A stretch of DNA of 64,000 nucleotides from contig NZ_JACIDZ010000007.1 in assembly GCF_014196625.1 (NCBI RefSeq), positions 124,001-188,000 on the forward strand, written 5' to 3'. This DNA is from Martelella radicis. Its GTDB lineage: Bacteria > Pseudomonadota > Alphaproteobacteria > Rhizobiales > Rhizobiaceae. The first letter of the stretch is position 1. Each line of letters starts with the position of its first letter. The notes under the pieces were generated by a model, which searched no databases, was not told where the DNA came from, and saw only the letters and a program-made list of their open reading frames with translations. The position numbers were made by a program, and so were the translations under genes. This document shows positions 1 to 64,000 of the stretch, piece by piece.

Positions 1-1005
1 CTTTACCTGATCGGCATCTTCGCGGAGTTCCTGGCGCCCAATCTCGCCCAGTCGGCGCGCCCGCAATATTCCTATGCGCCGCCGCAGACGATCTCGTTTT
101 TTGTCCGGGATGAGAACGGCGACCGGACATTCCTGCCGCATGTGAAGGGCTACAGCGTCACCATCGACCAGGCGTCGCTCCGCCGGTTCTTCGTCGTCGA
201 TGACAGCAAGGTGGTGCCGATCGGCTTCTTCGTGCATGGCCCGGAATACAGGATGTGGGGTCTGTTCCCGTCGAACCTGCATCTCGTCGGCCCGAAGAAG
301 GCGAACGACCCCTTCTATATTCTCGGCGCTGACAAGCTCGGCCGCGACCTGTTCAGCCGGGTGATCTACGGCACGCGCGTTTCCATGTCGATCGGCCTGA
401 TCGGCGTCTGCATCAGCCTTGTCCTCGGCGTGGTGATGGGCGCGCTTTCCGGCTATTACGGCGGCTGGGTCGACCTTCTCATCCAGCGCATCATCGAGAT
501 CATTTCGGCCATGCCGACCATTCCGCTCTGGCTCGGGCTTGCCGCCGCCATTCCCGTCTCGCTGGCACCGCTGAAGGTCTATTTCCTGATCACGCTGATC
601 GTCTCGCTGCTCGGCTGGACCTCGCTTGCCCGCGAAGTGCGCGGACGCTTCTTCGCGCTGCGCGGCGAGGATTTCGTCACGGCGGCACGGCTCGACGGTT
701 CGGGCGAGCGGCGGATCATCTTCCGCCACATCCTGCCGTCGCTTACAAGCCATATCCTTGCCGTCGTGACCCTGGCGCTGCCGACCATGATCGTCGCGGA
801 GACCGCGCTTTCCTTCCTCGGCGTCGGGTTGAAGCCGCCGGTCGTCTCCTGGGGCGTACTGCTGCAGGACGCGCAGAATATCCGCACCATCTCGACAGCG
901 CCCTGGCTGCTGGTCTGGCCGGCGCTCGCCGTGGTCATCGCGGTGCTGTCCTTCAATTTCCTCGGCGACGGCCTGCGCGATGCCGCCGACCCCTATGACG
1001 GCTGA
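1..1005 (+). CDS. Opp/Dpp-type ABC transporter permease (DppC/OppC family), 5' partial
   Basis: Inner-membrane permease subunit of an oligopeptide/dipeptide-type ABC importer. The reading frame is open from base 1, so the true start lies outside the window; 334 residues are visible. A first membrane segment at the visible N-terminus is followed by a soluble stretch of roughly 85 residues that faces the periplasm. Then comes the ordinary five-helix BPD_transp_1 core, beginning near GADKLGRDLFSR. The ATPase-contact (EAA) loop is visible around GEDFVTAARLDGSGERR. The stop is 12 bases before the ATPase gene, so the two are one operon. Family members in sugar-utilisation loci often move oligosaccharides rather than peptides. 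The beta-galactosidase downstream makes an oligosaccharide substrate plausible here, but this is inference. Confidence 0.93.
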   Translation, partial: LYLIGIFAEFLAPNLAQSARPQYSYAPPQTISFFVRDENGDRTFLPHVKGYSVTIDQASLRRFFVVDDSKVVPIGFFVHGPEYRMWGLFPSNLHLVGPKKANDPFYILGADKLGRDLFSRVIYGTRVSMSIGLIGVCISLVLGVVMGALSGYYGGWVDLLIQRIIEIISAMPTIPLWLGLAAAIPVSLAPLKVYFLITLIVSLLGWTSLAREVRGRFFALRGEDFVTAARLDGSGERRIIFRHILPSLTSHILAVVTLALPTMIVAETALSFLGVGLKPPVVSWGVLLQDAQNIRTISTAPWLLVWPALAVVIAVLSFNFLGDGLRDAADPYDG

Positions 1006-1017
1006 GGAGGGAGCCAG

Positions 1018-2739
1018 ATGACAATACCACAGACCATCGTTCACGATCATGCGGGCTTCGGCGACGCGGTGCTGGCCGTGAAGAACCTTTCCATCGACTT
1101 TCACCTGCGCCAGCACATTCTCCATGCCGTGCGCGACGTCACCTTCGACCTGCATCGCGGCAAGACGCTGGCGCTGGTCGGCGAAAGCGGCTCGGGCAAA
1201 TCGGTGACCGCACGCGCGCTCTTGAAGATCGTCGATCGCGCCGCACGCGTCACCGGCGGCACGATCGTGCTCGACACAGACGGAAAGCCGGTAGACATCC
1301 ACGACTTGCCCGACGAGGGCAAGGAAATCCGCGCCATCCGTGGCGGCCGGATATCGCTGATCTTTCAGGAGCCGATGAGTTCGCTCTCGCCCGTCCACAC
1401 GATCGGCGACCAGATCATCGAGGCGCTCAGGCTTCATCGCAACATGAGCAAGACGGAAGCGCGGGCGGAAACGATCAGCCTCCTCTCGCAGGTGGAAATC
1501 CCGAACCCGGAGGCGATGATCGACCGCTACACGTTCGAGTTTTCCGGCGGCATGCGGCAAAGGGCGATGATCGCCATGTCGCTCGCCTGCGACCCGGACA
1601 TCCTGATTGCCGACGAGCCGACCACGGCCCTCGACGTCACGACCCAGGCCGAAATCCTCGATCTGATCAAGCGCCTGCAAGTGGAGCGCGGCATGGCCAT
1701 GCTGCTGATCACCCACGACCTCGGCGTCGTTGCCGAAGTGGCCGACGAGGTAGCGGTGATGCGCTTCGGCGCGATTGTCGAACGCGGACCGGTGGACGCG
1801 ATCTTCTACGATGCCCGCCATCCCTATACGCGCCAGCTCCTGTCCTCGACCGTCCGGCTGGAAAAGCCGCGCGCCACGGACAGGACTGCGGAGGCAGGCG
1901 AAGACGATATTGTGCTTTCGGTGCGCAATCTCTCGAAAGTCTTCGGCGCGGGCGCCGGCAAGAAGGGCTTTATTCTGAAGGCCGTGGATGACGTCTCCTT
2001 CGACCTCAAACGCGGGGAAAACCTCGGCATCGTCGGCGAGAGCGGCTCAGGCAAGACGACGGCGGGCAGGCTGATCCTGCGCGTGCTGGAACCGACCTCC
2101 GGCTCGGTCGTCTACCGGCCGGGAGACGGCACGCAGACGGAGGTGACCACGCTCGACAAGCGCACACTACGTTCCTTTCACCGTCGGGTGCGGCTCGTCT
2201 TCCAGGACCCGTTCGCCTCGCTCAATCCGCGCATGACCGTCAAGCAGGTGGTCGGCGACCCTCTGGTGGTCGAAGGGCGGCTTTCCGGCCGCGAGATCGA
2301 GGAGAAGGTCGCCTCGCTGCTTGAGCTCGTGGGCCTGGAGCGCTCGGCGATGGAGCGTTATCCGCATGCCTTCTCCGGCGGTCAGCGCCAGCGCATCGGC
2401 ATCGCCCGCGCGCTTGCGCTCGACCCGAAGGTGATCATCGCCGACGAGGCCACGTCGGCGCTTGATGTCTCGATCCGGGCGCAGATCCTCGACCTGCTTC
2501 TCGATCTGCAGAAGCGCCTCGATCTCTCCTACATCTTCATCGCTCACGATATTTCGGTGGTCCGCTACTTCTGCGACCGGGTGGCGGTGATGCACAGGGG
2601 ACGGCTGGTCGAGCTCGGCAGCGCCGAACAGATCTGCACCGCACCGCGCGAGGACTACACCAAGAGCCTGATCTCCGCCGTGCCAAACCCCGACCCGCGC
2701 AACAAGCGCATGCTTCACCGAACGAAATTTGTTGCCTGA
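1018..2739 (+). CDS. Opp/Dpp-type ABC transporter, fused double ATP-binding protein
   Basis: This 573-residue protein energises the upstream permease and carries two complete ABC ATPase domains in one chain, a DppD-DppF fusion. Domain 1 (about residues 15-285) has Walker A GESGSGKS, signature FSGGMRQR and Walker [12 protein letters not shown]. Domain 2 (about 300-565) has Walker A GESGSGKT, signature FSGGQRQR and Walker [12 protein letters not shown]. Each domain is followed by the oligopeptide-type C-terminal extension (RHPYTRQLL in the first half). All catalytic motifs look intact, so both sites should bind ATP. The start ATG follows a GAGGAGGG ribosome binding site. A second gene begins 10 bases after the stop. 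The binding protein and second permease of the importer are presumably upstream, outside the window. Confidence 0.96.
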
Positions 2740-2749
2740 GGAGGTTTCA

Positions 2750-3541
2750 ATGCCGAAATTTGCCGCCAATCTCTCGTTTCTCTACGCCGATCTGCCGTTT
2801 CTCGAACGCATCGCGGCGGCAGCGAAGGATGGCTTCCCGGCGGTCGAATATGTCGGCCCCTATGATTTTCCAGAGGCGGAGGTCAAGGCCGCGCTTGATG
2901 CCGCAGGGGTGCAGCAGGCGCTCTTCAACCTGCCCGCCGGAGACTGGGCCGGCGGCGAACGCGGCATCGGCTGCCTGCCGGACCGGGTGACGGAATTCCG
3001 CGACGGCGTGGATGTGGCAATCTCCTATGCCAGAGCGCTCGGCTGCCCAAAGATCAACTGCCTTGCCGGCATCGCGCCGAAGGGTATTCCCACAGAACGG
3101 CTCGAGGCGACGCTTGTCGAAAACCTGAAATACGCCGCGCCGCGCCTGGCGGAAGCCGGCGTCAAATTATTGCTCGAGCCGATCAACCTGCGCGACATTC
3201 CGGGCTTCTTCGTGTCGACCACGGACCATGCCGAACGGATCCTGGATGCCGTCGGCTCCGACAATCTCTTCATCCAGTACGACATCTATCACACCCAGAT
3301 CATGCAGGGCGATCTGGCCGAGACCTACCGGCGGCTGAAGGGCAAGATCGCCCATATCCAGCTCGCCGACAATCCCGGCCGCCATGAACCGGGAACGGGC
3401 GAGATCAACTATCCCTTTCTTTTCAACATGCTGGACGCGGAAGGCTATGACGGCTTCATCGGCTGCGAATACAAGCCCGCCGCTGGCACAAGCGAAGGCC
3501 TCGGCTGGATGAAGCCCTGGCTTGAAGGAGCAGCGACATGA
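2750..3541 (+). CDS. hyi: Hydroxypyruvate isomerase family protein (TIM barrel)
   Basis: Predicted cytoplasmic hydroxypyruvate isomerase, interconverting hydroxypyruvate and tartronate semialdehyde; 263 residues, the usual size of the Hyi/OtnI family. It has the xylose-isomerase-like TIM barrel with metal-ligand acidic residues at LLLEPIN (about residue 143) and near the C-terminus at GCEYKP. I chose the ATG at 2750 because GAGGAGG sits 6 bases upstream; a longer frame from an upstream TTG would run back into the ATPase gene. The stop overlaps the start of the reductase gene (ATGA), so translation is coupled. Together the two enzymes would convert hydroxypyruvate to glycerate. A related sugar-acid isomerase of the OtnI type cannot be excluded. 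Confidence 0.9.
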   Translation: MPKFAANLSFLYADLPFLERIAAAAKDGFPAVEYVGPYDFPEAEVKAALDAAGVQQALFNLPAGDWAGGERGIGCLPDRVTEFRDGVDVAISYARALGCPKINCLAGIAPKGIPTERLEATLVENLKYAAPRLAEAGVKLLLEPINLRDIPGFFVSTTDHAERILDAVGSDNLFIQYDIYHTQIMQGDLAETYRRLKGKIAHIQLADNPGRHEPGTGEINYPFLFNMLDAEGYDGFIGCEYKPAAGTSEGLGWMKPWLEGAAT

Positions 3542-4407
3542 AAATCGGATTTATCGGCCTCGGCCTTATGGGACGTCCGATGGCGGCGCATCTGATCGAC
3601 GCCGGCCACGACCTCTTCATCAACCGGGTGAAGCCGGTCTCGCAATTCCTCGTCGAAAAGGGCGCGACCGCCTGCGACACGGCGAAAGCGGTCGCGGAGG
3701 CCGCGGACATCATCATCACCATCGTGCCGGATACGCCGGACGTGGAGACCGTGCTGTTCGGTGACAATGGCGTTGCGGAAGGACTTGCCGAAGGCAAGCT
3801 GGTGATCGACATGAGCTCGATCTCGCCGGTGGAAACCAAGACGTTTGCCGAGAGGATCGCGGAAAAGGGTTGCGGTTATCTCGATGCGCCGGTTTCCGGC
3901 GGCGAGGTCGGCGCGAAGAACGCGGCGCTGACGATCATGGTCGGCGGTTCGGACGAGGATTTCGCCCGTGGAGAACCGCTGTTCGCGGCGATGGGCAAGA
4001 CCATCACCCATGTCGGACCCGTCGGCGACGGCCAGACGGCGAAGGTCGCAAACCAGATCATCGTCGGATTGACAATCGAGGCGGTGGCCGAGGGACTGCT
4101 GTTTGCGAAAAAGGCGGGCGCGGACCCGGCGAAGGTGCGCGAGGCCCTGATGGGCGGCTTCGCCGGTTCGACCATCATGAAGATCCACGGCGAGCGGATG
4201 ATCGCGGAGACATTCGACCCCGGCTTCCGCATCCGCCTGCACCGCAAGGATCTGGCGCTTGCGATCAATGCCGCGCGCGAGATCGGCCTTTCGCTGCCGA
4301 ACACGGCCTCAACCGAGCAGTTGATGAACGCGGCGATCGCTCGCGGCGACGGCGACAGGGATCATTCGGCGCTGATCAGGACGCTCGCGGCGCTGGCGGG
4401 GCTTTGA
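3538..4407 (+). CDS. glxR: 2-hydroxy-3-oxopropionate (tartronate semialdehyde) reductase
   Basis: NAD(P)H-dependent beta-hydroxyacid dehydrogenase of 289 residues that reduces tartronate semialdehyde to D-glycerate. The N-terminal Rossmann motif is GFIGLGLMGRPMA. The substrate loop DAPVSGGEVGAK is near residue 120, and the catalytic lysine is in the KVANQI motif near residue 170. Length and motif order fit GarR/GlxR. It overlaps the hydroxypyruvate isomerase gene by four bases, which supports their action in series. Other members of the family (3-hydroxyisobutyrate dehydrogenase) share the same motifs; the neighbouring isomerase is what tips the call. Confidence 0.92.
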   Translation: MKIGFIGLGLMGRPMAAHLIDAGHDLFINRVKPVSQFLVEKGATACDTAKAVAEAADIIITIVPDTPDVETVLFGDNGVAEGLAEGKLVIDMSSISPVETKTFAERIAEKGCGYLDAPVSGGEVGAKNAALTIMVGGSDEDFARGEPLFAAMGKTITHVGPVGDGQTAKVANQIIVGLTIEAVAEGLLFAKKAGADPAKVREALMGGFAGSTIMKIHGERMIAETFDPGFRIRLHRKDLALAINAAREIGLSLPNTASTEQLMNAAIARGDGDRDHSALIRTLAALAGL

Positions 4408-4500
4408 AAGCTATTCCGACTGATCGGCGGAACAGTCGCATTGAACAACGAACCGCGCGCCAATTCTGGGTCTCGGAAACCGACCTTTCCTCCCACTCGG

Positions 4501-4531
4501 CGTCATCCTCGGGCTTGACCCGAGGATGACG
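4501..4531. repeat. 31-bp perfect palindromic repeat (13-bp arms)
   Basis: CGTCATCCTCGGG at 4501-4513 is the exact reverse complement of 4519-4531, with a CTTGA loop. It sits between the reductase and beta-galactosidase genes. Closely similar palindromes are scattered through intergenic DNA of many alphaproteobacteria (general knowledge). It has no T-tract, so it looks like a REP-type repeat more than a terminator. Confidence 0.75.
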
Positions 4532-4596
4532 CAAGTCGGGGTGGCAGAAGCCGGAACGAAACCGCAGGCTCTTTCTAAAATTTGTGTGAGGACATG

Positions 4597-6705
4597 ATGA
4601 CGAAAATACCGATGCAAGTTCCCTTCGGGGCGGTCTATTTCCGCAAGTCGAACCCGCCGCGCGAGGACTGGGAGCGCGATTACGCCGTCGCCGCCGAAGA
4701 CGGCCTCAATGTCTTCCGCCACTGGTTCATGTGGAGCGCCATCGAACGCCGGCCGGGCTTCTATGACTGGGAAGAGTATGACCGGCAGATGGAGCTTGCC
4801 GCAAAAAACGGGATCAAGACGATCATCGCCGAGCTGACCCATACCGTGCCGGACTGGGCCTGGCGCAAATATGCCCACGCCCGGCAGATGCGCGCCGACG
4901 GCACGGAGCTTGCCCCCATCATGGGCGTTTCGGCGGCGACCGGCGGGTTTGCGCTGAATGGCGGCGGAGCGGGCTCGCTGACGATGAACTGCCCGGAGGT
5001 GAAGGAAGCGGCGGGAGCGTTCCTGTCAGCCCTTGCGAACCGTTACAAGGGTCACCCCGGCCTGCTTGGCTATGATGTCTGGAACGAATGCAACTACTCG
5101 CCCTCGGTCGACTACAACCCCTTCACCAAGGCTGCCTTTCGCGACTGGCTTCGACAGAAATACGGTGACCTCGAGACGCTGGCGCAGGCCTGGTACCGCT
5201 ACTCCTATGCCGAATGGGACGATATCGAGCCGCCGCACCAGATCGCGCCTTATCCGGAATGCCTCGACTGGCTCGCCTTCAAGCGGGACAATTTCTACGA
5301 CCAGATGCAGTTCCGCATCGACACGGTCCGCGCCATCGACAGCGATTGCCTGATTGCAGCCCACGGCGTGGCCGGCGCCATACCCGACATGGCCGCGCGC
5401 GGTTCGGATGACTGGCTTGCCGCCTCCAAGGTCGAGGTCTACGGCTATACCTGGATCCAGGCGCGCAAGGGCAACCAGTCCTGGCGGAGCTTTCATGCCG
5501 CCGATCTCAACCGCGCCGCGGCGCGCGGCAAGACCTTCTGGCATGCCGAACGGCAGGGCGGCCCTTTGTGGATGCAGCCGCAGGTCGTCGGTCGCGACAA
5601 GGAGGACGGCCGGGTCGCCGAGCCGGAGGATATCCGCGTCTGGTCGCTGACCTCCTTTGCCGGCGGCGCGCGCGGCATGCTGAACCTGCGCTACCGGCCG
5701 CTTCTGGACGGGCCGCTGTTCGGCGCCTTCGGCTCCTACGGCATGGACGGCGCGCGGACCCCGCGTTCGGACATGGCGGCGAAGATTGCGCGCTGGGCGA
5801 ATGCACCGGAACAGAAGGCGCTGATGGCGGCGAAGCCGGTCAAGGGCGAGATCGGTATTGTCATCGCGCCGGAAGCGCAGGCCTGGGATTATCTTCTCAG
5901 CCGCGAGGGCAATTACGATACCTACCGGGAAGCCATGTTCGGCGCCTATCGCGGCTTCTTCGACAATGGCATCCAGGCCGACTGGGTGCATATCGACGAT
6001 ATCGAAGCCTATGACGCGCTCTACTTCCCCTACCCGATCATGCTGACCGGTGAAAATGCCAGAAGGCTCGCCGACTGGGTCGCAGCGGGCGGCACGCTGA
6101 TCTCCGAGGCCTGCCCCGGCTATTTCGGCGATCGCGGCAAGGTCGGCACGGTGCAGCCGAACAACGGGCTCGATGCCGTCTTCGGCGCGCGCGAAGAAGA
6201 CGTGGAATTCATGCCGGATATCGGCGATCGCATCCGCTTTGCGCTTGACGGCGTGGAGACCGCAGGCGGCGGCTTCCTGCAGTCCTACCGGACGACGGTG
6301 GGCCGGGCATTGGCGAATTTCGATGACGGCAGGCTCGCAATCGTCGAAAACAACTTCGGAAAGGGCCGAACGCGTCTTGTCGGCACGCACCCTTCGATCG
6401 GCTACTACCGCGATCAGACGGAGACCGGCCGGCGCTATTTCAACGACTACTTCGCCTTCACCGGCAAGGTTCGGCATACGATCTGCTCGAATCCGGCGCT
6501 GCAGGTGCGCGTCCATGGGGGTGGCGCCGACCGCTATCTCTGGGTCATCAATGCCACGCGTCAGCACCAGACGGCGGAACTGACGGACGGCGCTGGCCAG
6601 GCATTGAACGGCGTCGAACACTTCTGGGCGGGCGACGGTGCATCGTTGAAGGATGGCCGCCTTGCCGTGCCGGCGCGCGATGCTCTGATCGTTCGACTTG
6701 CCTAA
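4597..6705 (+). CDS. Beta-galactosidase, glycoside hydrolase family 42
   Basis: Cytoplasmic beta-galactosidase of about 702 residues, cleaving terminal beta-D-galactosides. The GH42 TIM barrel occupies the first half. The acid/base glutamate is in VWNECN (residue 164) and the nucleophile glutamate in WHAERQGG (residue 318). The trimerisation domain follows (about 420-620) and then a small C-terminal beta domain. There is no signal peptide. I place the start at the ATG at 4597, 5 bases after GAGG; the ATG at 4594 and a TTG at 4582 are in frame but too close to, or upstream of, the ribosome binding site. The gene is 189 bases after the reductase gene and on the same strand, so it could belong to the same operon. 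It suggests that the upstream importer brings in galactoside oligosaccharides. Confidence 0.93.
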   Translation: MTKIPMQVPFGAVYFRKSNPPREDWERDYAVAAEDGLNVFRHWFMWSAIERRPGFYDWEEYDRQMELAAKNGIKTIIAELTHTVPDWAWRKYAHARQMRADGTELAPIMGVSAATGGFALNGGGAGSLTMNCPEVKEAAGAFLSALANRYKGHPGLLGYDVWNECNYSPSVDYNPFTKAAFRDWLRQKYGDLETLAQAWYRYSYAEWDDIEPPHQIAPYPECLDWLAFKRDNFYDQMQFRIDTVRAIDSDCLIAAHGVAGAIPDMAARGSDDWLAASKVEVYGYTWIQARKGNQSWRSFHAADLNRAAARGKTFWHAERQGGPLWMQPQVVGRDKEDGRVAEPEDIRVWSLTSFAGGARGMLNLRYRPLLDGPLFGAFGSYGMDGARTPRSDMAAKIARWANAPEQKALMAAKPVKGEIGIVIAPEAQAWDYLLSREGNYDTYREAMFGAYRGFFDNGIQADWVHIDDIEAYDALYFPYPIMLTGENARRLADWVAAGGTLISEACPGYFGDRGKVGTVQPNNGLDAVFGAREEDVEFMPDIGDRIRFALDGVETAGGGFLQSYRTTVGRALANFDDGRLAIVENNFGKGRTRLVGTHPSIGYYRDQTETGRRYFNDYFAFTGKVRHTICSNPALQVRVHGGGADRYLWVINATRQHQTAELTDGAGQALNGVEHFWAGDGASLKDGRLAVPARDALIVRLA

Positions 6706-6734
6706 CCGGAGGCTGATGGTCGCATGGTTACGCC

Positions 6735-7754
6735 TCAGCCCCTCTCGGGCAGAACGGGATCCCGCTTCAGGCCCGCGCGATCGACAGCCTGGATGAAGGC
6801 TTTCAGCCGATCCTTTCGGTAGGCGTCGACATCCATCTCGCCATAGTCGTAGAAGCCCTGGCCGGTTTTCATGCCAATCCGACCTTCTTCCATGTTGCGC
6901 TGAACGATCTCCGGCGCTTCGAAACGGTCGGTTTCAAGCGCGCCCTGCAGGTAGCGGCTGGCGTAATAGAGGATGTCGCCGCCGCCCCAGTCGACGAATT
7001 CCAGGAGGCCGAGCACGGCAAAGCGCAGGCCGAAACCGTACAGCACGGCCTTGTCCACATCCTCCGCGCTGGCGACGCCCTCTTCCACCAGCCGCGCCGC
7101 CTCGTTCATCGCCAGCGCCTGAATGCGCGGCACGATATAGCCGGGCGAGGCCCTGCAGACGACGGGCACCTTGCCGATGTCTTCGAGAAAGCGCTTCAGC
7201 GTTTGCGTCGTTTCCGGCGCGGTTTCATCGGCGGGCGAGAGCTCGATGAGGGGCACGAGAAAGGCGGGGTTCAGCCAGTGCGCGTTCAGGAAACGGGTCT
7301 TGTTCTCGGTCAGTGCGACGAGGTCGGATGAGAGCATTGTCGACGTGGTCGAGGCGAGGATCGCTCCGTTGCCGGCAAAGCGGTCGAACAGCGCGAAGGC
7401 CTGTTCCTTGGCCGCGCGCACTTCCGGCACGGCCTCGAACACGATCGAAGCCTCGCAAAGGGCTGCGCCGGCATCCTCAAGCGCCACCACGCTGATGCGC
7501 GCCATGATGGCGGGCACGGCGGTCTTGTCGAAGGCGCCAAGCTCGGCCATCAGCGTCAGATCGCGTTCGATCTCGGCAATGGCGCTTTCCTCGAGTTCCG
7601 CGAAGGCCTCGCCGGAGCGCGTCTTGGCATCGATGAGGCACACCCGGTGGCCATGATAGGCCACGCACTGGGCAATGCCCCGGCCCATCCGCCCTGCCCC
7701 GATGGAGGCCAATGTCATGGCTTGGGTCTTGGCTTGGGTCATGGGCTTCGTCAT
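6735..7754 (-). CDS. 3-hydroxyacyl-CoA dehydrogenase family protein
   Basis: NAD-dependent dehydrogenase of 339 residues or slightly fewer. The Rossmann motif is SIGAGRMGRGIA and the catalytic His is in NAHWLNP with a downstream Glu in LIELSP. The C-terminal 3HCDH domain ends in the typical MKTGQGFYDYG. Length fits single-function 3-hydroxyacyl-CoA or L-gulonate 3-dehydrogenases. The first residues (MTKPMTQAKTQAM) are a short repeat ahead of the conserved fold, so translation might start at the internal ATG at 7718. The first ATG overlaps the stop of the upstream opine-dehydrogenase-like gene (ATGA). It is the last gene of the long reverse operon beginning at 15290. It is not part of the standard iac set, and its substrate here is unknown. 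Confidence 0.87.
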   Translation of the reverse strand: MTKPMTQAKTQAMTLASIGAGRMGRGIAQCVAYHGHRVCLIDAKTRSGEAFAELEESAIAEIERDLTLMAELGAFDKTAVPAIMARISVVALEDAGAALCEASIVFEAVPEVRAAKEQAFALFDRFAGNGAILASTTSTMLSSDLVALTENKTRFLNAHWLNPAFLVPLIELSPADETAPETTQTLKRFLEDIGKVPVVCRASPGYIVPRIQALAMNEAARLVEEGVASAEDVDKAVLYGFGLRFAVLGLLEFVDWGGGDILYYASRYLQGALETDRFEAPEIVQRNMEEGRIGMKTGQGFYDYGEMDVDAYRKDRLKAFIQAVDRAGLKRDPVLPERG

Positions 7755-8830
7755 CAGATCCCGTCCTTCAGCATGGTCTGCACATCGCCCACGGTCATGC
7801 CCGCAAGGCCGAGCCGTTCAAATGTCCGGCCATCGGCGCGGAAATCGTCGCCGGCAACCGCGCCGGCAACCGACAGCAGCCCGGCCGCGACCGGGCACGG
7901 CACGCCCGCCCATTCGCCGACGGAAACCAGAAAGGCTAGACCGAGCCCGGTATCCTCGCGCATATAGCGGTGGGACTGAAGATCGAGGTGCTCATGCCAG
8001 TCGCCTGAGCCCACCAGCTTGTCATGGGCGAGATTGCCATACATCCAGTCGCTGGTCTCGTAATGATCGGCAAGCGGAAAATGCGGCGCGTCGTAGCCGA
8101 GCGCCTCGCGGATCGCGATACGCTCATTGTCGAGCGCGGTATGGACGCGGCGGATCGACGGCTGGGTACCCTCGTTGTGGATGTCCCACTGATCGAAATG
8201 CTCGATCGGCCCGGCATTCATCAGGATCAGCGGCGGATGGATGATCGGCCCGGCATTCATCAGCGCGCCGGAAAGCGCATCCTCGGACTTCTCGATGGCC
8301 CCGGGAAAGGCCGCGCCGATGACGGCGAGCGCACTCTCGGTGTTGCGCGCCGGGAAAACCCCGGTCGGCAGGCGCGAGGCGCGGGTGGTGATGCGCACCT
8401 CGGTTTCGCTCTGCTTGCGCGTCAGCCAGGGCAGCGTTCCGGTCTCGGCGATGGAGAAGTCGGCGGTGCAGCCCGCATCGCGCATGATCTTCGCCATGAT
8501 ATAGGAGCCGAACGTGCCCGGCGGCAGATAGATCACCTGCCCGTCGCGCATGTGCGGGGCAAGCCTTGCCGCCAGATCCTCCTGGGCATTGGCGGGCGTC
8601 GGCGAAACGATCAGCTCGGCGCCGTCGAGCGCGGCTTCCAGATCATCGGTCGGCGCAATCGCAACCGGGCGCGTGCCGTTGAAGTCGGTGACGGTAATGC
8701 CGCCGGCCTCGGTGATTTCAGCAAAGCGCGCGCGGTCGCGCCGCCACCAGCGCACATCATGCCCCGCCTCGACAAAATCAGCCACCGCGGCATATGAACC
8801 ATTGCCGCCGCCCAGAACCGTGATCTTCAT
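7754..8830 (-). CDS. Octopine/nopaline (opine) dehydrogenase family protein
   Basis: NAD(P)-dependent dehydrogenase of 358 residues. The N-terminal Rossmann motif is VLGGGNGSYAA. The C-terminal octopine-dehydrogenase-type helical domain contains IIHPPLI followed by MNAGPIEH (about residues 198-214). Family members make or break the C-N bond between an amino acid and a 2-oxo acid, but many bacterial members have unknown substrates. The gene lies 86 bases after the flavin reductase gene and overlaps the next gene by four bases, so it is co-transcribed with the IAA genes. One idea is that it acts on an amino-acid conjugate of IAA or on a downstream oxo-acid. Nothing in the sequence proves this. 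Confidence 0.85.
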   Translation of the reverse strand: MKITVLGGGNGSYAAVADFVEAGHDVRWWRRDRARFAEITEAGGITVTDFNGTRPVAIAPTDDLEAALDGAELIVSPTPANAQEDLAARLAPHMRDGQVIYLPPGTFGSYIMAKIMRDAGCTADFSIAETGTLPWLTRKQSETEVRITTRASRLPTGVFPARNTESALAVIGAAFPGAIEKSEDALSGALMNAGPIIHPPLILMNAGPIEHFDQWDIHNEGTQPSIRRVHTALDNERIAIREALGYDAPHFPLADHYETSDWMYGNLAHDKLVGSGDWHEHLDLQSHRYMREDTGLGLAFLVSVGEWAGVPCPVAAGLLSVAGAVAGDDFRADGRTFERLGLAGMTVGDVQTMLKDGI

Positions 8831-8916
8831 TTCGCATTGTTCCCTTGTTTTTGTTCAATAAAATCGCTGCACACCCGATCTCTCCGGCGGAAACGCAGTG
8901 TCCGCCGAAAGGCGAG

Positions 8917-9417
8917 CTAAACCTTCTCCGGCATGCGCGCCGTCAGCGGATGGAAGCGCCGGTCGAACCAGACAAGCGCCTCTGCCGGCTCTGCGCCCAG
9001 CCGGGTTGCCTCGACCTGGGCGTAAAACACCGAATGGGTGCCGATCACCTTGCGCTCCACGATCCTGCAGTCAAAGGCGACCACGGCGCTTTCCAGCACC
9101 GGCGCGCCGGTCGCAAGCCGGATCCAGGTGTCGCCAGAAAAACGGTCCTCGCTGCCCCGACTGGCAAAGGCGGTGGCCAGCGCCTCGTGGCGACCGGCCA
9201 GCACATTGACGCAGAGCTTGCCATTGGCGTTGAACCGGTCATGCGAACGGTTCTGCCGGTTGACGCAGACCAGAAGCGTCGGCGGCTGATCGGTGATCGA
9301 GCAGACGGCAGACGCCGTCATGCCGTGGCGACCTTCCGGCCCGTCGGTCGTGACCAGATTGACCGCGGCCCCAAGCCGGCTCATGCCCTCGCGGAAAATC
9401 GTCGCGGTGTCGTTCAT
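8917..9417 (-). CDS. iacG: Flavin reductase, IacG-like
   Basis: A 166-residue NAD(P)H:flavin oxidoreductase of the HpaC/FRP type that would supply reduced flavin to the monooxygenase IacA. The split-barrel flavin reductase fold is recognisable from the early GMTASAVCSI segment, the LLVCVNRQ strand, the LCVNVLAG motif and a C-terminal DRRFHPL. I chose the ATG at 9417 because AGGAGA lies 6 bases upstream; an in-frame ATG at 9432 would place the ribosome binding site inside the gene. The ferredoxin-reductase gene ends 15 bases before this start. The presence of both this protein and an acyl-CoA-dehydrogenase-like monooxygenase is the usual arrangement in iac clusters. Confidence 0.88.
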   Translation of the reverse strand: MNDTATIFREGMSRLGAAVNLVTTDGPEGRHGMTASAVCSITDQPPTLLVCVNRQNRSHDRFNANGKLCVNVLAGRHEALATAFASRGSEDRFSGDTWIRLATGAPVLESAVVAFDCRIVERKVIGTHSVFYAQVEATRLGAEPAEALVWFDRRFHPLTARMPEKV

Positions 9418-9432
9418 GGTGGTCTCCTTCAC

Positions 9433-10392
9433 TCAGATATCGAGGACCAGCTTCTTGCCCTTGGCGCGCGAGCAGCAGAGCGCCATCTCGAAATTCTCCG
9501 CCTTTTCCTCGTCCGTAAGGAATTTGTCGCGATGATCGGCTTCACCCTCAAGAATTTCGGTGATGCAGGTGCCGCAAATGCCCTCTTCGCATTTGACCTC
9601 GACATCAACGCCCGCGCTCTTCAGCGCCTTGGCGATGGTGTCGTCCGGCCCGACGGTGACGGTGACGCCGGAGGCGCGCGCCTCGACCTCGAAGCTTTCG
9701 CCGGAAACATCGACATCGACGGTGAAATATTCGCGATGAATGCTGTCGGCGGGAAAGCCGGCCTTTGCGGCAAGGCCGATGATCCAGTCCATGAAGCCTT
9801 CCGGGCCGCAGACATAAAGATGGGTGCCCGCCTCATAGGCCGGAAATTCCTCAGGCGACAGCGCCGTGCCGTCATCATCATGATGAAAGTGAACACGGCC
9901 GGCAAAGGCTGCCGTCTCGATCACATCGGCAAAGGCGGTTACGGATTTCGAGCGGGTGCAGTAATGGATCTCATATTCGCCACCCCTGGCCTCCAGGGCA
10001 TGCGCCATGGCGATCATCGGCGTGATGCCGATGCCGCCGCCGAAGAGGATCGAGCGCCTTGCGCCTTCTGCCAGCGGAAAGAGATTTGCCGGCGCATCCG
10101 CAACAAACACCGCACCGGGCCTTGCCTGCCTGTGAATGGCAGCCGACCCGCCCCGGCTTGCCGCATCCTTCAGAATGCCGAGCCGATAACAACCGGTCTC
10201 CGATGGCGAACCACAGAGCGAATACTGGCGATGAAACACCGTCTCGCCATCGCGAACCTCGATCGCAAGATGCGCTCCGGCCTCGAAGGACGGAAGCGGT
10301 TTGCCCTCGGCATCCTGCAGAACGAGCCGGATGATATCGCCCCGGTCATCGATCCGCTCGACGACCTTCAGGGAAAGCTTCTGGTCGGTCAT
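9433..10392 (-). CDS. iacF: Dioxygenase reductase, PDR/VanB type, IacF-like
   Basis: Electron-transfer protein of 319 residues that passes electrons from NAD(P)H to the Rieske oxygenase IacCD. Domain order is that of phthalate-dioxygenase-reductase proteins. The FMN/FAD-binding barrel has FHRQYSLCG near residue 55, the NAD-binding domain has FGGGIGITPM near 115, and a plant-type 2Fe-2S ferredoxin domain is at the C-terminus. Cluster cysteines are visible in CEEGICGTC and in the final LCCS. The gene lies between the SDR and the flavin reductase on the same strand, with gaps under 20 bases. Vanillate demethylase reductases look alike; the neighbours decide the name. Confidence 0.88.
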   Translation of the reverse strand: MTDQKLSLKVVERIDDRGDIIRLVLQDAEGKPLPSFEAGAHLAIEVRDGETVFHRQYSLCGSPSETGCYRLGILKDAASRGGSAAIHRQARPGAVFVADAPANLFPLAEGARRSILFGGGIGITPMIAMAHALEARGGEYEIHYCTRSKSVTAFADVIETAAFAGRVHFHHDDDGTALSPEEFPAYEAGTHLYVCGPEGFMDWIIGLAAKAGFPADSIHREYFTVDVDVSGESFEVEARASGVTVTVGPDDTIAKALKSAGVDVEVKCEEGICGTCITEILEGEADHRDKFLTDEEKAENFEMALCCSRAKGKKLVLDI

Positions 10393-10409
10393 GTTCCGTT
10401 CAATCCTTG

Positions 10410-11171
10410 TCAGCGGACATAGAGCCCGCCATTGACGTCCCAGCAGGCGCCGTTGACGAAGAAGGCCTTCGGCGAGGCCAGGAAGGCGGCCATCTCGCCG
10501 ATAAACTCCGCATCGCCAAGCTTGCCGACGGGAATGTTCTTCAGGAACCCGGCAAACGCTGCCTCCGGCACGATATCGCGCACCATCGGCGTATCCATCG
10601 GCCCGGGCGAAATCGCGTTGACTGTGACGCCGAAGGGGGCGAGATCACGGGCAAACACCTTGGTCAGCGTCAGGATCGCGCCCTTGGAGGCGGCATAATG
10701 CGCGCCCGTCGCCGTGCCGCCGTTCTGGCCCGCAAGCGAGGCCATGTTGACGATCCGGCCATAGCCGCGTTCCTTGAAATGCCGGCCAAAGATCTTGCAT
10801 CCGGTGAAGGTGCCGCCGGCATTGACGGCCATGATCGCGTTGAAGGTTTCGGTGTCGATATCGAGTACCGGCTCGGCACGGGTCACGGCGGCATTGTTGA
10901 CCAGAACCTCGACGCTGCCCCAGCGGGCAACGCATTTTTCCAGGACATGCTCGAAATCCTCCGGCCGCGCGATGTCGAGCTTGGCCGTCAGAGCCGTTTC
11001 GGAGGCAAGGTCCAGTTCCTCGGCCAGCGCATCGCAGGCCTTTTCGTCGATGTCGGCGAGGATCACCCGGTAGCCGGACGCATGCAGCGCGCGGGCAATG
11101 GCGGCGCCGACGCCGCGGGCGGCACCGGTGACGACGGCGGTCTGGGTCTCGATCGGAAGCGGCGCCGGCAT
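10410..11171 (-). CDS. iacE: Short-chain dehydrogenase/reductase, IacE-like
   Basis: NAD(P)-dependent SDR of 253 residues. The cofactor motif is TGAARGVGAAIA at the N-terminus, followed by NNAAV near residue 90. The catalytic Ser is in the MASLAG region and the Tyr-x3-Lys pair in YAASKG (about 152-157). The PGPMDTPM segment and C-terminal DVNGGLY are typical. In iac clusters IacE acts with IacA in converting IAA to an oxidised oxindole acetate. The start overlaps the stop of the dioxygenase beta gene (TGATG). The assignment to IacE rests on the cluster; by sequence alone it is a generic SDR. Confidence 0.85.
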   Translation of the reverse strand: MPAPLPIETQTAVVTGAARGVGAAIARALHASGYRVILADIDEKACDALAEELDLASETALTAKLDIARPEDFEHVLEKCVARWGSVEVLVNNAAVTRAEPVLDIDTETFNAIMAVNAGGTFTGCKIFGRHFKERGYGRIVNMASLAGQNGGTATGAHYAASKGAILTLTKVFARDLAPFGVTVNAISPGPMDTPMVRDIVPEAAFAGFLKNIPVGKLGDAEFIGEMAAFLASPKAFFVNGACWDVNGGLYVR

Positions 11172-11668
11172 CAGAACAGATAGCTGATCGACGTCAGCAC
11201 TCCCTCGGAATTGATCAGGCGAACGACCTTGTCGTGGATCAGCAACTGGCCGTCGCGGCGCACGAGGTGATGCTCGACATCGGCGAGAAACGTGCGCTGA
11301 CGACCGAACTTGTCCTCGGTCAGATGCATGGCGGAGCGCACCTTCAGCGAGCCCGGCAATGCCTCGGTGACGACGAAGCGCGACGAAAGCCGCACCGTGC
11401 GCGCGGCAGGCGTGGCCGAAATGGCGAAGCCGCCCTGCAGCCGCTCGACGCGCATTTTCCGCATCTTGGCATCATCGAAGACGATGTTGAGATTGTCGCG
11501 GAAATTCGTCGTGTCATGCTCGACCGGGATGACGTAGTGGCCATCCTCGGTCCAGAGCTTCAGCCAGGCCTCGTAGTCGGCGCGGTCGAGAATATCGGCC
11601 TCAAGCCAGATGAACTGCTGCGCTTCGGCAAGCGTGATCCCGGTTTCGGTGGTCATCGTATCGCTCAT
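11171..11668 (-). CDS. iacD: Aromatic-ring-hydroxylating dioxygenase beta subunit, IacD-like
   Basis: Small (beta) subunit of 165 residues with the NTF2-like cone fold of ring-hydroxylating dioxygenases. Family features are the EADILDRADYEAWLKLWTED region near the N-terminus, a central ERLQGG region and the C-terminal HDKVVRLINSEG. I place the start at 11668, where ATG overlaps the alpha-subunit stop (ATGA) behind AAGGAT; an in-frame ATG at 11689 lies inside the alpha gene. It has no redox centre and supports hexamer assembly. Coupled translation with the alpha subunit fits equal stoichiometry. Confidence 0.9.
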   Translation of the reverse strand: MSDTMTTETGITLAEAQQFIWLEADILDRADYEAWLKLWTEDGHYVIPVEHDTTNFRDNLNIVFDDAKMRKMRVERLQGGFAISATPAARTVRLSSRFVVTEALPGSLKVRSAMHLTEDKFGRQRTFLADVEHHLVRRDGQLLIHDKVVRLINSEGVLTSISYLF

Positions 11669-12933
11669 CGGCTCATCATCCTTTTCCACATGTTGTAGGC
11701 GGCGCGCATGCCGGTCTCGGAGCTCACGGTCCCGCGCGGCAGGCCGTTCGGCCCGTCCTTTTCCAGCCCCTTGTCGCGGTTGACCATGATGTCGAGTTCG
11801 GGACCGCCGGCGGTTCCGCGCTGGACGCGTTCCCAGACCTCGGCATCATCCGGGCTGCCGAAACCCATCGGCCCCTGGAAATGCTCATGCAAGCGAAGGC
11901 GCATGCGGTTGGCCTCCTCCGGCCCGCCATCCATGCCGATGGCGATGTGGCGGATATGGGTCTCGTCGACGGAGACCGGCCGCATGATACGGAAGAAGGA
12001 AAGCGAGCAGGCCGCATTGGGGAAAAGGTTGAGGTTGAAGCCCGTGCCGCCGACCGCCTTGACGATGCGGCGCACCTGCTCCTCGCTGTAGCGCTCACGC
12101 AGGCTTTCGGCGAGCTCGGCGAAGCGGGCGGGGATTTCCCAGCCATTGTCCTCGTCGAGATCGATCAGCGACGGCATCATCACCATCACCGAATGGCCAT
12201 TGCCGAGGTCTTCCACAAAACCATCGCCATCGAGGAAGGAGAACAGATCCTCCGTCTCGGAATCGAGCGACTGCAGGAAGGGCTTGTGCACCACCGGGAA
12301 GTGATAGGCGTCGGTGGTGTTTTCGAGCTGGATCTTCCAGTTGCCGGGAAACGAGAACTGGTGCTCGCCCAGAACCTTTACCGGAAAGCCGCCGCCCTGC
12401 TTCATGAACAGGTCGATCCACGGTTTGGCATTGCCGAGGAAGTCCTCGATCGGCTCGACCTCGTCATTGAGCGAGGCGAAGATCATGCCGTTATAGATGC
12501 CGACCTTGAGCTTCGGCAGGCCGAATTCCTTCTTGTCGAAGCTCTCGTGATAGCCCTCGGCATAGGGCAGGCCGCGCAGCGAGCCGTCGAGCGCATAACC
12601 CCAGCCGTGATAGGGGCACTGGAAGGAACTGGTCTTGCCCTTGTTGTGCTCGCACACGGTAGCGGCGCGGTGGCGGCAGCGGTTGATCAGGACATGAATC
12701 TCGTTCTTCCGGTCGCGCGAGATGATGACGGGCTGACGGCCGACCCATGAGCGCTTGAAACTGCCCTTTTCCGGCACTTCCGAGGTATGGCCGACCCACA
12801 CCCAGGTCTTGCCGAAAATCTCGTCCATCTCGACCTCGAAGAGGTCGGGGTCGGTGTACATCTGCGTTGCGACGCGATCGTCGCGCACAAGATCGGCATA
12901 GGCGGTCTTGGTCTTTTCTACTGCGACATCCAT
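11665..12933 (-). CDS. iacC: Rieske ring-hydroxylating dioxygenase alpha subunit, IacC-like
   Basis: Catalytic oxygenase subunit of 422 residues. The Rieske 2Fe-2S centre is bound by Cys86 and His88 (CRH) and Cys106 and His109 (CPYH). The mononuclear iron site is in the C-terminal domain around TTDAYHFPVVH. In IAA degradation, IacC with IacD and IacF attacks the oxidised indole ring on the route to catechol. I chose the ATG at 12933 because AGGAGA is 7 bases upstream; a much longer frame from 13080 adds a low-complexity basic stretch that does not look like protein. The gene lies 46 bases after iacA. Substrate specificity is inferred from the cluster. Confidence 0.92.
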   Translation of the reverse strand: MDVAVEKTKTAYADLVRDDRVATQMYTDPDLFEVEMDEIFGKTWVWVGHTSEVPEKGSFKRSWVGRQPVIISRDRKNEIHVLINRCRHRAATVCEHNKGKTSSFQCPYHGWGYALDGSLRGLPYAEGYHESFDKKEFGLPKLKVGIYNGMIFASLNDEVEPIEDFLGNAKPWIDLFMKQGGGFPVKVLGEHQFSFPGNWKIQLENTTDAYHFPVVHKPFLQSLDSETEDLFSFLDGDGFVEDLGNGHSVMVMMPSLIDLDEDNGWEIPARFAELAESLRERYSEEQVRRIVKAVGGTGFNLNLFPNAACSLSFFRIMRPVSVDETHIRHIAIGMDGGPEEANRMRLRLHEHFQGPMGFGSPDDAEVWERVQRGTAGGPELDIMVNRDKGLEKDGPNGLPRGTVSSETGMRAAYNMWKRMMSR

Positions 12934-12979
12934 CTTTCTGTCTCCTGTTACAAAAGGCTTCCGGCGGGCGGGGCGACGC

Positions 12980-14128
12980 TCACGGATAACCGGGCGGGGT
13001 CTGTTGCTCGAACATCGCAGCGCCCGCCGATGTCCATGTTCCAAGGCCGAGAAAGGCGTGCTGGGCAACGGCATTGGCATCGATCAGGCAACGGCCGAGA
13101 ACGTGACCGCGGGCCAGCGCCCGCGTGCCGGCCATGCGGAAGGCCATATGCGCGACGGCAGCCCCTTCGCTTGCGGCATGGCTTGCCGCCATGCGCAGTT
13201 CGATCACGCCCGCCTTATCGACGGCATCGCCGCTGACCACACTCTCCCAGGCCTTCTCGGTCGCTTCGTAGAAATAGGCGCGCGCGCTTTTCAGCCGTGC
13301 TTCCGCCTTGCCATATTCGGCCTGGATATAGGCGCGGGCGCCAAGCGTCGGCGCGCCTGTGATCGAGGGTGTTTCGAGCGCCTCGGCGCGGATCCAGTCG
13401 AGCGCCTCGCGCGCCGTGCCGAGGCCGACAACGGCCAGAACTTGCGCGGCGAGCGCCATGGGCGGATAGCGGAAGGCCGGTTCGTCGCGCTTGGCGGGCG
13501 AACCGCGCACGAAGGTCCATTCCTCCGGCACGATCACGTCCTCGGTGACGATGTCATGGCTGCCGGTCGCCGTCAGGCCGAGCGTATCCCAGCTATGCTT
13601 GATCGAAACGTCCTCGCGCTTCATCACCGCCATGCGCGGCAGGCCGCCCGTCCCCTTGTCGTCGACCTTGATGCCGGCGCCGATCAGGGACGCACCCATG
13701 CAGCCGGAACAGTAGGGCCAGCGGCCCTTGACGGAAAATCCGCCCGCCACGCGTTCGGCCGGCTGCGGCGGAAAGATCGCGCCGGCAAAGACGGTATCGG
13801 GATCCTTGCCATAGATCGCCGCGAAGGTTTCCGGCGGAAGCGCCGCAAGATAGGTCGACGACACGCCGAAGCTTGCCACCCAGCCGGTCGAGGCATCGGC
13901 GGTCGAGAGCGTCTCGATCAGTTCGAGAAAGGCGGCCGGCGTGACTTCATCGCCGCCGAGCGATTTCGGCACGAAAGCGCGATAGGCGCCGACAGCCTGC
14001 AGCTTCTCGACCATGTCGAGCGGCACATAGGTGAGCTTCTCGAATTCGGCGCGCCGCTCCCTGATCTCCTCGAGAACCGATGTGAGGGTCACCGCAGGCG
14101 CGGCGGCGACCTGGCTTCTAGTGTCCAT
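12980..14128 (-). CDS. iacA: Acyl-CoA-dehydrogenase-like flavin monooxygenase, IacA-like
   Basis: Flavin-dependent oxygenase of about 382 residues with the acyl-CoA dehydrogenase fold (group D monooxygenases such as HsaA). It has the N-terminal helical domain, a beta domain with GRWPYCSGC and TGSHDIVTEDV (about residues 145-210), and a C-terminal four-helix bundle. IacA carries out the first oxidation of IAA and needs reduced flavin from IacG. I use the ATG at 14128 with GGAG 9 bases upstream; a TTG six codons earlier is less likely. The start overlaps the end of the amidase gene by 11 bases. A true acyl-CoA dehydrogenase is less likely because the cluster supplies a flavin reductase and oxygenase genes. 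Confidence 0.87.
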   Translation of the reverse strand: MDTRSQVAAAPAVTLTSVLEEIRERRAEFEKLTYVPLDMVEKLQAVGAYRAFVPKSLGGDEVTPAAFLELIETLSTADASTGWVASFGVSSTYLAALPPETFAAIYGKDPDTVFAGAIFPPQPAERVAGGFSVKGRWPYCSGCMGASLIGAGIKVDDKGTGGLPRMAVMKREDVSIKHSWDTLGLTATGSHDIVTEDVIVPEEWTFVRGSPAKRDEPAFRYPPMALAAQVLAVVGLGTAREALDWIRAEALETPSITGAPTLGARAYIQAEYGKAEARLKSARAYFYEATEKAWESVVSGDAVDKAGVIELRMAASHAASEGAAVAHMAFRMAGTRALARGHVLGRCLIDANAVAQHAFLGLGTWTSAGAAMFEQQTPPGYP

Positions 14129-15290
14129 TGCGTTTGTCTCCGGCAAATGCTTCGGGATTGATGTCGATTGTGGCTGCTAGGCCCTCGGCGATGGCGCAGA
14201 GCGCCTCATCCCCGCCGATCCGGCCAACAAGCTGGATGCCCGCAGGCAGGCCGTCTTCCGTGAGAATGGGAATGGTGATCGCCGGGTGGCCGCTCAGGTT
14301 GAAGGGCCGCACCAGCGCGGTCAGCGGAATGAGCGCCCGCATGTCGCCGGCATCGGCGAGAAGCGGCGGCACGACAGGCATGGTCGGCAGAACCAGGGCG
14401 TCGCAGTCTTCCAGTGCGCGGTCGACCTCGCTCCGGAACATTCGGCGGATCTCTTCCGCGCGGCTGATGTCGGCACCCAACCGGCCGGCCTCCGCGGCAA
14501 GAATGCGCGCGCGCACCGTTTCGTCCATGCCGTTGTCTTCATGTGCGAGCGCGGCAAAGGCGTCCGCCGCCTCGGCATTGATGATGACAAGGCCGGCCTC
14601 GTAGGCCGCTTCGAAATACTCAAGCGTGATTTCCGCAGCGCGGACACAGGCAAGCGCCTTGTCGAAGGCCGCGACGATCTCCGCTTCGGCGGAAACCACG
14701 ACCCGACCAAGGCGGAATTCGGTGGCGGGCGGACACGCGACAAAACCCGGGTCCATCAGACTCATGGCCTTTGTCAGCATTTCGGTCGTGGCGGCAAAGG
14801 GACCAATGCAATCCAGCGAACTTTCCGCCGGAATGGCGCCGGCGCGGGAGATGCGGCCATAGGTCGGCTTCATGCCGAAAACGCCGCAACAGCAGGCCGG
14901 CATGCGCACCGAGCCGCCCGTATCCGTGCCCACCGCGAAGTCGCAGCGCCCGGCCGCCATCAGAGCCGCCGAGCCCGAAGACGACCCCCCGGGGATCCTG
15001 TCCGGCCATTTGGCGTTGATAGGGGTGCCGAGAAAGGCGTTGACGCCGGTGACGCCGAAGGCCAGCTCGTGCATGTTTGCCGTGCCGATGATGTGGCAGC
15101 CCCTGGCGAGAAGGGCACCGACCACGGCGGCGTTCTCATCTGCGACGGGGCCTTCCGCAAGGGCGCGCGACCCGCAGCGGGTAACGATCCCCTTGATCGC
15201 CAGGCATTCCTTGATCGCCACCTGCGGGCCATCGCCGCCCATAGAGAGAGGGCGCGACAACGCGGCATCGGCCGGTTGAGCTGAATGCAT
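14118..15290 (-). CDS. iacH: Amidase, IacH-like
   Basis: Amidase-signature hydrolase of 390 residues. The Ser-cisSer-Lys triad is visible: Lys in AIKECLAIKG near residue 27, and the serines in the GGSSSGSAA / TDTGGSVRMP region (about 100-130). It is somewhat shorter than many amidases (450-500 residues) but the core is intact. IacH is a standard member of IAA-degradation clusters and is thought to hydrolyse an amide-type intermediate formed after ring oxidation. This is the first gene of the reverse operon. The ATG has AGGA 5 bases upstream, and a good sigma70-type promoter ends about 60 bases before it. Confidence 0.88.
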   Translation of the reverse strand: MHSAQPADAALSRPLSMGGDGPQVAIKECLAIKGIVTRCGSRALAEGPVADENAAVVGALLARGCHIIGTANMHELAFGVTGVNAFLGTPINAKWPDRIPGGSSSGSAALMAAGRCDFAVGTDTGGSVRMPACCCGVFGMKPTYGRISRAGAIPAESSLDCIGPFAATTEMLTKAMSLMDPGFVACPPATEFRLGRVVVSAEAEIVAAFDKALACVRAAEITLEYFEAAYEAGLVIINAEAADAFAALAHEDNGMDETVRARILAAEAGRLGADISRAEEIRRMFRSEVDRALEDCDALVLPTMPVVPPLLADAGDMRALIPLTALVRPFNLSGHPAITIPILTEDGLPAGIQLVGRIGGDEALCAIAEGLAATIDINPEAFAGDKRNGH

Positions 15291-15349
15291 CTTATTCCTG
15301 TTCCCTTGTCGCGAACCGGGCCTTCGGCTTTTTCTTGTCGTTCGCTATT

Positions 15350-15384
15350 ACAGTAATATTACCGTTATTTTTCACATAAGTCAA
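15350..15384 (-). promoter_or_regulatory. Promoter of the iacH operon with a palindrome over the -10
   Basis: On the reverse strand TTGACT (15384-15379) is followed after exactly 17 bases by TAATAT (15361-15356), a good sigma70-type promoter. The 16-bp near-palindrome ACAGTAATATTACCGT at 15350-15365 (one mismatched pair) covers the -10 element. That is the right place for a repressor of the MarR type, such as the IacR-like protein encoded at 19343-19795. The expected transcript start is about 60 bases ahead of iacH. Confidence 0.7.
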
Positions 15385-15440
15385 GAATGAACCCGTTGCT
15401 TTCGTTTTTTTCCTGGGCAGACTTCCCGGTAGCTCACGCC

Positions 15441-16730
15441 CTACATCGAGTAAGGCACCAGCAGAACGAGCGCGGGAAAGGCGATGAGCAGCAGCACCCT
15501 GATGACATCCATCAGCAGAAACGGACCCAGCCCGCGGAAGATCGTCGCCAGATTGACGTCGCGCACCACGGCCCGGAGCACAAAGGCATTCAGCCCGACC
15601 GGCGGCGTGATGTAGCTGATCTCGGTGACGACGACGACGAAGATGCCGAACCAGATCAGATCGATCCCGTTGGCCGCGACGACGGGATAGAACATCGGCA
15701 CGGTCAGCGTGATCATCGCCATGCCTTCCAGCAGGCAGCCAAGCACCAGATAGATCGCCATGATCACCAGCAGGATGCTGATTCTCGAATCGCCGAAGAC
15801 CGTCAGCAGCGACTGGATATCGGCCGACATACCCGAGAGATTGACGTAATTGGTGAAGGTCAGCGCACCGAACAGGATGAAGAACATCATCGCGCTGGTC
15901 TTCGCGCTTTCAAACAGCGACATCAGCACGGACTGGACGGAGAACCGCCGTTTGGCCAGGACCAGAAGAAAGGCGCCAAAGGCCCCCATGGCCGCGCTTT
16001 CGGTCGGGGTGAAGACGCCGAAATAGATACCGCCCATGACGAAGATGAACAGCGCGCCCGCGCCGAACGTGCCCTTCATCGCCGCAAACCGTTTTGCAAG
16101 CGGCAGACGATCCATCACGGGAAGCTTCTGGCCCGAGATCATCAGCGACAGCACCACCGCAAGACAGTAGCCGATGATGCCGATAATGCCGGGCACGATC
16201 CCCGCAAGGAACAATTTGCCGATATCGCTCTGCGTCATGATGCCATAGAGCACCAGGATGATCGACGGCGGGATCAGGATGCCGAGCGTGCCGCCGGCGG
16301 CGATCGATGCGGTCGACAGCGCATCAGGATAGCCGAAGCGGCGCATCGACGGCATGGAGATTTTCGCCATGGTGGCAGCGGTTGCCAGCGAGGAACCGCA
16401 GACGGAGGAGAAGCCGCCGCTCGCCACAACGGTGGCGATCGCAAGCCCGCCGCGACGATGCCGCATCCAGGCATGGGCAGCCTCGTACATTTCCTGGGCC
16501 ACGCCGGACAGCACCACGAAATTGCCCATCATCAGGAACAGCGGCACGATCGAAAGCGAATAGCTCAGCGAATTATCAAAGAAGGTCTGGCCAAGCAGCG
16601 ACAATGCCGGCTGCCAGCCGATGATCGAGAGGGTTCCGACAAAGCCGACCAGCGTCAGCGAGAAGGCGATCGGCAGCCCCGAAAGCAGCATCACGAGTAG
16701 GATGAAGACGCCAACAGGCCAGCTTATCAT
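15441..16730 (-). CDS. dctM: TRAP transporter large permease subunit (DctM type)
   Basis: Inner-membrane transport subunit of a tripartite ATP-independent periplasmic transporter, 429 residues, about 12 membrane segments. Family hallmarks include the N-terminal hydrophobic ILLVMLLSGLPIAF region, the GGTLGILIPPS motif (about residue 150) and the C-terminal YITPPVGLNAFV. It moves an organic anion with sodium. The ATG overlaps the small-subunit stop by four bases. The operon lies directly upstream of the iac operon on the same strand, so the likely cargo is IAA or a related aromatic acid. This is an inference from position. Confidence 0.95.
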   Translation of the reverse strand: MISWPVGVFILLVMLLSGLPIAFSLTLVGFVGTLSIIGWQPALSLLGQTFFDNSLSYSLSIVPLFLMMGNFVVLSGVAQEMYEAAHAWMRHRRGGLAIATVVASGGFSSVCGSSLATAATMAKISMPSMRRFGYPDALSTASIAAGGTLGILIPPSIILVLYGIMTQSDIGKLFLAGIVPGIIGIIGYCLAVVLSLMISGQKLPVMDRLPLAKRFAAMKGTFGAGALFIFVMGGIYFGVFTPTESAAMGAFGAFLLVLAKRRFSVQSVLMSLFESAKTSAMMFFILFGALTFTNYVNLSGMSADIQSLLTVFGDSRISILLVIMAIYLVLGCLLEGMAMITLTVPMFYPVVAANGIDLIWFGIFVVVVTEISYITPPVGLNAFVLRAVVRDVNLATIFRGLGPFLLMDVIRVLLLIAFPALVLLVPYSM

Positions 16731-17242
16731 AATCCCGCCTCTCCGGTCTTGTCATCGCCGCCGGTAATGCCGTTGACGACTGTGATCACGGCGGAGACCG
16801 CGACGGCGACTGAGGTCAGATAGGCAAGCGGGGCAACCGGGATCTTCAGGGTATTGGTGCTCTGGGCATAGCCTGCCAGATTGCCGGCATGACCCCACAG
16901 CCGCCAGGCGATGAGCCCGAGCACAATCGCGGAGACCAGGCTTACGGCGATCTTGCGCAGCGGCTCCAACGCAGGCGGCACGCGGGAGAGCAGGATGTCG
17001 ACGCGGATATGGGCGTCATCCAGACAGACTGCGGGCAGACCCAGGAAGATGACGGCGCACAGCAACAGTTCCGTCAGTTCCGTCGCGCCCATCAGCGGCG
17101 CATTCAGAACGTAGCGGCCGATCACGTCGACAACGGTAATCATCATGATCGTGACCAGTAGCAGCGCGCAGACGACCGCCAGCGAGAGGCGCGCGTATTG
17201 GCGCGCGCCCGGTTTTCCATGACTTTCGACGGCCCGGTTCAT
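16727..17242 (-). CDS. dctQ: TRAP transporter small permease subunit (DctQ type)
   Basis: The 171-residue small membrane subunit with four predicted helices, the usual DctQ size. The segment GATELTELLLCAVIFLGLPA and the following DAHIRVDILL are typical of the family. It overlaps its neighbours on both sides (16727-16730 with dctM; base 17242 with the dctP stop), so the three subunits are translationally coupled. It holds the large subunit and the binding protein together. Confidence 0.93.
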   Translation of the reverse strand: MNRAVESHGKPGARQYARLSLAVVCALLLVTIMMITVVDVIGRYVLNAPLMGATELTELLLCAVIFLGLPAVCLDDAHIRVDILLSRVPPALEPLRKIAVSLVSAIVLGLIAWRLWGHAGNLAGYAQSTNTLKIPVAPLAYLTSVAVAVSAVITVVNGITGGDDKTGEAGL

Positions 17243-18270
17243 TATTTGGCCGCTGCTGCGATCTCGGCCTGCATCTCGGCATAGGCCGCCTTGGCGTCAA
17301 TGCCGGTCGCCTCAGAAATATCGGCGAGCTTCTTCTCGATCAGCGGATCAAGCCGGGAATGGAGGAACTCCATCTGCTCGGGCGTTGCCGCGCTGACGTC
17401 GATCTTGCCCTTCATCGCCTCGCGGGCCTGATCGTCGACGCGCTCCCACATCTCGCCGGCGCGCGTGACCAGGTGCTCACCGGTGACGCTTTCGATCGCG
17501 GCCTGATCCTTAGGCGAAAGACGATCCCACTTTGCCTTGTTCATGACGATGAACATCGAGGTGCTGTAAAGGCCGCCGGGAACGGTCATGCCCTTGTGCA
17601 TCAGCGGCATGAGACCGAAGGACTCGACCGATTCAAACGGGAAGAACAGGCCGTCGGCAACGCCCTGGGACAGGAGTTCGTAGGCCTTGGAGGCCGGACC
17701 CTCGATCGGAACCCCGCCAACCGCGACGGCGACATCATGCGCCATGCCGCCGCCGACGCGGATCTTCATGCCGTCGAAAGCGTCGCTCGCCGTCAGCGGC
17801 TTTTCCTTGGAGAAGGCTTCGCCCGGACCGTGGGTGAAGACGGCCAGAACCTTGACCCGGTCATACTCGTTCGCCTTGCTCAGCGTATCGTTGAAGACCT
17901 TCCAATAGGCCAGCGAACGGGCCACCGTGTCATCGCCGAGAAACGGCATCTCGGCAAGTTCGGAGGTGCGGAACCGGCCTGCAGTATAGTTCTGGACGCC
18001 CATGACGATGTCGGCAACGCCGTTTGCGGCAAGGTCATAATGCGCGCCGGGCGGCCCGAGCGGCGCCGGCAGAACCTTGACCGTGACATCGCCGTCCGTG
18101 GCGGTTTCGATCTCCTTGACCATCGGCATCAGCACGTCGCTGACCAGCGGATGCGCCGGCGGCAGCCAGACCGACATGGTCAGCGTCTCGGCGGCAAGGG
18201 CTGAGGACCCGGCCAGCGCCACGGCCGCGACCACGGCCCCACGACAGAATTTCAAAAGCGTTTTCACCAT
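17242..18270 (-). CDS. dctP: TRAP transporter substrate-binding protein (DctP type)
   Basis: Periplasmic solute-binding protein of about 342 residues. A signal peptide with basic start, hydrophobic core and ALAAE cleavage region covers about residues 1-26. The mature part has the DctP fold: WLPPAHPLVSD near the N-terminus, the GMKIRVGGG segment (about residue 160) that carries the carboxylate-binding Arg, and a C-terminal helix. I place the start at the ATG at 18270, preceded by AAGGGG; further in-frame starts upstream to 18300 would lengthen the signal peptide unusually. The binding-site Arg fits an acidic substrate such as IAA. The gene is first in the dctP-dctQ-dctM operon. Confidence 0.93.
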   Translation of the reverse strand: MVKTLLKFCRGAVVAAVALAGSSALAAETLTMSVWLPPAHPLVSDVLMPMVKEIETATDGDVTVKVLPAPLGPPGAHYDLAANGVADIVMGVQNYTAGRFRTSELAEMPFLGDDTVARSLAYWKVFNDTLSKANEYDRVKVLAVFTHGPGEAFSKEKPLTASDAFDGMKIRVGGGMAHDVAVAVGGVPIEGPASKAYELLSQGVADGLFFPFESVESFGLMPLMHKGMTVPGGLYSTSMFIVMNKAKWDRLSPKDQAAIESVTGEHLVTRAGEMWERVDDQAREAMKGKIDVSAATPEQMEFLHSRLDPLIEKKLADISEATGIDAKAAYAEMQAEIAAAAK

Positions 18271-18686
18271 CATTCCCCTTCTCGTTGTCACGATCGTCAT
18301 TTATTTCTTCGTCCGCCCGGCGAACCGGACGCATTTCAAGAGCGAAACCTGGTTCATCCGCTCTCATTCGGGCACAGCTTCACCGTCCCGCCCCAGCAAT
18401 GCTGTGGTCGGTGAGGCCGGATCAGGTCTCCGGATCTTTCATCTGCGACTGTCTGTTGCGGACGTCTTTCGGCAAGAGCGGCCGAAGTCAGCGCGCATTG
18501 CCGGACAAGGCTCACTTGTTCGCATCTGCGAAGACGCAAGCCATCCTTATCCGCAAGCGGCGCCTGCGTCCGCTCCGGTGCCGTCATCCGGCCCTGTCGC
18601 TCAATGTCTGGAAGTGACGTCTCTCACGCCGGGAGGCAATTCCTTCTGCTGTTGCGATGCTGTTCCCGTGTTTTTGATTTAGATGA

Positions 18687-18714
18687 AAATTACCGTAAAA
18701 TTGTAGGTTGTCAA
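18687..18714 (-). promoter_or_regulatory. Candidate promoter of the dctPQM operon, sharing the iacH motif
   Basis: On the reverse strand a perfect TTGACA (18714-18709) is followed after 16 bases by TAATTT (18692-18687). The octamer ACGGTAAT (18696-18689) lies at the same offset from the -10 as the identical octamer in the iacH promoter. On the opposite strand TTGATT (18674-18679) and TAAAAT (18696-18701) with 16 bases between them could serve the forward iacB-like gene. Orientation is therefore not certain. Confidence 0.5.
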
Positions 18715-18757
18715 CTCTGCCAATGCAAGCATTCCGGCTTTCGTCTCAAATTTATGA

Positions 18758-18779
18758 TATTTTTCACTTTATTTTTCAC
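18758..18779. repeat. Tandem TATTTTTCAC decamers shared with the iacH promoter
   Basis: TATTTTTCAC occurs at 18758-18767 and again at 18770-18779, a 12-base period, and a third exact copy is inside the iacH promoter at 15366-15375. It could be a regulator half-site, or chance in AT-rich DNA. Confidence 0.4.
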
Positions 18780-18919
18780 CTTTTTTCAGCCACCTTTCAC
18801 AGACGAACCGGCCATCAGCGACGTCGCGAGCAGCCTCGAAAGGGCTTTCGAAAGAGGCTCTCAGGCCTTCGCGCGCCACGGTCGAAGGCCGTTCGGATCA
18901 ACAGAAATGGGGAACTGAA

Positions 18920-19279
18920 ATGAGTGAACAAAAGCCACTGAGAACGTTGTTCTGCATTGCAGTGCATCAAAACTTTTTCGACCTGCCGTTCAGCGATATC
19001 GGCCTGGTCTGGAAGGGGTTTTCGGCGTTCCTGCGCGGCGTCGCCGATCTTCCCGGCGTCACCGTGCTCGGCACGATGGATGACGACGAAACCATGGTCG
19101 GCACTTCGCCGGACGGCTTTCCGTGGACCTGCTATATCCTCGCCGACTGCCCGGATCGCGACAGCGTCAAGGCCGCCTGCAACCTGTTCCGCACGATCGA
19201 GGTCGGCGAGTACCGGTTGTGGCGCTACATGCGCATCGAGGCCCGGATGGGGCGCGCGCTGGAAATTCCCGCGCTTTGA
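18920..19279 (+). CDS. iacB: Small conserved protein, IacB-like
   Basis: A 119-residue soluble protein with no signal peptide or membrane segment. Features I can see are an N-terminal strand RTLFCIAVHQNFFDLP, a central DDETMVGTSPDG segment, WTCYILADC, and a C-terminal arginine-rich RLWRYMRIEARMG helix. The alternating strand and helix pattern suggests a ferredoxin-like (ABM-type) fold. The size and position next to iacR, iacI and the iac operon match IacB, whose biochemical role is poorly defined. The ATG follows GGGGAA by 5 bases. It is convergent with iacR. The name depends on context and recollection of the family, so confidence is moderate. Confidence 0.65.
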   Translation: MSEQKPLRTLFCIAVHQNFFDLPFSDIGLVWKGFSAFLRGVADLPGVTVLGTMDDDETMVGTSPDGFPWTCYILADCPDRDSVKAACNLFRTIEVGEYRLWRYMRIEARMGRALEIPAL

Positions 19280-19303
19280 CGAAAAGCCAGAAGCATTCCG
19301 GCC

Positions 19304-19323
19304 GGCTTGTCATTTGACAAGCC
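19304..19323. terminator. Stem-loop between convergent iacB-like and iacR genes
   Basis: GGCTTGTCA at 19304-19312 is the reverse complement of TGACAAGCC at 19315-19323. Its place between two convergent stops fits a shared terminator, although there is no strong T-tract. Confidence 0.45.
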
Positions 19324-19342
19324 CGCTGGAGCGCCGCGCGAC

Positions 19343-19795
19343 TCAGGCAAGACGCTCGAAAATCTCTTCAAGAACCTGATTGACGCGGCGAAGGTCGTCC
19401 TCGCTGATATCCGTGAAGGTTCTTTCAAACACGCGGCTTGCCGTCTTCGCGGCCTTCAACCCGGCCTCGGCCCCGGCTTCCGTCAGGCTGACCTCGGTCA
19501 CCCGGGCATCGCTGGGGGAGACGCGGGTCTTGACCAGACCCTCGGCGGCCATGCGCTGGACGATCTTGGTCGTCGTGTTGAGCTTGAGGATGCAGAATTC
19601 AGCGATCTCCGAAACGCTGAGGTTTCCATGCTCGCGCAACGAGGACAGGACGCGCCAGCGCGAGACATCGAGCCCCTGCTGCTTCAGCAGGCGGTCCATT
19701 TCGAACGTGTAGCGCGCGCTGACACGGGTAATCCAGTAAAACGGCCATTCCGCCTTCGATTGGAATGGAAGTGTCGGCTTATCTGAGTTTTCCAT
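19343..19795 (-). CDS. iacR: MarR-family regulator, IacR-like
   Basis: DNA-binding regulator of 150 residues, the normal MarR size. The winged-helix region runs from about residue 45 to 110: LREHGNLSVSEIAEFC, then TTTKIVQRMAAEGLV as recognition helix, and the wing around SPSDARVTEVSLTEAG. Helices at both ends form the dimer. MarR proteins in IAA clusters bind IAA and release DNA, which would induce the operon. The gene is divergent from iacI, with about 110 bases between the starts, and convergent with the iacB-like gene. Likely operators are the palindromes at 15350-15365 and 19842-19855. Confidence 0.88.
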   Translation of the reverse strand: MENSDKPTLPFQSKAEWPFYWITRVSARYTFEMDRLLKQQGLDVSRWRVLSSLREHGNLSVSEIAEFCILKLNTTTKIVQRMAAEGLVKTRVSPSDARVTEVSLTEAGAEAGLKAAKTASRVFERTFTDISEDDLRRVNQVLEEIFERLA

Positions 19796-19841
19796 CTGGC
19801 TATCTTCAGTCAGTTGAGCGCTGCGGATCGGGAGGTTCGCA

Positions 19842-19855
19842 CTGCATAATTGCAG
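19842..19855. promoter_or_regulatory. Palindrome in the iacR-iacI intergenic region
   Basis: CTGCATAATTGCAG has 5-bp arms around TAAT and includes CATAAT, a possible forward -10 for iacI. It could be an IacR operator. The evidence is position and symmetry only. Confidence 0.4.
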
Positions 19856-19905
19856 CGGTGGCAGAAGGCAAACAGCTTATGAACGGAAATGACAGGAAAG
19901 CAACG

Positions 19906-20472
19906 ATGAACACCCCGACGGATGCGGACAGGCTGGCCCTGCTGACGGCCCGCGTCGAAAGGCTGGAGGCGGAGGCCGAAATCCGCCGGCTGCAGGCCCG
20001 CTACATGTTTCTGTGCGACACGCCCTGCCCTGATTATGCCGTCGCAAACGACGCCCAACGCATCGACGCCATCCTCGCGCTTTACGCCGAAGATGCGATC
20101 TGGGAGGGCGTCGGTGAATATTATGACGGCCAGTTCGGCCGCTGTACCGGAAAGGCCGAAATCCGCGCCCATTTCGAAAAGTTCTGGAGCCCGGAGCGCG
20201 AGCCGAAACTGGTGCTGAATGTCCACTATCTGACATCGGAGCAGATCCATGTGGACGGCGACTGTGCCGAAGGCCAGTGGGTGCACTGCCAGCCATGGCT
20301 CTATGCCGACGGCACGGCGCTCCTGCGCTCCAGCCGGCTGAACAACGCCTTCGTCAGGATCGATGGCGCGTGGAAGATCAGCCGGACCCGCACCGAAAAC
20401 GTGTTCATTACTCCGCTCAGAGACAATTTCGCCAGCGACTACCCGCGACATTCGGTGTTGATGCGACCCTAG
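19906..20472 (+). CDS. iacI: SnoaL/NTF2-like protein, IacI-like
   Basis: A 188-residue protein. A short coiled N-terminal helix (about residues 1-30, LTARVERLEAEAEIRRLQ) leads into an NTF2-like fold recognised by the RYMFLCDT start, AILALYAEDAIWEG, the GKAEIRAHF segment and a C-terminal WKISRTRTENVF. I chose the ATG at 19906 with AGGAAA 6 bases upstream; in-frame ATGs at 19765 and 19879 are less well supported. NTF2-like proteins of this type are common helper enzymes (isomerases, hydratases) in aromatic degradation. The assignment to IacI rests on its position beside iacR and on fold. Confidence 0.72.
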   Translation: MNTPTDADRLALLTARVERLEAEAEIRRLQARYMFLCDTPCPDYAVANDAQRIDAILALYAEDAIWEGVGEYYDGQFGRCTGKAEIRAHFEKFWSPEREPKLVLNVHYLTSEQIHVDGDCAEGQWVHCQPWLYADGTALLRSSRLNNAFVRIDGAWKISRTRTENVFITPLRDNFASDYPRHSVLMRP

Positions 20473-20589
20473 AGCGTTTCGCAGTCAGGTGGCAACATTT
20501 TATATCCGAAAAAAACCTTTAAAACAGATAGATAGAACAGATCCAGGTTTCCACGAAAGGCGGAATTGCTCCAGCGGATGACCGCCCCG

Positions 20590-21393
20590 TTACATGGCGG
20601 ACTGTTGGCCTGCACTCACGGCGAACTGTTCCCAGGCGCCTCCGGGCGCCGTCGCGGCCTGAAGGGCGGCGAGATTCTGCTGCGCCTCTTCGGCCGAAAC
20701 GCCCGCAGTGGCGACGCGCTCGGCCTCCTGCTGCTTGCCCTGAAGCGCGAGGACAAGAGCCAGGTTGATGCGAACCTCGGGGCTCGCGCCGCGTTGGACA
20801 ATCGCCTCGCGCAGATAGTTCTCCGCCGTCGTCAGATCATGGGTGAGAACGTAGGAAACCGCCATGTTGGATAGCACTTCCGGGTTCTTCGGCGACAGCG
20901 TGAGCGCCTGACGGTAGCGCATGCGCGCCTCCATCGGCTTGCCCATCTGGTCGAGAATCAGTCCCTCCTGCGAGAAGGTCCGCCAGTCGCGCGGCGCAAC
21001 ATTCTCGGCATTGCGAATCGTGCGCAGCGCATCGGGGTAATAGCCCAGCGCTGCCTGGGTTTCGGCATAGTGGAGCAACGCATCGCCGGAATCGGGGTTG
21101 CGGGCGGCAACCTCTCGCATCACCTGATTGGCCTCGCCGTAACGGCCCTCCGCCTTCAGAAACTCGGACCAGGCGATACCCGACTTGACGTTGCCGGGCC
21201 TTGAAAGATAGGCGGTTTCAAGCCGATAGCGCGCCATCTGTCGCTGTGATGGGGAAAGGCTGGCAATCTCCTCGGCCGACATATATTGCGCCGTGGTCAT
21301 CGGCCTGCGCACGCTGGCGCAGCCTGAAACCGCAATTGCCGCGATGACGAGCGCCAGCGCCGCCTTTCCCGAAAGCCCGGTGCGATTGGTCAT
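20590..21393 (-). CDS. TPR-repeat lipoprotein (TadD-like)
   Basis: Predicted lipoprotein of 267 residues. A signal peptide ends in the lipobox VSGC (Cys near residue 25). The rest is helical tetratricopeptide repeat: units are clear around NPDSGDALLHYAETQAALGY, DWRTFSQEGLILDQMGK and NPEVLSNMAVSYVLTHD. TadD-type proteins assist assembly of Flp/Tad pili, but no other tad genes are in the window, so a general envelope role is equally possible. It is divergent from the aminopeptidase gene with about 130 bases between the starts. The stop is 117 bases from the iacI stop (convergent). Confidence 0.82.
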   Translation of the reverse strand: MTNRTGLSGKAALALVIAAIAVSGCASVRRPMTTAQYMSAEEIASLSPSQRQMARYRLETAYLSRPGNVKSGIAWSEFLKAEGRYGEANQVMREVAARNPDSGDALLHYAETQAALGYYPDALRTIRNAENVAPRDWRTFSQEGLILDQMGKPMEARMRYRQALTLSPKNPEVLSNMAVSYVLTHDLTTAENYLREAIVQRGASPEVRINLALVLALQGKQQEAERVATAGVSAEEAQQNLAALQAATAPGGAWEQFAVSAGQQSAM

Positions 21394-21522
21394 TTTAAGG
21401 CAATCTCCGTCTGTTCTGGCCGCCCCGATCAGCGTAAGGAATCAGTTCCGAGGCTTTCTGCCACTTTACAGAAAGTTTTTTCCCGCGAAAGTAGGCGGGA
21501 CGACAGTGACAAGCGAAGACAG

Positions 21523-22908
21523 ATGCCCAGTTTCCAGATTTTCGACCGCCCTTCCCGCTTTTGCGGACCCGGTTCCGACACGAAGCAGCTCTATGCGGTA
21601 ACGCCATCCGACATCGACAAGCCGGACGCGCTGCCGGATAGCTTCCGGCGGTTTGCCCGTGCGGCAGGTTTTTCCGCGCGCGAAGGCGAACTCCTCATCG
21701 CGCCCTCCGGCGACGGAGGCATCGGCGGCGCGTTGTTCGGGCTCGGGCAGAAAGGCGCACCTTTTGCCGCCGGGCGGCTTTCGCGGCTCCTTCCGGCCGG
21801 CGACTGGGCGCTCGCGCGCTTCGACGGCGATGTGGCCCAGGCGCTGATCGGCTTTGCGGCCGGAGGCTATCGCTTCGAACGCTATCTCAAGCCTTCTTCG
21901 GCCACCCAGGTCCGTCTCGCCATTCCTGACAGCTGCGACGCAGCGGCAATCGAACGGACCGTTGCCGCCATCTTCCTTGCCCGCGACCTGATCAACACCC
22001 CGGCAAACGACATGCAGCCGGACCATCTGGAGCAGGTCTTCGAGAGCCTGGCCGGTCACTATGGCGCGACCTTCGGCGCGATCCGCGGCGACGAATTGCT
22101 GAAAGCCGGCTTCCCGCTGATTCATGCGGTCGGACGCGCCGGCGAGAAAGCGCCAAGGCTCATGGAAATGCGATGGGGCCGCAAGGGCGCGCGAACCATC
22201 ACGCTTGTCGGCAAGGGCGTATGTTTCGATACGGGCGGCCTCGACATAAAGTCGGCGGCCGGCATGGGGCTGATGAAGAAGGATATGGGCGGAGCCGCCA
22301 ATGTCATGGCGCTCGCGCTGATGATCATGGATGCCGGCCTGGACGTCGACCTGCGCGTCATCGTCCCGAGCGTCGAGAACGCGATCGCCGGCAATGCCTT
22401 CCGCCCGGGTGACATATACCGCTCGCGCAAGGGGCTGACGGTGCAGATCGACAACACCGACGCGGAGGGACGGCTCATCCTCGCCGACGCGCTGACCTAT
22501 GCCGATGAGGAGCTCCCCGATCTGCTGATCGACATGGCGACGCTGACGGGCGCTGCCCGCGTGGCGCTCGGCCCCGATATCGCGCCGTTCTTCACCGACA
22601 GCGACGCGCTTGCCGAGAAGCTCTCCGCGAACGGCGAACGGCTTTCCGACCCGCTCTGGCGCATGCCGCTTTTTGCCGGCTATGACGCCAGGCTGAAAAC
22701 CGCGATCGCCGACCTCACCAACGCCCCGGCTGGCGGCATGGCCGGCGCGATCACCGCGGCGCTCTTCCTGAAGCGCTTTGTCGGTCGGGCGCGAACGTGG
22801 GCGCATTTCGACATCTATGGGCACGCCCCGGCCGATCGCGATTTCGGCCCTGCCGGCGGCGAGGCGCAGGCGATCCGCGCCCTCTTCGAAACGATCCGGA
22901 CGAACTGA
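21523..22908 (+). CDS. Leucyl aminopeptidase family protein (M17)
   Basis: Zinc- or manganese-dependent cytoplasmic aminopeptidase of 461 residues. The M17 catalytic domain shows VGKGVCFDTGGLDIKS (metal-binding Lys and Asp, about residues 230-245), KKDMGGAANV, and the signature NTDAEGRLILADAL (about 310-323) with its metal ligands. The N-terminal domain is shorter and more divergent than in E. coli PepA, typical of the PepB-like branch. Its stop overlaps the start of the NlpC/P60 gene (TGATG), so the two are translated together and may both process peptides from cell-wall turnover. Confidence 0.93.
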   Translation: MPSFQIFDRPSRFCGPGSDTKQLYAVTPSDIDKPDALPDSFRRFARAAGFSAREGELLIAPSGDGGIGGALFGLGQKGAPFAAGRLSRLLPAGDWALARFDGDVAQALIGFAAGGYRFERYLKPSSATQVRLAIPDSCDAAAIERTVAAIFLARDLINTPANDMQPDHLEQVFESLAGHYGATFGAIRGDELLKAGFPLIHAVGRAGEKAPRLMEMRWGRKGARTITLVGKGVCFDTGGLDIKSAAGMGLMKKDMGGAANVMALALMIMDAGLDVDLRVIVPSVENAIAGNAFRPGDIYRSRKGLTVQIDNTDAEGRLILADALTYADEELPDLLIDMATLTGAARVALGPDIAPFFTDSDALAEKLSANGERLSDPLWRMPLFAGYDARLKTAIADLTNAPAGGMAGAITAALFLKRFVGRARTWAHFDIYGHAPADRDFGPAGGEAQAIRALFETIRTN

Positions 22909-23774
22909 TGGTGATGGAACTCGACCGAAGGCTGCATGCCTTCCGCCCCGATCTAGCCGATGCCCGGCTTTCCGGCATCGTCCATGCGGATCGCTTCGCC
23001 GTGCCGACGCCGGCCCAGATCATCGCGCCCGTCGCGCCCTTGCGGCCGAAGCCCTCGGAAGCCGCCTTCATCGACAGTCAGCTTCTTTTCGGCGAAACCG
23101 TCGACATCTTCGAACGCCGATCCGGCTGGGCCTGGGTGCAATCGCGCTTTGACGGTTATGTCGGCTACCTGCCCGAGGCGATGGTGGCCGAAGGCGAGCG
23201 CCAGGCCTCCCATGTCATCTCGGTCCCCCGAACCTTCCTCTATCCCGAGGCCGAGCTCAAGGCCGGGCCGGTCTGCGCGCTTTCCATGGGCTGCCGGCTG
23301 ACCTTCGTCGACGAGGCGGAAACGCGCGGCAGCCGCTATTATCTTTGCTCGGACGGCACGGCGGTTTTTGCCGATCACTGCTTTCCCCTCGGCCGTCCCT
23401 TCGAGCGCGATCCGGTGAAGACGGCGCTGCGTTTTCTGGAAACGCCCTACCTCTGGGGCGGACGGTCGGGCTTCGGCCTCGACTGCTCGGCGCTGGTACA
23501 ATTGGCGATGATGATGGCGGGCGCAGCCGTGCCGCGCGATTCCGACATGCAGGAATTGATGGAGGGCGAGCCGGTGAAGCGCCGGGCGCTGAAACGCGGC
23601 GATCTCGTCTTCTGGAAAGGCCATGTCGGCATCATGGAAGATGCCAAGACCCTCATCCATGCCAATGGCGCGACCATGCGGGTCACGCGTGAAAACCTTG
23701 ACCACGCGATCACCCGCATCGCGCCGGTCTATGGCAACCCGACTTCCTATCTGAGGCTACAGCGGGCAGGATAG
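22908..23774 (+). CDS. NlpC/P60 family cysteine peptidase with SH3 domains
   Basis: A 288-residue protein. An N-terminal bacterial SH3 region (about residues 45-150, including SGWAWVQSRFDGYVGYLPE) is followed by an NlpC/P60 hydrolase domain. The catalytic Cys is residue 193 in LDCSALVQ and the His residue 239 in GHVGIM, with HANG near residue 251. Such enzymes cleave D-Glu-diamino acid bonds in cell-wall peptides. There is no signal peptide, so it is probably cytoplasmic and acts on recycled muropeptides together with the aminopeptidase it overlaps. The true start must be the ATG inside the upstream stop; longer frames run into the aminopeptidase. Confidence 0.92.
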   Translation: MVMELDRRLHAFRPDLADARLSGIVHADRFAVPTPAQIIAPVAPLRPKPSEAAFIDSQLLFGETVDIFERRSGWAWVQSRFDGYVGYLPEAMVAEGERQASHVISVPRTFLYPEAELKAGPVCALSMGCRLTFVDEAETRGSRYYLCSDGTAVFADHCFPLGRPFERDPVKTALRFLETPYLWGGRSGFGLDCSALVQLAMMMAGAAVPRDSDMQELMEGEPVKRRALKRGDLVFWKGHVGIMEDAKTLIHANGATMRVTRENLDHAITRIAPVYGNPTSYLRLQRAG

Positions 23775-23782
23775 TATGAAAC

Positions 23783-23813
23783 GAAAACGCCGCACTGGTG
23801 AGGCGGCGTTTTC
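23783..23813. terminator. Bidirectional terminator between the NlpC/P60 gene and adhE
   Basis: GAAAACGCCGC at 23783-23793 pairs perfectly with GCGGCGTTTTC at 23803-23813. The flanking A and T runs let it act in both directions, between two convergent genes. Confidence 0.88.
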
Positions 23814-23837
23814 TCTCATGCTGTTCAATGCCAGCAA

Positions 23838-26504
23838 TTACTTGCGGGCGCTGAGCGGCACGACCGAACCTTTGTCTTCGGCTGCTGCCGGCTCGTTGAC
23901 GACGCCTTCTTCGTAGGCGCGGCCATAATAGGTGTCGAGCAGGACCTGGCGGATCTCCGAGATCAGCGGGTAGCGCGGGTTGGCGCCGGTGCACTGGTCA
24001 TCGAAGGCCTTTTCGGCGACTTCATCGAGATGGTCGAGGAAGTCGGCTTCGCCGACGCCGGCCGCCTGGATCGATTCCGGGATATCGCAGGCCTTGTTCA
24101 GGCTTTCGATCCACTTGACCAGATTTTCGACCGACTGTTCGTCCGTCTTGCCGCCAAGATCGAGGTGGCGGGCAATCTCGGCATAGCGGCACAGCGCCTT
24201 CGGCCGGTCATACTGGCTGAAGGTTGCCTGCTTGGTCGGGTTGTCGACCGCGTTGTAGCGAACCACATTGGCCAGCAGCAGGGCATTCGACAGGCCGTGC
24301 GGCAGGTGGAACTGCGCGCCGATCTTGTGCGCCATCGAGTGGCAGACGCCGAGGAAGGCGTTGGCGAAGGCCATGCCGGCGATCGTTGCGGCGTTGTGAA
24401 CCTGCTCGCGGGCCTTGGGATCGGCAGCGCCGTTCTTGTAGGCCGAGGGCAGATATTCCTTCAGCAGCTTCAGGGCCTGAAGCGCCTGACCGTCCGAATA
24501 CTCGTTCGCCATGATCGAGACATAGGCTTCCAGAGCATGGGTCACCGCATCGATGCCGCCATGGGCGGTCAGCGACTTCGGCATGTTCATGACGAGGTCG
24601 GGATCGACGATGGCCATGGTCGGCGTCAGTTCGTAGTCGGCGATCGGATATTTCACGCCGGTCTTCTCGTCGGTCACGACGGCGAACGGGGTGACTTCCG
24701 AACCGGTGCCCGAGGTCGTGGGCACGGCGACGAACTTGGCTTTGATGCCGAGCTTGGGGAAGTGATAGATGCGCTTGCGGATATCCATGAAGCGCAGCGC
24801 CAGATCGGCGAACTCGACGTCCGGATGCTCGTACATCACCCACATGATCTTGGCCGCATCCATCGGCGAGCCGCCGCCCTGGGCCAGGATGATGTCCGGC
24901 TCGAACGAGCGGGCCAGTTCCCAGCCCTTGCGCACGACGGCGAGCGTCGGGTCGGCCTGCACGTCGAAGAAGGTTTCGACTTCCATGCCAAGGCCCTTCA
25001 GCACGCGAACCGTGTCGTTCACATAGCCGTTTTCGAAGAGGAAACGGTCGGTGACGATCAGGCAACGCTTGTGGCCCTTCAGTTCTTCCAGAGCGAAGGG
25101 AAGCGAACCGCGACGGAAATAGATCGACGGGGGAAGCTTGTGCCACAGCATGTTTTCTGCCCTCTTGGCGACCGTTTTCTTGTTGATCAGGTGCTGCGGG
25201 CCAACGTTTTCCGAGATCGAGTTGCCGCCCCACGAACCGCAGCCAAGCGTCAGCGACGGCGCCAGGCGGAAGTTGTAAAGGTCGCCGATACCGCCCTGCG
25301 AGGCAGGCGTATTGATCAGGACGCGGGCCGTCTTCATCTTTTCGCCGAAGGCGGTGACGCGTTCGGGCTGCAGGTCCTGGTCGGTGTAGAGCACCGAGGT
25401 GTGGCCGATGCCGCCAAGGGCCACCAGGTCGGCAGCGATACGGCCGGCATGGTCAAAATTCTTGGCCTTGTACATGGCAAGCGTCGGCGACAGCTTTTCA
25501 TGGGCAAAGACTTCTTCCTCGCCCGTGCTTTCGACCTCGGCAATCAGAACCTTGGTGCGCGGCGGCACCTCGATGCCGGCCATGGCCGCGATCTTGACGG
25601 CCGACTGGCCGACGATCTCGGCGTTCAGCGTGCCCTTCTTGTTCATGATGATATCACGAACGGCGCCGGCCTCATTGCCCGACAGAACATAACCGCCATG
25701 GCTGATGAAGCGCTCGCGCACCTTGTCATAGACCTTGTCGACGGCAATCACCGACTGTTCCGAGGCGCAGATGACGCCATTGTCGAAGGTCTTCGACATC
25801 AGGATCGAGGCAACCGCACGCTTGATATCGGCATATTCGTCGATGACGGCAGGCGTGTTGCCGGCGCCGACGCCGATTGCCGGCTTGCCCGACGAATAGG
25901 CGGCCTTCACCATGCCGGGGCCGCCGGTGGCGAGGATGAGGTTGATGTCCTCATGGTGCATCAGCGCGTTCGACAGCTCGACCGAGGGTTCATCGATCCA
26001 GCCGATGATGTCCTTCGGTGCGCCGGCCTTGACGGCGGCTTCAAGCACCACGCGGGCAGCCTCGCAGGTCGAGCGCTTGGCGCGCGGATGCGGCGAGAAG
26101 ATGACCCCGTTGCGGGTCTTCAGGCTGATCAGCGCCTTGAAGATGGCGGTCGAGGTCGGGTTGGTGGTCGGGACGATGGCGCAAATCAGGCCGACAGGCT
26201 CGGCAACCGTGAAGATGCCGTATTCCGGTTCCTCCGAGAGGATGCCGCAGGTCTTGTCGTCCTTGTATTTGTTGTAGATGTATTCCGAGGCGAAGTGGTT
26301 CTTGACCACCTTGTCTTCCATGACGCCCATTCCGGTTTCCTCATGCGCCATACGGGCAAGAGGAATGCGGGCATCTGCCGCGGCAAGGGCGGCGGAACGG
26401 AAAATGAAGTCGACCTGTTCCTGGGTATAGGTCGCAAACTTCTGCTGCGCTGCCTTCGTCCGGGCAACAAGCTGGTCAAGTTCGGTCGTGCTGGTGGCCG
26501 GCAT
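23838..26504 (-). CDS. adhE: Bifunctional acetaldehyde-CoA / alcohol dehydrogenase AdhE
   Basis: Cytoplasmic fermentation enzyme of 888 residues that reduces acetyl-CoA to acetaldehyde and then ethanol, regenerating NAD. The N-terminal CoA-acylating aldehyde dehydrogenase half has the catalytic Cys246 in NGVICASEQ and the glycine motif GVGAGNTPAV. The C-terminal iron-dependent alcohol dehydrogenase half has GGGSPMDAAK, the GTGSEVTPFAV motif, and metal-ligand His residues in HGGIDAVTHALEAY and CHSMAHKIGAQFHLPHG. Length equals that of enterobacterial AdhE, which forms spirosomes. A perfect FNR-type box lies about 220 bases upstream, consistent with induction by oxygen limitation. Confidence 0.97.
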   Translation of the reverse strand: MPATSTTELDQLVARTKAAQQKFATYTQEQVDFIFRSAALAAADARIPLARMAHEETGMGVMEDKVVKNHFASEYIYNKYKDDKTCGILSEEPEYGIFTVAEPVGLICAIVPTTNPTSTAIFKALISLKTRNGVIFSPHPRAKRSTCEAARVVLEAAVKAGAPKDIIGWIDEPSVELSNALMHHEDINLILATGGPGMVKAAYSSGKPAIGVGAGNTPAVIDEYADIKRAVASILMSKTFDNGVICASEQSVIAVDKVYDKVRERFISHGGYVLSGNEAGAVRDIIMNKKGTLNAEIVGQSAVKIAAMAGIEVPPRTKVLIAEVESTGEEEVFAHEKLSPTLAMYKAKNFDHAGRIAADLVALGGIGHTSVLYTDQDLQPERVTAFGEKMKTARVLINTPASQGGIGDLYNFRLAPSLTLGCGSWGGNSISENVGPQHLINKKTVAKRAENMLWHKLPPSIYFRRGSLPFALEELKGHKRCLIVTDRFLFENGYVNDTVRVLKGLGMEVETFFDVQADPTLAVVRKGWELARSFEPDIILAQGGGSPMDAAKIMWVMYEHPDVEFADLALRFMDIRKRIYHFPKLGIKAKFVAVPTTSGTGSEVTPFAVVTDEKTGVKYPIADYELTPTMAIVDPDLVMNMPKSLTAHGGIDAVTHALEAYVSIMANEYSDGQALQALKLLKEYLPSAYKNGAADPKAREQVHNAATIAGMAFANAFLGVCHSMAHKIGAQFHLPHGLSNALLLANVVRYNAVDNPTKQATFSQYDRPKALCRYAEIARHLDLGGKTDEQSVENLVKWIESLNKACDIPESIQAAGVGEADFLDHLDEVAEKAFDDQCTGANPRYPLISEIRQVLLDTYYGRAYEEGVVNEPAAAEDKGSVVPLSARK

Positions 26505-26721
26505 GGGACTACTCCTGCGCTATTCGCCGGAATGTCCGGCGGTTGCTGTGGTTGGCGGACGGGATGGGCCGGTCTTGGGGGCGGCCCGGCGGTCGTGCGG
26601 AAGAGTTTCGCGCCACATTTCGTCACGGGTATGACACCCGGTCGGGGCTTAGAAAACTATCCGGAAGAAGACCGTCCAATCTCACCGGGGGCAGATTTAG
26701 GCCGCTTTAAATCGGTTTGTA

Positions 26722-26735
26722 TTGATCGTGATCAA
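26722..26735. promoter_or_regulatory. FNR/FixK-type (anaerobox) site upstream of adhE
   Basis: TTGATCGTGATCAA matches the Fnr/FixK consensus TTGAT-N4-ATCAA in every position. It lies 218-231 bases before the adhE ATG. The copA stop is on the other side, so adhE is the only plausible target. Confidence 0.82.
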
Positions 26736-26818
26736 AGGGCCGGGGAATCTCGGAATTCCCTTGGCGCCAACTGCGAGCGGCTGAAACGAAGAATAGGACG
26801 ATAGGCGTGGAATGGAAA

Positions 26819-26851
26819 GCCGGTCGGCGCGTTTGATTTGCGTCGACCGGC
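26819..26851 (-). terminator. Terminator stem-loop downstream of copA
   Basis: GCCGGTCG at 26819-26826 pairs with CGACCGGC at 26844-26851. Read on the reverse strand the stem ends in GGCTTTCC, a short T-run, just after the copA stop. Confidence 0.65.
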
Positions 26852-26870
26852 GAAAGGCTTTCTTGTTTGC

Positions 26871-29348
26871 TCAGGCAAGCGGCCGGAACCGCTTCAGCCT
26901 GAGTGCATTCGACAGGACGAAGACGCTCGAAAGACCCATGGCGGCAGCCGCCAGCATGGGCGACAGAAGCGTACCGTTGACGGGATAGAGAATGCCGGCG
27001 GCGACCGGGATGAGCACCGCATTATAGGCAAAGGCCCAGAACAGGTTCTGCGCGATATTGCGCATGACCGCCCGCGAAAGCGCAATGGCGTTGACGACGC
27101 CCGACAGCGCGCCCGACATCAGCACCACATCCGCCGTCTCGATGGCAATATCGGTGCCCGTGCCGATGGCGATGCCTGTATCGGCAGCAGCCAGCGCCGG
27201 GGCGTCATTGATGCCGTCGCCGGCAAAGGCGATGGCGCCGTGCTGTTTTCTGAGCGCCTCAAGCGCCTCGACCTTGCCGTCCGGCAGGACATCGGCGACC
27301 ACCGTATCGATCCCGACGTCCGCAGCAATGGCTTCGGCCGTCTTGCGGTTGTCGCCGGAAATCATCGCGGTCTTGAGTCCTGCCGCATGAAGCGCCGCAA
27401 TCGCCGCCTTCGCCGACGGCTTGACCGGATCGGCAACGCCGATGATGCCGGCAGACCTGCCATCGACGGCAATGAACAGAAGCGAACGCGCCTTTGCGGA
27501 AAGCGCTTCGGCGGTTTCATCCAGCATCGCGGTATCCGCGCCAAGCGCCTCCATGAACCGGCGCGCGCCGACAGCGACCGTCCTGCCATCGACATTCGCC
27601 GTCACACCGAAACCGGGGACGGCCTCGAAGCCGTCCGCCTCGCTCACGGTGATCGTCTTCGCCGCGGCATATCCTGCCACCGCCTCGGCAAGCGGGTGCT
27701 CCGAACCGGTCTCCACCGCGGCGGCAAGGGCGATCAGCGTCTCTTCGTCAAACCCGTCAGCGGCAATGATGTCGGTGACCTCGGGGCGACCCTCTGTCAG
27801 CGTGCCGGTCTTGTCGAAGGCGACAATGGCGGTATCGCGCAAGGTCTGCAGCGCCTCGCCATTCCTGAACAGCACGCCGGTTTCCGCCGCCCTGCCCGTG
27901 CCGACCATGATGGAGGTTGGCGTGGCAAGCCCCATGGCGCAGGGGCAGGCGATGATCAGCACCGCCACCGCATTGACCAGGGCGAAGGAGAAGGCAGGCG
28001 TCGGCCCGATGAAGAGCCAAATGAGGAAGGTGATCGCGGCAGCCGTCAGCACGGCCGGCACGAACCATGCCGTCACCTTGTCGACCATGGCCTGCACGGG
28101 CAGTTTCGCCCCTTGCGCGGTCTCGACCATCTTGACGATGCGCGCCAGCACGGTGTCCGCGCCGATCGCCGTGGCCCGGAAGGTGAAGGAACCGGTCTTG
28201 TTGATGGTGCCGCCGGTGACGGCGTCGCCCTCGCCCTTCTTCACCGGAAGCGGCTCGCCCGAAATCATCGCCTCGTCCACATGCGAAGAGCCGGAAACGA
28301 CGATACCGTCGACGGCGATCTTCTCGCCGGGACGCACGATCACCAGATCGCCGCGCCTGACTTCATCGATCGGGATGTCGACCGCCGCGCCATTTCGTTC
28401 GACGCGGGCGGTCTTCGGCTGCAGGCCCATCAGATGGGTAATGGCGGCGGACGTCCGCCCCTTGGCCTTGGCCTCGAGAAAACGGCCGAGCAGGATCAGC
28501 GTGATAATAACGGCGGAGCTTTCGAAATAGACCTGCGCGGCGCCCGCCGGGAAGACCTGCGGCAGGAAGGTCGCGACCGTGGAATAGGCCCAGGCCGCCG
28601 TTGACCCCAGCATCACCAGCGCATTCATGTCCGGCGAAAGCCTTCGGAAAGAAGCGAGGCCGTGGCTGTAGAACCGGCGGCCCGGGCCGAACTGCACGAT
28701 CGTCGCCAGCACGAAATAGAAGACATGCAGCGGAAACACGCCGACCGTCGCCATCACCCGATGGCCAAAAGCAGGAATGAAATGCGACCCCATTTCCAAA
28801 ACGAAAAGCGGCAGGGTGAAGGCGAAGGCGGTGATCAGATCACGCTTGAGCGCCGCCTGCTCTTTCGCCCTGCGATCCTCATGGCTTTCGCTTTCGGCGC
28901 GCCGATCCTCGATGCGGTGCGGCTCGAAGCCGGCCTTTTCAACCGCGCCTTCCAGAACGGCAGTGTCGAGGGAGGGTAGAACGGACAGCGTTGCCCGTTC
29001 ATTCGCTAGATTGACATGGACGGAGACGACGCCGGGCACCCGCGACAGCGCACGCTGGACGCTTGCGACACAGGACGCGCAATGCATGCCGCCAATGCCG
29101 AGTTCGACGGTTGAAAGCGGTACGCCATAACCGCCCTTCTCGATCGCCGCGACCACCGCACCGGTGGCCTTTTTGTCGGAAAGCGTCACCTCGGCGGTTT
29201 CAGTCGCCAGATTGACGGCGACGGCCTCGACCCCCTCGACCTTGCCGACAACGCGCTCGACGCTGCGCACGCAGGATGCGCAGGTCATGCCTGTCACCGG
29301 CACGGAGAGGGTTTGCGCCCTGCGACTGGTAGAGATCGTCTGTTCCAT
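26871..29348 (-). CDS. copA: Copper-exporting P1B-type ATPase CopA
   Basis: Inner-membrane Cu(I) exporter of 825 residues. Two N-terminal heavy-metal-associated domains carry GMTCASC (about residue 19) and GMHCASC (about 86). Eight membrane helices follow, with the copper-binding CPC in [10 protein letters not shown]. The phosphorylation motif is DKTGTLTEG and the hinge [11 protein letters not shown], so all P-type catalytic motifs are present. It lies 39 bases downstream of the copper chaperone gene on the same strand and shares its CueR-type promoter. Related silver pumps share these motifs. Confidence 0.97.
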
Positions 29349-29387
29349 AGGTAACGCCTTTTGGAAGTTGATTGCCCTTCGGCAGCC

Positions 29388-29597
29388 TCAGGCCACGACG
29401 TCGTAGCCGGCGTCCTCGACAGCCTCGACCGCCTGATCGCGGCTGGCAGGCGCGGCAAGCTCAAACGAGGCGGCGTTGTCGTCCAGGCTGACGGCGACAT
29501 CGGAAATCCCGTCAATGCTGCCAAGCGCCTTCGTCACCTTGTCGCTGCACTTACTGCAGCCCATGCCTTCGATCTTCAGCGTCACTTTCTCGGCCAT
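29388..29597 (-). CDS. copZ: Copper chaperone, CopZ-like heavy-metal-associated protein
   Basis: Cytoplasmic metallochaperone of 69 residues with a single ferredoxin-like HMA domain. The metal motif is GMGCSKCSDKV, so the two cysteines are spaced C-x-x-C. It would hand Cu(I) to CopA. I chose the ATG at 29597, with AAGGAG placed 7 bases upstream; the ATG at 29603 is too close to the ribosome binding site, and longer frames run into the promoter. It is the first gene of the copZ-copA operon. Confidence 0.92.
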   Translation of the reverse strand: MAEKVTLKIEGMGCSKCSDKVTKALGSIDGISDVAVSLDDNAASFELAAPASRDQAVEAVEDAGYDVVA

Positions 29598-29637
29598 CGT
29601 CATGCTCCTTGTTGCATTGGCTTTGATGCTGACGAAG

Positions 29638-29668
29638 GAGATAGGGTTTCCAGTCACTGGAAGGTCAA
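29638..29668 (-). promoter_or_regulatory. CueR/MerR-type promoter of copZ-copA
   Basis: On the reverse strand TTGACC (29668-29663) and TATCTC (29643-29638) are 19 bases apart, the overlong spacer typical of MerR-family activation. The spacer contains the perfect palindrome TTCCAGTCACTGGAA (29648-29662), centred between the two elements. No MerR-family gene is in the window, so the activator must be encoded elsewhere. Confidence 0.85.
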
Positions 29669-29761
29669 GCGGTTTTCGCATTTTTGATCTACGGCCCCCT
29701 TGCCGAAGGCTGCAGAACCTGTCTTTGCTGGTGAAAACGCGAGGCATCCAAGGACATAAAC

Positions 29762-30397
29762 GTGGATTTCCATCTCTGGCTCGCCTTCGTGGCGGCATCG
29801 ACGGCACTGCTCCTCATTCCCGGCCCAACTGTTCTTCTCGTGCTGAGCTACGCGCTGAGCCAGGGGCGGCGCGTGGCGCTAGCCACCGTCGCCGGCGTCG
29901 CGCTCGGCGATCTCATCGCCATGAGCGCCTCGCTTGCCGGTCTCGGCGCGCTTGTCCTGACGTCGGCCAAACTGTTTGTCGTCCTCAAATGGGTCGGCGC
30001 GGCCTATCTCGTCTATCTCGGCATCCGGCTTTTCAGAAGCGCCGGGGCGGGAAGCACCCTGAATTCCTCCGCCCAGCCCCCTCTTGCGGCGCAGCGGGTT
30101 TTCTTTCATGCCATGGCGGTTACCGCGCTGAACCCGAAATCGATTGCCTTTTTCATCGCCTTCGTGCCGCAGTTCATCGTGCCGGCAGAGCCACTCTTTC
30201 CGCAGTTTGCGATCCTCACGGCCACCTTCGTCGGGCTGGCCGCCATCAATGCCCTGGCCTACGCCCTGATGGCCGACCGGCTTCGCACAAGGCTGTCGTC
30301 CGCCACGGCGACCGTGTTGATGCCGCGTCTTGGTGGCGGCGCACTGGTCGCCATGGGCGTCACGACGGCGGCGCTGAGACGGGCAGCGTCACAGTAG
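29762..30397 (+). CDS. LysE/RhtB family amino acid exporter
   Basis: Inner-membrane exporter of 211 residues with about six hydrophobic segments. Family motifs are LLIPGPTVLLVL in the first helix, VAGVALGDLIAMSASL in the second, AAYLVYLGIRLFRS in the third and NPKSIAFFIAFVPQF in the middle. The start is a GTG with AAGGA 7 bases upstream. RhtB-type proteins export homoserine, threonine or other amino acids; this one stands just upstream of the metA riboswitch region on the same strand, but there is a separate promoter between them, so a link to homoserine metabolism is only suggestive. Confidence 0.9.
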   Translation: MDFHLWLAFVAASTALLLIPGPTVLLVLSYALSQGRRVALATVAGVALGDLIAMSASLAGLGALVLTSAKLFVVLKWVGAAYLVYLGIRLFRSAGAGSTLNSSAQPPLAAQRVFFHAMAVTALNPKSIAFFIAFVPQFIVPAEPLFPQFAILTATFVGLAAINALAYALMADRLRTRLSSATATVLMPRLGGGALVAMGVTTAALRRAASQ

Positions 30398-30516
30398 AAC
30401 GACAGTGCCAAAGAAGTGGCCGGGACCGGGCACAGAGTTTCCGCTTTCGGGCCGAAACCGAGGACATTTTCTGCCCGGAGCCGCGCATTGGCCAAATGTT
30501 GCCTTTCGCGCCGAGA

Positions 30517-30545
30517 TTGACGTCCAGCAATTGCGGCGGTATCTA
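30517..30545 (+). promoter_or_regulatory. Promoter of the metA riboswitch transcript
   Basis: TTGACG (30517-30522) and TATCTA (30540-30545) are separated by exactly 17 bases. A transcript starting a few bases later would begin almost at the first base of the SAM-II element. Confidence 0.7.
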
Positions 30546-30550
30546 GCTTT

Positions 30551-30606
30551 TCCTTGTGGTGATTTGGCCGGCCGGCTTGCAGCCACGTAAAACAACTCGC
30601 TAAAGG
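30551..30606 (+). ncRNA. SAM-II riboswitch (metA leader)
   Basis: The stretch contains the conserved SAM-II landmarks in order: GTGGTGATTTG (first stem strand and loop), GCCGGCTTGCAGCCAC (second strand), and the pseudoknot-forming 3' part CTCGCTAAA. SAM-II elements bind S-adenosylmethionine and reduce translation or expression of methionine genes in alphaproteobacteria. It lies 85 bases before the metA ATG. One deviation from the usual form is GTAAAAC where most have GTTAAA. Confidence 0.9.
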
Positions 30607-30690
30607 GCCGAAGCGAGCGGAAAACTCCTGCCCATTCGGACCGGCTGCGTGTTGACGACGGCCGGTTTCTGTTCGGGATTGGAATGAGAC

Positions 30691-31623
30691 ATGCCTATCA
30701 AGATTCCTGATACGCTGCCCGCCTATGAAACGCTTCTTTCCGAGGGCGTGCGGGTCAAGACGGAAACGGTTGCCGAGCGGCAGGATATCCGCCCGCTGCA
30801 GTTTGCCCTTCTCAATCTCATGCCGAACAAGATCAAGACCGAGCTGCAGTTCGCCCGTCTTCTGGGCGCATCGCCGCTGCAGATCGAGCTTTCGCTGGTG
30901 CGCGTTGGCGGCCACAAGGCGAAGAACACGCCGATCGACCATCTGCTCTCCTTCTACCAGACCTGGGACGAGGTGGCAGAGCGGAAGTTCGACGGCTTCA
31001 TCATCACCGGCGCGCCGGTGGAGACGCTCGATTTCGAGGAAGTCACCTATTGGGACGAGTTGAAGGACATCCTCGACTGGACGACGACCCATTGCCATTC
31101 GACGATGAACATCTGCTGGGGAGCGATGGCGGCGGCCTATCATTTCCACGGCGTGGAGAAGCATCTTCTGAACAAGAAGGCGTTCGGCGTCTACCGTCAC
31201 CGCAACCTGAAGCCGGCGTCCGTCTATCTCAACGGCTTTTCCGACGACTTCCAGATCCCGGTGTCGCGCTGGACGGAGGTGCGCCGCGAGGATCTGGAGC
31301 AAGTGCCGGGCATGGAGCTCCTGATGGATTCCGACGAGGTCGGCCCCTGCCTGGCGCAGGAAAGCTTCGCCAACCGGCTCTACATGTTCAACCATATCGA
31401 ATATGATTCGGTCTCGCTCGGCGACGAGTATCGGCGCGATGTCGACGCCAATGTTCCGGTCGATCTGCCGTTCAACTATTTCCCGGCCGATGATCCCGGC
31501 CGCACGCCGCTCAACCGCTGGCGCTCGCATGCCCATCTTCTGTTCGGCAACTGGATCAACGAGGTTTACCAGACGACGCCCTATCACCTGGAAGAAATCG
31601 GCGACGGACGGACGGGCGCTTGA
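30691..31623 (+). CDS. metA: Homoserine O-acyltransferase MetA, probably acetyl-CoA specific
   Basis: Cytoplasmic enzyme of 310 residues that acylates homoserine in the first committed step of methionine synthesis. The catalytic Cys142 is in NICWGAMAA, and the later His/Glu pair is in FNHIEYD. Residue 111 is Glu (in GAPVETLDF). From published work on bacterial MetA, Glu at this position favours acetyl-CoA and Gly, as in E. coli, favours succinyl-CoA. That makes homoserine O-acetyltransferase the more likely activity. Expression is controlled by the SAM-II riboswitch immediately upstream. Confidence 0.95.
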
Positions 31624-31690
31624 AGCGCCCGCCATTCCGGCGCAATATCCGGCCCGCAATGTAACATTCTAGATGCGGAGGACAAAAACA

Positions 31691-32713
31691 ATGGGTGCGC
31701 CACAACCGGAAGCCTTCGGCCAGACAAAGGACGGCAAGACCGTCAGCCGGGTCACGATCACAGGCGGCGGCCTGACCGCGAAGATCATCAACTGGGGCGC
31801 AGTCGTGCAGGATCTGCGCCTTGAGGGCCACGACCATGCGCTGGTCCTCGGCTTCGACAGTTTCGAACCCTATCCGGACCACTCTCCCTATTTCGGCGCG
31901 ACGCCGGGCCGCTCCTCCAACCGCATCGCCAATGGCCGTTTTACGATCGACGGGACGGAATACCAGGTCGATTGCAATGAAAACGGCATCACCAATCTTC
32001 ACGGCGGCAGCGACGGCATCGGCGTCAGCCTGTGGGAGTTCGAGGAGATTGCCGAAGACCGGGTGACGCTGAAGATCGTCGACAAGGACGGGCGCGGCGG
32101 CTTCCCCGGCAATTGCGAGATCCGCGCGCATTTCCGGCTGAAGCCGCGCGGCGTGTTTTCGATCGTCTACGAGGCGACGACCGACAAGCCGACGGTCGCC
32201 AATATGTGCAACCATTCCTATTTCAACCTCGGCAACGGCACGGATACGCTGGAACACACGCTGATGATTGCCGCCGATCACTATCTGCCGACCGATGAGC
32301 GGCAGATTCCGACCGGCGAGATCAGGTCGGTCGCCGGCACGCCCTTCGATTTCCGCAAACCGCATCCGCTGAAGCGCGAGGACGAGAATGGCCGGCAGGT
32401 GCTGTTCGACCACAATTTCTGTCTCTCACCCGGACGGACGGAAAAGCGCCCGGTCATCAGCGCCTATGCGCCGTCCTCGAAGGTGACCATGGATGTGCTG
32501 ACGACTGAGCCGGGCGTGCAGCTCTACACTGCCTTCAAACTGGACGAGACGCCGGAAGGCCTCAACGGCTTTCCCTACGGTCCCTTTGCTGGCTTCTGCC
32601 TCGAAACCCAGGTCTGGCCCGACGCCATCAACCAACAAGGCTTTCCCAACGCCATCCTCATGCCCGGCGAGACGTTGCGCCAGGAAACCGAATACGTTTT
32701 CCGCAAGGGTTGA
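31691..32713 (+). CDS. Aldose 1-epimerase (galactose mutarotase) family protein
   Basis: Cytoplasmic mutarotase of 340 residues that interconverts alpha and beta anomers of aldoses. The beta-sandwich family shows GRSSNRIANGRF (about residue 75), the catalytic His in NHSYFNLGN (about 175) and the catalytic Glu near the C-terminus in FCLETQVWPDA. I chose the ATG at 31691 with GGAGG 10 bases upstream; an in-frame start 18 bases earlier overlaps that ribosome binding site. The gene is 67 bases after metA and 27 bases before the YdcF gene. It may serve the sugar pathways elsewhere in the genome. Confidence 0.92.
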   Translation: MGAPQPEAFGQTKDGKTVSRVTITGGGLTAKIINWGAVVQDLRLEGHDHALVLGFDSFEPYPDHSPYFGATPGRSSNRIANGRFTIDGTEYQVDCNENGITNLHGGSDGIGVSLWEFEEIAEDRVTLKIVDKDGRGGFPGNCEIRAHFRLKPRGVFSIVYEATTDKPTVANMCNHSYFNLGNGTDTLEHTLMIAADHYLPTDERQIPTGEIRSVAGTPFDFRKPHPLKREDENGRQVLFDHNFCLSPGRTEKRPVISAYAPSSKVTMDVLTTEPGVQLYTAFKLDETPEGLNGFPYGPFAGFCLETQVWPDAINQQGFPNAILMPGETLRQETEYVFRKG

Positions 32714-32740
32714 GGCGCTTCAGGCCAGCCGGGAGGCGTG

Positions 32741-33538
32741 ATGTTCATTCTGTCAAAGCTGTTCTGGCTCATCTTCCAGCCGCTGGCCCTTGCCTTCCTC
32801 TCTATGCTCGCCGTGCTGGTCTCTCTGGTCCTTTCCAAAGCCGACGCGGCGGCGCTCTTTGCCGCGCTTGCCGCGCTTACGCTCGGGGTCACCAGTTTCA
32901 CCAATCTGGGGGCCGTTCTTCTGGCCAACCTCGAAACCCGCTTTCGGCGGCCGGTTCTTGCCGAGCCGCCGGGCTGCGCCATCGTGCTCGGCGGCGGCAT
33001 CAATACCGGGGCCTCGGCGCGGCGCGGCACCTATGTCTTTACCCGCGCGGCTGATCGCTATATCGAGGCGCTTCGCCTGGCACGGCTTTATCCGAAGATG
33101 GTCATTCTGGTGACCGGCGGCGACAATGCCATGACCGGGGCGAAATTCGGCGAGGCCGAGCCCGCCGCCCGTTTCTTTGCCGATCACGGCATTCCGTCCG
33201 AGCGCCTGCTCTATGAGCCGGATGCCCGCAACACGGCGGAAAACGCCGCCAACACGGCTGCGCTTTTGAAGGATCGAGCCGTCACCGGGCCGTGTCTTCT
33301 GGTGACATCAGCCTATCACATGCCGCGCGCGGTCGCGCTTTTCGAAAAGACGGGGATCGCCGTTGTGGCCTGGCCGGCCGACTATCGCACCGAGGGCCGA
33401 CCGCGCCTTTCGGCAAGCCTCGACCGACCGATGACCAATGCGGCGATGCTCACCACCGCATTGCGTGAATGGGCCGGCCTTCTGACGGCGCGTCTGCGCG
33501 GCCAGACGACAAGGCTTACGCCGAGACAGGATAGCTAG
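32741..33538 (+). CDS. YdcF family membrane protein (DUF218)
   Basis: A 265-residue protein with two N-terminal hydrophobic segments (about residues 5-55) followed by the DUF218 domain: AIVLGGGINTGA, VILVTGGDNAM, the ARNTAENAANTAALL helix and LLVTSAYHMPRAVALFEKTG. The family includes ElyC/SanA-like proteins linked to envelope integrity, but biochemical function is poorly known. GGAGG lies 4 bases before the ATG at 32741; a GTG at 32738 is in frame but too close to the ribosome binding site. Confidence 0.9.
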   Translation: MFILSKLFWLIFQPLALAFLSMLAVLVSLVLSKADAAALFAALAALTLGVTSFTNLGAVLLANLETRFRRPVLAEPPGCAIVLGGGINTGASARRGTYVFTRAADRYIEALRLARLYPKMVILVTGGDNAMTGAKFGEAEPAARFFADHGIPSERLLYEPDARNTAENAANTAALLKDRAVTGPCLLVTSAYHMPRAVALFEKTGIAVVAWPADYRTEGRPRLSASLDRPMTNAAMLTTALREWAGLLTARLRGQTTRLTPRQDS

Positions 33539-33605
33539 AGTCTCAGCCAAACAACGGAATCCGGCTTTTCGGCCGCCTGATGTCTCGAAACAAAGAGCTG
33601 GACCG

Positions 33606-33631
33606 TCGGGCGGTTCAGATCAACCGCCCGA
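33606..33631 (-). terminator. Stem-loop after the TetR gene
   Basis: TCGGGCGGTT (33606-33615) pairs perfectly with AACCGCCCGA (33622-33631), five bases after the TetR stop and downstream of the convergent YdcF gene. There is no T-tract, so termination is not certain. Confidence 0.5.
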
Positions 33632-33635
33632 TGAT

Positions 33636-34235
33636 CTAGCGCCGAGGCTCAGTTCCGAGGCACGCGCGGACAATCGACTTTGCGGCACGGCCTGCTTCCT
33701 CCGCATATGCTGCGTCGCGGTGAATGAGCATGGTAGAAAAGGCGCCGTCCATCAGGAGAACGACCTGACGCGCGATGGCTGCTGGATCGGCGATTCGCTT
33801 TTCCCCAAACTGTTTTGCAAGCCAGTCTTCGAATTTCTTCTTGTGCCCCGATCCGATCTTCATTGCCGGGTGGCCGGGAAGATTGGCAAGCTCTGCAGCC
33901 GTGCGCAAGAACCCACAGCCCTTCCATTTGGGGTGACGGGCGGACTTTGCCAGACCCAGAAAGATTGCTTCAACCTTGTCGGCCGCGTCGCCTTCTGCGC
34001 TTTCAAACCACGTTTCGAACAGCTTCAGGTTAGGTTGATCGCGGACACTGAGATACTCGGCAACGAGGTCGTCCTTGCTTTTGAAGTGATAGTAGAGAGT
34101 CTTCTTGGTGACGCCCGCTTTCTCGACGACCGCGTCTACGCTGACGGTGCGAATGCCTTCCTGATAAAACAATGTGCTCGCGGCATCGATAATCCGTTCG
34201 CGGGCCGGCTTGGCCTTGCTGGCGGCAACGGTCAT
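33636..34235 (-). CDS. TetR/AcrR family regulator
   Basis: DNA-binding repressor of 199 residues. The N-terminal helix-turn-helix spans about residues 12-58 (RERIIDAASTLFYQEG, then VSVDAVVEKAGVTKKTLYYHFKSKDDL). The C-terminal helical domain, which would bind a ligand, includes WKGCGFLRTAAELAN, as in YcdC- and QacR-type regulators. It is divergent from a crotonase gene with 94 bases between the starts; a 14-bp imperfect palindrome there may be its operator. The ligand may be an acyl-CoA or a substrate of the crotonase, which is inference. Confidence 0.9.
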   Translation of the reverse strand: MTVAASKAKPARERIIDAASTLFYQEGIRTVSVDAVVEKAGVTKKTLYYHFKSKDDLVAEYLSVRDQPNLKLFETWFESAEGDAADKVEAIFLGLAKSARHPKWKGCGFLRTAAELANLPGHPAMKIGSGHKKKFEDWLAKQFGEKRIADPAAIARQVVLLMDGAFSTMLIHRDAAYAEEAGRAAKSIVRACLGTEPRR

Positions 34236-34257
34236 TCCAGAATTCCGATCTATGTAT

Positions 34258-34271
34258 ACTAACCAGTGAGT
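34258..34271. promoter_or_regulatory. Candidate operator between the TetR and crotonase genes
   Basis: ACTAACCAGTGAGT is a 14-bp imperfect palindrome (ACT, AC, GT and AGT positions pair). It overlaps an AT-rich TATACT element in the only intergenic space of the divergent pair. Confidence 0.45.
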
Positions 34272-34329
34272 TTGCTTGAAGTGTGGTTGAGGCTAGCCTT
34301 CCTGTCAACGCAAACAGAAAGGTTACAAC

Positions 34330-35121
34330 ATGCAGGATACTGTCCTATTGGAGAAAAAAGACCGCATCGCGCTTCTGACCCTCAACAGACCGGAGAAGCT
34401 CAATGCGCTCGATTACGCAACAAACGACCGGCTGCTTGCGCTGCTCGATCAGATAGAGGCAGACGCCGAGATCGGCGCCGTCATCCTGACAGGAGCCGGG
34501 GACAGGGCCTTCTCCGCCGGAGGTGACATTCACGAATTTACCGAAAGCATCAAACGCGGGACCGAGGAGGCGCTTCGGGCGTTTTGCCGCCGCGGGCAGC
34601 GGATGACGGCGCGTTTCGAGGCCTTTCCCAAACCGGTGATCGCGGCTGTCAACGGCATAGCCTTTGGCGGTGGCTGCGAAATCACTGAGTCCGTGCATCT
34701 GGCGGTCGCATCTGAAGATGCCATCTTTGCCAAGCCCGAGATCAAAATCGGCATCCCACCGACATTCGGAGGCACGCAACGCCTGCCGCGGCTGGCCGGA
34801 CGCAAGCGGGCACTGGAATTGCTCTTGACCGGAGACACCTTCGGGCCCATGCGCGCCTACGAAATGGGCCTGGTGAACAAAGTGGTGCCAAGAGAGGAAC
34901 TCTTGCCAACAGCGTTCGATCTGGCCAATCGCATTTTGCGACATTCGCCGCTGGCGGCAGCCCGCATCATCGCCGCCGTCACACGCGGCATTAATACGAC
35001 GATCGAGGAAGGCCTGCTGATCGAACGCGAGCAATTCGCGCGGATGTGCACGACCGAGGATGTGCAAATAGGGCTCGACGCCTGGATCGCGCGGCGTACG
35101 CCGCACTATGCGGGAAGGTAG
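34330..35121 (+). CDS. Enoyl-CoA hydratase/isomerase family protein (crotonase)
   Basis: Cytoplasmic crotonase of 263 residues acting on an acyl-CoA thioester. The fold shows LNRPEKLNALD at the N-terminus, the first oxyanion loop AFSAGGDIHEF (about residue 60), and the second oxyanion loop FGGGCEITESVHLAVAS (about 112) with a catalytic Glu in PEIKIGIPPTFGG. It is a stand-alone gene next to its likely TetR regulator, with no acyl-CoA ligase or dehydrogenase beside it. The exact substrate cannot be read from the sequence. Confidence 0.9.
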   Translation: MQDTVLLEKKDRIALLTLNRPEKLNALDYATNDRLLALLDQIEADAEIGAVILTGAGDRAFSAGGDIHEFTESIKRGTEEALRAFCRRGQRMTARFEAFPKPVIAAVNGIAFGGGCEITESVHLAVASEDAIFAKPEIKIGIPPTFGGTQRLPRLAGRKRALELLLTGDTFGPMRAYEMGLVNKVVPREELLPTAFDLANRILRHSPLAAARIIAAVTRGINTTIEEGLLIEREQFARMCTTEDVQIGLDAWIARRTPHYAGR

Positions 35122-35216
35122 CGCAAACTGCCCGCGCGGCTCTGCATTTTTGTCACCGTATCAAATCCTGGATGATAAAGCTCCGGGGTGGCGGAACGAT
35201 CCGAGATCTCAGCAGC

Positions 35217-35633
35217 TCAGAATTTTTTCTGGCGCAGGCGGACGACCACGTCGATGTGGGCGATTTCCATGCCCTCGGGCGGCGTCGGCAGACCGTTCAG
35301 CGAGATGCCGTCGGCGGGCATGTCGAGCACTTCGTTTTCACCCTCGATAAAGAAATGATGATGATCGGAAGTGTTGGTGTCGAAATAGGTCTTCGCGCCC
35401 TCAACCGCGAGAACGCGGATCATGCCGGCATTGGTGAACTGGTGCAGCGTATTATAGACGGTGGCAAGGGAAACCGGAACGCCGGCATCCTGCGCCTCGC
35501 CATGCAGTTCCTCCACGGTCACATGGCGGTCGCCCTTGGCAAACAGCAGATCGGCCAGCGCCACGCGCTGCCGTGTCGGCCTGAGGCCGCTTGATCGAAG
35601 CTTTTCTTCCGAAATGCGATTTCCCGCTGTCAT
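35217..35633 (-). CDS. irr: Fur-family iron response regulator Irr
   Basis: Transcription regulator of 138 residues. The Fur-type winged helix includes LRSSGLRPTRQRVALADLLF and VSLATVYNTLHQF. The Irr-defining triple histidine is in TSDHHHFF (about residue 90). The N-terminal heme regulatory motif of Bradyrhizobium Irr is absent, as is normal in Rhizobium-type proteins. Irr acts under iron limitation, repressing heme-consuming and iron-rich functions. I chose the ATG at 35633; the upstream extension from 35705 covers the promoter. The ribosome binding site is weak, and starts at the in-frame TTG or GTG just upstream are possible. Confidence 0.93.
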   Translation of the reverse strand: MTAGNRISEEKLRSSGLRPTRQRVALADLLFAKGDRHVTVEELHGEAQDAGVPVSLATVYNTLHQFTNAGMIRVLAVEGAKTYFDTNTSDHHHFFIEGENEVLDMPADGISLNGLPTPPEGMEIAHIDVVVRLRQKKF

Positions 35634-35676
35634 ATCCACTTTCAAGGCGTCATCTAACAAAATGCAAATATAGCAT

Positions 35677-35706
35677 CGTATAACGGCATTGAGAATCGCT
35701 TTCAAT
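35677..35706 (-). promoter_or_regulatory. irr promoter with an IRO (RirA-type) box
   Basis: On the reverse strand TTGAAA (35705-35700) and TATACG (35682-35677) are 17 bases apart. Across the -35 lies ATTGA-N9-TCAAT (35688-35706), which contains TGA-N9-TCA, the IRO-box core bound by RirA in rhizobia. That would let iron-replete RirA repress irr. Confidence 0.7.
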
Positions 35707-35937
35707 AGGACGAGGGCTTGCGGGGATTGAAATTAAACTGCAAATAGCCCCCAGAAACGCGTTTCGCTCTGGTCGCGGAAGTCGGCTTCCTGTATGGCCT
35801 CGGTGAACGGAATGACAATTGATTTTCGGGTTTTCCGGCCCAACTGACATAAGGGCGCATTGCTGCGGAAGGCATACGCCCCTATCTTGAGCCGGATACC
35901 GGAAACCCCTCGCTGAACGAAGGGAAGCAGAGTTTTA

Positions 35938-36447
35938 ATGAGCACGAGACAATCGCATTTCGATTACGAGGACATCATCAAGTGCGCCGAGGGCGAGCTT
36001 TTCGGCCCCGGCAATGCGCAGCTTCCGATGCCTCCTATGCTGATGTTCAACCGCATCACCGAAATTTCCGAGGATGGCGGCGCCAACGGCAAGGGCCATG
36101 CCCGCGCCGAATTTGACATCACGCCCGACCTCTGGTTTTTCGATTGCCACTTCAAGGGCGACCCCGTCATGCCGGGTTGCCTGGGACTTGACGCGCTTTG
36201 GCAGCTCACCGGGTTCTATCTCGGCTGGCTTGGCGAACCCGGCAAGGGCCGCGCTATTTCCACCGGCGAAGTAAAATTCTCCGGCATGGTCACGCCGAAG
36301 AACAAGCTTGTTGAATATGGCGTCGACTTCAAGCGCGTGATGCGCGGCCGTCTGGTTCTCGGCATTGCCGATGGCTGGGTCAAGGCCGATGGCGAAGTAA
36401 TCTACAAGGCCTCCGATCTCAGGGTCGGCCTGTTCAAGGAACAGTAA
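35938..36447 (+). CDS. fabA: 3-hydroxydecanoyl-ACP dehydratase FabA
   Basis: Cytoplasmic dehydratase/isomerase of 169 residues that introduces the cis double bond in unsaturated fatty acid synthesis. The hot-dog fold shows [13 protein letters not shown] near residue 25. The catalytic His is in [22 protein letters not shown] (about residue 70) and the Asp in the same helix (about residue 84). Length equals E. coli FabA. It is the first gene of fabA-fabB-fabI and divergent from irr, the arrangement found in many rhizobia. Confidence 0.97.
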
Positions 36448-36503
36448 GGCGTGGTCGCGCCGGCTGACCGGCGGGACACGGAGGAGAAAGAGAAGGATCG
36501 AAC

Positions 36504-37724
36504 ATGAGACGTGTTGTCGTTACGGGATTGGGAATCGTATCCTCGATCGGAAACGATGCCGCCGAAGTCACCGCTTCGCTGCGCGAAGCAAAATCAGGCA
36601 TCTCTTTCTCGCCGGATTTCGCCGAGCACGGCTTCAAGTGCCAGGTCTGGGGCAAGCCGACGCTAGACCCGACCGATCAGGTCGACCGCCGCGCCATGCG
36701 CTTTCTGTCGCAGGGCGGGGCCTGGAACCATGTCGCCATGAAACAGGCCATTGCCGATTCGGGCCTCGAAGAGGGCGATATCACCAATGAGCGCACCGGC
36801 ATCGTCATGGGCTCCGGCGGCCCCTCGACCCGCACGATCGTCGAAGCCGCGCTGACGACAGAGAAGAACGGTTCGCCGAAGCGGATCGGGCCCTTTGCCG
36901 TGCCGAAGGCAATGTCCTCGACGGCTTCCGCCACGCTTGCGACCTGGTTCAAGATCCACGGCGTCAACTATTCGATCTCGTCGGCCTGCTCGACTTCGGC
37001 GCACTGCATCGGCAATGCCGCCGAGCTCATCCAGTGGGGCAAGCAGGACGTGATGTTTGCCGGCGGCCATGAAGACCTCGACTGGACCATGTCGAACCTG
37101 TTCGACGCCATGGGCGCGATGACCAGCGATTTCAACGAGGATGCGCCGCGCGCCTCGCGCGCCTATGACGCTGCCCGCGACGGCTTCGTCATTGCCGGCG
37201 GCGCCGGCGTCGTCATTCTGGAAGAGCTGGAGCATGCCAAGGCCCGCGGTGCCAAGATCTACGGCGAGATCATCGGCTATGGCGCAACCTCCGACGGCTA
37301 TGACATGGTCGCGCCTTCTGGCGAAGGCGCGGTGCGTTGTATGCGCCAGGCGCTTGCCGATATCGAGGGTGATATCGACTATATCAACACGCATGGCACG
37401 TCGACGCCGGTCGGCGACAGCCGCGAAATCGGTGCGATCCGCGAAGTCTTCGGCGACAAGATCCCTCATATCCAGTCGACGAAATCGCTTACCGGCCATT
37501 CGCTCGGCGCGGCCGGCGTTCAGGAATCGATCTATTCGCTTCTGATGATGCAGGAAGGATTTATCGGCGAGAGCGCCCATATCGACCTTCTCGATCCCGA
37601 ATTCGAGGGCGTGCCGATCGTGCGCGAGCGCATCGACAACGCCAAGATCGACACAGTTCTTTCAAACTCGTTCGGCTTCGGCGGCACGAACGCCACGCTG
37701 GTCTTCCAGCGTTACAATGGATAA
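36504..37724 (+). CDS. fabB: 3-oxoacyl-ACP synthase I FabB
   Basis: Condensing enzyme of 406 residues that elongates unsaturated acyl-ACP chains together with FabA. The catalytic Cys is in [12 protein letters not shown] (about residue 163), and the two His residues are in [11 protein letters not shown] (about 298) and [12 protein letters not shown] (about 333). It starts 56 bases after fabA behind GGAGGAGAAAG and ends overlapping fabI by 8 bases. FabF-type enzymes are similar; pairing with fabA supports FabB. Confidence 0.96.
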
Positions 37725-38541
37725 TGTGCAGATGACCGGACTTATGCAGGGCAAACGCGGCCTGATCATGGGCGTTGCCAACAATCACTCGATTGCCTGG
37801 GGCATCGCCAAGGCGGTTCATGCCGAAGGTGCCGAGCTTGCCTTCACCTATCAGGGCGAGGCGCTCGGACGGCGGGTTCATCCCCTGGCGGCGGAGGTCG
37901 GCTCGGATTTCGTCGTTCCCTGCGATGTCGAGGATATCGAGAGCGTCGACGGCGTGTTCGACGCCATCAGGCAGCGCTGGGGCAAGCTCGATTTCGTCGT
38001 CCACGCCGTCGGTTTTTCCGACAAGAGCGAGCTCAAGGGTCTTTACGCGAACACCACGCGGGAAAACTTCGTCCGCACCATGGTGATCTCCTGCTTTTCC
38101 TTCACCGAGATCGCCAAGCGCGCAGCCGATCTGATGCCCGATGGCGGATCAATGTTGACGCTGACCTATGGCGGTTCCACGGCGGTCGTGCCGAACTACA
38201 ACGTCATGGGCGTGGCAAAGGCAGGCCTTGAGGCCTCAATGCGCTATCTCGCCGGCGATTACGGTCCACGCGGCATCCGCGTCAACGCCATCTCGGCCGG
38301 TCCCGTGCGCACGCTTGCCGGCTCTGGCGTCGGCGATGCCCGCCTCGTCTATGCCTGGCAGCAGCGCAACGCGCCGCTGCGCCGATCCACCACGATCGAG
38401 GATGTCGGTGGCTCGGCGCTCTATTTGCTCTCCGACCTCGCCTCCGGCGTCACCGGCGAAATTCATTTCGTCGACAACGGCTACAATATTCTCTCCATGC
38501 CGATCCCGGAAATGATGCGCAGGGGCGACCCCGAAACCTGA
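37717..38541 (+). CDS. fabI: Enoyl-ACP reductase FabI
   Basis: NADH-dependent enoyl-ACP reductase of 274 residues that completes each fatty-acid elongation cycle. It has the FabI-type SDR signature [17 protein letters not shown] at the N-terminus and the catalytic Tyr-x6-Lys in YNVMGVAK (about residues 161-168). NAVSAGP-type sequence ([10 protein letters not shown]) follows. An alternative start at the ATG at 37732 would remove five residues and the overlap with fabB. It ends the fab operon, with a terminator 40 bases on. Confidence 0.96.
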
Positions 38542-38581
38542 CGGTTTTTCCTCAATCGGGATAACACAACCAGAAATAGAT

Positions 38582-38614
38582 AAAGGCGCGGCCAGATATT
38601 CGGCTGCGCCTTTT
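38582..38614 (+). terminator. Terminator of the fabA-fabB-fabI operon
   Basis: AAAGGCGCGGCC (38582-38593) pairs with GGCTGCGCCTTT (38602-38613) with one mismatch, followed by TTGTTTTG. It is a typical intrinsic terminator, 40 bases after the fabI stop. Confidence 0.85.
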
Positions 38615-38724
38615 GTTTTGACGTATGCAACGGCGCTCCGACAAAAAACAGGGCCGGCAGGACTATGACGTCGCCGACGCCGGATTTCGCTCCCGCGAAG
38701 GGTCATAACTGCCAAAATTAAATT

Positions 38725-38740
38725 AATCAAACGATTGATT
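38725..38740. promoter_or_regulatory. Palindrome 1 upstream of the porin gene
   Basis: AATCAAACGATTGATT has perfect 6-bp arms (AATCAA / TTGATT) around ACGA. It matches palindrome 2 in 14 of 16 bases. Confidence 0.6.
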
Positions 38741-38869
38741 CTATTAAGTTATACCGTCCGACTACCGCCGAAAAGGACGGTGGAGCGTGCTCGGGATCCG
38801 TCAGTTCACTGCGTTTTTACCGTTGATTCACAAGGCATTATCGTTGCAGAACCGCAACACGGCATTATT

Positions 38870-38885
38870 AATCAGTCGATTGATT
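38870..38885. promoter_or_regulatory. Palindrome 2 upstream of the porin gene
   Basis: AATCAGTCGATTGATT has 5-bp arms (AATCA / TGATT). It lies 145 bases after palindrome 1 and next to a possible -35 element. Confidence 0.6.
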
Positions 38886-39018
38886 TAGAATTCCACCGAA
38901 GGTTTATTGTTCGAAACGGTCTCTGCGGGTTTGATGCGGATGGATGCAACGCAACGAACTGCTTCCAGCCCAGGGCAAGACCTACTGCCCCCGTTTAATT
39001 CAACGAGGAGTTATCTTC

Positions 39019-40089
39019 ATGAACCTCAAAAGCCTCTTTCTTGGCTCTGCTGCTGCGCTTGCAGCCACAACCGGCGCGCAAGCGGCCGACCCGGTCGTCG
39101 TCATCGAACCGGTTCAGAACAACTATGTCGAAGTTTGTGACGCTTTCGGGGCCGGCTACTTCTACATTCCCGGTACCGAGACCTGCCTGAACGTCGGCGG
39201 TTACATCCGTTTCCAGGTTGACGGCTCCAACGGCGGCAATGTTCCGGACGCATGGAACGTCTTCACCCGCGGTCAGCTCGACATCTCCTCGAAGACCGAT
39301 TCCGAGCTCGGCACGGTCACGGGCCTGATCTCGCTGCGTAGCGAAGCCTATTCCAACGACGGCTCCACCACGACCTACATCAACGAAGCCTATCTCGGCC
39401 TCGGCGGTTTCCAGGCCGGTCGTTTCTACAGCTACTGGGATGAAGGTCTCATCGGCGAAATCGACGACCTGGCAGGCAACACCCGCTTCAACTCCATGCG
39501 CTACGTCTTCGCCGGTGACGGCTTCGTAGCAGGCCTCTCGCTGGACGCTCTTGAAGCCGACATGGTTGGCCTTTCCAACGACGACATGCCGAAGCTCGGC
39601 GTATCCGGTCGTATCGGCTTCCAGGCCGGTGGCGTTGGCGCCAAGTTTGACGCTGCATACGACACCTACAACGAAGAAGCTTCGCTGCGGCTCATGACCT
39701 CGTTCGCAATCGGCCCGGGCACTCTGGACCTCGGTGCGAACTACTCCAGCGGCTGGAACGCATATGCCAACACCTTCGGCAATGAGTTCTACGACTACTC
39801 GCTGGCAACCCCGTCGGCTGTTCCGGGCGTCTACGCTGAATGGGCTCTTGCCGCCGGTTACCAGCTCGACGTTACCGAGAAGTTCTCGATCACGCCGGCT
39901 TACCAGTGGACCTCTGCCAAGGTTCCGGGCGCCGACAACGAAGACTTCTGGTCGGCAGGCGTCCTGTTCGACTACACCATCGTCGACGGCCTGAGCGCCA
40001 AGGTCAATGTTGGCTACACCGACCTGCCTGACAGCTATTCGGACGACGATTACTGGGCTGGCTGGTTCCGCCTGCAGCGCGACTTCTAA
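39019..40089 (+). CDS. Rhizobial-type outer membrane porin
   Basis: Trimeric beta-barrel porin of 356 residues allowing diffusion of small solutes. A signal peptide covers about residues 1-23 (cleavage near AQAADP). The mature start is the rhizobial-porin pattern with YVEVCDAFGAGYFYIPGTE and a disulfide Cys pair (VCDAF and TCLNVGG). The barrel strands alternate, and the last residues WFRLQRDF end in the aromatic Phe needed by the BAM machinery. I chose the ATG at 39019 because of GAGGAG and the signal peptide. Codon use is markedly cleaner than its neighbours, as expected for a highly expressed gene. Confidence 0.95.
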   Translation: MNLKSLFLGSAAALAATTGAQAADPVVVIEPVQNNYVEVCDAFGAGYFYIPGTETCLNVGGYIRFQVDGSNGGNVPDAWNVFTRGQLDISSKTDSELGTVTGLISLRSEAYSNDGSTTTYINEAYLGLGGFQAGRFYSYWDEGLIGEIDDLAGNTRFNSMRYVFAGDGFVAGLSLDALEADMVGLSNDDMPKLGVSGRIGFQAGGVGAKFDAAYDTYNEEASLRLMTSFAIGPGTLDLGANYSSGWNAYANTFGNEFYDYSLATPSAVPGVYAEWALAAGYQLDVTEKFSITPAYQWTSAKVPGADNEDFWSAGVLFDYTIVDGLSAKVNVGYTDLPDSYSDDDYWAGWFRLQRDF

Positions 40090-40104
40090 TCCAAGTTGCC
40101 CGAG

Positions 40105-40128
40105 AAGAGGCCCCGAAACGGGCCTCTT
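40105..40128 (+). terminator. Terminator of the porin gene
   Basis: AAGAGGCCC (40105-40113) and GGGCCTCTT (40120-40128) form a perfect 9-bp stem with a 6-base loop, followed by a T-run. Confidence 0.92.
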
Positions 40129-40190
40129 TTTCTTCGCCCGGAATGCGGCTTCTTGCCGGATCCCGGGCTTTTTTTTTGCGCACGACGGCT

Positions 40191-41780
40191 TCAGTCGGTG
40201 CGGAACTCGACCAGATGGGGTCCGCCGCTCAAAGCCGCCGTCGCGACCGCCGCAACGAGCGCATCTTCATCCGCCGTTGTTGAAAAGCCGAGCCCATAGG
40301 CTGCGGCGATCTTCTCCATGTCAGGCGGCGTCGGCTTCACGCCCTCCGGCACGATGCCGGCATCTTCCATATAGGTCTCGATCTCGCGGTAGCCGCGATT
40401 GTTCCAGACGAGGAAGACGATATTCGCCTTCTCGTCGGCGGCCGTCCCAAGCTCGGAAAGCGAGAACTGCAGGCCTCCATCGCCGACAATGGCGATGACG
40501 GGACGCGATGGGTCGCCGATCGCCGCGCCTATGGCTCCCGGCGGCACATAGCCAAGCGCGCCGTAGCCGGTGGCGGAATTGAACCAGCGCTTTGGCTCCT
40601 CTGCCTCCAAATAGAGGTTGGCTGCATAGACGAGCTGAGTCGAATCGCCGACGAAGCGTCCGCCGGGCACCCTGTCGCGCAGGCGGTGCAGAAGCGAGAC
40701 CTCGTCTCTGATCTTGTCCGAAAGCCCGGCCCAGGCCTCTTCCCGCACCGCTTTGGCACGCCGCGCTCCATCATTTTTCCGCGCCTGGAAAAGAGCGGAC
40801 AAGCGCACAAGCGCCACAGCGCTGTCTGCCAAGATCGCCGCATCGGCGGGCGGGCCCAAGGCAATTCCCTCGCTGTCGAGATCGATGCGGACGAGCCGGG
40901 GCAATGGCGGAAATCCGCCATCGACATAGACGTCATAATCGGTCTGCCCAAACTCTGTTCCAACGGCGATCACAAGATCGCTCTGAGCGATCAGATCACG
41001 CACAGGCTTGAGGCTGGCGCTGGCGGGAACCAGCAAGGGATGGCCCGCCAACAATCCGCGCGCGTTTGCCGTCAGCACGACGGGAGCATCCAGACGCTCG
41101 GCGAAGCCCCGCAAGGCCTGATCCGCGCCAGATGCGCCGCCGCCCGCCAGAATGACCGGCGCCTTTGCCGCGTCGACCAGCGCCGCTGATCTCTCAAGCG
41201 CGTCTTCGTCAGTATCCGGCAACGCCTCGGACAAGGCCGTCGTCTCGGGTAGGACGATTTTCTCAATCATGACATCGGTCGGAATCTCCAGATGCACAGG
41301 CCCCGGACGGCCGCATATGGCAAGCGCCAGGCAGCGAGCGAGCGTCCCGGAAAGTTCTCCACCCCGCATCAGCGTGACGGATTCCTTGGCAAAGCTTCGC
41401 ATAAGTGCCTGCTGGTCCGGCAGTTCGTGCAGGCACCCCTCCCCCTTGCCAAGCGTCTTGCGGGCGTTGACGCCGGAGATCACAAGCATGGGCACGCTGT
41501 CGGCGCGCGCCTGCGCCATCGCCGTGATCGTGTTGGTCAGTCCCGGCCCGGTGATAACGAAGGCCACACCTGGTTTGCCGGTGACGCGGGCATAACCATC
41601 AGCCATGAAGCCCGCGCCCTGTTCGTGACGTGGCGTGACGTGACGGATCTTCGAGGCGGCAAGCCCGCGGTAGAGTTCAGCCGTATGAACGCCGGGAATG
41701 CCGAAAACCACCTCGACGCCATGGATCTCGAGCAGTCGGACAAGTGCCTCGCCGACAGTCATTGTCTGTGCGTCGCTCAT
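40191..41780 (-). CDS. aruI: Thiamine-diphosphate decarboxylase, AruI-like (5-guanidino-2-oxopentanoate decarboxylase)
   Basis: TPP-dependent enzyme of 529 residues in the acetolactate-synthase/benzoylformate decarboxylase family. The catalytic Glu is in RHEQGAGFMADGYAR (about residue 52), and the TPP/Mg motif runs from IVGDGGLQFSL to FLVWNNRGY (about 440-475). AruI decarboxylates 2-ketoarginine to 4-guanidinobutyraldehyde in the arginine transaminase pathway. Its start overlaps the stop of the aminotransferase gene (ATGA), and an arginine-type importer is close by. By sequence alone it could be another 2-oxo acid decarboxylase; the gene pairing is what supports AruI. Confidence 0.85.
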   Translation of the reverse strand: MSDAQTMTVGEALVRLLEIHGVEVVFGIPGVHTAELYRGLAASKIRHVTPRHEQGAGFMADGYARVTGKPGVAFVITGPGLTNTITAMAQARADSVPMLVISGVNARKTLGKGEGCLHELPDQQALMRSFAKESVTLMRGGELSGTLARCLALAICGRPGPVHLEIPTDVMIEKIVLPETTALSEALPDTDEDALERSAALVDAAKAPVILAGGGASGADQALRGFAERLDAPVVLTANARGLLAGHPLLVPASASLKPVRDLIAQSDLVIAVGTEFGQTDYDVYVDGGFPPLPRLVRIDLDSEGIALGPPADAAILADSAVALVRLSALFQARKNDGARRAKAVREEAWAGLSDKIRDEVSLLHRLRDRVPGGRFVGDSTQLVYAANLYLEAEEPKRWFNSATGYGALGYVPPGAIGAAIGDPSRPVIAIVGDGGLQFSLSELGTAADEKANIVFLVWNNRGYREIETYMEDAGIVPEGVKPTPPDMEKIAAAYGLGFSTTADEDALVAAVATAALSGGPHLVEFRTD

Positions 41781-42982
41781 GCGCGGGCAACCTTCTTCTC
41801 AGCAGTCAGGCTTGCTGCGAACCGGGCGATCCGCCGCGCCGCCTCGACGATGTCTTCGTCCGGAACGGTCAGGCTGACGCGGATAAAGCCATCCGCCTCA
41901 ACGCCGAAGGACGAGCCGGGCATGACCGCCAGGTGCTCGACCTCAAGCAAGCCCAGCGCGAAGGCTTCGCCGGCAAGGCCGGTAGCCGAGACGTCGGCAA
42001 ACGCGAACATGCCCGCTTCGGGCATGGCGCAGGCAATGCCGGGCGCCGCAGAAAGAGCCTCGACCAACAGCATTGCCCTGCGCTTGAGCGAAGCCCTCAG
42101 CATGGCGGAAACGCCACTGGGCCGCTCGATCGCCGCAGCCGTCGCGTCGGCGATGAAGGGCTGGTTTCCGAACAGCATGGTTTCTGCGACAGGCAAAAGC
42201 CGCTCGCAGAATTCCGCCGGTCCGATTGCCCAGCCCGAACGGAAACCGGGGGCGGCATGGGATTTGGAGATCGAGGAGACGGCGATCGTGCGTTCGGCCA
42301 GATCCGCATTGTCGAGCGGCGAGGCGAATTCGCCGCCGAAAATCAGTTCCTCATAGACCTCGTCGGCGATGATCCAGAGGTCGTGCCTGCGGCAGACAGC
42401 GCCGATCGCCGCAAGTTCCTCCGCCGTCAGCACAGCGCCGGTCGGGTTATGCGGCGTGTTGAGCAGGAGCACGCGGGCATTTTCCGTGATCGCCTGTTCG
42501 AGAATTTCGGCGCGCATGTGGAATCCGTCCTCGGGCCTGAGCGGCACCGGCACCATCTCGGCCCCCGTAGCGCGGATCACGCCTTCATAGGTGGCATAAA
42601 GCGGGTCGCCGACAAGCACGGCATCGCCCTCTTCCGCCAAAGTCAGCATCACGGCAAAGAGCGCTGTCTGGGTGCCCGGAAAACAGACAATATTCTCTTC
42701 CCCGATCGCCCGGCCCGTGCGCCGAGTGTAGCGCCTGGAAAGCGCCTTCAGAAGCGGCGGCTCGCCGCGCCCGTTGGAATAGCCGATCCGGCCTTCCGAC
42801 AGGGCCCTGGCAACGACATCCGCCAGCACGGGGTCGGGATCGACGTCGGGCTCACCGATCGTCAGTTCCAGGATCGGCGTACCGGCTTCCTTCATCGCAC
42901 GCGCCTTCAGGTGCACGGCCCATTTGTCGGAGCCGAGCCCGCCGAGGCGGTTGGAAATCCTGGCGTAATGCATGTCTGTCAT
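41777..42982 (-). CDS. aruH: PLP-dependent aminotransferase, AruH-like (arginine:pyruvate transaminase)
   Basis: Class I/II aminotransferase of 401 residues. The PLP-binding Lys is in SSISKSHAAPGFRSG (about residue 235). Other fold-type-I motifs are NTPHNPTGAVL (about 172-182) and the Arg in DGFIRVSLT for the substrate carboxylate. AruH moves the alpha-amino group of L-arginine to pyruvate, giving 2-ketoarginine and alanine, the substrate for AruI. The gene overlaps both the TetR gene (upstream) and aruI (downstream) by four bases, so the three are a tight operon. Confidence 0.86.
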   Translation of the reverse strand: MTDMHYARISNRLGGLGSDKWAVHLKARAMKEAGTPILELTIGEPDVDPDPVLADVVARALSEGRIGYSNGRGEPPLLKALSRRYTRRTGRAIGEENIVCFPGTQTALFAVMLTLAEEGDAVLVGDPLYATYEGVIRATGAEMVPVPLRPEDGFHMRAEILEQAITENARVLLLNTPHNPTGAVLTAEELAAIGAVCRRHDLWIIADEVYEELIFGGEFASPLDNADLAERTIAVSSISKSHAAPGFRSGWAIGPAEFCERLLPVAETMLFGNQPFIADATAAAIERPSGVSAMLRASLKRRAMLLVEALSAAPGIACAMPEAGMFAFADVSATGLAGEAFALGLLEVEHLAVMPGSSFGVEADGFIRVSLTVPDEDIVEAARRIARFAASLTAEKKVARA

Positions 42983-43614
42983 CCTTCAATGTCATCAAGC
43001 CGGAGGCCGGTGATCGATCCCACCGAATGCAGCCCCGCTTTCAGCAATTCCCTGTCTTCGAAAATGTCGCCGGCAAGCGAGCCCTCGAGCCAGAGCCCGT
43101 CGAGAACGGCGTTGATCTCGATCGCCAGCCGCCGGATGTCTGCGTCATCGACGTTCCGGCCCGCTTCATGAAAGGCGCCGGCGAGAAGGCGTTCGATCAG
43201 CGTCCGGTATTCGAGATAGCTTTCCCGGTGGATCGCCCCCATGGCCGGGTCGATCCGCGCCATGGCGATGAAGGCCGCCCAGAGCGACAGTCGCCTTGCG
43301 TCGATCATCGGCGGCATCAGGCAGGCGGCGACGAAACCGGCGAGCTTCTGCCGGGCGCTCTTGCCGTCCGCCATGCCCGCCTCTGCGGATATCTCTGTCA
43401 TCGCCGCCATGGTCTGGCGATAGGCGGCGTGCAGAAGCTGTTCCTTGGTCGCGAAATAATGGCGGATCAACCCGCCGGAGACGCCTGCCCGATCCGCCAC
43501 CTCGCGAACCGTCGCGTTCTGGATGCCGCCCTCGGCGATGCAGTCCAGCATCGCCTCGATAAGATCGGCACGCCGTTCGGCGTCGGAGGCGCGACGGAAG
43601 GGCTTGCGGCTCAT
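42979..43614 (-). CDS. TetR-family regulator (BetI-like) of the arginine module
   Basis: Regulator of 211 residues. The helix-turn-helix covers about residues 14-62 (RRADLIEAMLDCIAEGG, then ATVREVADRAGVSGGLIRHYFATKEQLL), a form typical of the BetI subgroup. The C-terminal domain is helical and would bind an effector, plausibly arginine, a methylated arginine or 2-ketoarginine. The gene lies inside the operon between the hydrolase and aruH. The 29-bp palindrome in the divergent promoter region (44526-44554) is its most likely binding site. Confidence 0.88.
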   Translation of the reverse strand: MSRKPFRRASDAERRADLIEAMLDCIAEGGIQNATVREVADRAGVSGGLIRHYFATKEQLLHAAYRQTMAAMTEISAEAGMADGKSARQKLAGFVAACLMPPMIDARRLSLWAAFIAMARIDPAMGAIHRESYLEYRTLIERLLAGAFHEAGRNVDDADIRRLAIEINAVLDGLWLEGSLAGDIFEDRELLKAGLHSVGSITGLRLDDIEG

Positions 43615-43615
43615 C

Positions 43616-44485
43616 TCAGCCTCGAAGGATCGGCCGCGTCAGGCAGGTCGGTCCGCCCTCGCAGGCGATGCAGAGCGCATCGGCCTCGAATGTCGCGACG
43701 GTGCAACCGGCTTTTTCCATCGCTGCCTTTGTCTTGTCAAAACCAGCAACGGCGATCACGTCGAGCGGCTTCGTCGGAAGCACGTTGAGATTGAGGCCGT
43801 TGGACGCCATGAATTCGTCCTCCGGCGCCTCCACCAGCCTATAGCCCTTTTCCTTCAGCAACTGATAGAACGGCGCGGGCAGAAGCGGCGCATAGACCAG
43901 CGCCAGCTTGTCGGCCAAGGGCGAGATCACGCTCATCAGATGCAGGCAGGCCTCCTCGCCCTGCCACAGCGGCAGATCGAAGCTCAGGACAGAAATGCCA
44001 TGCGGGGCCAAAAGCCTGCGCACCTGATCAATGCCTTCAGCGTTGGAGCGCACGCCGCGGCCGATGCAGAGCGTGCGCTCGTCGACCCAGACGCAATCTC
44101 CGCCTTCTACCGTGCCCGAACCGGAAAGCCGTCCAAGAATCGGAATGCCGGCTTCACGGTAGATCGCCTCGTGACCGTCGACCTCGCCCTTGCGCAAGGG
44201 CTTGCCCATGTTGAGCAGGATGGCGCCGCTGTCAGCGACAAGCGAAGGATCATGGGTAAACATCGCGTCGGCGAGCCCGTCCCCCTTGTCCTCATACCAG
44301 AGGATCTCGGCCCCGGAAGCGGCCACCAGATCGGCAAAGGCCGCATACTGGTCGATCGCGCGTTTGGCATCGAAGGTCTTGCCGTAATGCCAGATGGCGG
44401 GCTCGGCCTTGAGCAGGCTTTCACCGGGCTGGCGCATGATCACCCGTTTGATGGGCTGCGCCATGGTTTGCGCTCCGAAACTCAT
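43616..44485 (-). CDS. Dimethylarginine dimethylaminohydrolase / arginine deiminase-superfamily protein
   Basis: Guanidino-group-modifying enzyme of about 289 residues with the five-fold pseudosymmetric pentein fold. Features are MFTHDPSLV, GSGTVEGGDCVWVDERT (about residues 120-140, with an acidic substrate contact), HLMSVISPL with the catalytic His (about 172), and the catalytic Cys in EGGPTCLTRPI at the C-terminus. The length and C-terminal Cys fit DDAH, which turns N-methylated arginines into citrulline and methylamines. I place the start at the ATG at 44485; in-frame GTG and ATG codons up to 44500 overlap the ribosome binding site. Hydrolysis of arginine itself is also possible. Confidence 0.86.
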   Translation of the reverse strand: MSFGAQTMAQPIKRVIMRQPGESLLKAEPAIWHYGKTFDAKRAIDQYAAFADLVAASGAEILWYEDKGDGLADAMFTHDPSLVADSGAILLNMGKPLRKGEVDGHEAIYREAGIPILGRLSGSGTVEGGDCVWVDERTLCIGRGVRSNAEGIDQVRRLLAPHGISVLSFDLPLWQGEEACLHLMSVISPLADKLALVYAPLLPAPFYQLLKEKGYRLVEAPEDEFMASNGLNLNVLPTKPLDVIAVAGFDKTKAAMEKAGCTVATFEADALCIACEGGPTCLTRPILRG

Positions 44486-44521
44486 TCCATTCATCTCCAC
44501 GCTTATGCGAAATCTTTGCTA

Positions 44522-44554
44522 GTTATACACTTGCATAATAAGCTCGCAAGTGTA
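44522..44554. promoter_or_regulatory. Divergent promoter region with a 9-bp-arm palindrome
   Basis: TACACTTGC (44526-44534) is the exact reverse complement of GCAAGTGTA (44546-44554), 11 bases apart. On the reverse strand TTGCGA (44549-44544) and TATAAC (44527-44522), 16 bases apart, form a promoter for the hydrolase operon that the palindrome covers. It is the probable operator of the TetR protein encoded at 42979-43614. Confidence 0.72.
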
Positions 44555-44648
44555 GTAATGAACACAAGGAACGATTTTTGATCGTCGGCTTGATCGCACC
44601 GGAAGAAGTGCATGAGCGCCGGCACACCGGGAACGGCAAAGCGTTTTA

Positions 44649-45446
44649 ATGAAGGCTGAAAACAATCCGCAGGATGGCGACCTCGCAGAAGCGGTCACCA
44701 TCGACGATCTTCATAAATCCTTCGGGGATTTCGAAGTGCTGAAGGGCGTGTCGCTCAAGGCCCGCCAGGGCGAGGTCATCGCCATCATCGGTGGATCCGG
44801 CTCGGGCAAATCCACACTTTTGCGATGCATCAATATGCTTGAATGGCCGACACGCGGCCGCATCTGCGTGCATGGCGAGGAAATCGCCATGAAGGCCGAT
44901 GGCCATGGCGGGCTGATGCCGGCCAACCGCAAGCAGATCCAACGCATCCGAACCCGTCTTGCCATGGTGTTTCAGAGCTTCAATCTCTGGCAGCACATGA
45001 CGCTGATGCAGAATGTCATCGAAGTGCCGGTCCACGTTCTCGGCGTGAAGCGCGACGAGGCGATCGCCGAGGCCGAAACGCTCCTGCGTCGCGTCGGGCT
45101 CTACGAGAAACGCGAAGCCTATCCCGCCTTCTTGTCCGGCGGGCAGCAGCAGCGCGCGGCGATCGCCAGAGCGCTTGCCATCCAGCCGGAAGCCATGCTG
45201 TTCGATGAACCGACATCCGCCCTCGACCCCGAACTTGTCGGCGAGGTGCTGACCGTGATCCGCGACCTGGCCGAGGAAGGCCGCACCATGCTGCTCGTCA
45301 CCCATGAGATGGGCTTTGCCCGCGAGGTCGCCAGCGAAATCGTCTTTCTGCATGATGGACGCGTGGAGGAACAAGGCGCGCCCGCAACCGTCTTCGACAA
45401 TCCGGAATCCGATCGGCTGAGGAAATTCATCAGCTCCGTCCAATAG
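44649..45446 (+). CDS. Basic amino acid ABC transporter ATP-binding protein (HisP/OccP family)
   Basis: ATPase of 265 residues for a polar amino acid importer. It has Walker A GGSGSGKST (about residue 49), signature LSGGQQQR, Walker B AMLFDEPTSALD and the H-loop LVTHEMGFA. The long HisP/OccP-type insert between Walker A and the Q-loop is present (MKADGHGGLMPANRKQ). It is the first gene of the forward operon, divergent from the DDAH/TetR/AruH/AruI operon. Arginine, ornithine or an opine-like guanidino compound is the likely cargo. Confidence 0.95.
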   Translation: MKAENNPQDGDLAEAVTIDDLHKSFGDFEVLKGVSLKARQGEVIAIIGGSGSGKSTLLRCINMLEWPTRGRICVHGEEIAMKADGHGGLMPANRKQIQRIRTRLAMVFQSFNLWQHMTLMQNVIEVPVHVLGVKRDEAIAEAETLLRRVGLYEKREAYPAFLSGGQQQRAAIARALAIQPEAMLFDEPTSALDPELVGEVLTVIRDLAEEGRTMLLVTHEMGFAREVASEIVFLHDGRVEEQGAPATVFDNPESDRLRKFISSVQ

Positions 45447-45501
45447 GCCGAACGGGAAGCATCCCGAGCCGGCCAGACCCAACAAAGAGGGAACCGCAAA
45501 C

Positions 45502-46278
45502 ATGAAGAAACTGACATCCGCACTTTTCGGCGCCGCCGCCTGCTTCACGCTGATGGCCGGCGCGGCATCGGCTGAAACCGTGAAGGTTGGCGTTGCAGCC
45601 GAGCCTTATCCGCCCTTTACCGTGCCGGACGCTTCGGGCAACTGGACCGGCTGGGAAATCGATTTCATGAACGCCGTCTGCGACAAGGCCGAGCTTGACT
45701 GCGTTGTCACCCCGATTGCCTGGGACGGCATCATCCCGGCCCTGACCGCTGGCAAGATCGACGCGATCATGTCGTCCATGTCGATCACGCCGGAGCGGGA
45801 AAAGGAAATCGCTTTCTCAAACAAATATTACAGCACGCCCGGCGCCATCGTTGCCGAGGCCGGCTCCGACATCAAGCCGACCAATGAAAGCCTGTCGGGC
45901 AAGGTGCTCGGCGTCCAGGTCTCGACCACCAACCAGGCCTATGCCGAAAAGCATTTCCCTGATGCGAAGATCAAGACCTACCAGACCCAGGACGAGGTCA
46001 ACCAGGACCTTTATGCCGGCCGCATCGACGCGGAAATCGCCGATCTCGTGACCCTGCAGCCCTTCCTGGAAAGCGACAATGGCAAGGCCTGCTGCGAAAT
46101 GGTCGGCACTGTCGCGCAGGATGTCCAGATCTACGGCCCCGGCATCGGCGTCGGCCTGCGCAAGGGCGACACCGAACTGCTTGAGAAGTTCAACGCCGCG
46201 ATCGCCGCCGTTCGTGAAGACGGCACCTATGCAGAGATCTCGAAGAAGTATTTCGACTTCGACATCTACGGCGATTGA
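45502..46278 (+). CDS. Basic amino acid ABC transporter substrate-binding protein
   Basis: Periplasmic binding protein of 258 residues. A signal peptide covers about residues 1-23 (GAASAET). The family 3 fold shows VGVAAEPYPPFTVPDASG, the WEIDFMNAVCDKAELDC segment, SSMSITPEREKEIAFSNKYY, and a VGTVAQDVQIYGPGIGVGLRKGD hinge region. Two further Cys residues (CC near residue 195) are unusual and may form disulfides. It lies 55 bases after the ATPase gene. A strong stem-loop after the stop may raise its expression above that of the permeases. Confidence 0.94.
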   Translation: MKKLTSALFGAAACFTLMAGAASAETVKVGVAAEPYPPFTVPDASGNWTGWEIDFMNAVCDKAELDCVVTPIAWDGIIPALTAGKIDAIMSSMSITPEREKEIAFSNKYYSTPGAIVAEAGSDIKPTNESLSGKVLGVQVSTTNQAYAEKHFPDAKIKTYQTQDEVNQDLYAGRIDAEIADLVTLQPFLESDNGKACCEMVGTVAQDVQIYGPGIGVGLRKGDTELLEKFNAAIAAVREDGTYAEISKKYFDFDIYGD

Positions 46279-46288
46279 TCAAGGCATG

Positions 46289-46320
46289 AAGGAGTGCCGC
46301 GACAGGTGTCGGCCCTCCTT
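46289..46320 (+). terminator. Stem-loop after the binding-protein gene
   Basis: AAGGAGTGCCG (46289-46299) pairs with CGGCCCTCCTT (46310-46320), one mismatch, 10-base loop, T at the end. It may partly terminate or stabilise the upstream mRNA, as is common after binding-protein genes. Confidence 0.65.
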
Positions 46321-46344
46321 TGATGTCTGAGCCCGCGGCACAGT

Positions 46345-46490
46345 CCATCCCTCCCCTTGAGGGAGAGATGTCGCGAAGCGACAGAGAGGGGTGACCCCTC
46401 ACTACGGACTGAGAGCGTCAGGCTGAAATTCAACCCCCCTCTGCCCTGCCGGGCATCTCCCCCTCAAAGGGGGAGATTGGCCGCGAGGCT
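46345..46490. repeat. RIME-like rhizobial intergenic repeat, inverted pair
   Basis: Two related GC-rich arms of about 50 bases, 46345-46398 and 46430-46482, face each other as an imperfect inverted repeat. Each contains a CTCCCC / GGGGAG hairpin (CTCCCCTTGAGGGAG and CTCCCCCTCAAAGGGGGAG). The right arm has the CTGCCCTGCCGGGCATCTCC wording seen in rhizobial intergenic mosaic elements (general knowledge). It lies inside the ABC transporter operon, between the binding protein and first permease genes. Confidence 0.75.
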
Positions 46491-46542
46491 ATGGCATTAC
46501 CAAGCAGGATGGCGCATTGAACGGGCCAGACAGGGAAAGAAG

Positions 46543-47253
46543 ATGAACTGGGAATTGCTCGCCTTGTCACCGCCCGGATGGGGCGGCGCGCTGCTTCGCG
46601 GCCTTGTCACCTCGCTACAGGTGGCCGCCGGCGGTTTCGCGCTCGGTCAGGTGATCGGCATTCTCGGCTCAGCCGGCAAGCTCTATGGCGGTCCAGTGAT
46701 CAAGGATCTCCTGGAAATCTACACCACCGTGGTGCGCGCCATTCCCGAACTGGTGCTGATCGTGCTGCTTTATTATGCCGGCACAGCAGCGCTCAACAAC
46801 CTGATGGGCACGCTCGGTTTCTCCTCCGTCGACATTTCCGGCATGCTGGCCGGTATTCTCGTCATCGGCCTGGTGCAGGGCGCCTATTCCACCGAGGTTC
46901 TGCGCGGGGCAATCCTTGCCATTCCGCCGGGCCAGATCGAAGCCGCCCGCGCTTATGGCATGCCGCCCGCCATGGTGATGCGGCGGATCACGCTGCCGGC
47001 CATGCTGCCGCATGCCATTCCCGGCCTTGCCAATCTCTGGCTGGTCACCACCAAGGACACGGCCCTCCTTGCCGTGGTCGGCTTTACCGAGCTAACACTC
47101 GCCACAAGACAGGCCGCCGGCGTGACACATGAATATTTCCTGTTCTTCTCGGCTGCCGGTGTTCTCTATCTCGCCGTCACGCTGGTTTCCAACGTTCTGC
47201 TTCAGCTCCTCGAGCGTCGCGCCAGCCGCGGCATGGTGAGGAGGCGGACATGA
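46543..47253 (+). CDS. Amino acid ABC transporter permease (HisQ/OccQ family)
   Basis: Inner-membrane subunit of 236 residues with about five helices. The ATPase-contact (EAA) loop is EAARAYGMPPAMVMRRITLPAMLPHAIPG-like near residue 130, and the N-terminal part has the YTTVVRAIPELVLIVLLYYAG segment. I place the start at the ATG at 46543; a frame extending back to 46357 would translate the intergenic repeat. The stop overlaps the next permease start by four bases. Confidence 0.94.
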   Translation: MNWELLALSPPGWGGALLRGLVTSLQVAAGGFALGQVIGILGSAGKLYGGPVIKDLLEIYTTVVRAIPELVLIVLLYYAGTAALNNLMGTLGFSSVDISGMLAGILVIGLVQGAYSTEVLRGAILAIPPGQIEAARAYGMPPAMVMRRITLPAMLPHAIPGLANLWLVTTKDTALLAVVGFTELTLATRQAAGVTHEYFLFFSAAGVLYLAVTLVSNVLLQLLERRASRGMVRRRT

Positions 47254-48077
47254 GCACGCAGCCCGACGATCTGGCCGAAATCGAAACCCCGCCGCCCTTG
47301 CCCAAACTCTCCGCATTGATGCGCCCGCACAGGCTTGCCATCATGGCCGTAGCGCTTGGCCTGCTCATTCTGATGGCGGTCAAGATGCGCTGGGACTGGC
47401 TGCCGGAATATGCCGGCATGCTGCTTGCCGGATTGTGGATCACGATTGTCCTTCTGGCGGCCTCCACCGTGCTCGGCTTTCTGATGGCCGTGCCACTCGG
47501 TCTTGTTCAGGTCACGGGACCCAAAATACTCGCCTGGCCGGCACGAGTGTTCTGCACCATCATTCGCGGCACGCCGCTGCTTCTGCAGCTCTGGCTGCTT
47601 TATTACGGCCTCGGCTCGCTCTTTCCCGGCATCCCCGAGATCCGCCAATCCTTTCTGTGGCCCTATCTGCGCGAGGCCTGGCCCTACGGGCTTCTGGCGC
47701 TGACGCTTTCTTATGCGGGCTATGAAGGCGAGGTCATGCGCGGGGCCTTTGCCGGCGTACCGCATGGCGAACTCGAAGCCGCCCGCGCCTATGGCATGGG
47801 CCGCTGGAAGGTGCTGACACGCATCTGGCTGCCGCGCGCGGTGCACCGGGCGCTCCCCACGCTTGCGGGCGAAACCGTGGTACAGCTCAAATCGACGCCG
47901 CTGGTCGCGACCATCACCGTGATCGACCTTTATGCCGTCGTCGGTGATATCCGCCAATCGACCTACCTCACCTATGAGCCGCTGCTCTTTCTCGCCTTTC
48001 TCTATCTCTGCCTGACAGGGATTCTGGTGACGACCTTCCGCCACTTCGAAAACAAGATCCCGACACGCGGCATGTGA
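47250..48077 (+). CDS. Amino acid ABC transporter permease (HisM/OccM family)
   Basis: Second permease subunit, 275 residues. A cytoplasmic N-terminal tail of about 30 residues (acidic and proline-rich) precedes the helices. The core has the typical FCTIIRGTPLLLQLWLLYYG region and the EAA loop at ELEAARAYGMGRWKVLTRIWLPRA. It pairs with the preceding gene to make the heterodimeric channel of a histidine/arginine-type importer. The gene closes the operon. Confidence 0.94.
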   Translation: MSTQPDDLAEIETPPPLPKLSALMRPHRLAIMAVALGLLILMAVKMRWDWLPEYAGMLLAGLWITIVLLAASTVLGFLMAVPLGLVQVTGPKILAWPARVFCTIIRGTPLLLQLWLLYYGLGSLFPGIPEIRQSFLWPYLREAWPYGLLALTLSYAGYEGEVMRGAFAGVPHGELEAARAYGMGRWKVLTRIWLPRAVHRALPTLAGETVVQLKSTPLVATITVIDLYAVVGDIRQSTYLTYEPLLFLAFLYLCLTGILVTTFRHFENKIPTRGM

Positions 48078-48107
48078 TGACGGGCCGCATGAGGCGGCCC
48101 GCATGCG

Positions 48108-49127
48108 TCACAATCCGGCAAACCGTGCCACGACATCGATGATGCGCTCATGGACGTCCGCCCGGTCGGCCCCTTCAGGATCATCGCAAACCGGATCATC
48201 CTGCTCTTCTGCCAGCAGGGCGGCACCGGCAGGCTTGCATTCGGCCAGAAAGGTGAAGTGATGCGCCGGCGCCACAACGACCCGCTTGGCGTCCGGCAGG
48301 CGCGCGACAAGATTGCTGCCGGCTTCGGAGACATCCGCGGCCCGCATGAGGTTTTCCTCGCCGAGATTGATCACCAGAACGGGACGCTCGACAGAATGAA
48401 TAGTGTCCTGCGTTGCCGCATAGGTGAAACCGGGATCGATGGCGATGGCGCGACCGACCCGGTCATCGCTGGCGTCGGCCGAAAACCCGTCAGGCAGACG
48501 GTCAAGATCGAGATTGCCCTTGGACATGAAGATGCAGTCGAGCTGTTGCGGATCTGCCCGGCAATAGTCGGCAAAATCGGCGCCGTCGAACCGCAGGCCG
48601 GCAAGATTGAGCGCCGTGCCGCCCCCCAGCGAGAAGCCGATCGCGGTAATGACCGAGCGATCGACATGTGGACCTAAAACCGGATCATCAAGAAGCATAT
48701 CGAGTGCCGCGGAAAGGTCGCCGGCGCGCCGGTCCAGATAGACCGAGGCGCGCGGAGAAGAATCGCCCGTCGTACTGCCAGGATGATTGACCGCCAGCAC
48801 CATGGCACCGCGTTCAGCCAGCGCCGCCATCAGCCACGCGCTGTTATCCATATTGCCGCCGGAGCCGTGGGAAAACAGAAACAACGGAAATGTGCCATCG
48901 GCAATTCGCGCGCCCATCTGGCCGGATGCACCTCGAAAGACCGCATTATCGCCGACAATGCCACGATAGCTTCTGGTCTTTGCCGGATACCACAGCGTTG
49001 CCGCAAGCGGAGCCGGTCGTTGCGCACTCGTCACCGTCAGGCGCTCATAGGCGGGGAGATTGTCCGTTGCCAAAGCCGGAGCGGCGAGGGCAAATGCGGA
49101 AAGAAGGGAAAGCACAAGCCGTTTCAT
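48108..49127 (-). CDS. Exported alpha/beta hydrolase (PAF-acetylhydrolase / dienelactone-hydrolase-like)
   Basis: Predicted periplasmic hydrolase of 339 residues. A signal peptide covers about residues 1-20 (ending ALAT). The nucleophile Ser is in GFSLGGGTA (about 167), the oxyanion region is SHGSGGN (about 88), and the His is near the C-terminus in AHHFTF. I place the start at the ATG at 49127 behind AAAGGTG; a GTG at 49136 is in frame but overlaps the ribosome binding site. Substrate unknown; an ester or lipid is likely. It is divergent from the AraC regulator, which may control it. Confidence 0.87.
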   Translation of the reverse strand: MKRLVLSLLSAFALAAPALATDNLPAYERLTVTSAQRPAPLAATLWYPAKTRSYRGIVGDNAVFRGASGQMGARIADGTFPLFLFSHGSGGNMDNSAWLMAALAERGAMVLAVNHPGSTTGDSSPRASVYLDRRAGDLSAALDMLLDDPVLGPHVDRSVITAIGFSLGGGTALNLAGLRFDGADFADYCRADPQQLDCIFMSKGNLDLDRLPDGFSADASDDRVGRAIAIDPGFTYAATQDTIHSVERPVLVINLGEENLMRAADVSEAGSNLVARLPDAKRVVVAPAHHFTFLAECKPAGAALLAEEQDDPVCDDPEGADRADVHERIIDVVARFAGL

Positions 49128-49258
49128 CGTGAACACCTTTCATCGATTGGAGAAGGCCTGTCCTTGCGGTTTTTTGGGCGATGGCAGCGTCCTTTTTCCG
49201 GTTTGTGGTCGCCGGAAACCGGATTTTGCACTATGCGGGGGCTCAATCGAGGAATGAA

Positions 49259-50299
49259 ATGATGCTGGTTCTTCCGGTTCCGATGGTCACCGCGCTGGTG
49301 CTGGGTTTCATGGTTTTGCGGATGCTTGCCGGCGACAGGCGGCCATTCGCGATCGCTGTCTTTCTCTCGGCCTGCGCGCTCCAGGGGCTGATTGTTGCGC
49401 TGGTGCAGTATTACAGCGTCACCTCCCTGCAGCCGGTACAGCCGGTGACAGCGAGCACCGTTCCGGTCTGCGCGTGGCTCGCCTTTCGTTCCTCCTTCAT
49501 TGAACCACTGCGGCCAGGGCGGGATTTCATCCATCTGGCCGCCCCCGCCTTCACCCTGTTTTGCGTGCTGTTCGCACCCATTACGGTGGATGCCATCATC
49601 CCGCTGCTGTTTCTGGCCTATGGGGTGCGGATATTGATGGCGCTGAAGACCGGCGGCGATACGCTGCCGCTGGCCCGGCTTGAAGCGGGACGCCAGCCGC
49701 AATGGCTCTGGGCGGGCATTGCGACAAGCCTCATTCTCTCAGCGCTCAGCGACTCGCTGATTGCCTATGTCATTTTCGCAGGCGCTCCATCGTTGAAACC
49801 TTTGATCGTTAGCATTTTCACGTCGGCAGCGCTTCTTGCGGCCGGCCTTCTCGGCCTTTCGCCGAACGCTTTCGGCGAAGGTGATGTGAAGGAGTTCCCT
49901 CGCCCGGAACAGCCCGAAGCAACAGAGGCAGACGCAGAGATTGTTGCGCGGCTTGATGCGCTATTGGCTGCAGAAACGCTTTATCTCGACCCGGCGCTCA
50001 CACTCGCAAGGCTCGCGCGCCGTCTCAAATTGCCCGCCAAGACGCTGTCCACCGCGGTCAACCGGGTCACCGGCGACAATGTCTCCCGTCACATCAACCG
50101 TTTCCGCATAAACCATGCCTGCGACCGGCTGAAGCTTGGAGACAACATCACCACCGCCATGCTTTCCAGCGGCTTCAACACCAAGTCCAATTTCAATCGC
50201 GAATTTGCCCGTGTCACCGGAAAAAGCCCGACCTTGTGGCTGAAGACAGAGGCAGAAGAAAACGTTCGTCCGCCTCAGATGTCGAACAGATCGAACTGA
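49259..50299 (+). CDS. Membrane-bound AraC-family regulator
   Basis: A 346-residue protein with six or seven hydrophobic segments in the first 215 residues, followed by a cytoplasmic AraC-type DNA-binding domain (about 245-335). HTH motifs are LTLARLARRLKLPAKTLSTAVN and DNITTAMLSSGFNTKSNFNREF. This layout places a membrane sensor ahead of a transcription domain. The ATG at 49259 follows GAGG by 6 bases; a frame from 49181 adds residues with no support. It is divergent from the exported hydrolase gene with about 130 bases between, so it may regulate that gene in response to an envelope signal. Confidence 0.88.
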   Translation: MMLVLPVPMVTALVLGFMVLRMLAGDRRPFAIAVFLSACALQGLIVALVQYYSVTSLQPVQPVTASTVPVCAWLAFRSSFIEPLRPGRDFIHLAAPAFTLFCVLFAPITVDAIIPLLFLAYGVRILMALKTGGDTLPLARLEAGRQPQWLWAGIATSLILSALSDSLIAYVIFAGAPSLKPLIVSIFTSAALLAAGLLGLSPNAFGEGDVKEFPRPEQPEATEADAEIVARLDALLAAETLYLDPALTLARLARRLKLPAKTLSTAVNRVTGDNVSRHINRFRINHACDRLKLGDNITTAMLSSGFNTKSNFNREFARVTGKSPTLWLKTEAEENVRPPQMSNRSN

Positions 50300-50790
50300 C
50301 GATCCTCCGTCGCGGGAAGCGCGCCTTCGTGCCGCAGAAGATATGTCTTGGTCTCAAGCCCGCCGCCGAAACCGACAAGCGCGCCGTTCGCGCCAATCAC
50401 CCGGTGGCATGGCAGGATGATTGCCAGCCGGTTCTTTCCGTTTGCCGCCCCGACAGCGCGGCTGGCACCGGCATCGCCGAGGGCTGAAGCCACCGCGCCA
50501 TAGCTGCGGGTCTCGCCGAAGGGGATTTCTGCGAGATAACGCCAGACCCGGACCTGAAAATCGCTGCCGGAGAGATGATATGGCAAATCGAAACAGCGCA
50601 GGTCTCCTGCGAAATAGGCATCGAGCTGGCGCTTTGCCTCTTTGAACGGCGCATCATCCCGGCGCCACTCAGGCTCTGGCTTTCTCGGCCTTGCACCGGT
50701 CGAAAAACTCATAACATGGAGTGCCTGACCATCACCGGCCAGAAGCAGAGGGCCGACCGGGCTTTCCATATGGGTATAGAGCAGCGTCAT
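50275..50790 (-). CDS. ogt: Methylated-DNA--protein-cysteine methyltransferase
   Basis: Suicidal DNA repair enzyme of 171 residues that removes methyl groups from O6-methylguanine. The active-site Cys is in ILPCHRVIGANG (about residue 135), with the usual upstream AVGAANGKNRL and the HTH region VWRYLAEIPFGETRSYG. Length equals that of Ogt. The gene overlaps the Ada-like gene by four bases, so the pair together carries the functions of a full-length E. coli Ada. Its last 25 bases overlap the end of the AraC gene (convergent). Confidence 0.94.
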   Translation of the reverse strand: MTLLYTHMESPVGPLLLAGDGQALHVMSFSTGARPRKPEPEWRRDDAPFKEAKRQLDAYFAGDLRCFDLPYHLSGSDFQVRVWRYLAEIPFGETRSYGAVASALGDAGASRAVGAANGKNRLAIILPCHRVIGANGALVGFGGGLETKTYLLRHEGALPATEDRQFDLFDI

Positions 50791-51347
50791 GGCGCCGGCC
50801 TGCGCAGAGAGGATGGCGGACGCCCGTACAGCCTTGAAAAGACGGCATTGAAGCGCCGCACGCTGCCGAAACCGGCTTTTGCCGCGACGTCCGTCATCGG
50901 CAGCGAAGTTTCATCCAGCAGGCGTTTCGCCCTGCCGATCCGCATCGTCTGGGCCGTCTGAAGCGGCGAAGCGCCGACATGTCTGGCAAAAAGGCGTGTC
51001 AGGTGCCGGCTTCCGATACCGAGTCGCTCGGCCAGCGCGTCAACGCCCGCCTCATCCAGCGCGCCATCGGCGATCAGTTTCAGCGCACGTTCCACCGTAC
51101 TGCGCGAACCGTTCCAGGCCGGCGAAAAAGGTGCTGTTTCCGGCCGGCAGCGCAGGCACGGACGATACCCGGCCCGCTCGGCCGCCGCAGCGCTCGAGTA
51201 GAAGTTGACATTCTTCGTCAGAGGCGGCTTTACCGGACAAACTGGCCGGCAATAGATCATCGTTGTCCTGACGGCGGTGAAGAACACGCCGTCAAATGCC
51301 GGGTCGCGCCTCAGTCGCGCATCATTGCATGTGTCAAAATCCAACAT
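50787..51347 (-). CDS. ada: Ada N-terminal-type regulator (methylphosphotriester sensor plus AraC domain)
   Basis: A 186-residue protein. The N-terminal Ada zinc domain has FTAVRTTMIYCRPVCP and CLRCRP, giving the four Cys ligands; one is the methyl acceptor. The C-terminal AraC HTH covers about residues 85-180 (AERLGIGSRHLTRLFARHVG; DVAAKAGFGSVRRFNAVF). It lacks the methyltransferase domain of E. coli Ada, which here is the separate ogt gene. Transfer of a methyl group from a DNA phosphotriester would turn it into an activator of alkylation repair. It is divergent from imuA. Confidence 0.93.
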   Translation of the reverse strand: MLDFDTCNDARLRRDPAFDGVFFTAVRTTMIYCRPVCPVKPPLTKNVNFYSSAAAAERAGYRPCLRCRPETAPFSPAWNGSRSTVERALKLIADGALDEAGVDALAERLGIGSRHLTRLFARHVGASPLQTAQTMRIGRAKRLLDETSLPMTDVAAKAGFGSVRRFNAVFSRLYGRPPSSLRRPAP

Positions 51348-51486
51348 GGGAAAAGTTTACCAGCCTCTCCGCCCGGATACGAGCACGTCGTAAGAATGAG
51401 GTCCGGAAATGGCGGTTCCATCTCGATCGGCAGACACCCTCACCCCGTCGCAGATGTCATTTGAAACCATCTATTCTCACAAATTT

Positions 51487-51501
51487 GTTCCCTTTTCATT
51501 C
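51487..51501. promoter_or_regulatory. Degenerate LexA (SOS) box upstream of imuA
   Basis: GTTC-N7-ATTC at 51487-51501, compared with the alphaproteobacterial consensus GTTC-N7-GTTC, differs in one base. It lies 28-42 bases before the imuA ATG, where an SOS operator is expected. Confidence 0.55.
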
Positions 51502-51528
51502 TCTTCCCATCCGCTATATCATGCGGCC

Positions 51529-52110
51529 ATGCAGGATGAATTTTCGACCATATTCCCACTCCAGCGCGGCCGGGTGCATGATGCCTCCGGCCCCGGTGCG
51601 ACGTTCTTTGCAGCAGCTCTTTCCGGCATGACGCGCGGCACGGTGCTGTGGATCAAGCCGGCCTGGTTTTTCGAGGAGATCAATCCGGTGGCGCTTTCGG
51701 CCTTTTTCGACCCGCGCGACATCATCCTTGCACGCACCGCCGACCAGACGGAAACGCTGGCCGCGGCGGAAGAGGGCCTGCGCTCCGGCGCCGTCGGTCT
51801 CGTTGTCATGGAAGTGGACAAGCCTGTCGAACTCACCCCCGGCCGCCGGTTGCAGCTTGCTGCCGAAAGCGGCCGCAGCATCGGCCTTTCGCTTCATCCG
51901 GAAGGCGCCGGCAACCAGGCGGCCACGACGCGCTGGTTCTGCAAACCGCTGTTTTCCGCTTCCGACTCGACTCTGCAGGAGTGGTCGATTATAAAGAACA
52001 AAACAGGAACAAATAACAGTTGGGCAGTGCGTTGGGATGAAACGGCGCGTCGTATCCATATGGTTTCAAAGACTGCCGAGCGAGCGGCTTCTCAGGACCC
52101 ACCCGGTTGA
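51529..52110 (+). CDS. imuA: ImuA, inducible mutagenesis protein (RecA-like)
   Basis: A 193-residue protein of the ImuA family (also called SulA-related). It has an incomplete RecA-like fold: GPGATFFAAALSG (about residue 20), LWIKPAWFFEEINPVAL and VVMEVDKPVELT. Family length is normally 200-260, so this one is short. It works with ImuB and DnaE2 in error-prone repair after DNA damage. I place the start at the ATG at 51529, at the conserved MQDEF start. Its final 74 bases overlap the imuB start in another frame, so that DNA encodes parts of both proteins. Confidence 0.87.
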   Translation: MQDEFSTIFPLQRGRVHDASGPGATFFAAALSGMTRGTVLWIKPAWFFEEINPVALSAFFDPRDIILARTADQTETLAAAEEGLRSGAVGLVVMEVDKPVELTPGRRLQLAAESGRSIGLSLHPEGAGNQAATTRWFCKPLFSASDSTLQEWSIIKNKTGTNNSWAVRWDETARRIHMVSKTAERAASQDPPG

Positions 52111-53506
52111 TGGACCGTTTGCCGTCACCCTGACGGAAGGCAATCACGACCGGCTTTACTGCCTGAACCGGGAGGCCGAACGCCAGGGGCTGGAGCGCGG
52201 CATGGGGCTTGCCGACGCCCGCGCCTATGTGCCGGATCTCATCACCCGCCCCGCCGATCTCGACGCCGATCGGCGCTTCCTCGGAATGCTCGCCCGCTGG
52301 GCGACGCGCTATACGCCCCATGCCGGGCTCGATGACGAGGACGGGCTGGTGCTCGACATCACCGGCGCCGCCCACCTCTTCGATGGCGAAGCGACGATGC
52401 TTGAAGACATGAAGGCCCGGCTTTTGCGCAGCCGGCTTTCCGCAAGAATCGGCATTGCCGATACGCGCGGCGCTGCCTGGGCGCTTGCCCATTTCGCTCC
52501 CGGCATTGCGCCTGAAGGCAAGACAGGCGCTACACTTGGCCCGGTTTCGGTTTCTGCACTGCGCATAAGCGAGAAGACCGCCACCGCATTGAAGCGCCTC
52601 GGCCTCAACACCATTGAAGATATTGCCGCCCTGCCGCGCGCTACCCTTGCCCGCCGTTTCGACATGGCGCTGATCGAGCGGCTCGAACAGGCGCTCGGGA
52701 CACGCGGCGAGGCCGTGTCGCCGCTTTCCGAGCCGCCGCATTATGGTGTGCGGATGAGCTTTCCCGAACCGATCGGCCTTGTCGATGATGTGATGGCCGC
52801 CCTTTCCCGCCTCCTGGAAACGCTTTGCCTAAGGCTGAAGAGCCGGGAAGCCGGTGCCCGCGCCATCACGCTTTCCGTCGAGCGCGTTGACCAGACCCGT
52901 CAGAACGTTACCCTTCGCCTCGCCCGACCGATGCGCGATACGACCCGCATTCTGAAGCTTTTCGAGCGGTCCGTGGGCGAGATTGACGCCGGTTTCGGCA
53001 TAGAGCGGATCAGACTTGAGGCGAGCGAGGTGGAAGGTCTGCCCGCCGAGCAAATCGGCGAAGGCGGGCTCGTTGAGGGCGAAGCACTGGACGATCTCGT
53101 AACCCGGCTCGGCGCGCGCATCGGGCTTGATAACATCGTCCGCTTCCAGCCCGTCGCCAGCCATATTCCCGAACGTGGTTTCACCGATATTCCCGGATCA
53201 TATGGAAGGGTGGATGCCGAATGGCGCATGGACCATCCCCGCCCCTTGCGCATGTTCGCCCCCGAGCCGGTGACGAGTGACGCCGCCCGTCGCCCGCCGT
53301 CGCGCTTTTCCTGGCGGCGCATGCGGCTGGAGACAGCTTCAAGCAGCGGACCGGAACGGATCGCGCCGGAGTGGTGGCGGCCGGACGAGGCCTGGCGCTC
53401 CGGGCTTCGCGATTACTGGCGGGTGGAAACCCGGCAGGGGCTGAGGCTGTGGATGTTCCACACTCCGCAAGCGCCCGGCTGGTTCGTGCATGGCCTCTTC
53501 GCGTGA
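52037..53506 (+). CDS. imuB: ImuB, Y-family polymerase-like mutasome hub
   Basis: A 489-residue member of the DinB/UmuC family. It begins with the ImuB-type VVSIWFQRLPSERL but lacks the catalytic acidic residues of active Y-family polymerases at the DxD position, which is normal: ImuB is not a polymerase and serves as the hub linking ImuA, DnaE2 and the sliding clamp. Palm (about 1-240), little finger and C-terminal RecA-contact regions are recognisable. It overlaps imuA by 74 bases and precedes dnaE2 by 9 bases. Confidence 0.92.
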   Translation: MKRRVVSIWFQRLPSERLLRTHPVDGPFAVTLTEGNHDRLYCLNREAERQGLERGMGLADARAYVPDLITRPADLDADRRFLGMLARWATRYTPHAGLDDEDGLVLDITGAAHLFDGEATMLEDMKARLLRSRLSARIGIADTRGAAWALAHFAPGIAPEGKTGATLGPVSVSALRISEKTATALKRLGLNTIEDIAALPRATLARRFDMALIERLEQALGTRGEAVSPLSEPPHYGVRMSFPEPIGLVDDVMAALSRLLETLCLRLKSREAGARAITLSVERVDQTRQNVTLRLARPMRDTTRILKLFERSVGEIDAGFGIERIRLEASEVEGLPAEQIGEGGLVEGEALDDLVTRLGARIGLDNIVRFQPVASHIPERGFTDIPGSYGRVDAEWRMDHPRPLRMFAPEPVTSDAARRPPSRFSWRRMRLETASSSGPERIAPEWWRPDEAWRSGLRDYWRVETRQGLRLWMFHTPQAPGWFVHGLFA

Positions 53507-53515
53507 GATCGCCCG

Positions 53516-56500
53516 ATGGATTATGCCGAATTATGCGTCACCTCCAATTTCACCTTCCTCACCGGCGCCTCACACCCGGAGGAGATGGTGGTCCGCGCCG
53601 CCGAGCTGGACCTCGACGCCATTGCGATTACCGACCGCAATTCGCTCGCCGGTGTGGTCCGTGCGTTCAGGGCACTGAAGGAAACGCGACGCAAGCTGGA
53701 AAAGGAAACGGAGGAGCAATGCATCAGGCTTGCGGAGAATATCGACCCTTCATCGCGCCAGTCCGTCGGTGGAGCAAAAACCATCCCGCTACCGCGGATC
53801 CGCCGCCTGCCACGCCTGATCGTCGGCTGCCGTCTGGTGCTTTCCGACAGTCCGGTCGATTTCGTGGCCCTGCCGAAGGACAAATCCGCCTATCAGAAAC
53901 TCGCGCGGCTCCTAAGCCTCGGCAAACAGCGCACGCAAAAGGGCGAATGCCTGCTTTATCTGAGCGACATGCTGGACTGGGCCGACGGTTCGATCCTCAT
54001 TGCCCTGCCTCAGGAGATGAAGAAAAAGGCGGAGGTGACAGGGCATATCACCCAGGCGCTCCGCCGCTTTCCCGGCCACGTCTTCACCGGCGCCGCCCCC
54101 CGCTATGACGGTTCCGACGCCGCCTGGTTCAAAACCCTGACGGCGCTTTCGCATACCACCGGCGCACCCATGGTCGCCGTCGGCGACGTGCTGATGCATC
54201 ACGCCAGCCGCCGCCAGCTTGCCGATGTGCTGACCTGCATGCGCCACCACATCACCATCGACGAGATCGGCCGCCTTGCGCTGCCGAATGCCGAGCGGCG
54301 GCTGAAGCCGGCTGACGAGATGGCGCATATCTTCCGCGACCACCCCGCCGCCATCCGCCGCACGCTGGAGATTGCCGCGCGCCTCACCTTCGACCTGACA
54401 GAGCTCTCCTACAATTATCCTGCCGAAGTCGCTCATGGCGAGGCGCCGCAAGCCCGGCTCGCGCGGCTCACCTGGGAAGGACTGAAGTGGCGCAACCCTG
54501 AAGGCATACCGGCGCGCCACCGCGAGCTTGCCGAAAAGGAACTGGCACTGGTCGACGAACTCGGCTTCGCCGCCTATTTCCTCACCGTGCATGACATCAT
54601 CGTCTTTGCCCGCAGCAAGGGTATTCTGTGTCAGGGCCGCGGCTCGGCGGCCAACTCCATCCTCTGCTATGCGCTGCGGATCACCGATGTCAGTCCCGAC
54701 ATGATCGGCATGGTGTTCGAGCGTTTCGTCTCCCGCCATCGCGGCGAGCCGCCCGATATCGACGTCGATTTCGAGCATGAGCGGCGCGAAGAGGTGATCC
54801 AGCATATCTATGACAAATATGGCCGGGACCATGCCGGGCTTTGCGCCACCGTCATCCATTTCCGCTCGCGTGCGGCGATCCGCGAGGTCGGCAAGGTGAT
54901 GGGCCTGTCGAACGATGTCACCGCCGCCCTTTCCGGCCAGATCTGGGGCATTTCCAGCAAGGGCGCCGATCCCGAACGGTTGAAGGAAGTCGGGCTTGAT
55001 CTTTCCGACCGGAGGCTCACCCAGACGGTACGCATCATCGGTGAAATCATCGGCTTCCCCCGGCATCTGTCGCAGCATGTCGGCGGCTTCGTCATCACCC
55101 ACGACCGGCTGGACGAACTCTGTCCCATCGAAAACGCCGCGATGGAAGACCGCACCGTGATCGAATGGGACAAGGACGATATCGATGCACTGCAGATCCT
55201 GAAGGTGGATGTCCTGAGCCTCGGCATGCTGACCTGCCTGCAGAAAAGCTTCGACCTCCTGTCCCGCCACTATAACCGCCCGCTCACCATCGCCGAGGTG
55301 CCGCAGGGCGACGCGGCAACCTATGACATGCTCTGCGCCGCCGATGCCGTCGGCGTGTTTCAGGTGGAAAGCCGGGCACAGATGAACTTTTTGCCGCGCA
55401 TGCAGCCACGCAAATTCTACGACCTCGTCATCGAGGTGGCGATCGTGCGCCCCGGCCCGATCCAGGGCGGCATGGTGCAGCCCTATATCCAGCGCCGTCA
55501 GAGAAAGGCAAAGATAGAATACCCCTCGCCGGAACTTGAGGATGTGTTGAAGAAGACGCTCGGCGTGCCGCTGTTCCAGGAACAGGCCATGCTGATCGCC
55601 GTGGTCGCCGCCGGCTTTTCGGCCGAGGATGCCGACCGGCTGCGCCGTTCGCTGGCAAGCTTCCGCCAGATGGGCACGATCGGCGAATTCGAGGCGCAGT
55701 TCGTCAATGGCATGCTCAAGAATGGCTATGAACGCGATTTCGCCGAACGCTGCTTTGCCCAGATCCGGGGCTTTGCCGATTACGGCTTCCCCGAAAGCCA
55801 TGCGGCGGCGTTTGCCATGCTCACCTATGTCTCGGCCTGGCTGAAATGCCACTATCCGGCGGCCTTCGCCTGCGCGCTTTTAAACTCGCAGCCGATGGGT
55901 TTTTACGCCCCCGCCCAGATCGTCCGCGATGCCCGCGAGCATCAGGTGGAAGTCCGCCCCATCTCGGTCAATCACAGTGCCTGGGACTGCACGCTGGAAC
56001 GCCGCGCCGATGGCGCCTATGCCCTGCGGCTCGGCTTCCGCCAGATCAAGGGGCTGAAACAGGAGGACGCGACCTGGCTGGAGAAGGCCCGGGGCAACGG
56101 CTATCAGACACCGGAAGACGTGTGGCTCAGGGCCGGTCTGATGCCGGCGGTGCTCGAGCGCCTCGCCGAGGCTGATGCCTTTGCCGATGCGGGACTTTCC
56201 CGCCGCGATGCGCTGTGGCGCGTCAAGGCGATCCGCGCGCCAAAGCCGCTTCCGCTTTTCAACGACCCGATCGTTGGCGAGCATATTCTTGAACCGGATG
56301 TTCTCCTGCCGGTGATGAATCTCGGCGAGCAGGTGGTGGAGGATTACGTCGCCACCCGCATGAGCCTCAGAGCCCACCCGATGGAGCTCCTTCGTCCGAA
56401 AATGCCAGGCCTGACTCTCCATTCAGCGTTGGCGACAACACCGCAACGGCGCGTCAGCGTCTCAGGGTTGGTCATCACCCGCCAGCGCCCCGGAACGGCC

Positions 56501-56839
56501 TCGGGCGTCATCTTCCTGACGCTGGAGGATGAGACCGGCGTTTCCAACGTCGTCGTCTGGAACAAGGTCTATGAGCGCTTCCGCCGCACGGTGATGGGCG
56601 GACGCCTGCTGAAGGTCACCGGCAAGCTGCAGCGCGAGGGCGTGGTCGTCCATGTGATCGCCGAAACCATCGAGGATTGCTCCTGGCGCCTCTCAGAACT
56701 CGGCCACCCGATGGACGATGCCATCGGCGTCACCGACCCTAAAGCCGATGACACGCCGCGAAGGCCCAGGCTCCAGCCCCGCGCGCATCATCCGCGCGAA
56801 CAGGCGAAGAAACTGTTTCCAAGCCGGGATTTTCATTGA
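53516..56839 (+). CDS. dnaE2: Error-prone DNA polymerase III alpha subunit DnaE2
   Basis: A 1107-residue C-family polymerase used for translesion synthesis. Domains in order: PHP (about 1-80 and 120-330, with LTGASHPEEMVVRAAELDLD), the polymerase core (about 340-720) with catalytic Asp residues in PPDIDVDFEHERREE, GRGSAANSILCYALRITD, the tandem HhH region, and a C-terminal OB domain (about 1000-1080, VSVSGLVITRQRPGTASG). It lacks the clamp-binding tail of replicative DnaE1. Together with ImuA and ImuB it forms the SOS mutasome. Confidence 0.96.
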   Translation: MDYAELCVTSNFTFLTGASHPEEMVVRAAELDLDAIAITDRNSLAGVVRAFRALKETRRKLEKETEEQCIRLAENIDPSSRQSVGGAKTIPLPRIRRLPRLIVGCRLVLSDSPVDFVALPKDKSAYQKLARLLSLGKQRTQKGECLLYLSDMLDWADGSILIALPQEMKKKAEVTGHITQALRRFPGHVFTGAAPRYDGSDAAWFKTLTALSHTTGAPMVAVGDVLMHHASRRQLADVLTCMRHHITIDEIGRLALPNAERRLKPADEMAHIFRDHPAAIRRTLEIAARLTFDLTELSYNYPAEVAHGEAPQARLARLTWEGLKWRNPEGIPARHRELAEKELALVDELGFAAYFLTVHDIIVFARSKGILCQGRGSAANSILCYALRITDVSPDMIGMVFERFVSRHRGEPPDIDVDFEHERREEVIQHIYDKYGRDHAGLCATVIHFRSRAAIREVGKVMGLSNDVTAALSGQIWGISSKGADPERLKEVGLDLSDRRLTQTVRIIGEIIGFPRHLSQHVGGFVITHDRLDELCPIENAAMEDRTVIEWDKDDIDALQILKVDVLSLGMLTCLQKSFDLLSRHYNRPLTIAEVPQGDAATYDMLCAADAVGVFQVESRAQMNFLPRMQPRKFYDLVIEVAIVRPGPIQGGMVQPYIQRRQRKAKIEYPSPELEDVLKKTLGVPLFQEQAMLIAVVAAGFSAEDADRLRRSLASFRQMGTIGEFEAQFVNGMLKNGYERDFAERCFAQIRGFADYGFPESHAAAFAMLTYVSAWLKCHYPAAFACALLNSQPMGFYAPAQIVRDAREHQVEVRPISVNHSAWDCTLERRADGAYALRLGFRQIKGLKQEDATWLEKARGNGYQTPEDVWLRAGLMPAVLERLAEADAFADAGLSRRDALWRVKAIRAPKPLPLFNDPIVGEHILEPDVLLPVMNLGEQVVEDYVATRMSLRAHPMELLRPKMPGLTLHSALATTPQRRVSVSGLVITRQRPGTASGVIFLTLEDETGVSNVVVWNKVYERFRRTVMGGRLLKVTGKLQREGVVVHVIAETIEDCSWRLSELGHPMDDAIGVTDPKADDTPRRPRLQPRAHHPREQAKKLFPSRDFH

Positions 56840-57072
56840 GGCATTAACGGCTGTCAAAAAGAGCAGCCGGACCGCCTCCGGCATGATGCCGGAAACAACA
56901 GTACGATCTTCAAACCGGCTTCCACGTCCTGACAAAACGACCCCCTGTGTCATCTGAAACACTTCCGAAGACGTAAAGACACTTAAGTTCATACAATAGA
57001 GCATGTTCGTCTTGCGCCACGATGCGCCATTGCCCATAGTCTCCGCCCCGAATTGGTTGATCGGCTTCGACA

Positions 57073-59307
57073 ATGAATAAAAAAACACAGGTCAAAGGCC
57101 GCTTTCGGTTTCTCCTGACACGCGCAGTTCCCGCACTGACGCTTGCGCTGCTGATCGGCATTGGCGTTGTCGCCCTGCTGGTCTGGGCAGGCAAGGAGAC
57201 GGACGAAGCATCGCACGAACGCCAGGCGCGGCTCGTCCGGCTCGTGATTTCCCAGCTGCAGACCGAAGTGGCGCATGACCAGGAAAGCTCCACGGTCTGG
57301 GACGACGCGGTCGTCGAGGTTCGCGCCGGCAATTTCGCCTGGATCGACGACAATCTCGGCACCTGGATGCACGACTATTTCGGCTTTGACGGCGTCTACA
57401 TCCTCGATCCGTCCGACCGGGCGCTTTACGCTTTCACGGATGGAGCCATGGCGAGCCAATACGCCTATGACGCCATCGAAAGCGAGGTCGCGCCCCTTGC
57501 CGAAGCGCTTCGGGCCAAGCTGGCCGCCGGCGACTACAGCCAGGTCAACGAGCAGGTCCTGACCCCCGGTGTCTCCGATCTGGCGGTGATCAGGGACCGT
57601 CCGGCCGTCGTCAGCGTCAAGCCGATCGTCCCGCATTCCGACTTCGTCCGGCAGGAAGCGGGCGAGGAGCATCTGCATGTCGCCGTCCGGTTTCTCGACG
57701 GCAGCCTGATCCAGGAACTTCAGGACGACTATATGTTCGAAGACCTCCGCTTTTCCTGGATGCCGGAAGGCTCGAACCAGCCACTGACGACCAGCGAGGG
57801 CAGAAATATCGGTTACTTCGTCTGGCAGCCCTACCGGCCAGGCTCGGCAGTGATGGCAAGTGTTATACCGGTGCTGATCGGCGTTCTGGCGATCGCGCTC
57901 GTTTCGATCGCGATTTTCCTGATCATCCATCACAACCGGTCGAAGAAGCTTGAGGAAAGCGAGGAGCGCATCCGCTATCTGGCAATGCACGATCCGTTGA
58001 CCGACCTTCCCAACCGGATGTATTTCAACGACAGGGTCGATCGCCGGCTGGCCGACAACGTCAAAAAACCACTCGCCCTTCTCTATCTTGATCTCGACCG
58101 CTTCAAGCAGGTCAACGACACGCTCGGCCATCCGGCAGGCGACGCGCTGATCAGCGAATTTGCCGGAAGGCTCAGGTCAACCCTTCGCGAAGATGACCTC
58201 GTGGCCCGGATCGGCGGAGACGAATTCACCGTCATGCTGAGCGGCCGCGACGGCGAACGGGAGATCAACGCGCTCTGTCAGCGCATAGTCGATGCCGCAC
58301 GCAAGCCGTTCCAGATCGACGGCAATACGGTTTTTATCGGCGTCAGCATCGGCGCCGCCATCTTTCCCCGTGACGGCGACGACCGGATCAACCTGCTGCG
58401 CAAGGCGGATGTGGCGCTCTACTATTCCAAGACCACCGGTCGGGGCCGCTACTCCTTCTTCTCCGAAGCCATGGACGAGACTCTCGGCTTGCGTCGAAAA
58501 ACGGAAATGGACCTCAGACAGGCGCTTCTCGGCGAAAACCAACTCTCTGTCTACTTCCAGCCGATCCAGTCCGCCCGCACCCGGCAGATTGTCGGCTGCG
58601 AGGCCCTGCTCCGCTGGCATCACCCCGAAATCGGATGGATTTCGCCCGAATTATTCATACCGATCGCGGAGGAGGCCGGACTGATCGATGACATCGGCCA
58701 GTTTGCCTTGCACAAAGCATGCGCGGCCGCAGCGAAATGGCACGGCCTGTCGGTCGCGGTCAATGTTTCGGGGGTCGAACTCGCCAACCCCGCCTATGCC
58801 GGCAAGGTCGAGAAGGTCCTGGTTGCGACCGGCCTTGCGCCATCCCGCCTCGAACTCGAAATCACCGAGTCCGTGGCAACAGACGAAGACAGTGCAGCGG
58901 TCGACAATCTGATCGCGCTTCGCGATCTCGGCGTGCGGATAGCCATCGACGATTTCGGTACAGGCTTCTCGTCGCTGGGACGTCTGCAATCTCTCAATAT
59001 CGACCGTATCAAGATCGACAGGAGCTTTGTCCAGGGGCTGGAGGGCAAGGCCGACGACGAAGCCATCATTCGCGCGATCGTCGATATAGCCCATGCCAAG
59101 GGGCTCAGGACCACCGCAGAGGGCGTGGAAACATCGCAACAAGGGGACACCCTGACCAGAATGGGCTGCGACGATCTGCAGGGGTTCCTCTACGCACAGC
59201 CGATGCCGCTACGTGACATCAACAGGAAGCTCGGCATAGCACACGATACCGCGAAGCTGGACGCAACACTTGCGGCAACGGCGCCTGGCGACGACGCCAA
59301 GGACTAG
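57073..59307 (+). CDS. CHASE4-like sensor with GGDEF and EAL domains
   Basis: Membrane-anchored cyclic-di-GMP enzyme of 744 residues. A first membrane helix (about 16-40) is followed by a periplasmic CHASE4-type sensor (about 45-255), a second helix (about 260-285), a GGDEF domain and an EAL domain. The diguanylate cyclase site is intact (ARIGGDEFTVML), and an allosteric I-site RxxD lies exactly five residues before GGDEF (REDD). The EAL signature CEALLRWHHPE is intact too, with a DDFGTGFSS segment. Both synthesis and breakdown of c-di-GMP are possible. The sensed signal is unknown. The gene is alone, between dnaE2 and the riboflavin operon. Confidence 0.93.
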   Translation: MNKKTQVKGRFRFLLTRAVPALTLALLIGIGVVALLVWAGKETDEASHERQARLVRLVISQLQTEVAHDQESSTVWDDAVVEVRAGNFAWIDDNLGTWMHDYFGFDGVYILDPSDRALYAFTDGAMASQYAYDAIESEVAPLAEALRAKLAAGDYSQVNEQVLTPGVSDLAVIRDRPAVVSVKPIVPHSDFVRQEAGEEHLHVAVRFLDGSLIQELQDDYMFEDLRFSWMPEGSNQPLTTSEGRNIGYFVWQPYRPGSAVMASVIPVLIGVLAIALVSIAIFLIIHHNRSKKLEESEERIRYLAMHDPLTDLPNRMYFNDRVDRRLADNVKKPLALLYLDLDRFKQVNDTLGHPAGDALISEFAGRLRSTLREDDLVARIGGDEFTVMLSGRDGEREINALCQRIVDAARKPFQIDGNTVFIGVSIGAAIFPRDGDDRINLLRKADVALYYSKTTGRGRYSFFSEAMDETLGLRRKTEMDLRQALLGENQLSVYFQPIQSARTRQIVGCEALLRWHHPEIGWISPELFIPIAEEAGLIDDIGQFALHKACAAAAKWHGLSVAVNVSGVELANPAYAGKVEKVLVATGLAPSRLELEITESVATDEDSAAVDNLIALRDLGVRIAIDDFGTGFSSLGRLQSLNIDRIKIDRSFVQGLEGKADDEAIIRAIVDIAHAKGLRTTAEGVETSQQGDTLTRMGCDDLQGFLYAQPMPLRDINRKLGIAHDTAKLDATLAATAPGDDAKD

Positions 59308-59382
59308 AACGACGCCGCCTTTTCTCTTGCAAACACGGCGCCGCTCGTTCCATCCGCCTGTCTTGAGAGGCAACCGGGCCGT

Positions 59383-59814
59383 TCAGGCCCTGGCCAGCGC
59401 CTCCAGCGCCTCGACGCAGGCAGCCGCGGCCTCGCGCCCCTTGTTGTGCTCGTCATCGGCGGAGCGCTCGAAGGCCTGGATCGCGGTATAGGTGGTCAGG
59501 ATGCCAAAGGAGGCCGGAACGCCGGTTTCAAGCTGGACCTGCATCAGCCCATGAGCGGCGGCTTCGGAGATATATTCGAAATGAGCCGTGTCGCCTTTTA
59601 TCACCGCGCCGATGCAGACGATCCCGTCATACCTGCCGCTCTTGGCGAGCTTTCTGGCGACCAGAGGCGTTTCGAAGGCGCCGGGAACGTCAAATATGTC
59701 GGTTTCGGCGAGCGTGACGCCGCGCTCGGCAAGTTCGGCCTTCGCGCCGTTCAGGAGGCCACTCGTGACCTTTTCATTGAAACGGGAGATGACGATCGCG
59801 ATACGGTGGGACAC
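59383..59814 (-). CDS. ribH: 6,7-dimethyl-8-ribityllumazine synthase
   Basis: Lumazine synthase of 143 residues, the penultimate riboflavin step. It has IVISRFNEKVTSGLLNGA at the N-terminus, IFDVPGAFETPLVARKLA (about residue 40), GAVIKGDTAHFEYI (about 67) and the C-terminal NKGREAA. It is the last gene of ribD-ribBA-ribH, 27 bases after ribBA. Alphaproteobacteria often have two lumazine synthases; the IFDVPGA and LMQVQLETGVP wording recalls the RibH2 type, while GDTAHFEYI is of the standard type. Confidence 0.94.
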   Translation of the reverse strand: MSHRIAIVISRFNEKVTSGLLNGAKAELAERGVTLAETDIFDVPGAFETPLVARKLAKSGRYDGIVCIGAVIKGDTAHFEYISEAAAHGLMQVQLETGVPASFGILTTYTAIQAFERSADDEHNKGREAAAACVEALEALARA

Positions 59815-59841
59815 GGATGGATTTCCTTTCAGGATCAGATT

Positions 59842-61059
59842 TCACGACGACGGCAGAAGGTGGCCGAATTTCTCGCGCTTTGTTGAGAGATAGGTTTCGT
59901 TGAACGGGTTTGAGGCGGCGATCAGCGGCCTGCGCCCTTCGATGCGAAGACCGGCATTTTCGAGCGCGGCAGGCTTTTCGGGATTGTTGGAGAGGAGCCT
60001 GAGGCGCGTGATGCCGAGGCTTTTGAGGATATGCGCCGCCGCATGGTATTCGCGGGCATCCGCCGGAAGGCCAAGCGCGACGTTGGCCGCATGGGTGTCG
60101 AGCCCCTTGTCCTGGAGCGCATAGGCGCGGATCTTGTTGGCAAGGCCGATACCGCGCCCCTCCTGCCCCTTCAGATAGACGATCACGCCTCCCTCCTCGC
60201 CGATCAGCGTCATCGCCTGACGAAGCTGCTCGCCGCAGTCACAGCGAAGCGAGGAGAAGACGTCGCCGGTCAGGCATTCGGAATGGACACGTACCAGCGG
60301 AGCGCCATCCAGAGGTCCCTTGACCAGCGCCAGATGCTCCGTTCCGTCAACGAGACTTCTGAACGCATGCGCTTCAAAGCCGGCAACTGCGGTCGGAAGC
60401 GCCGCCCGGGCAACTTCCTCGACCAGGATTTCGGTGCGCAGGCGGTACTCGGCGAGTTCCCTGATTGTCAGGAGCGGCATGTCGTGATCCTGGGCAAAGG
60501 TCTCGAGATCGGGCCATCGCGCCATCTCGCCGTCGTCACGCATGACCTCGCAGATCACGGCCGCCGGATTAAGGCCGGCAAGACGGGCAAGGTCGACCGC
60601 GCCTTCGGTATGGCCGTCGCGCGCCAGCACGCCGCCTTCGGCAGCCCGCAGCGGAAACATATGCCCCGGCGAGACGATGTCTGCGGGCTTCGCCTCGGGA
60701 TTGGCGGCCGCGGCAATCGTGCGGGCGCGCTCGGCTGCCGAAATTCCGGTGGTAACCCCCTCGGCCGCTTCGATAGACACGGTAAAGGCAGTTGAATGGC
60801 GGGCGCGGTTATTTGGGACCATCGGCGGCAGGCCGAGCCGGTCAACCTGCTCGCCCGTCAGCGTCAGGCAGATCAGGCCGCGGGCATGTTTTGCCATGAA
60901 ATTGACGGCTTCCGGCGTCGCAAAATCGGCAGCGACGACGACATCACCCTCGTTCTCGCGGGTCTCGTCATCCACCAGAAGCACCATGCCGCCGGCTTTC
61001 AGAGTTTCCATCGCCTTTTCGACGGAAGAGGCTGTCAGATTGCGTTCCATTCTGGTCAT
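59842..61059 (-). CDS. ribBA: Bifunctional 3,4-dihydroxybutanone-4-phosphate synthase / GTP cyclohydrolase II
   Basis: A 405-residue fusion. The N-terminal DHBP synthase has the acidic active site in DDETRENEGD (about residue 31) and HTEGAVDLA. The C-terminal GTP cyclohydrolase II has the zinc Cys residues in SECLTGDVFSSLRCDCG (about 258-274) and GRGIGLANKIRAYALQ, so both halves look active. The first product route uses ribulose-5-phosphate and the second GTP. The start overlaps the ribD stop (ATGA). Confidence 0.95.
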   Translation of the reverse strand: MTRMERNLTASSVEKAMETLKAGGMVLLVDDETRENEGDVVVAADFATPEAVNFMAKHARGLICLTLTGEQVDRLGLPPMVPNNRARHSTAFTVSIEAAEGVTTGISAAERARTIAAAANPEAKPADIVSPGHMFPLRAAEGGVLARDGHTEGAVDLARLAGLNPAAVICEVMRDDGEMARWPDLETFAQDHDMPLLTIRELAEYRLRTEILVEEVARAALPTAVAGFEAHAFRSLVDGTEHLALVKGPLDGAPLVRVHSECLTGDVFSSLRCDCGEQLRQAMTLIGEEGGVIVYLKGQEGRGIGLANKIRAYALQDKGLDTHAANVALGLPADAREYHAAAHILKSLGITRLRLLSNNPEKPAALENAGLRIEGRRPLIAASNPFNETYLSTKREKFGHLLPSS

Positions 61060-62087
61060 TCTTCTTCTCCGTGCGGCAGTACCGCAATATCCGATGCGTC
61101 AAATTCCAGGGAGCGATGGAAGACCCGCACCCGGTCGGGATTGTCTTTATGGATCAGCACATGTTCATCCCAGAACCCGCCCTGCAGCACGGCTGCCGTC
61201 AGCGTCGGTCCGGCTTCCACCAGCACCTCCATGATGCCTCGGCGGCCCAGTTCTTCCAGCGCGGCTTCAAGCGCTTCGGGCCGGATGACGCGAAAGCCGC
61301 GCGCTTCCGCCGCGGCGACATAAGCGTCCGGCACGCGGCTCCGCCGGTCCAGTATGGCGAGAATACGGGACTTGCCGGCAAAATCGGCCACCCGCCTGAC
61401 GGTAAACTCGGGATTGTCGGCAAGGATGGTGCCGGAACCGGTAAGGATCGCGTCGGCACGGCGGCGCAGACGGTGGGCCAGAACCAGGGACGAGGGCGAG
61501 GTGAAGGTCTTCGCGCCCGCGGGCGGCACCATGTCGTCCGTTTCGTCGAGAGCCTGTTTGACGGTCACCCAGGGCAGGCACGTGAGAACATGTTTCGAAA
61601 AGGGGGCGATCAATCGGGATGCGCGGCGCGCGAGCGTTCCGGCGCGTTCGCCCGGCAGGTCGGCGGCAAAGGAGACCGAAAGCCCGGCTGCGGCAAGCCG
61701 GACAGCCCCGCCGCCCGCCACGCCGGGGTTTGGATCGGGCGCACCGATGATGACGCGGCGGGCCGGCGTTGCGAGGATGGCATCGGCACACGGCGGCGTG
61801 CGGCCGTGATGGTTGCAAGGCTCGAGCGTGACGACGACGGTGTCGATGCGTTCGACGAGGCCGGCCGCGCGGGCGGAGGCAATCGCCTCCGCCTCCGCAT
61901 GCGCCATGCCCGCCTTGCGATGGTATCCTTCTGCGATCACCGTGCCGGCGGCATCAAGGAGCACACAGCCGACCGGCGGATTGGGCGTCGTCGCGCCGGC
62001 AAAGCGACCGGCTCCGTCAAGCGCACGCGCCAAGGCCGCCGTGACAACGGCCGCATTCAAACTGTCTTTGGCGGGGTGGATGCCCAT
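61056..62087 (-). CDS. ribD: Bifunctional riboflavin-specific deaminase / reductase RibD
   Basis: A 343-residue enzyme. The N-terminal zinc deaminase domain has HAEAEAIASA (about residue 53) and PCNHHGRTPPC (about 80), giving the His and two Cys ligands. The C-terminal NADPH reductase domain has WVTVKQALDETDDMVP and MEVLVEAGPTLTAAVL. It converts the GTP cyclohydrolase product into the ribitylamino substrate of RibH. It is the first gene of the operon controlled by the FMN riboswitch. Confidence 0.95.
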   Translation of the reverse strand: MGIHPAKDSLNAAVVTAALARALDGAGRFAGATTPNPPVGCVLLDAAGTVIAEGYHRKAGMAHAEAEAIASARAAGLVERIDTVVVTLEPCNHHGRTPPCADAILATPARRVIIGAPDPNPGVAGGGAVRLAAAGLSVSFAADLPGERAGTLARRASRLIAPFSKHVLTCLPWVTVKQALDETDDMVPPAGAKTFTSPSSLVLAHRLRRRADAILTGSGTILADNPEFTVRRVADFAGKSRILAILDRRSRVPDAYVAAAEARGFRVIRPEALEAALEELGRRGIMEVLVEAGPTLTAAVLQGGFWDEHVLIHKDNPDRVRVFHRSLEFDASDIAVLPHGEEE

Positions 62088-62155
62088 GCCTTCGCCTCAT
62101 TGCTCAAACAAGACGCCATGCAGGGCAAAAAGCGGGAAACGAAACGCGGACTGCG

Positions 62156-62168
62156 CCCGCAATGCGGG
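62156..62168 (-). promoter_or_regulatory. Small hairpin between the FMN riboswitch and ribD
   Basis: CCCGCAATGCGGG has 6-bp arms. It lies about 27 bases after the riboswitch in the direction of transcription and could be part of its expression platform. Confidence 0.4.
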
Positions 62169-62194
62169 ATACAGATCACACGTCGCCACGCGCT

Positions 62195-62352
62195 GTTCTC
62201 TTCCATCCGGACTATAACCGTCGGCTCCGGAATCACACCGGATCTGCTGACCCTCGATCATCCGGGACCTGCCCTTCGATCGAGGCGCTCGCGGGCTGAT
62301 GCTCATAGAGCAATTACCGCCGGTGGGGAGTTTCACCCCGCCCTGAGAACGT
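62195..62352 (-). ncRNA. FMN riboswitch (RFN element)
   Basis: On the reverse strand the classic RFN order is seen: GGGCGGGGTGAAACTCCCC, the ACCGGCGGTAATTGCTC stem, the variable hairpin, the CAGCAGATCCGGTGTGATTC section, and the closing GCCGACGGTTATAGTCCGG and GATGGAAGAGAAC. It precedes ribD by about 108 bases. FMN binding would shut down ribD-ribBA-ribH. Confidence 0.95.
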
Positions 62353-62433
62353 CGCCAACCGGACCTCCGGCCGACGCCATGAATTTAGGCAAGCGATCTG
62401 AAAATGACAAGCGCCAATTTCGACGACGGTCTG

Positions 62434-62808
62434 TCAAGCGCTTCCGGCGGTTGCGGCGACCGGTCCGTTTTCAGCGAACAGAAGGTCAAACCCGCCATAG
62501 ACCATGCGCGCGCCGTCGAACGGCATTTCGTTCATCTCCGGGTCGTTCATCAGCGCGCCCCAGGCAGCGTTGCGGGCATCCTTCGAAGGCCAGACCACCC
62601 AACTGAAAACAACGGCTTCGCCCCCCTTCTTCTTTAGTGCCATGTTGAACGAGGTAACCTTGCCATCCGGCACATCCTCCTCCCAGCACTCGACATAGGA
62701 AAGCGCGCCATGCGCCTTGAATTTCGCCGCCGCCTTCTGGCACAAGGCGTAATAGGCCTCCCTGTTCTCGACCGGCACCGGGGCCAGGAATCCGTCCACA
62801 TAGGTCAT
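62434..62808 (-). CDS. DUF1428 domain-containing protein
   Basis: A 124-residue cytoplasmic protein of unknown function. Typical DUF1428 wording is MTYVDGFLAPVP at the start, ALSYVECWEEDVP (about residue 37), VFSWVVWPSKDARN and the closing MPFDGARMVYGGFD. The fold is ferredoxin-like (dimeric alpha-beta barrel). I use the ATG at 62808 behind GGGAGA. It is divergent from a MarR regulator, with a 20-bp palindrome in the 70-base gap. Members are often found beside stress or detoxification regulators, but function is not known. Confidence 0.93.
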   Translation of the reverse strand: MTYVDGFLAPVPVENREAYYALCQKAAAKFKAHGALSYVECWEEDVPDGKVTSFNMALKKKGGEAVVFSWVVWPSKDARNAAWGALMNDPEMNEMPFDGARMVYGGFDLLFAENGPVAATAGSA

Positions 62809-62848
62809 GCGCTTCTCTCCCGTGTCTTGACTTTGATGCATGCGGATT

Positions 62849-62868
62849 TTACGTTGATATCAACATAA
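62849..62868. promoter_or_regulatory. MarR operator between the DUF1428 and MarR genes
   Basis: TTACGTTGATATCAACATAA is a palindrome over 20 bases with a single mismatched pair, containing the perfect core GTTGATATCAAC (62853-62864). It lies in the gap between the divergent starts, as expected for an autoregulating MarR protein. Confidence 0.8.
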
Positions 62869-62878
62869 AGGCATGAAC

Positions 62879-63352
62879 ATGCGCGAGAGTCTACCCCTGT
62901 CCGTCACCCTGGAGGTACGCGACCGCTGTCTCTGTCTCTATCTGCAGCGGGCGGCCCGGGCGGTCGGGCGTTATTTTGACGAGGTTTTGCGTCCGCTCGG
63001 ACTGACGAACGGACAATACTCGCTGCTGATGTCCCTGAACAGGCCGGAGCCGCCGAAGATCGCGGAAGTGGCCATGGTGCTCGCCATGGATCGCACCACG
63101 CTGACGGCCAGCATCAAGCCGCTCGAACGACGCGGCCTGCTGACAAGCTTTCAGGACCCCGAGGACAAGCGCGTGCGTCGTCTGAAGCTTACGGAAGAAG
63201 GACTTGACCTGCTGGAGCGCGCCGTGCCGGTCTGGCGCAAGACCCATGACCGGCTTGACGGCGTTGTCGCCGACGACCTGCCCCGGCTGCGCGAAAACCT
63301 GCTGGCGCTTGCCTTCGCATTGCCGGAGGATGAGGAAGAGATCAGCGGCTGA
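62879..63352 (+). CDS. MarR-family regulator
   Basis: Regulator of 157 residues. The winged helix lies at about 50-115: LMSLNRPEPPKIAEVAMVLAMDRTTLTASIKPLERRGLL and the wing DPEDKRVRRLKLTEEG. The N-terminal YLQRAARAVGRYFDEVLRPLGLTNGQYSLL is the usual dimer helix. I prefer the ATG at 62879, 7 bases after AAAGG, over the one at 62873. It probably represses itself and the DUF1428 gene through the palindrome in between. The last 11 bases overlap the mannonate dehydratase stop (convergent). Confidence 0.92.
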   Translation: MRESLPLSVTLEVRDRCLCLYLQRAARAVGRYFDEVLRPLGLTNGQYSLLMSLNRPEPPKIAEVAMVLAMDRTTLTASIKPLERRGLLTSFQDPEDKRVRRLKLTEEGLDLLERAVPVWRKTHDRLDGVVADDLPRLRENLLALAFALPEDEEEISG

Positions 63353-64000
63353 GGGCCGCGACGATGCCGCGCAGTTCAGCGAGCCCCTTCAGGCGGCCGA
63401 TCGCCGGATAGCCCGGCTGAGCCTTCCGGTTCTGATCGTCGAGAATGTCCAGCCCGTGATCGGGGCGGAAGGGAATGTTCCAGTCGGCCCGGCCGGCATC
63501 GCGCCGGCGTTTCTCTTCCGAGAGCGCAGCTGCCACGAGCGCCACCATATCGGTATCGCCGCCGAGATGTTCCGATTCGTAGAACGATCCCTTGATGTCG
63601 CCGGTCTCGCGGTGAACATTGCGCAGATGCAGGAAATGCACCCGGTCGCCGAGCCGCTCCATCATGCCCGGCAGGTCATTGTCGGGCCGCGCGCCGAGCG
63701 AACCGGAACAGAGCGTGATGCCGTTTGCCGACAGGTCGACCGCATCCATCATCGCCTTGTAATCGGCTTCCGTCGACATCACGCGCGGCAGGCCCAGAAG
63801 ACCAAAGGGCGGGTCGTCCGGATGGCAGCAAAGCCTGAGGCCGAGCTTCTCGGCAACGGGCGCGACCTCCCCAAGGAAAGCAATGAAATTTCCGCGCAGG
63901 CCGTCGGGCGAGATCGCGGCATATTCGCTGAGATGATGGCGCACGTCCTCAAGGGTAAAGCTCTCGGCAGCGCCCGGCAGGCCGAAGACGATGTTCTTCG
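63342..64000 (-). CDS. uxuA: Mannonate dehydratase, 5' partial
   Basis: C-terminal part (219 residues) of D-mannonate dehydratase, which makes 2-keto-3-deoxygluconate from mannonate in hexuronate breakdown. The TIM-barrel and metal residues are visible: LCCHPDDPP (His and Asp), ITLCSGSLGA, VHFLHLRNVHR and the closing RPDHGLDI. The N-terminal part lies beyond the right edge; the frame is open to base 64000. Confidence 0.95.
   Translation of the reverse strand, partial: KNIVFGLPGAAESFTLEDVRHHLSEYAAISPDGLRGNFIAFLGEVAPVAEKLGLRLCCHPDDPPFGLLGLPRVMSTEADYKAMMDAVDLSANGITLCSGSLGARPDNDLPGMMERLGDRVHFLHLRNVHRETGDIKGSFYESEHLGGDTDMVALVAAALSEEKRRRDAGRADWNIPFRPDHGLDILDDQNRKAQPGYPAIGRLKGLAELRGIVAALSR

Follow-up and report, generated by a model that had tools for sequence, protein, structure and literature searches.

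A probable iac-type indole-3-acetate locus in Martelella, with a linked TRAP transporter and an ODH-HCDH oxidoreductase gene pair

How auxin-degrading bacteria take up auxin is, to our knowledge, poorly known, and a stretch of Martelella DNA in which genes resembling those for degradation of indole-3-acetate (IAA) adjoin transporter genes raises the question of whether pathway and importer belong together, and of what else has been attached to them. The window, meaning here the whole 64,000-nucleotide stretch that was analysed, carries what we judge with good confidence to be an intact iac-type IAA catabolic locus that has its own TRAP importer and is induced by IAA via the regulator IacR. The core pathway is already known; the attachments, TRAP genes and a pair of oxidoreductase genes (ODH and HCDH), are what sets this version apart. 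Published work is cited by its PMC identifier, each paper for the parts consulted.

Gene content and proposed pathway

Counterparts of iacA to iacI and of iacR, all intact, together with dctPQM, occupy positions 6735-20472, as judged from open ORFs and family matches (Table 1). Every gene named in a previous sequence-only reading is present with a matching family, but ODH and HCDH (6735-8830) had been overlooked. The genes from iacH to HCDH are closely packed, with -29 to +86 bases between neighbours, and the dctM-iacH spacing is 150 bases. For three genes a start within a longer ORF was chosen. That of iacC at 12933 is more likely (ORF open to 13080), that of iacI at 19906 is likelier (ORF from 19765) since annotated orthologues have 187 and 188 aa by coordinates, and that of dctP at 18273 is likelier (ORF from 18300) because M. 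lutilitoris has the same start.

Table 1. Features of the locus, in window coordinates
Feature	Position	Strand	Basis and remarks
HCDH, 3-hydroxyacyl-CoA-dehydrogenase-family oxidoreductase	6735..7754	-	NCBIfam PRK08269 467.3 bits, cut-off 427; PF02737/PF00725; operon's last gene
ODH, octopine/nopaline-dehydrogenase-family oxidoreductase	7754..8830	-	PF02317 99.7 bits, cut-off 30; 1-base overlap with HCDH
iacG, flavin reductase, 171 aa	8917..9432	-	PF01613; 49% to Klebsiella plasmid counterpart
iacF, PDR-type reductase with 2Fe-2S domain, 319 aa	9433..10392	-	PF00111 (Fer2); 44% to A. baumannii
iacE, SDR, 253 aa	10410..11171	-	PF13561; YxxxK motif; 51% to A. baumannii
iacD, Rieske oxygenase beta subunit	11171..11689	-	PF00866; 42% to A. 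baumannii
iacC, Rieske oxygenase alpha subunit	11665..12933	-	PF00355/PF00848; motifs intact; 63% to A. baumannii
iacA, flavin-dependent indole-3-acetate monooxygenase	12980..14146	-	PF08028; 46% to A. baumannii; tree
iacH, amidase-signature enzyme, 390 aa	14118..15290	-	PF01425 243.4 bits; motifs; 47% to A. baumannii
Candidate IacR operator TTACAGTAA	15348..15356	.	57 bases upstream of iacH start
dctM, TRAP large permease	15441..16730	-	TIGR00786 294.5 bits, over cut-off
dctQ, TRAP small permease	16727..17242	-	PF04290
dctP, TRAP solute-binding protein	17242..18273	-	PF03480; closest solved relatives bind aromatic acids
Candidate IacR operator TTACCGTAA	18690..18698	.	between divergent dctP and iacB
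iacB, 119 aa	18920..19279	+	54% to A. baumannii; 52% to Klebsiella protein annotated IacB
iacR, MarR-family regulator	19343..19795	-	top PDB matches 7KUA 3e-35, 7L19, 7L1I
iacI, SnoaL-fold protein, 188 aa	19906..20472	+	PF13577 (SnoaL_4); 33% to A. baumannii

All ten Iac proteins have a match in one A. baumannii iac locus (gene order H-A-B-I-C-D-E-F-G), with the identities of Table 1 and 29% for IacG and 30% for IacR, and a one-to-one correspondence of this kind excludes chance resemblance. IacI is 57 and 68% identical to its Sagittula and Gemmobacter counterparts. Family models give no match for the 119-residue IacB, and IacA matches the NCBIfam HsaA-like model under that model's cut-off. Intact motifs are CxH-x17-CxxH and DxxHxxxxH in the alpha subunit IacC, the Lys segment, GGSSSGSAA and GTDTGGS in the amidase IacH, and YxxxK in the SDR IacE, the residues of which we take to be catalytic. 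With the IacR structures and locus comparison dealt with below, the earlier naming of iacA-I and iacR is upheld gene by gene.

By analogy with literature on other strains, IAA captured in the periplasm by DctP and imported by DctQM would be converted to 3-hydroxy-2-oxindole-3-acetate by IacA, using reduced flavin from IacG, together with IacE, and from there to catechol and ammonia by IacC/D with its reductase IacF, along with IacH, IacI and IacB. Genome searches with PF00775 and TIGR03211 found no ring-cleavage gene in the window, as had been claimed from sequence, and located a catechol 2,3-dioxygenase gene on another contig (C23O; 404.8 bits, cut-off 320.2), beside HMSD, acylating acetaldehyde dehydrogenase and HOV aldolase genes, all over cut-off. 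The genome has, then, a catechol meta-cleavage operon outside the window, and its catechol 2,3-dioxygenase would finish the ring.

The term 'island' is a fair one for a locus that is patchy in the genus and whose flanking genes are separated in relatives. Among 13 Martelella genomes an IacA relative (E 1e-40 or better) is present in five, and a near-identical locus in G004 only; in M. lutilitoris two genes that flank the locus are on separate contigs, and in G002, G005 and G010 more than 2 Mb lies between them. GC content does not differ between the locus (0.626) and the rest of the window (0.623). Two kinds of iac-ODH locus occur in Martelella.

The ODH-HCDH pair

ODH and HCDH close the same tight gene run as iacH-G. 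By its PF02317 score ODH is a member of the opine dehydrogenase family, the profile of its family (18 relatives) matches CENDH 1bg6 at 2.9e-52, and H198 and D293, presumably the catalytic His-Asp pair of the ODH family, are invariant in 18 of 18 sequences. Most likely the two are a recruited NAD(P)-dependent pair that would process a neighbouring carboxylic acid (such as an aryl-lactate or some other indole acid with a modified side chain) or a by-product.

That they are instead chance neighbours with no role in auxin use is plausible, though less so. The pair adjoins iac genes in several lineages but mostly lies elsewhere, and among 385 evenly drawn alphaproteobacteria (ODH at E 1e-60, IacA at E 1e-90) ODH, present in 14 genomes and paired with an HCDH gene in 12 of these, was beside iac in 0 of the 13 other ODH genomes (stretches of 6.6-19.9 kb), which favours chance; nor do the iac-linked ODHs form one clade in the tree. 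Linkage to iacA nevertheless recurs, in the two Martelella locus kinds, Breoghania, Rhizobium RU36D, Acinetobacter and Burkholderia, and does so despite the scarcity of both genes (IacA is in 3 of the 385 genomes); the ending of one tight gene run by the pair in the window also argues for recruitment.

The TRAP importer and the candidate IacR operator

Ranking by fold and by sequence places similar proteins closest to DctP. By sequence the best match is 4p56 (1e-75), then TarP_Sse (1.5e-38) and 5i5p (6.9e-33). At the top of both rankings stand 4p56 and TarP proteins whose structures contain coumarate, ferulate, caffeate, cinnamate and 4-hydroxyphenylacetate, along with the 5iga/5izz set, described in its title as 'specific for aromatic acid ligands'. 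By these matches DctP falls in the aromatic-acid group of TRAP solute-binding proteins. Indole acids are listed among the ligands of TRAP solute-binding proteins in a review (PMC5812351). Related TRAPs (DctP 39-66%) are within iac loci of eight other lineages among those examined; nine of 19 examined iac loci are without one, which makes the TRAP dispensable for the iac pathway. Among 72,556 plasmid records 235 matched DctP; of the five best among the 30 matches listed (43.8-58.8%), four come from iac loci and the fifth from an iad-like one. The genome also has a paralogous TRAP (DctP 55%) at another place, where there are no iac genes. The window's dctPQM is co-directional with the iacH-HCDH run. 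From relatives of the binding protein, linkage in other lineages and this co-direction, the importer role proposed at first reading gains support, and dctPQM is probably an auxin importer, in a TarP-like family that binds many aromatic acids and with a sequence that does not single out IAA.

TRAP transporters are sodium-coupled and, if this also holds for the iac-linked ones, they perhaps suit salt-rich settings. A TRAP tied to iac in Martelella, Breoghania, several Rhodobacterales and Amphritea is a testable importer candidate, and DctP, a periplasmic protein, could serve as part of an auxin sensor. Descriptions of iac genes do not usually include a TRAP importer. The remark in the sequence-only reading that an MFS transporter is more often found there fits Klebsiella and Acinetobacter SH20PTE14, where one is annotated, A. 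baumannii, where it was judged by eye, and P. putida 1290 (PMC6624763).

It is unlikely that the TRAP imports some other aromatic or indole acid (indole-3-lactate, indole-3-propionate, arylacetates or mandelate-type hydroxy acids), used by ODH/HCDH and then Iac, with IAA entering by diffusion or another carrier. The promiscuity of TarP-type proteins (PMC3610893; ligands in solved structures), the acceptance of indole-3-propionate and -butyrate by IacA/IacE (PMC7225977) and the presence of the ODH pair beside TRAP genes of several kinds would all accord with it. However, related DctPs accompany iac loci that are without ODH/HCDH (L014, L022, L025, L030, L032, L063 and L064), making the Iac pathway the shared factor, and regulators of the IacR group bind IAA (PMC9613470).

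The three top PDB matches of the window's MarR regulator are 7KUA, which is P. putida IacR, and 7L19 and 7L1I, both among the codes of the same paper, in which IAA-binding IacR structures were solved for P. putida, E. soli and A. baumannii (PMC9613470). By sequence the regulator appears to belong with this auxin-binding set; the tyrosine of its RYT segment is conserved in the alignment and, going by chain numbering, would be Tyr44 of that paper.

The palindrome TTACNGTAA has two copies in the 64-kb window (0.06 expected), one before iacH and one between dctP and iacB. At 27 other loci, nine of its 11 occurrences, spread over seven loci, are near iac-type gene starts, beginning at most 300 bases ahead of the start of iacH, iacA, iacB, dctP or marR and at most 30 bases into the gene, and 47 control palindromes in the same test gave at most three such placements (mean 0.26); from 19 of the 27 it is absent. 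It thus seems to mark iac promoters in seven relatives, and we infer its use as an operator by IacR. Without IAA, IacR would sit on both window sites, and we propose that importer and pathway would in consequence be co-induced. Control of the importer through TTACNGTAA is weakly indicated, since the intergenic site TTACCGTAA, approximately 220 bases before iacB, is about 390 or more before dctP, and upstream copies in the 27 other loci precede iacH or lie in the iacB-iacA interval, none preceding dctP except in the lineage of the window itself. The candidate site offers a direct handle on co-induction.

Possible modularity and comparison with known systems

Loci that have iacR, A, B, E and G but lack the Rieske genes ('mini-iac') occur in other Rhizobiales, some having an acyl-CoA ligase gene nearby and some a cupin or FAA-hydrolase gene. 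The presence of IacB in eight of ten Rieske-less loci points to a role at the IacA/IacE stage, for which it was dispensable in E. coli in the experiments consulted (PMC7225977). Such loci would escape surveys of auxin degraders anchored on adjacent iacC/iacD (as in PMC9613470), and the range of these organisms may be underestimated. A speculative and, on balance, doubtful extension is that auxin catabolism is modular: an IacR-A-B-E-G core making 3-hydroxy-2-oxindole-acetate would be combined with interchangeable importers (TRAP, MFS, ABC), a recruited ODH-HCDH pair feeding the core with additional hydroxy- or conjugated indole acids, and interchangeable downstream ends, including the so far undescribed Rieske-free end of the mini-iac loci. 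The window would then unite core, Rieske end, TRAP and ODH-HCDH.

That the locus is of the iad (isatin/anthranilate) type is highly improbable: Rieske and MarR genes are common to both types, but the iac markers iacA, iacB and iacI (PMC9613470) are all in the window (46, 54 and 33% to A. baumannii), the MarR groups with IacR structures, and inspection of the ORF list for positions 1-24000 revealed no indolepyruvate oxidoreductase and no iad markers iorB/iotA. The genes iacC and iacD lie side by side and are of the Iac kind, IacC being 57-81% and IacD 42-81% identical to those of 16 loci having both, as against only 27 and 28% for an iad-like Paracoccus locus.

With the iac loci of P. putida 1290, A. 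baumannii and Paraburkholderia phytofirmans the window shares iacA-I and iacR, and with A. baumannii the order H-A-C-D-E-F-G, except for iacB and iacI. It differs from the three in having iacB and iacI beyond the TRAP genes and on the opposite strand, TRAP where the others have MFS, the added ODH and HCDH, and catechol genes that are non-adjacent and of meta type. IacH, at 390 aa, is near that of P. putida (374 aa; Marinomonas, 429 aa; PMC11373566). The iac locus of Marinomonas, a marine bacterium, is alike in having binding-protein importer genes, there between iacR and iacA; these are of the branched-chain ABC type, whereas the window has a TRAP, and in place of ODH/HCDH the extra genes encode a class II aldolase and a 2-dehydropantoate 2-reductase (PMC11373566). 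Variovorax iad also combines MarR control with a dedicated solute-binding protein, IadK2, which is of ABC type, unlike DctP, and the iad route leads via isatin to anthranilate; in the parts consulted, iacA, iacB and iacI are not iad markers (PMC9613470, PMC10374108). Among aromatic-acid TRAPs the TarPQM systems are the counterpart, DctP being nearest to 4p56 and then to TarP proteins, a likeness of sequence and fold; the window's TRAP differs in its linkage to auxin genes. For ODH, the nearest solved relative of the family is N-(1-D-carboxylethyl)-L-norvaline dehydrogenase (1bg6), in comparison with which the window's family stands out by being mostly paired with an HCDH gene.

Layout and identity of the locus

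Assignment of the island to the indole-3-acetate degradation (iac) type, as proposed in the sequence-only reading, was upheld, with ten proteins matching an Acinetobacter baumannii iac locus, not that of the characterised strain, one to one (identities: IacH 47%, IacA 46%, IacB 54%, IacI 33%, IacC 63%, IacD 42%, IacE 51%, IacF 44%, IacG 29%, IacR 30%). Every gene named in that reading is borne out by the ORF list and family scans, which also brought out two that it had overlooked, one of the opine/octopine-dehydrogenase family (ODH) and one of the 3-hydroxyacyl-CoA-dehydrogenase family (HCDH). The TRAP importer genes dctP-dctQ-dctM, then iacH-iacA-iacC-iacD-iacE-iacF-iacG and finally ODH-HCDH run in one direction on the minus strand, the largest gaps being 150 bases (dctM/iacH) and 86 bases (iacG/ODH). 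The Rieske subunit, amidase and SDR all retain their key motifs, and M. lutilitoris has the same locus, with proteins 94-100% identical for 13 of the 15 genes, those that the ORF caller scored. As a sign of transfer GC was dropped, there being no difference between the locus and the rest of the window. The two genes flanking the island are on separate contigs or more than 2 Mb apart in other Martelella, so its site is also a rearrangement point.

For the regulator, the three best PDB matches of the window MarR protein are 7KUA, 7L19 and 7L1I. According to the available text of PMC9613470, 7KUA is P. putida 1290 IacR; 7L19 and 7L1I are also among its codes and we infer them to be the E. soli and A. 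baumannii IacR of that paper. The window's IacB is 52% identical to a 114-residue Klebsiella plasmid protein annotated as such. Its model is ferredoxin-like (mean pLDDT 83.5), with no PDB match at E 0.001 and TM near 0.5; the hits, with the cofactor-independent oxygenase SnoaB and also YgiN among them, are too weak to build on, and deduction of function from fold was rejected.

Coordinates of features in the window and, where a handle precedes them, in fetched comparison loci (L) or the window's own genome (G000)
Feature	Coordinates	Strand	Remark
Flanking gene, ODH side	4582-6705		
ODH and HCDH	6735-8830	minus	
Genes of the sequence-only reading	8917-20472		
TTACNGTAA, first copy	15348		57 bases before iacH
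TTACNGTAA, second copy	18690		between divergent dctP and iacB; ~220 bases before iacB, at least 390 before dctP
iacB	18920-19279	plus	beyond dctP; 119 aa
iacR		minus	beyond dctP
iacI		plus	beyond dctP
Flanking gene, other side	21523-22908		
Second dctPQM (L089)	G000:C2:266145-267143		
Thioclava dehydrogenase/aldolase pair	L064:10336-12118		beside iac genes
Part of cupin/FAA hydrolase/VOC set	L028:1656-2780		near mini-iac genes
Part of cupin/FAA hydrolase/VOC set	L020:2568-3479		near mini-iac genes
Part of cupin/FAA hydrolase/VOC set	L023:6659-8374		near mini-iac genes

The importer and a candidate operator

By sequence as well as by modelled fold (AlphaFold2, mean pLDDT 82.8), the best solved relative of DctP is 4p56 (1e-75), which presumably holds mandelate. 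Next, again by sequence and fold, come TarP proteins and marine SBPs, in whose structures coumarate, ferulate, caffeate, cinnamate or 4-hydroxyphenylacetate is the ligand, others being titled aromatic-acid-specific. More distant are 4pgn and 4pgp, with indole pyruvate and indole acetate as their presumed ligands. In the available text of a review (PMC5812351), the ligands known for TRAP systems include indole acids. An arylmalonate-decarboxylase context was considered and dropped, octopine and hydroxybutyryl-CoA genes being unmentioned in the available text of PMC4996985.

A related TRAP system is present in 10 of 19 loci that have iacA together with iacC or iacF, namely the window, M. lutilitoris L016, Martelella AD-3 L014, Breoghania L021, Roseobacter L022, Sulfitobacter L025, Amphritea L030 (a stretch where only iacR, iacH, iacA, iacF and the TRAP genes are at good identity), a Methylocystaceae MAG L032, Sagittula L063 and Thioclava L064; nine have none (L027, L029, which a contig end cuts, L031, L056, L057, L058, L065, L085 and L086). 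These loci were selected for their similarity to the window and do not amount to a census. Less subject to that bias is the plasmid collection, in which DctP matches 235 of 72,556 records; of the 30 matches listed, the best five belong to four iac loci and an iad-like one (isatin/anthranilate-type; identities of the five 58.8, 58.4, 54.4, 54.1 and 43.8%). Several of the TRAP-bearing iac hosts appear, by genus or record, to be marine or saline, as would be in keeping with TRAP systems being sodium-coupled. Among the papers listed in a literature search covering few subscription journals, none tied a TRAP transporter to iac.

At an E value of 1e-60 or better, 11 of 385 alphaproteobacteria encode a relative of DctP, and identity of at least 50% occurs in the window's own genome only, twice. 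The second dctPQM there (DctP 54-55%, DctM 69%) is without iac genes, and its stretch holds no nameable catabolic neighbours. Around more distant DctP relatives, an acyl-CoA ligase, recognised by eye, adjoins the TRAP genes in three of eight stretches, as would suit an importer of aromatic acids.

Attention is also drawn to the short palindrome TTACNGTAA, a candidate IacR operator, which occurs twice in the 64-kb window versus 0.06 times in shuffles. Since it was first found there, it was tested in 27 other loci, with the window, L010 and L016 left out, scoring a zone that begins 300 bases upstream of the start of iacH, iacA, iacB, dctP or marR and ends 30 bases inside the gene. Nine of 11 occurrences, in seven loci, fall inside this zone, before iacH (L014, L025 twice, L063, L064, L065) or between iacB and iacA (L018, L019 twice); the best of 47 control palindromes with the same letters and gaps of 0-3 had three, the mean being 0.26. 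None of the nine is before dctP, and absence from 19 of the 27 loci implies that the palindrome serves part of the family only. No published IacR operator was found among the matches listed in the literature search, which covered few subscription journals.

The ODH-HCDH pair and catechol cleavage

That ODH is an iac-specific enzyme was rejected on an even draw of 385 alphaproteobacteria: 14 carry it, only the window's is beside iac, and by ORF calls it adjoins HCDH in 12 of the 14 (the exceptions being genomes G077 and G094). ODH matches 247 plasmid records, with 11 standing apart at 56-68% and the next at 33% among the best 40 of 247. Four of the 11 are within ~13 kb of iacC (B. multivorans, B. 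cenocepacia, B. arboris and Acinetobacter SH20PTE14), one is beside an iad-like locus and six are without iac link, three by region reading and three by listed coordinates alone. Linkage of the pair to iac is also seen in Breoghania, in Rhizobium RU36D and in Martelella loci of two kinds.

A single origin of the iac-linked ODH is not supported by a quick tree (25 rows, last 368 residues; L010 and broken Breoghania pieces left out, L079 and L080 flagged), on which the iac label needs at least three changes and the mini-iac label, for loci with iacA and partners lacking the Rieske genes iacC and iacD, two; the three may also be one gain and two losses. We read distribution and tree together as pointing to a general ODH-HCDH pair, often TRAP-linked, that would have been repeatedly recruited into auxin loci. 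The nearest solved relative of ODH is the opine dehydrogenase 1bg6, and our best guesses for a putative substrate of the pair are an aryl hydroxy acid, e.g. indole-3-lactate, or the C4 remainder of auxin. No three of octopine, 3-hydroxybutyryl-CoA dehydrogenase, TRAP transporter and auxin came together in the literature search, with its coverage of few subscription journals. Beside the iac genes of Thioclava is a pair comprising a 2-dehydropantoate-2-reductase-like dehydrogenase and a class II aldolase, and in the available text of PMC11373566 the same two accompany Marinomonas iac loci; this pair is perhaps an analogue of ODH-HCDH.

As the sequence-only reading had it, the window is without catechol ring-cleavage genes, neither catechol 2,3-dioxygenase nor the intradiol family (PF00775) having matches there. 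Its suggested search of the genome for catechol 1,2-dioxygenase turned up only an adjacent pair of PF00775 matches that, by size and adjacency, look like protocatechuate 3,4-dioxygenase subunits, making intradiol cleavage of catechol via catA an unlikely route. A catechol 2,3-dioxygenase above the family cut-off is on contig C4, with 2-hydroxymuconic semialdehyde dehydrogenase, acylating acetaldehyde dehydrogenase and 4-hydroxy-2-oxovalerate aldolase, all above cut-off, beside it; two more relatives of the dioxygenase in the genome are below.

Loci lacking the Rieske genes

The 34 genome-contig loci with IacA comprise nine with iacC or iacF, eight with MarR-A-B-E-G and without C, D, F, H and I (the MarR match of L026 being only 27%), and 17 from Bradyrhizobium with IacA alone. 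In these last (L033-L049) the IacA relative is at 49-51%, and an ORF scan, without tblastn recheck, gave no other iac gene in the stretch. In a further two Martelella genomes the locus has A, E, flavin reductase, MarR, TRAP and ODH-HCDH but lacks IacB and the Rieske genes. Ten mini-iac loci (L017-L020, L023, L024, L026, L028, L011 and L013) share MarR, IacA, IacE and flavin reductase, with IacB in eight. In none of the ten genomes is there an IacC orthologue elsewhere, six being without match at E 1e-30 and four having partial matches of 31-36%; two positive controls gave 68 and 76%. ORFs of fetched loci were chosen mechanically, leaving starts and some genes unsure; presence or absence was rechecked by tblastn in 28 loci, L033-L049 excepted, and several Breoghania L021 genes stand in pieces in that table, not mended.

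In a quick IacA tree, mini and full loci are interleaved, and the window joins M. lutilitoris and Breoghania first (99) and three mini loci next (96). It has 34 rows, including three of the 17 orphan Bradyrhizobium loci, with L010 (the L016 locus) and a 696-residue ORF of L057 left out and long ORFs trimmed to the last 395 residues; the program flagged the long rows of Klebsiella, Acidocella and Breoghania. Among the mini-iac neighbours are acyl-CoA ligases (L011, L026, L017), FAA hydrolases (L020, L023), in L017 also a thiolase-like gene, and in L028 a cupin protein, by eye gentisate-dioxygenase-like; cupin, FAA hydrolases and VOC protein are a possible alternative ring-cleavage set.

A Paracoccus saliphilus plasmid (L059) bears an iad-like locus and several TRAP systems, one of them a relative of the iac type, with DctP at 43%, and another next to ODH-HCDH. 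The most unusual lead is the mini-iac relatives, which may represent a third type of pathway for auxin or indole acids, and not the window itself, whose locus is a well-formed iac cluster with an unusual importer, added enzyme pair and layout, and distinct from the P. saliphilus iad-like locus, the Rieske subunits of which are only 27 and 28% identical to its own.
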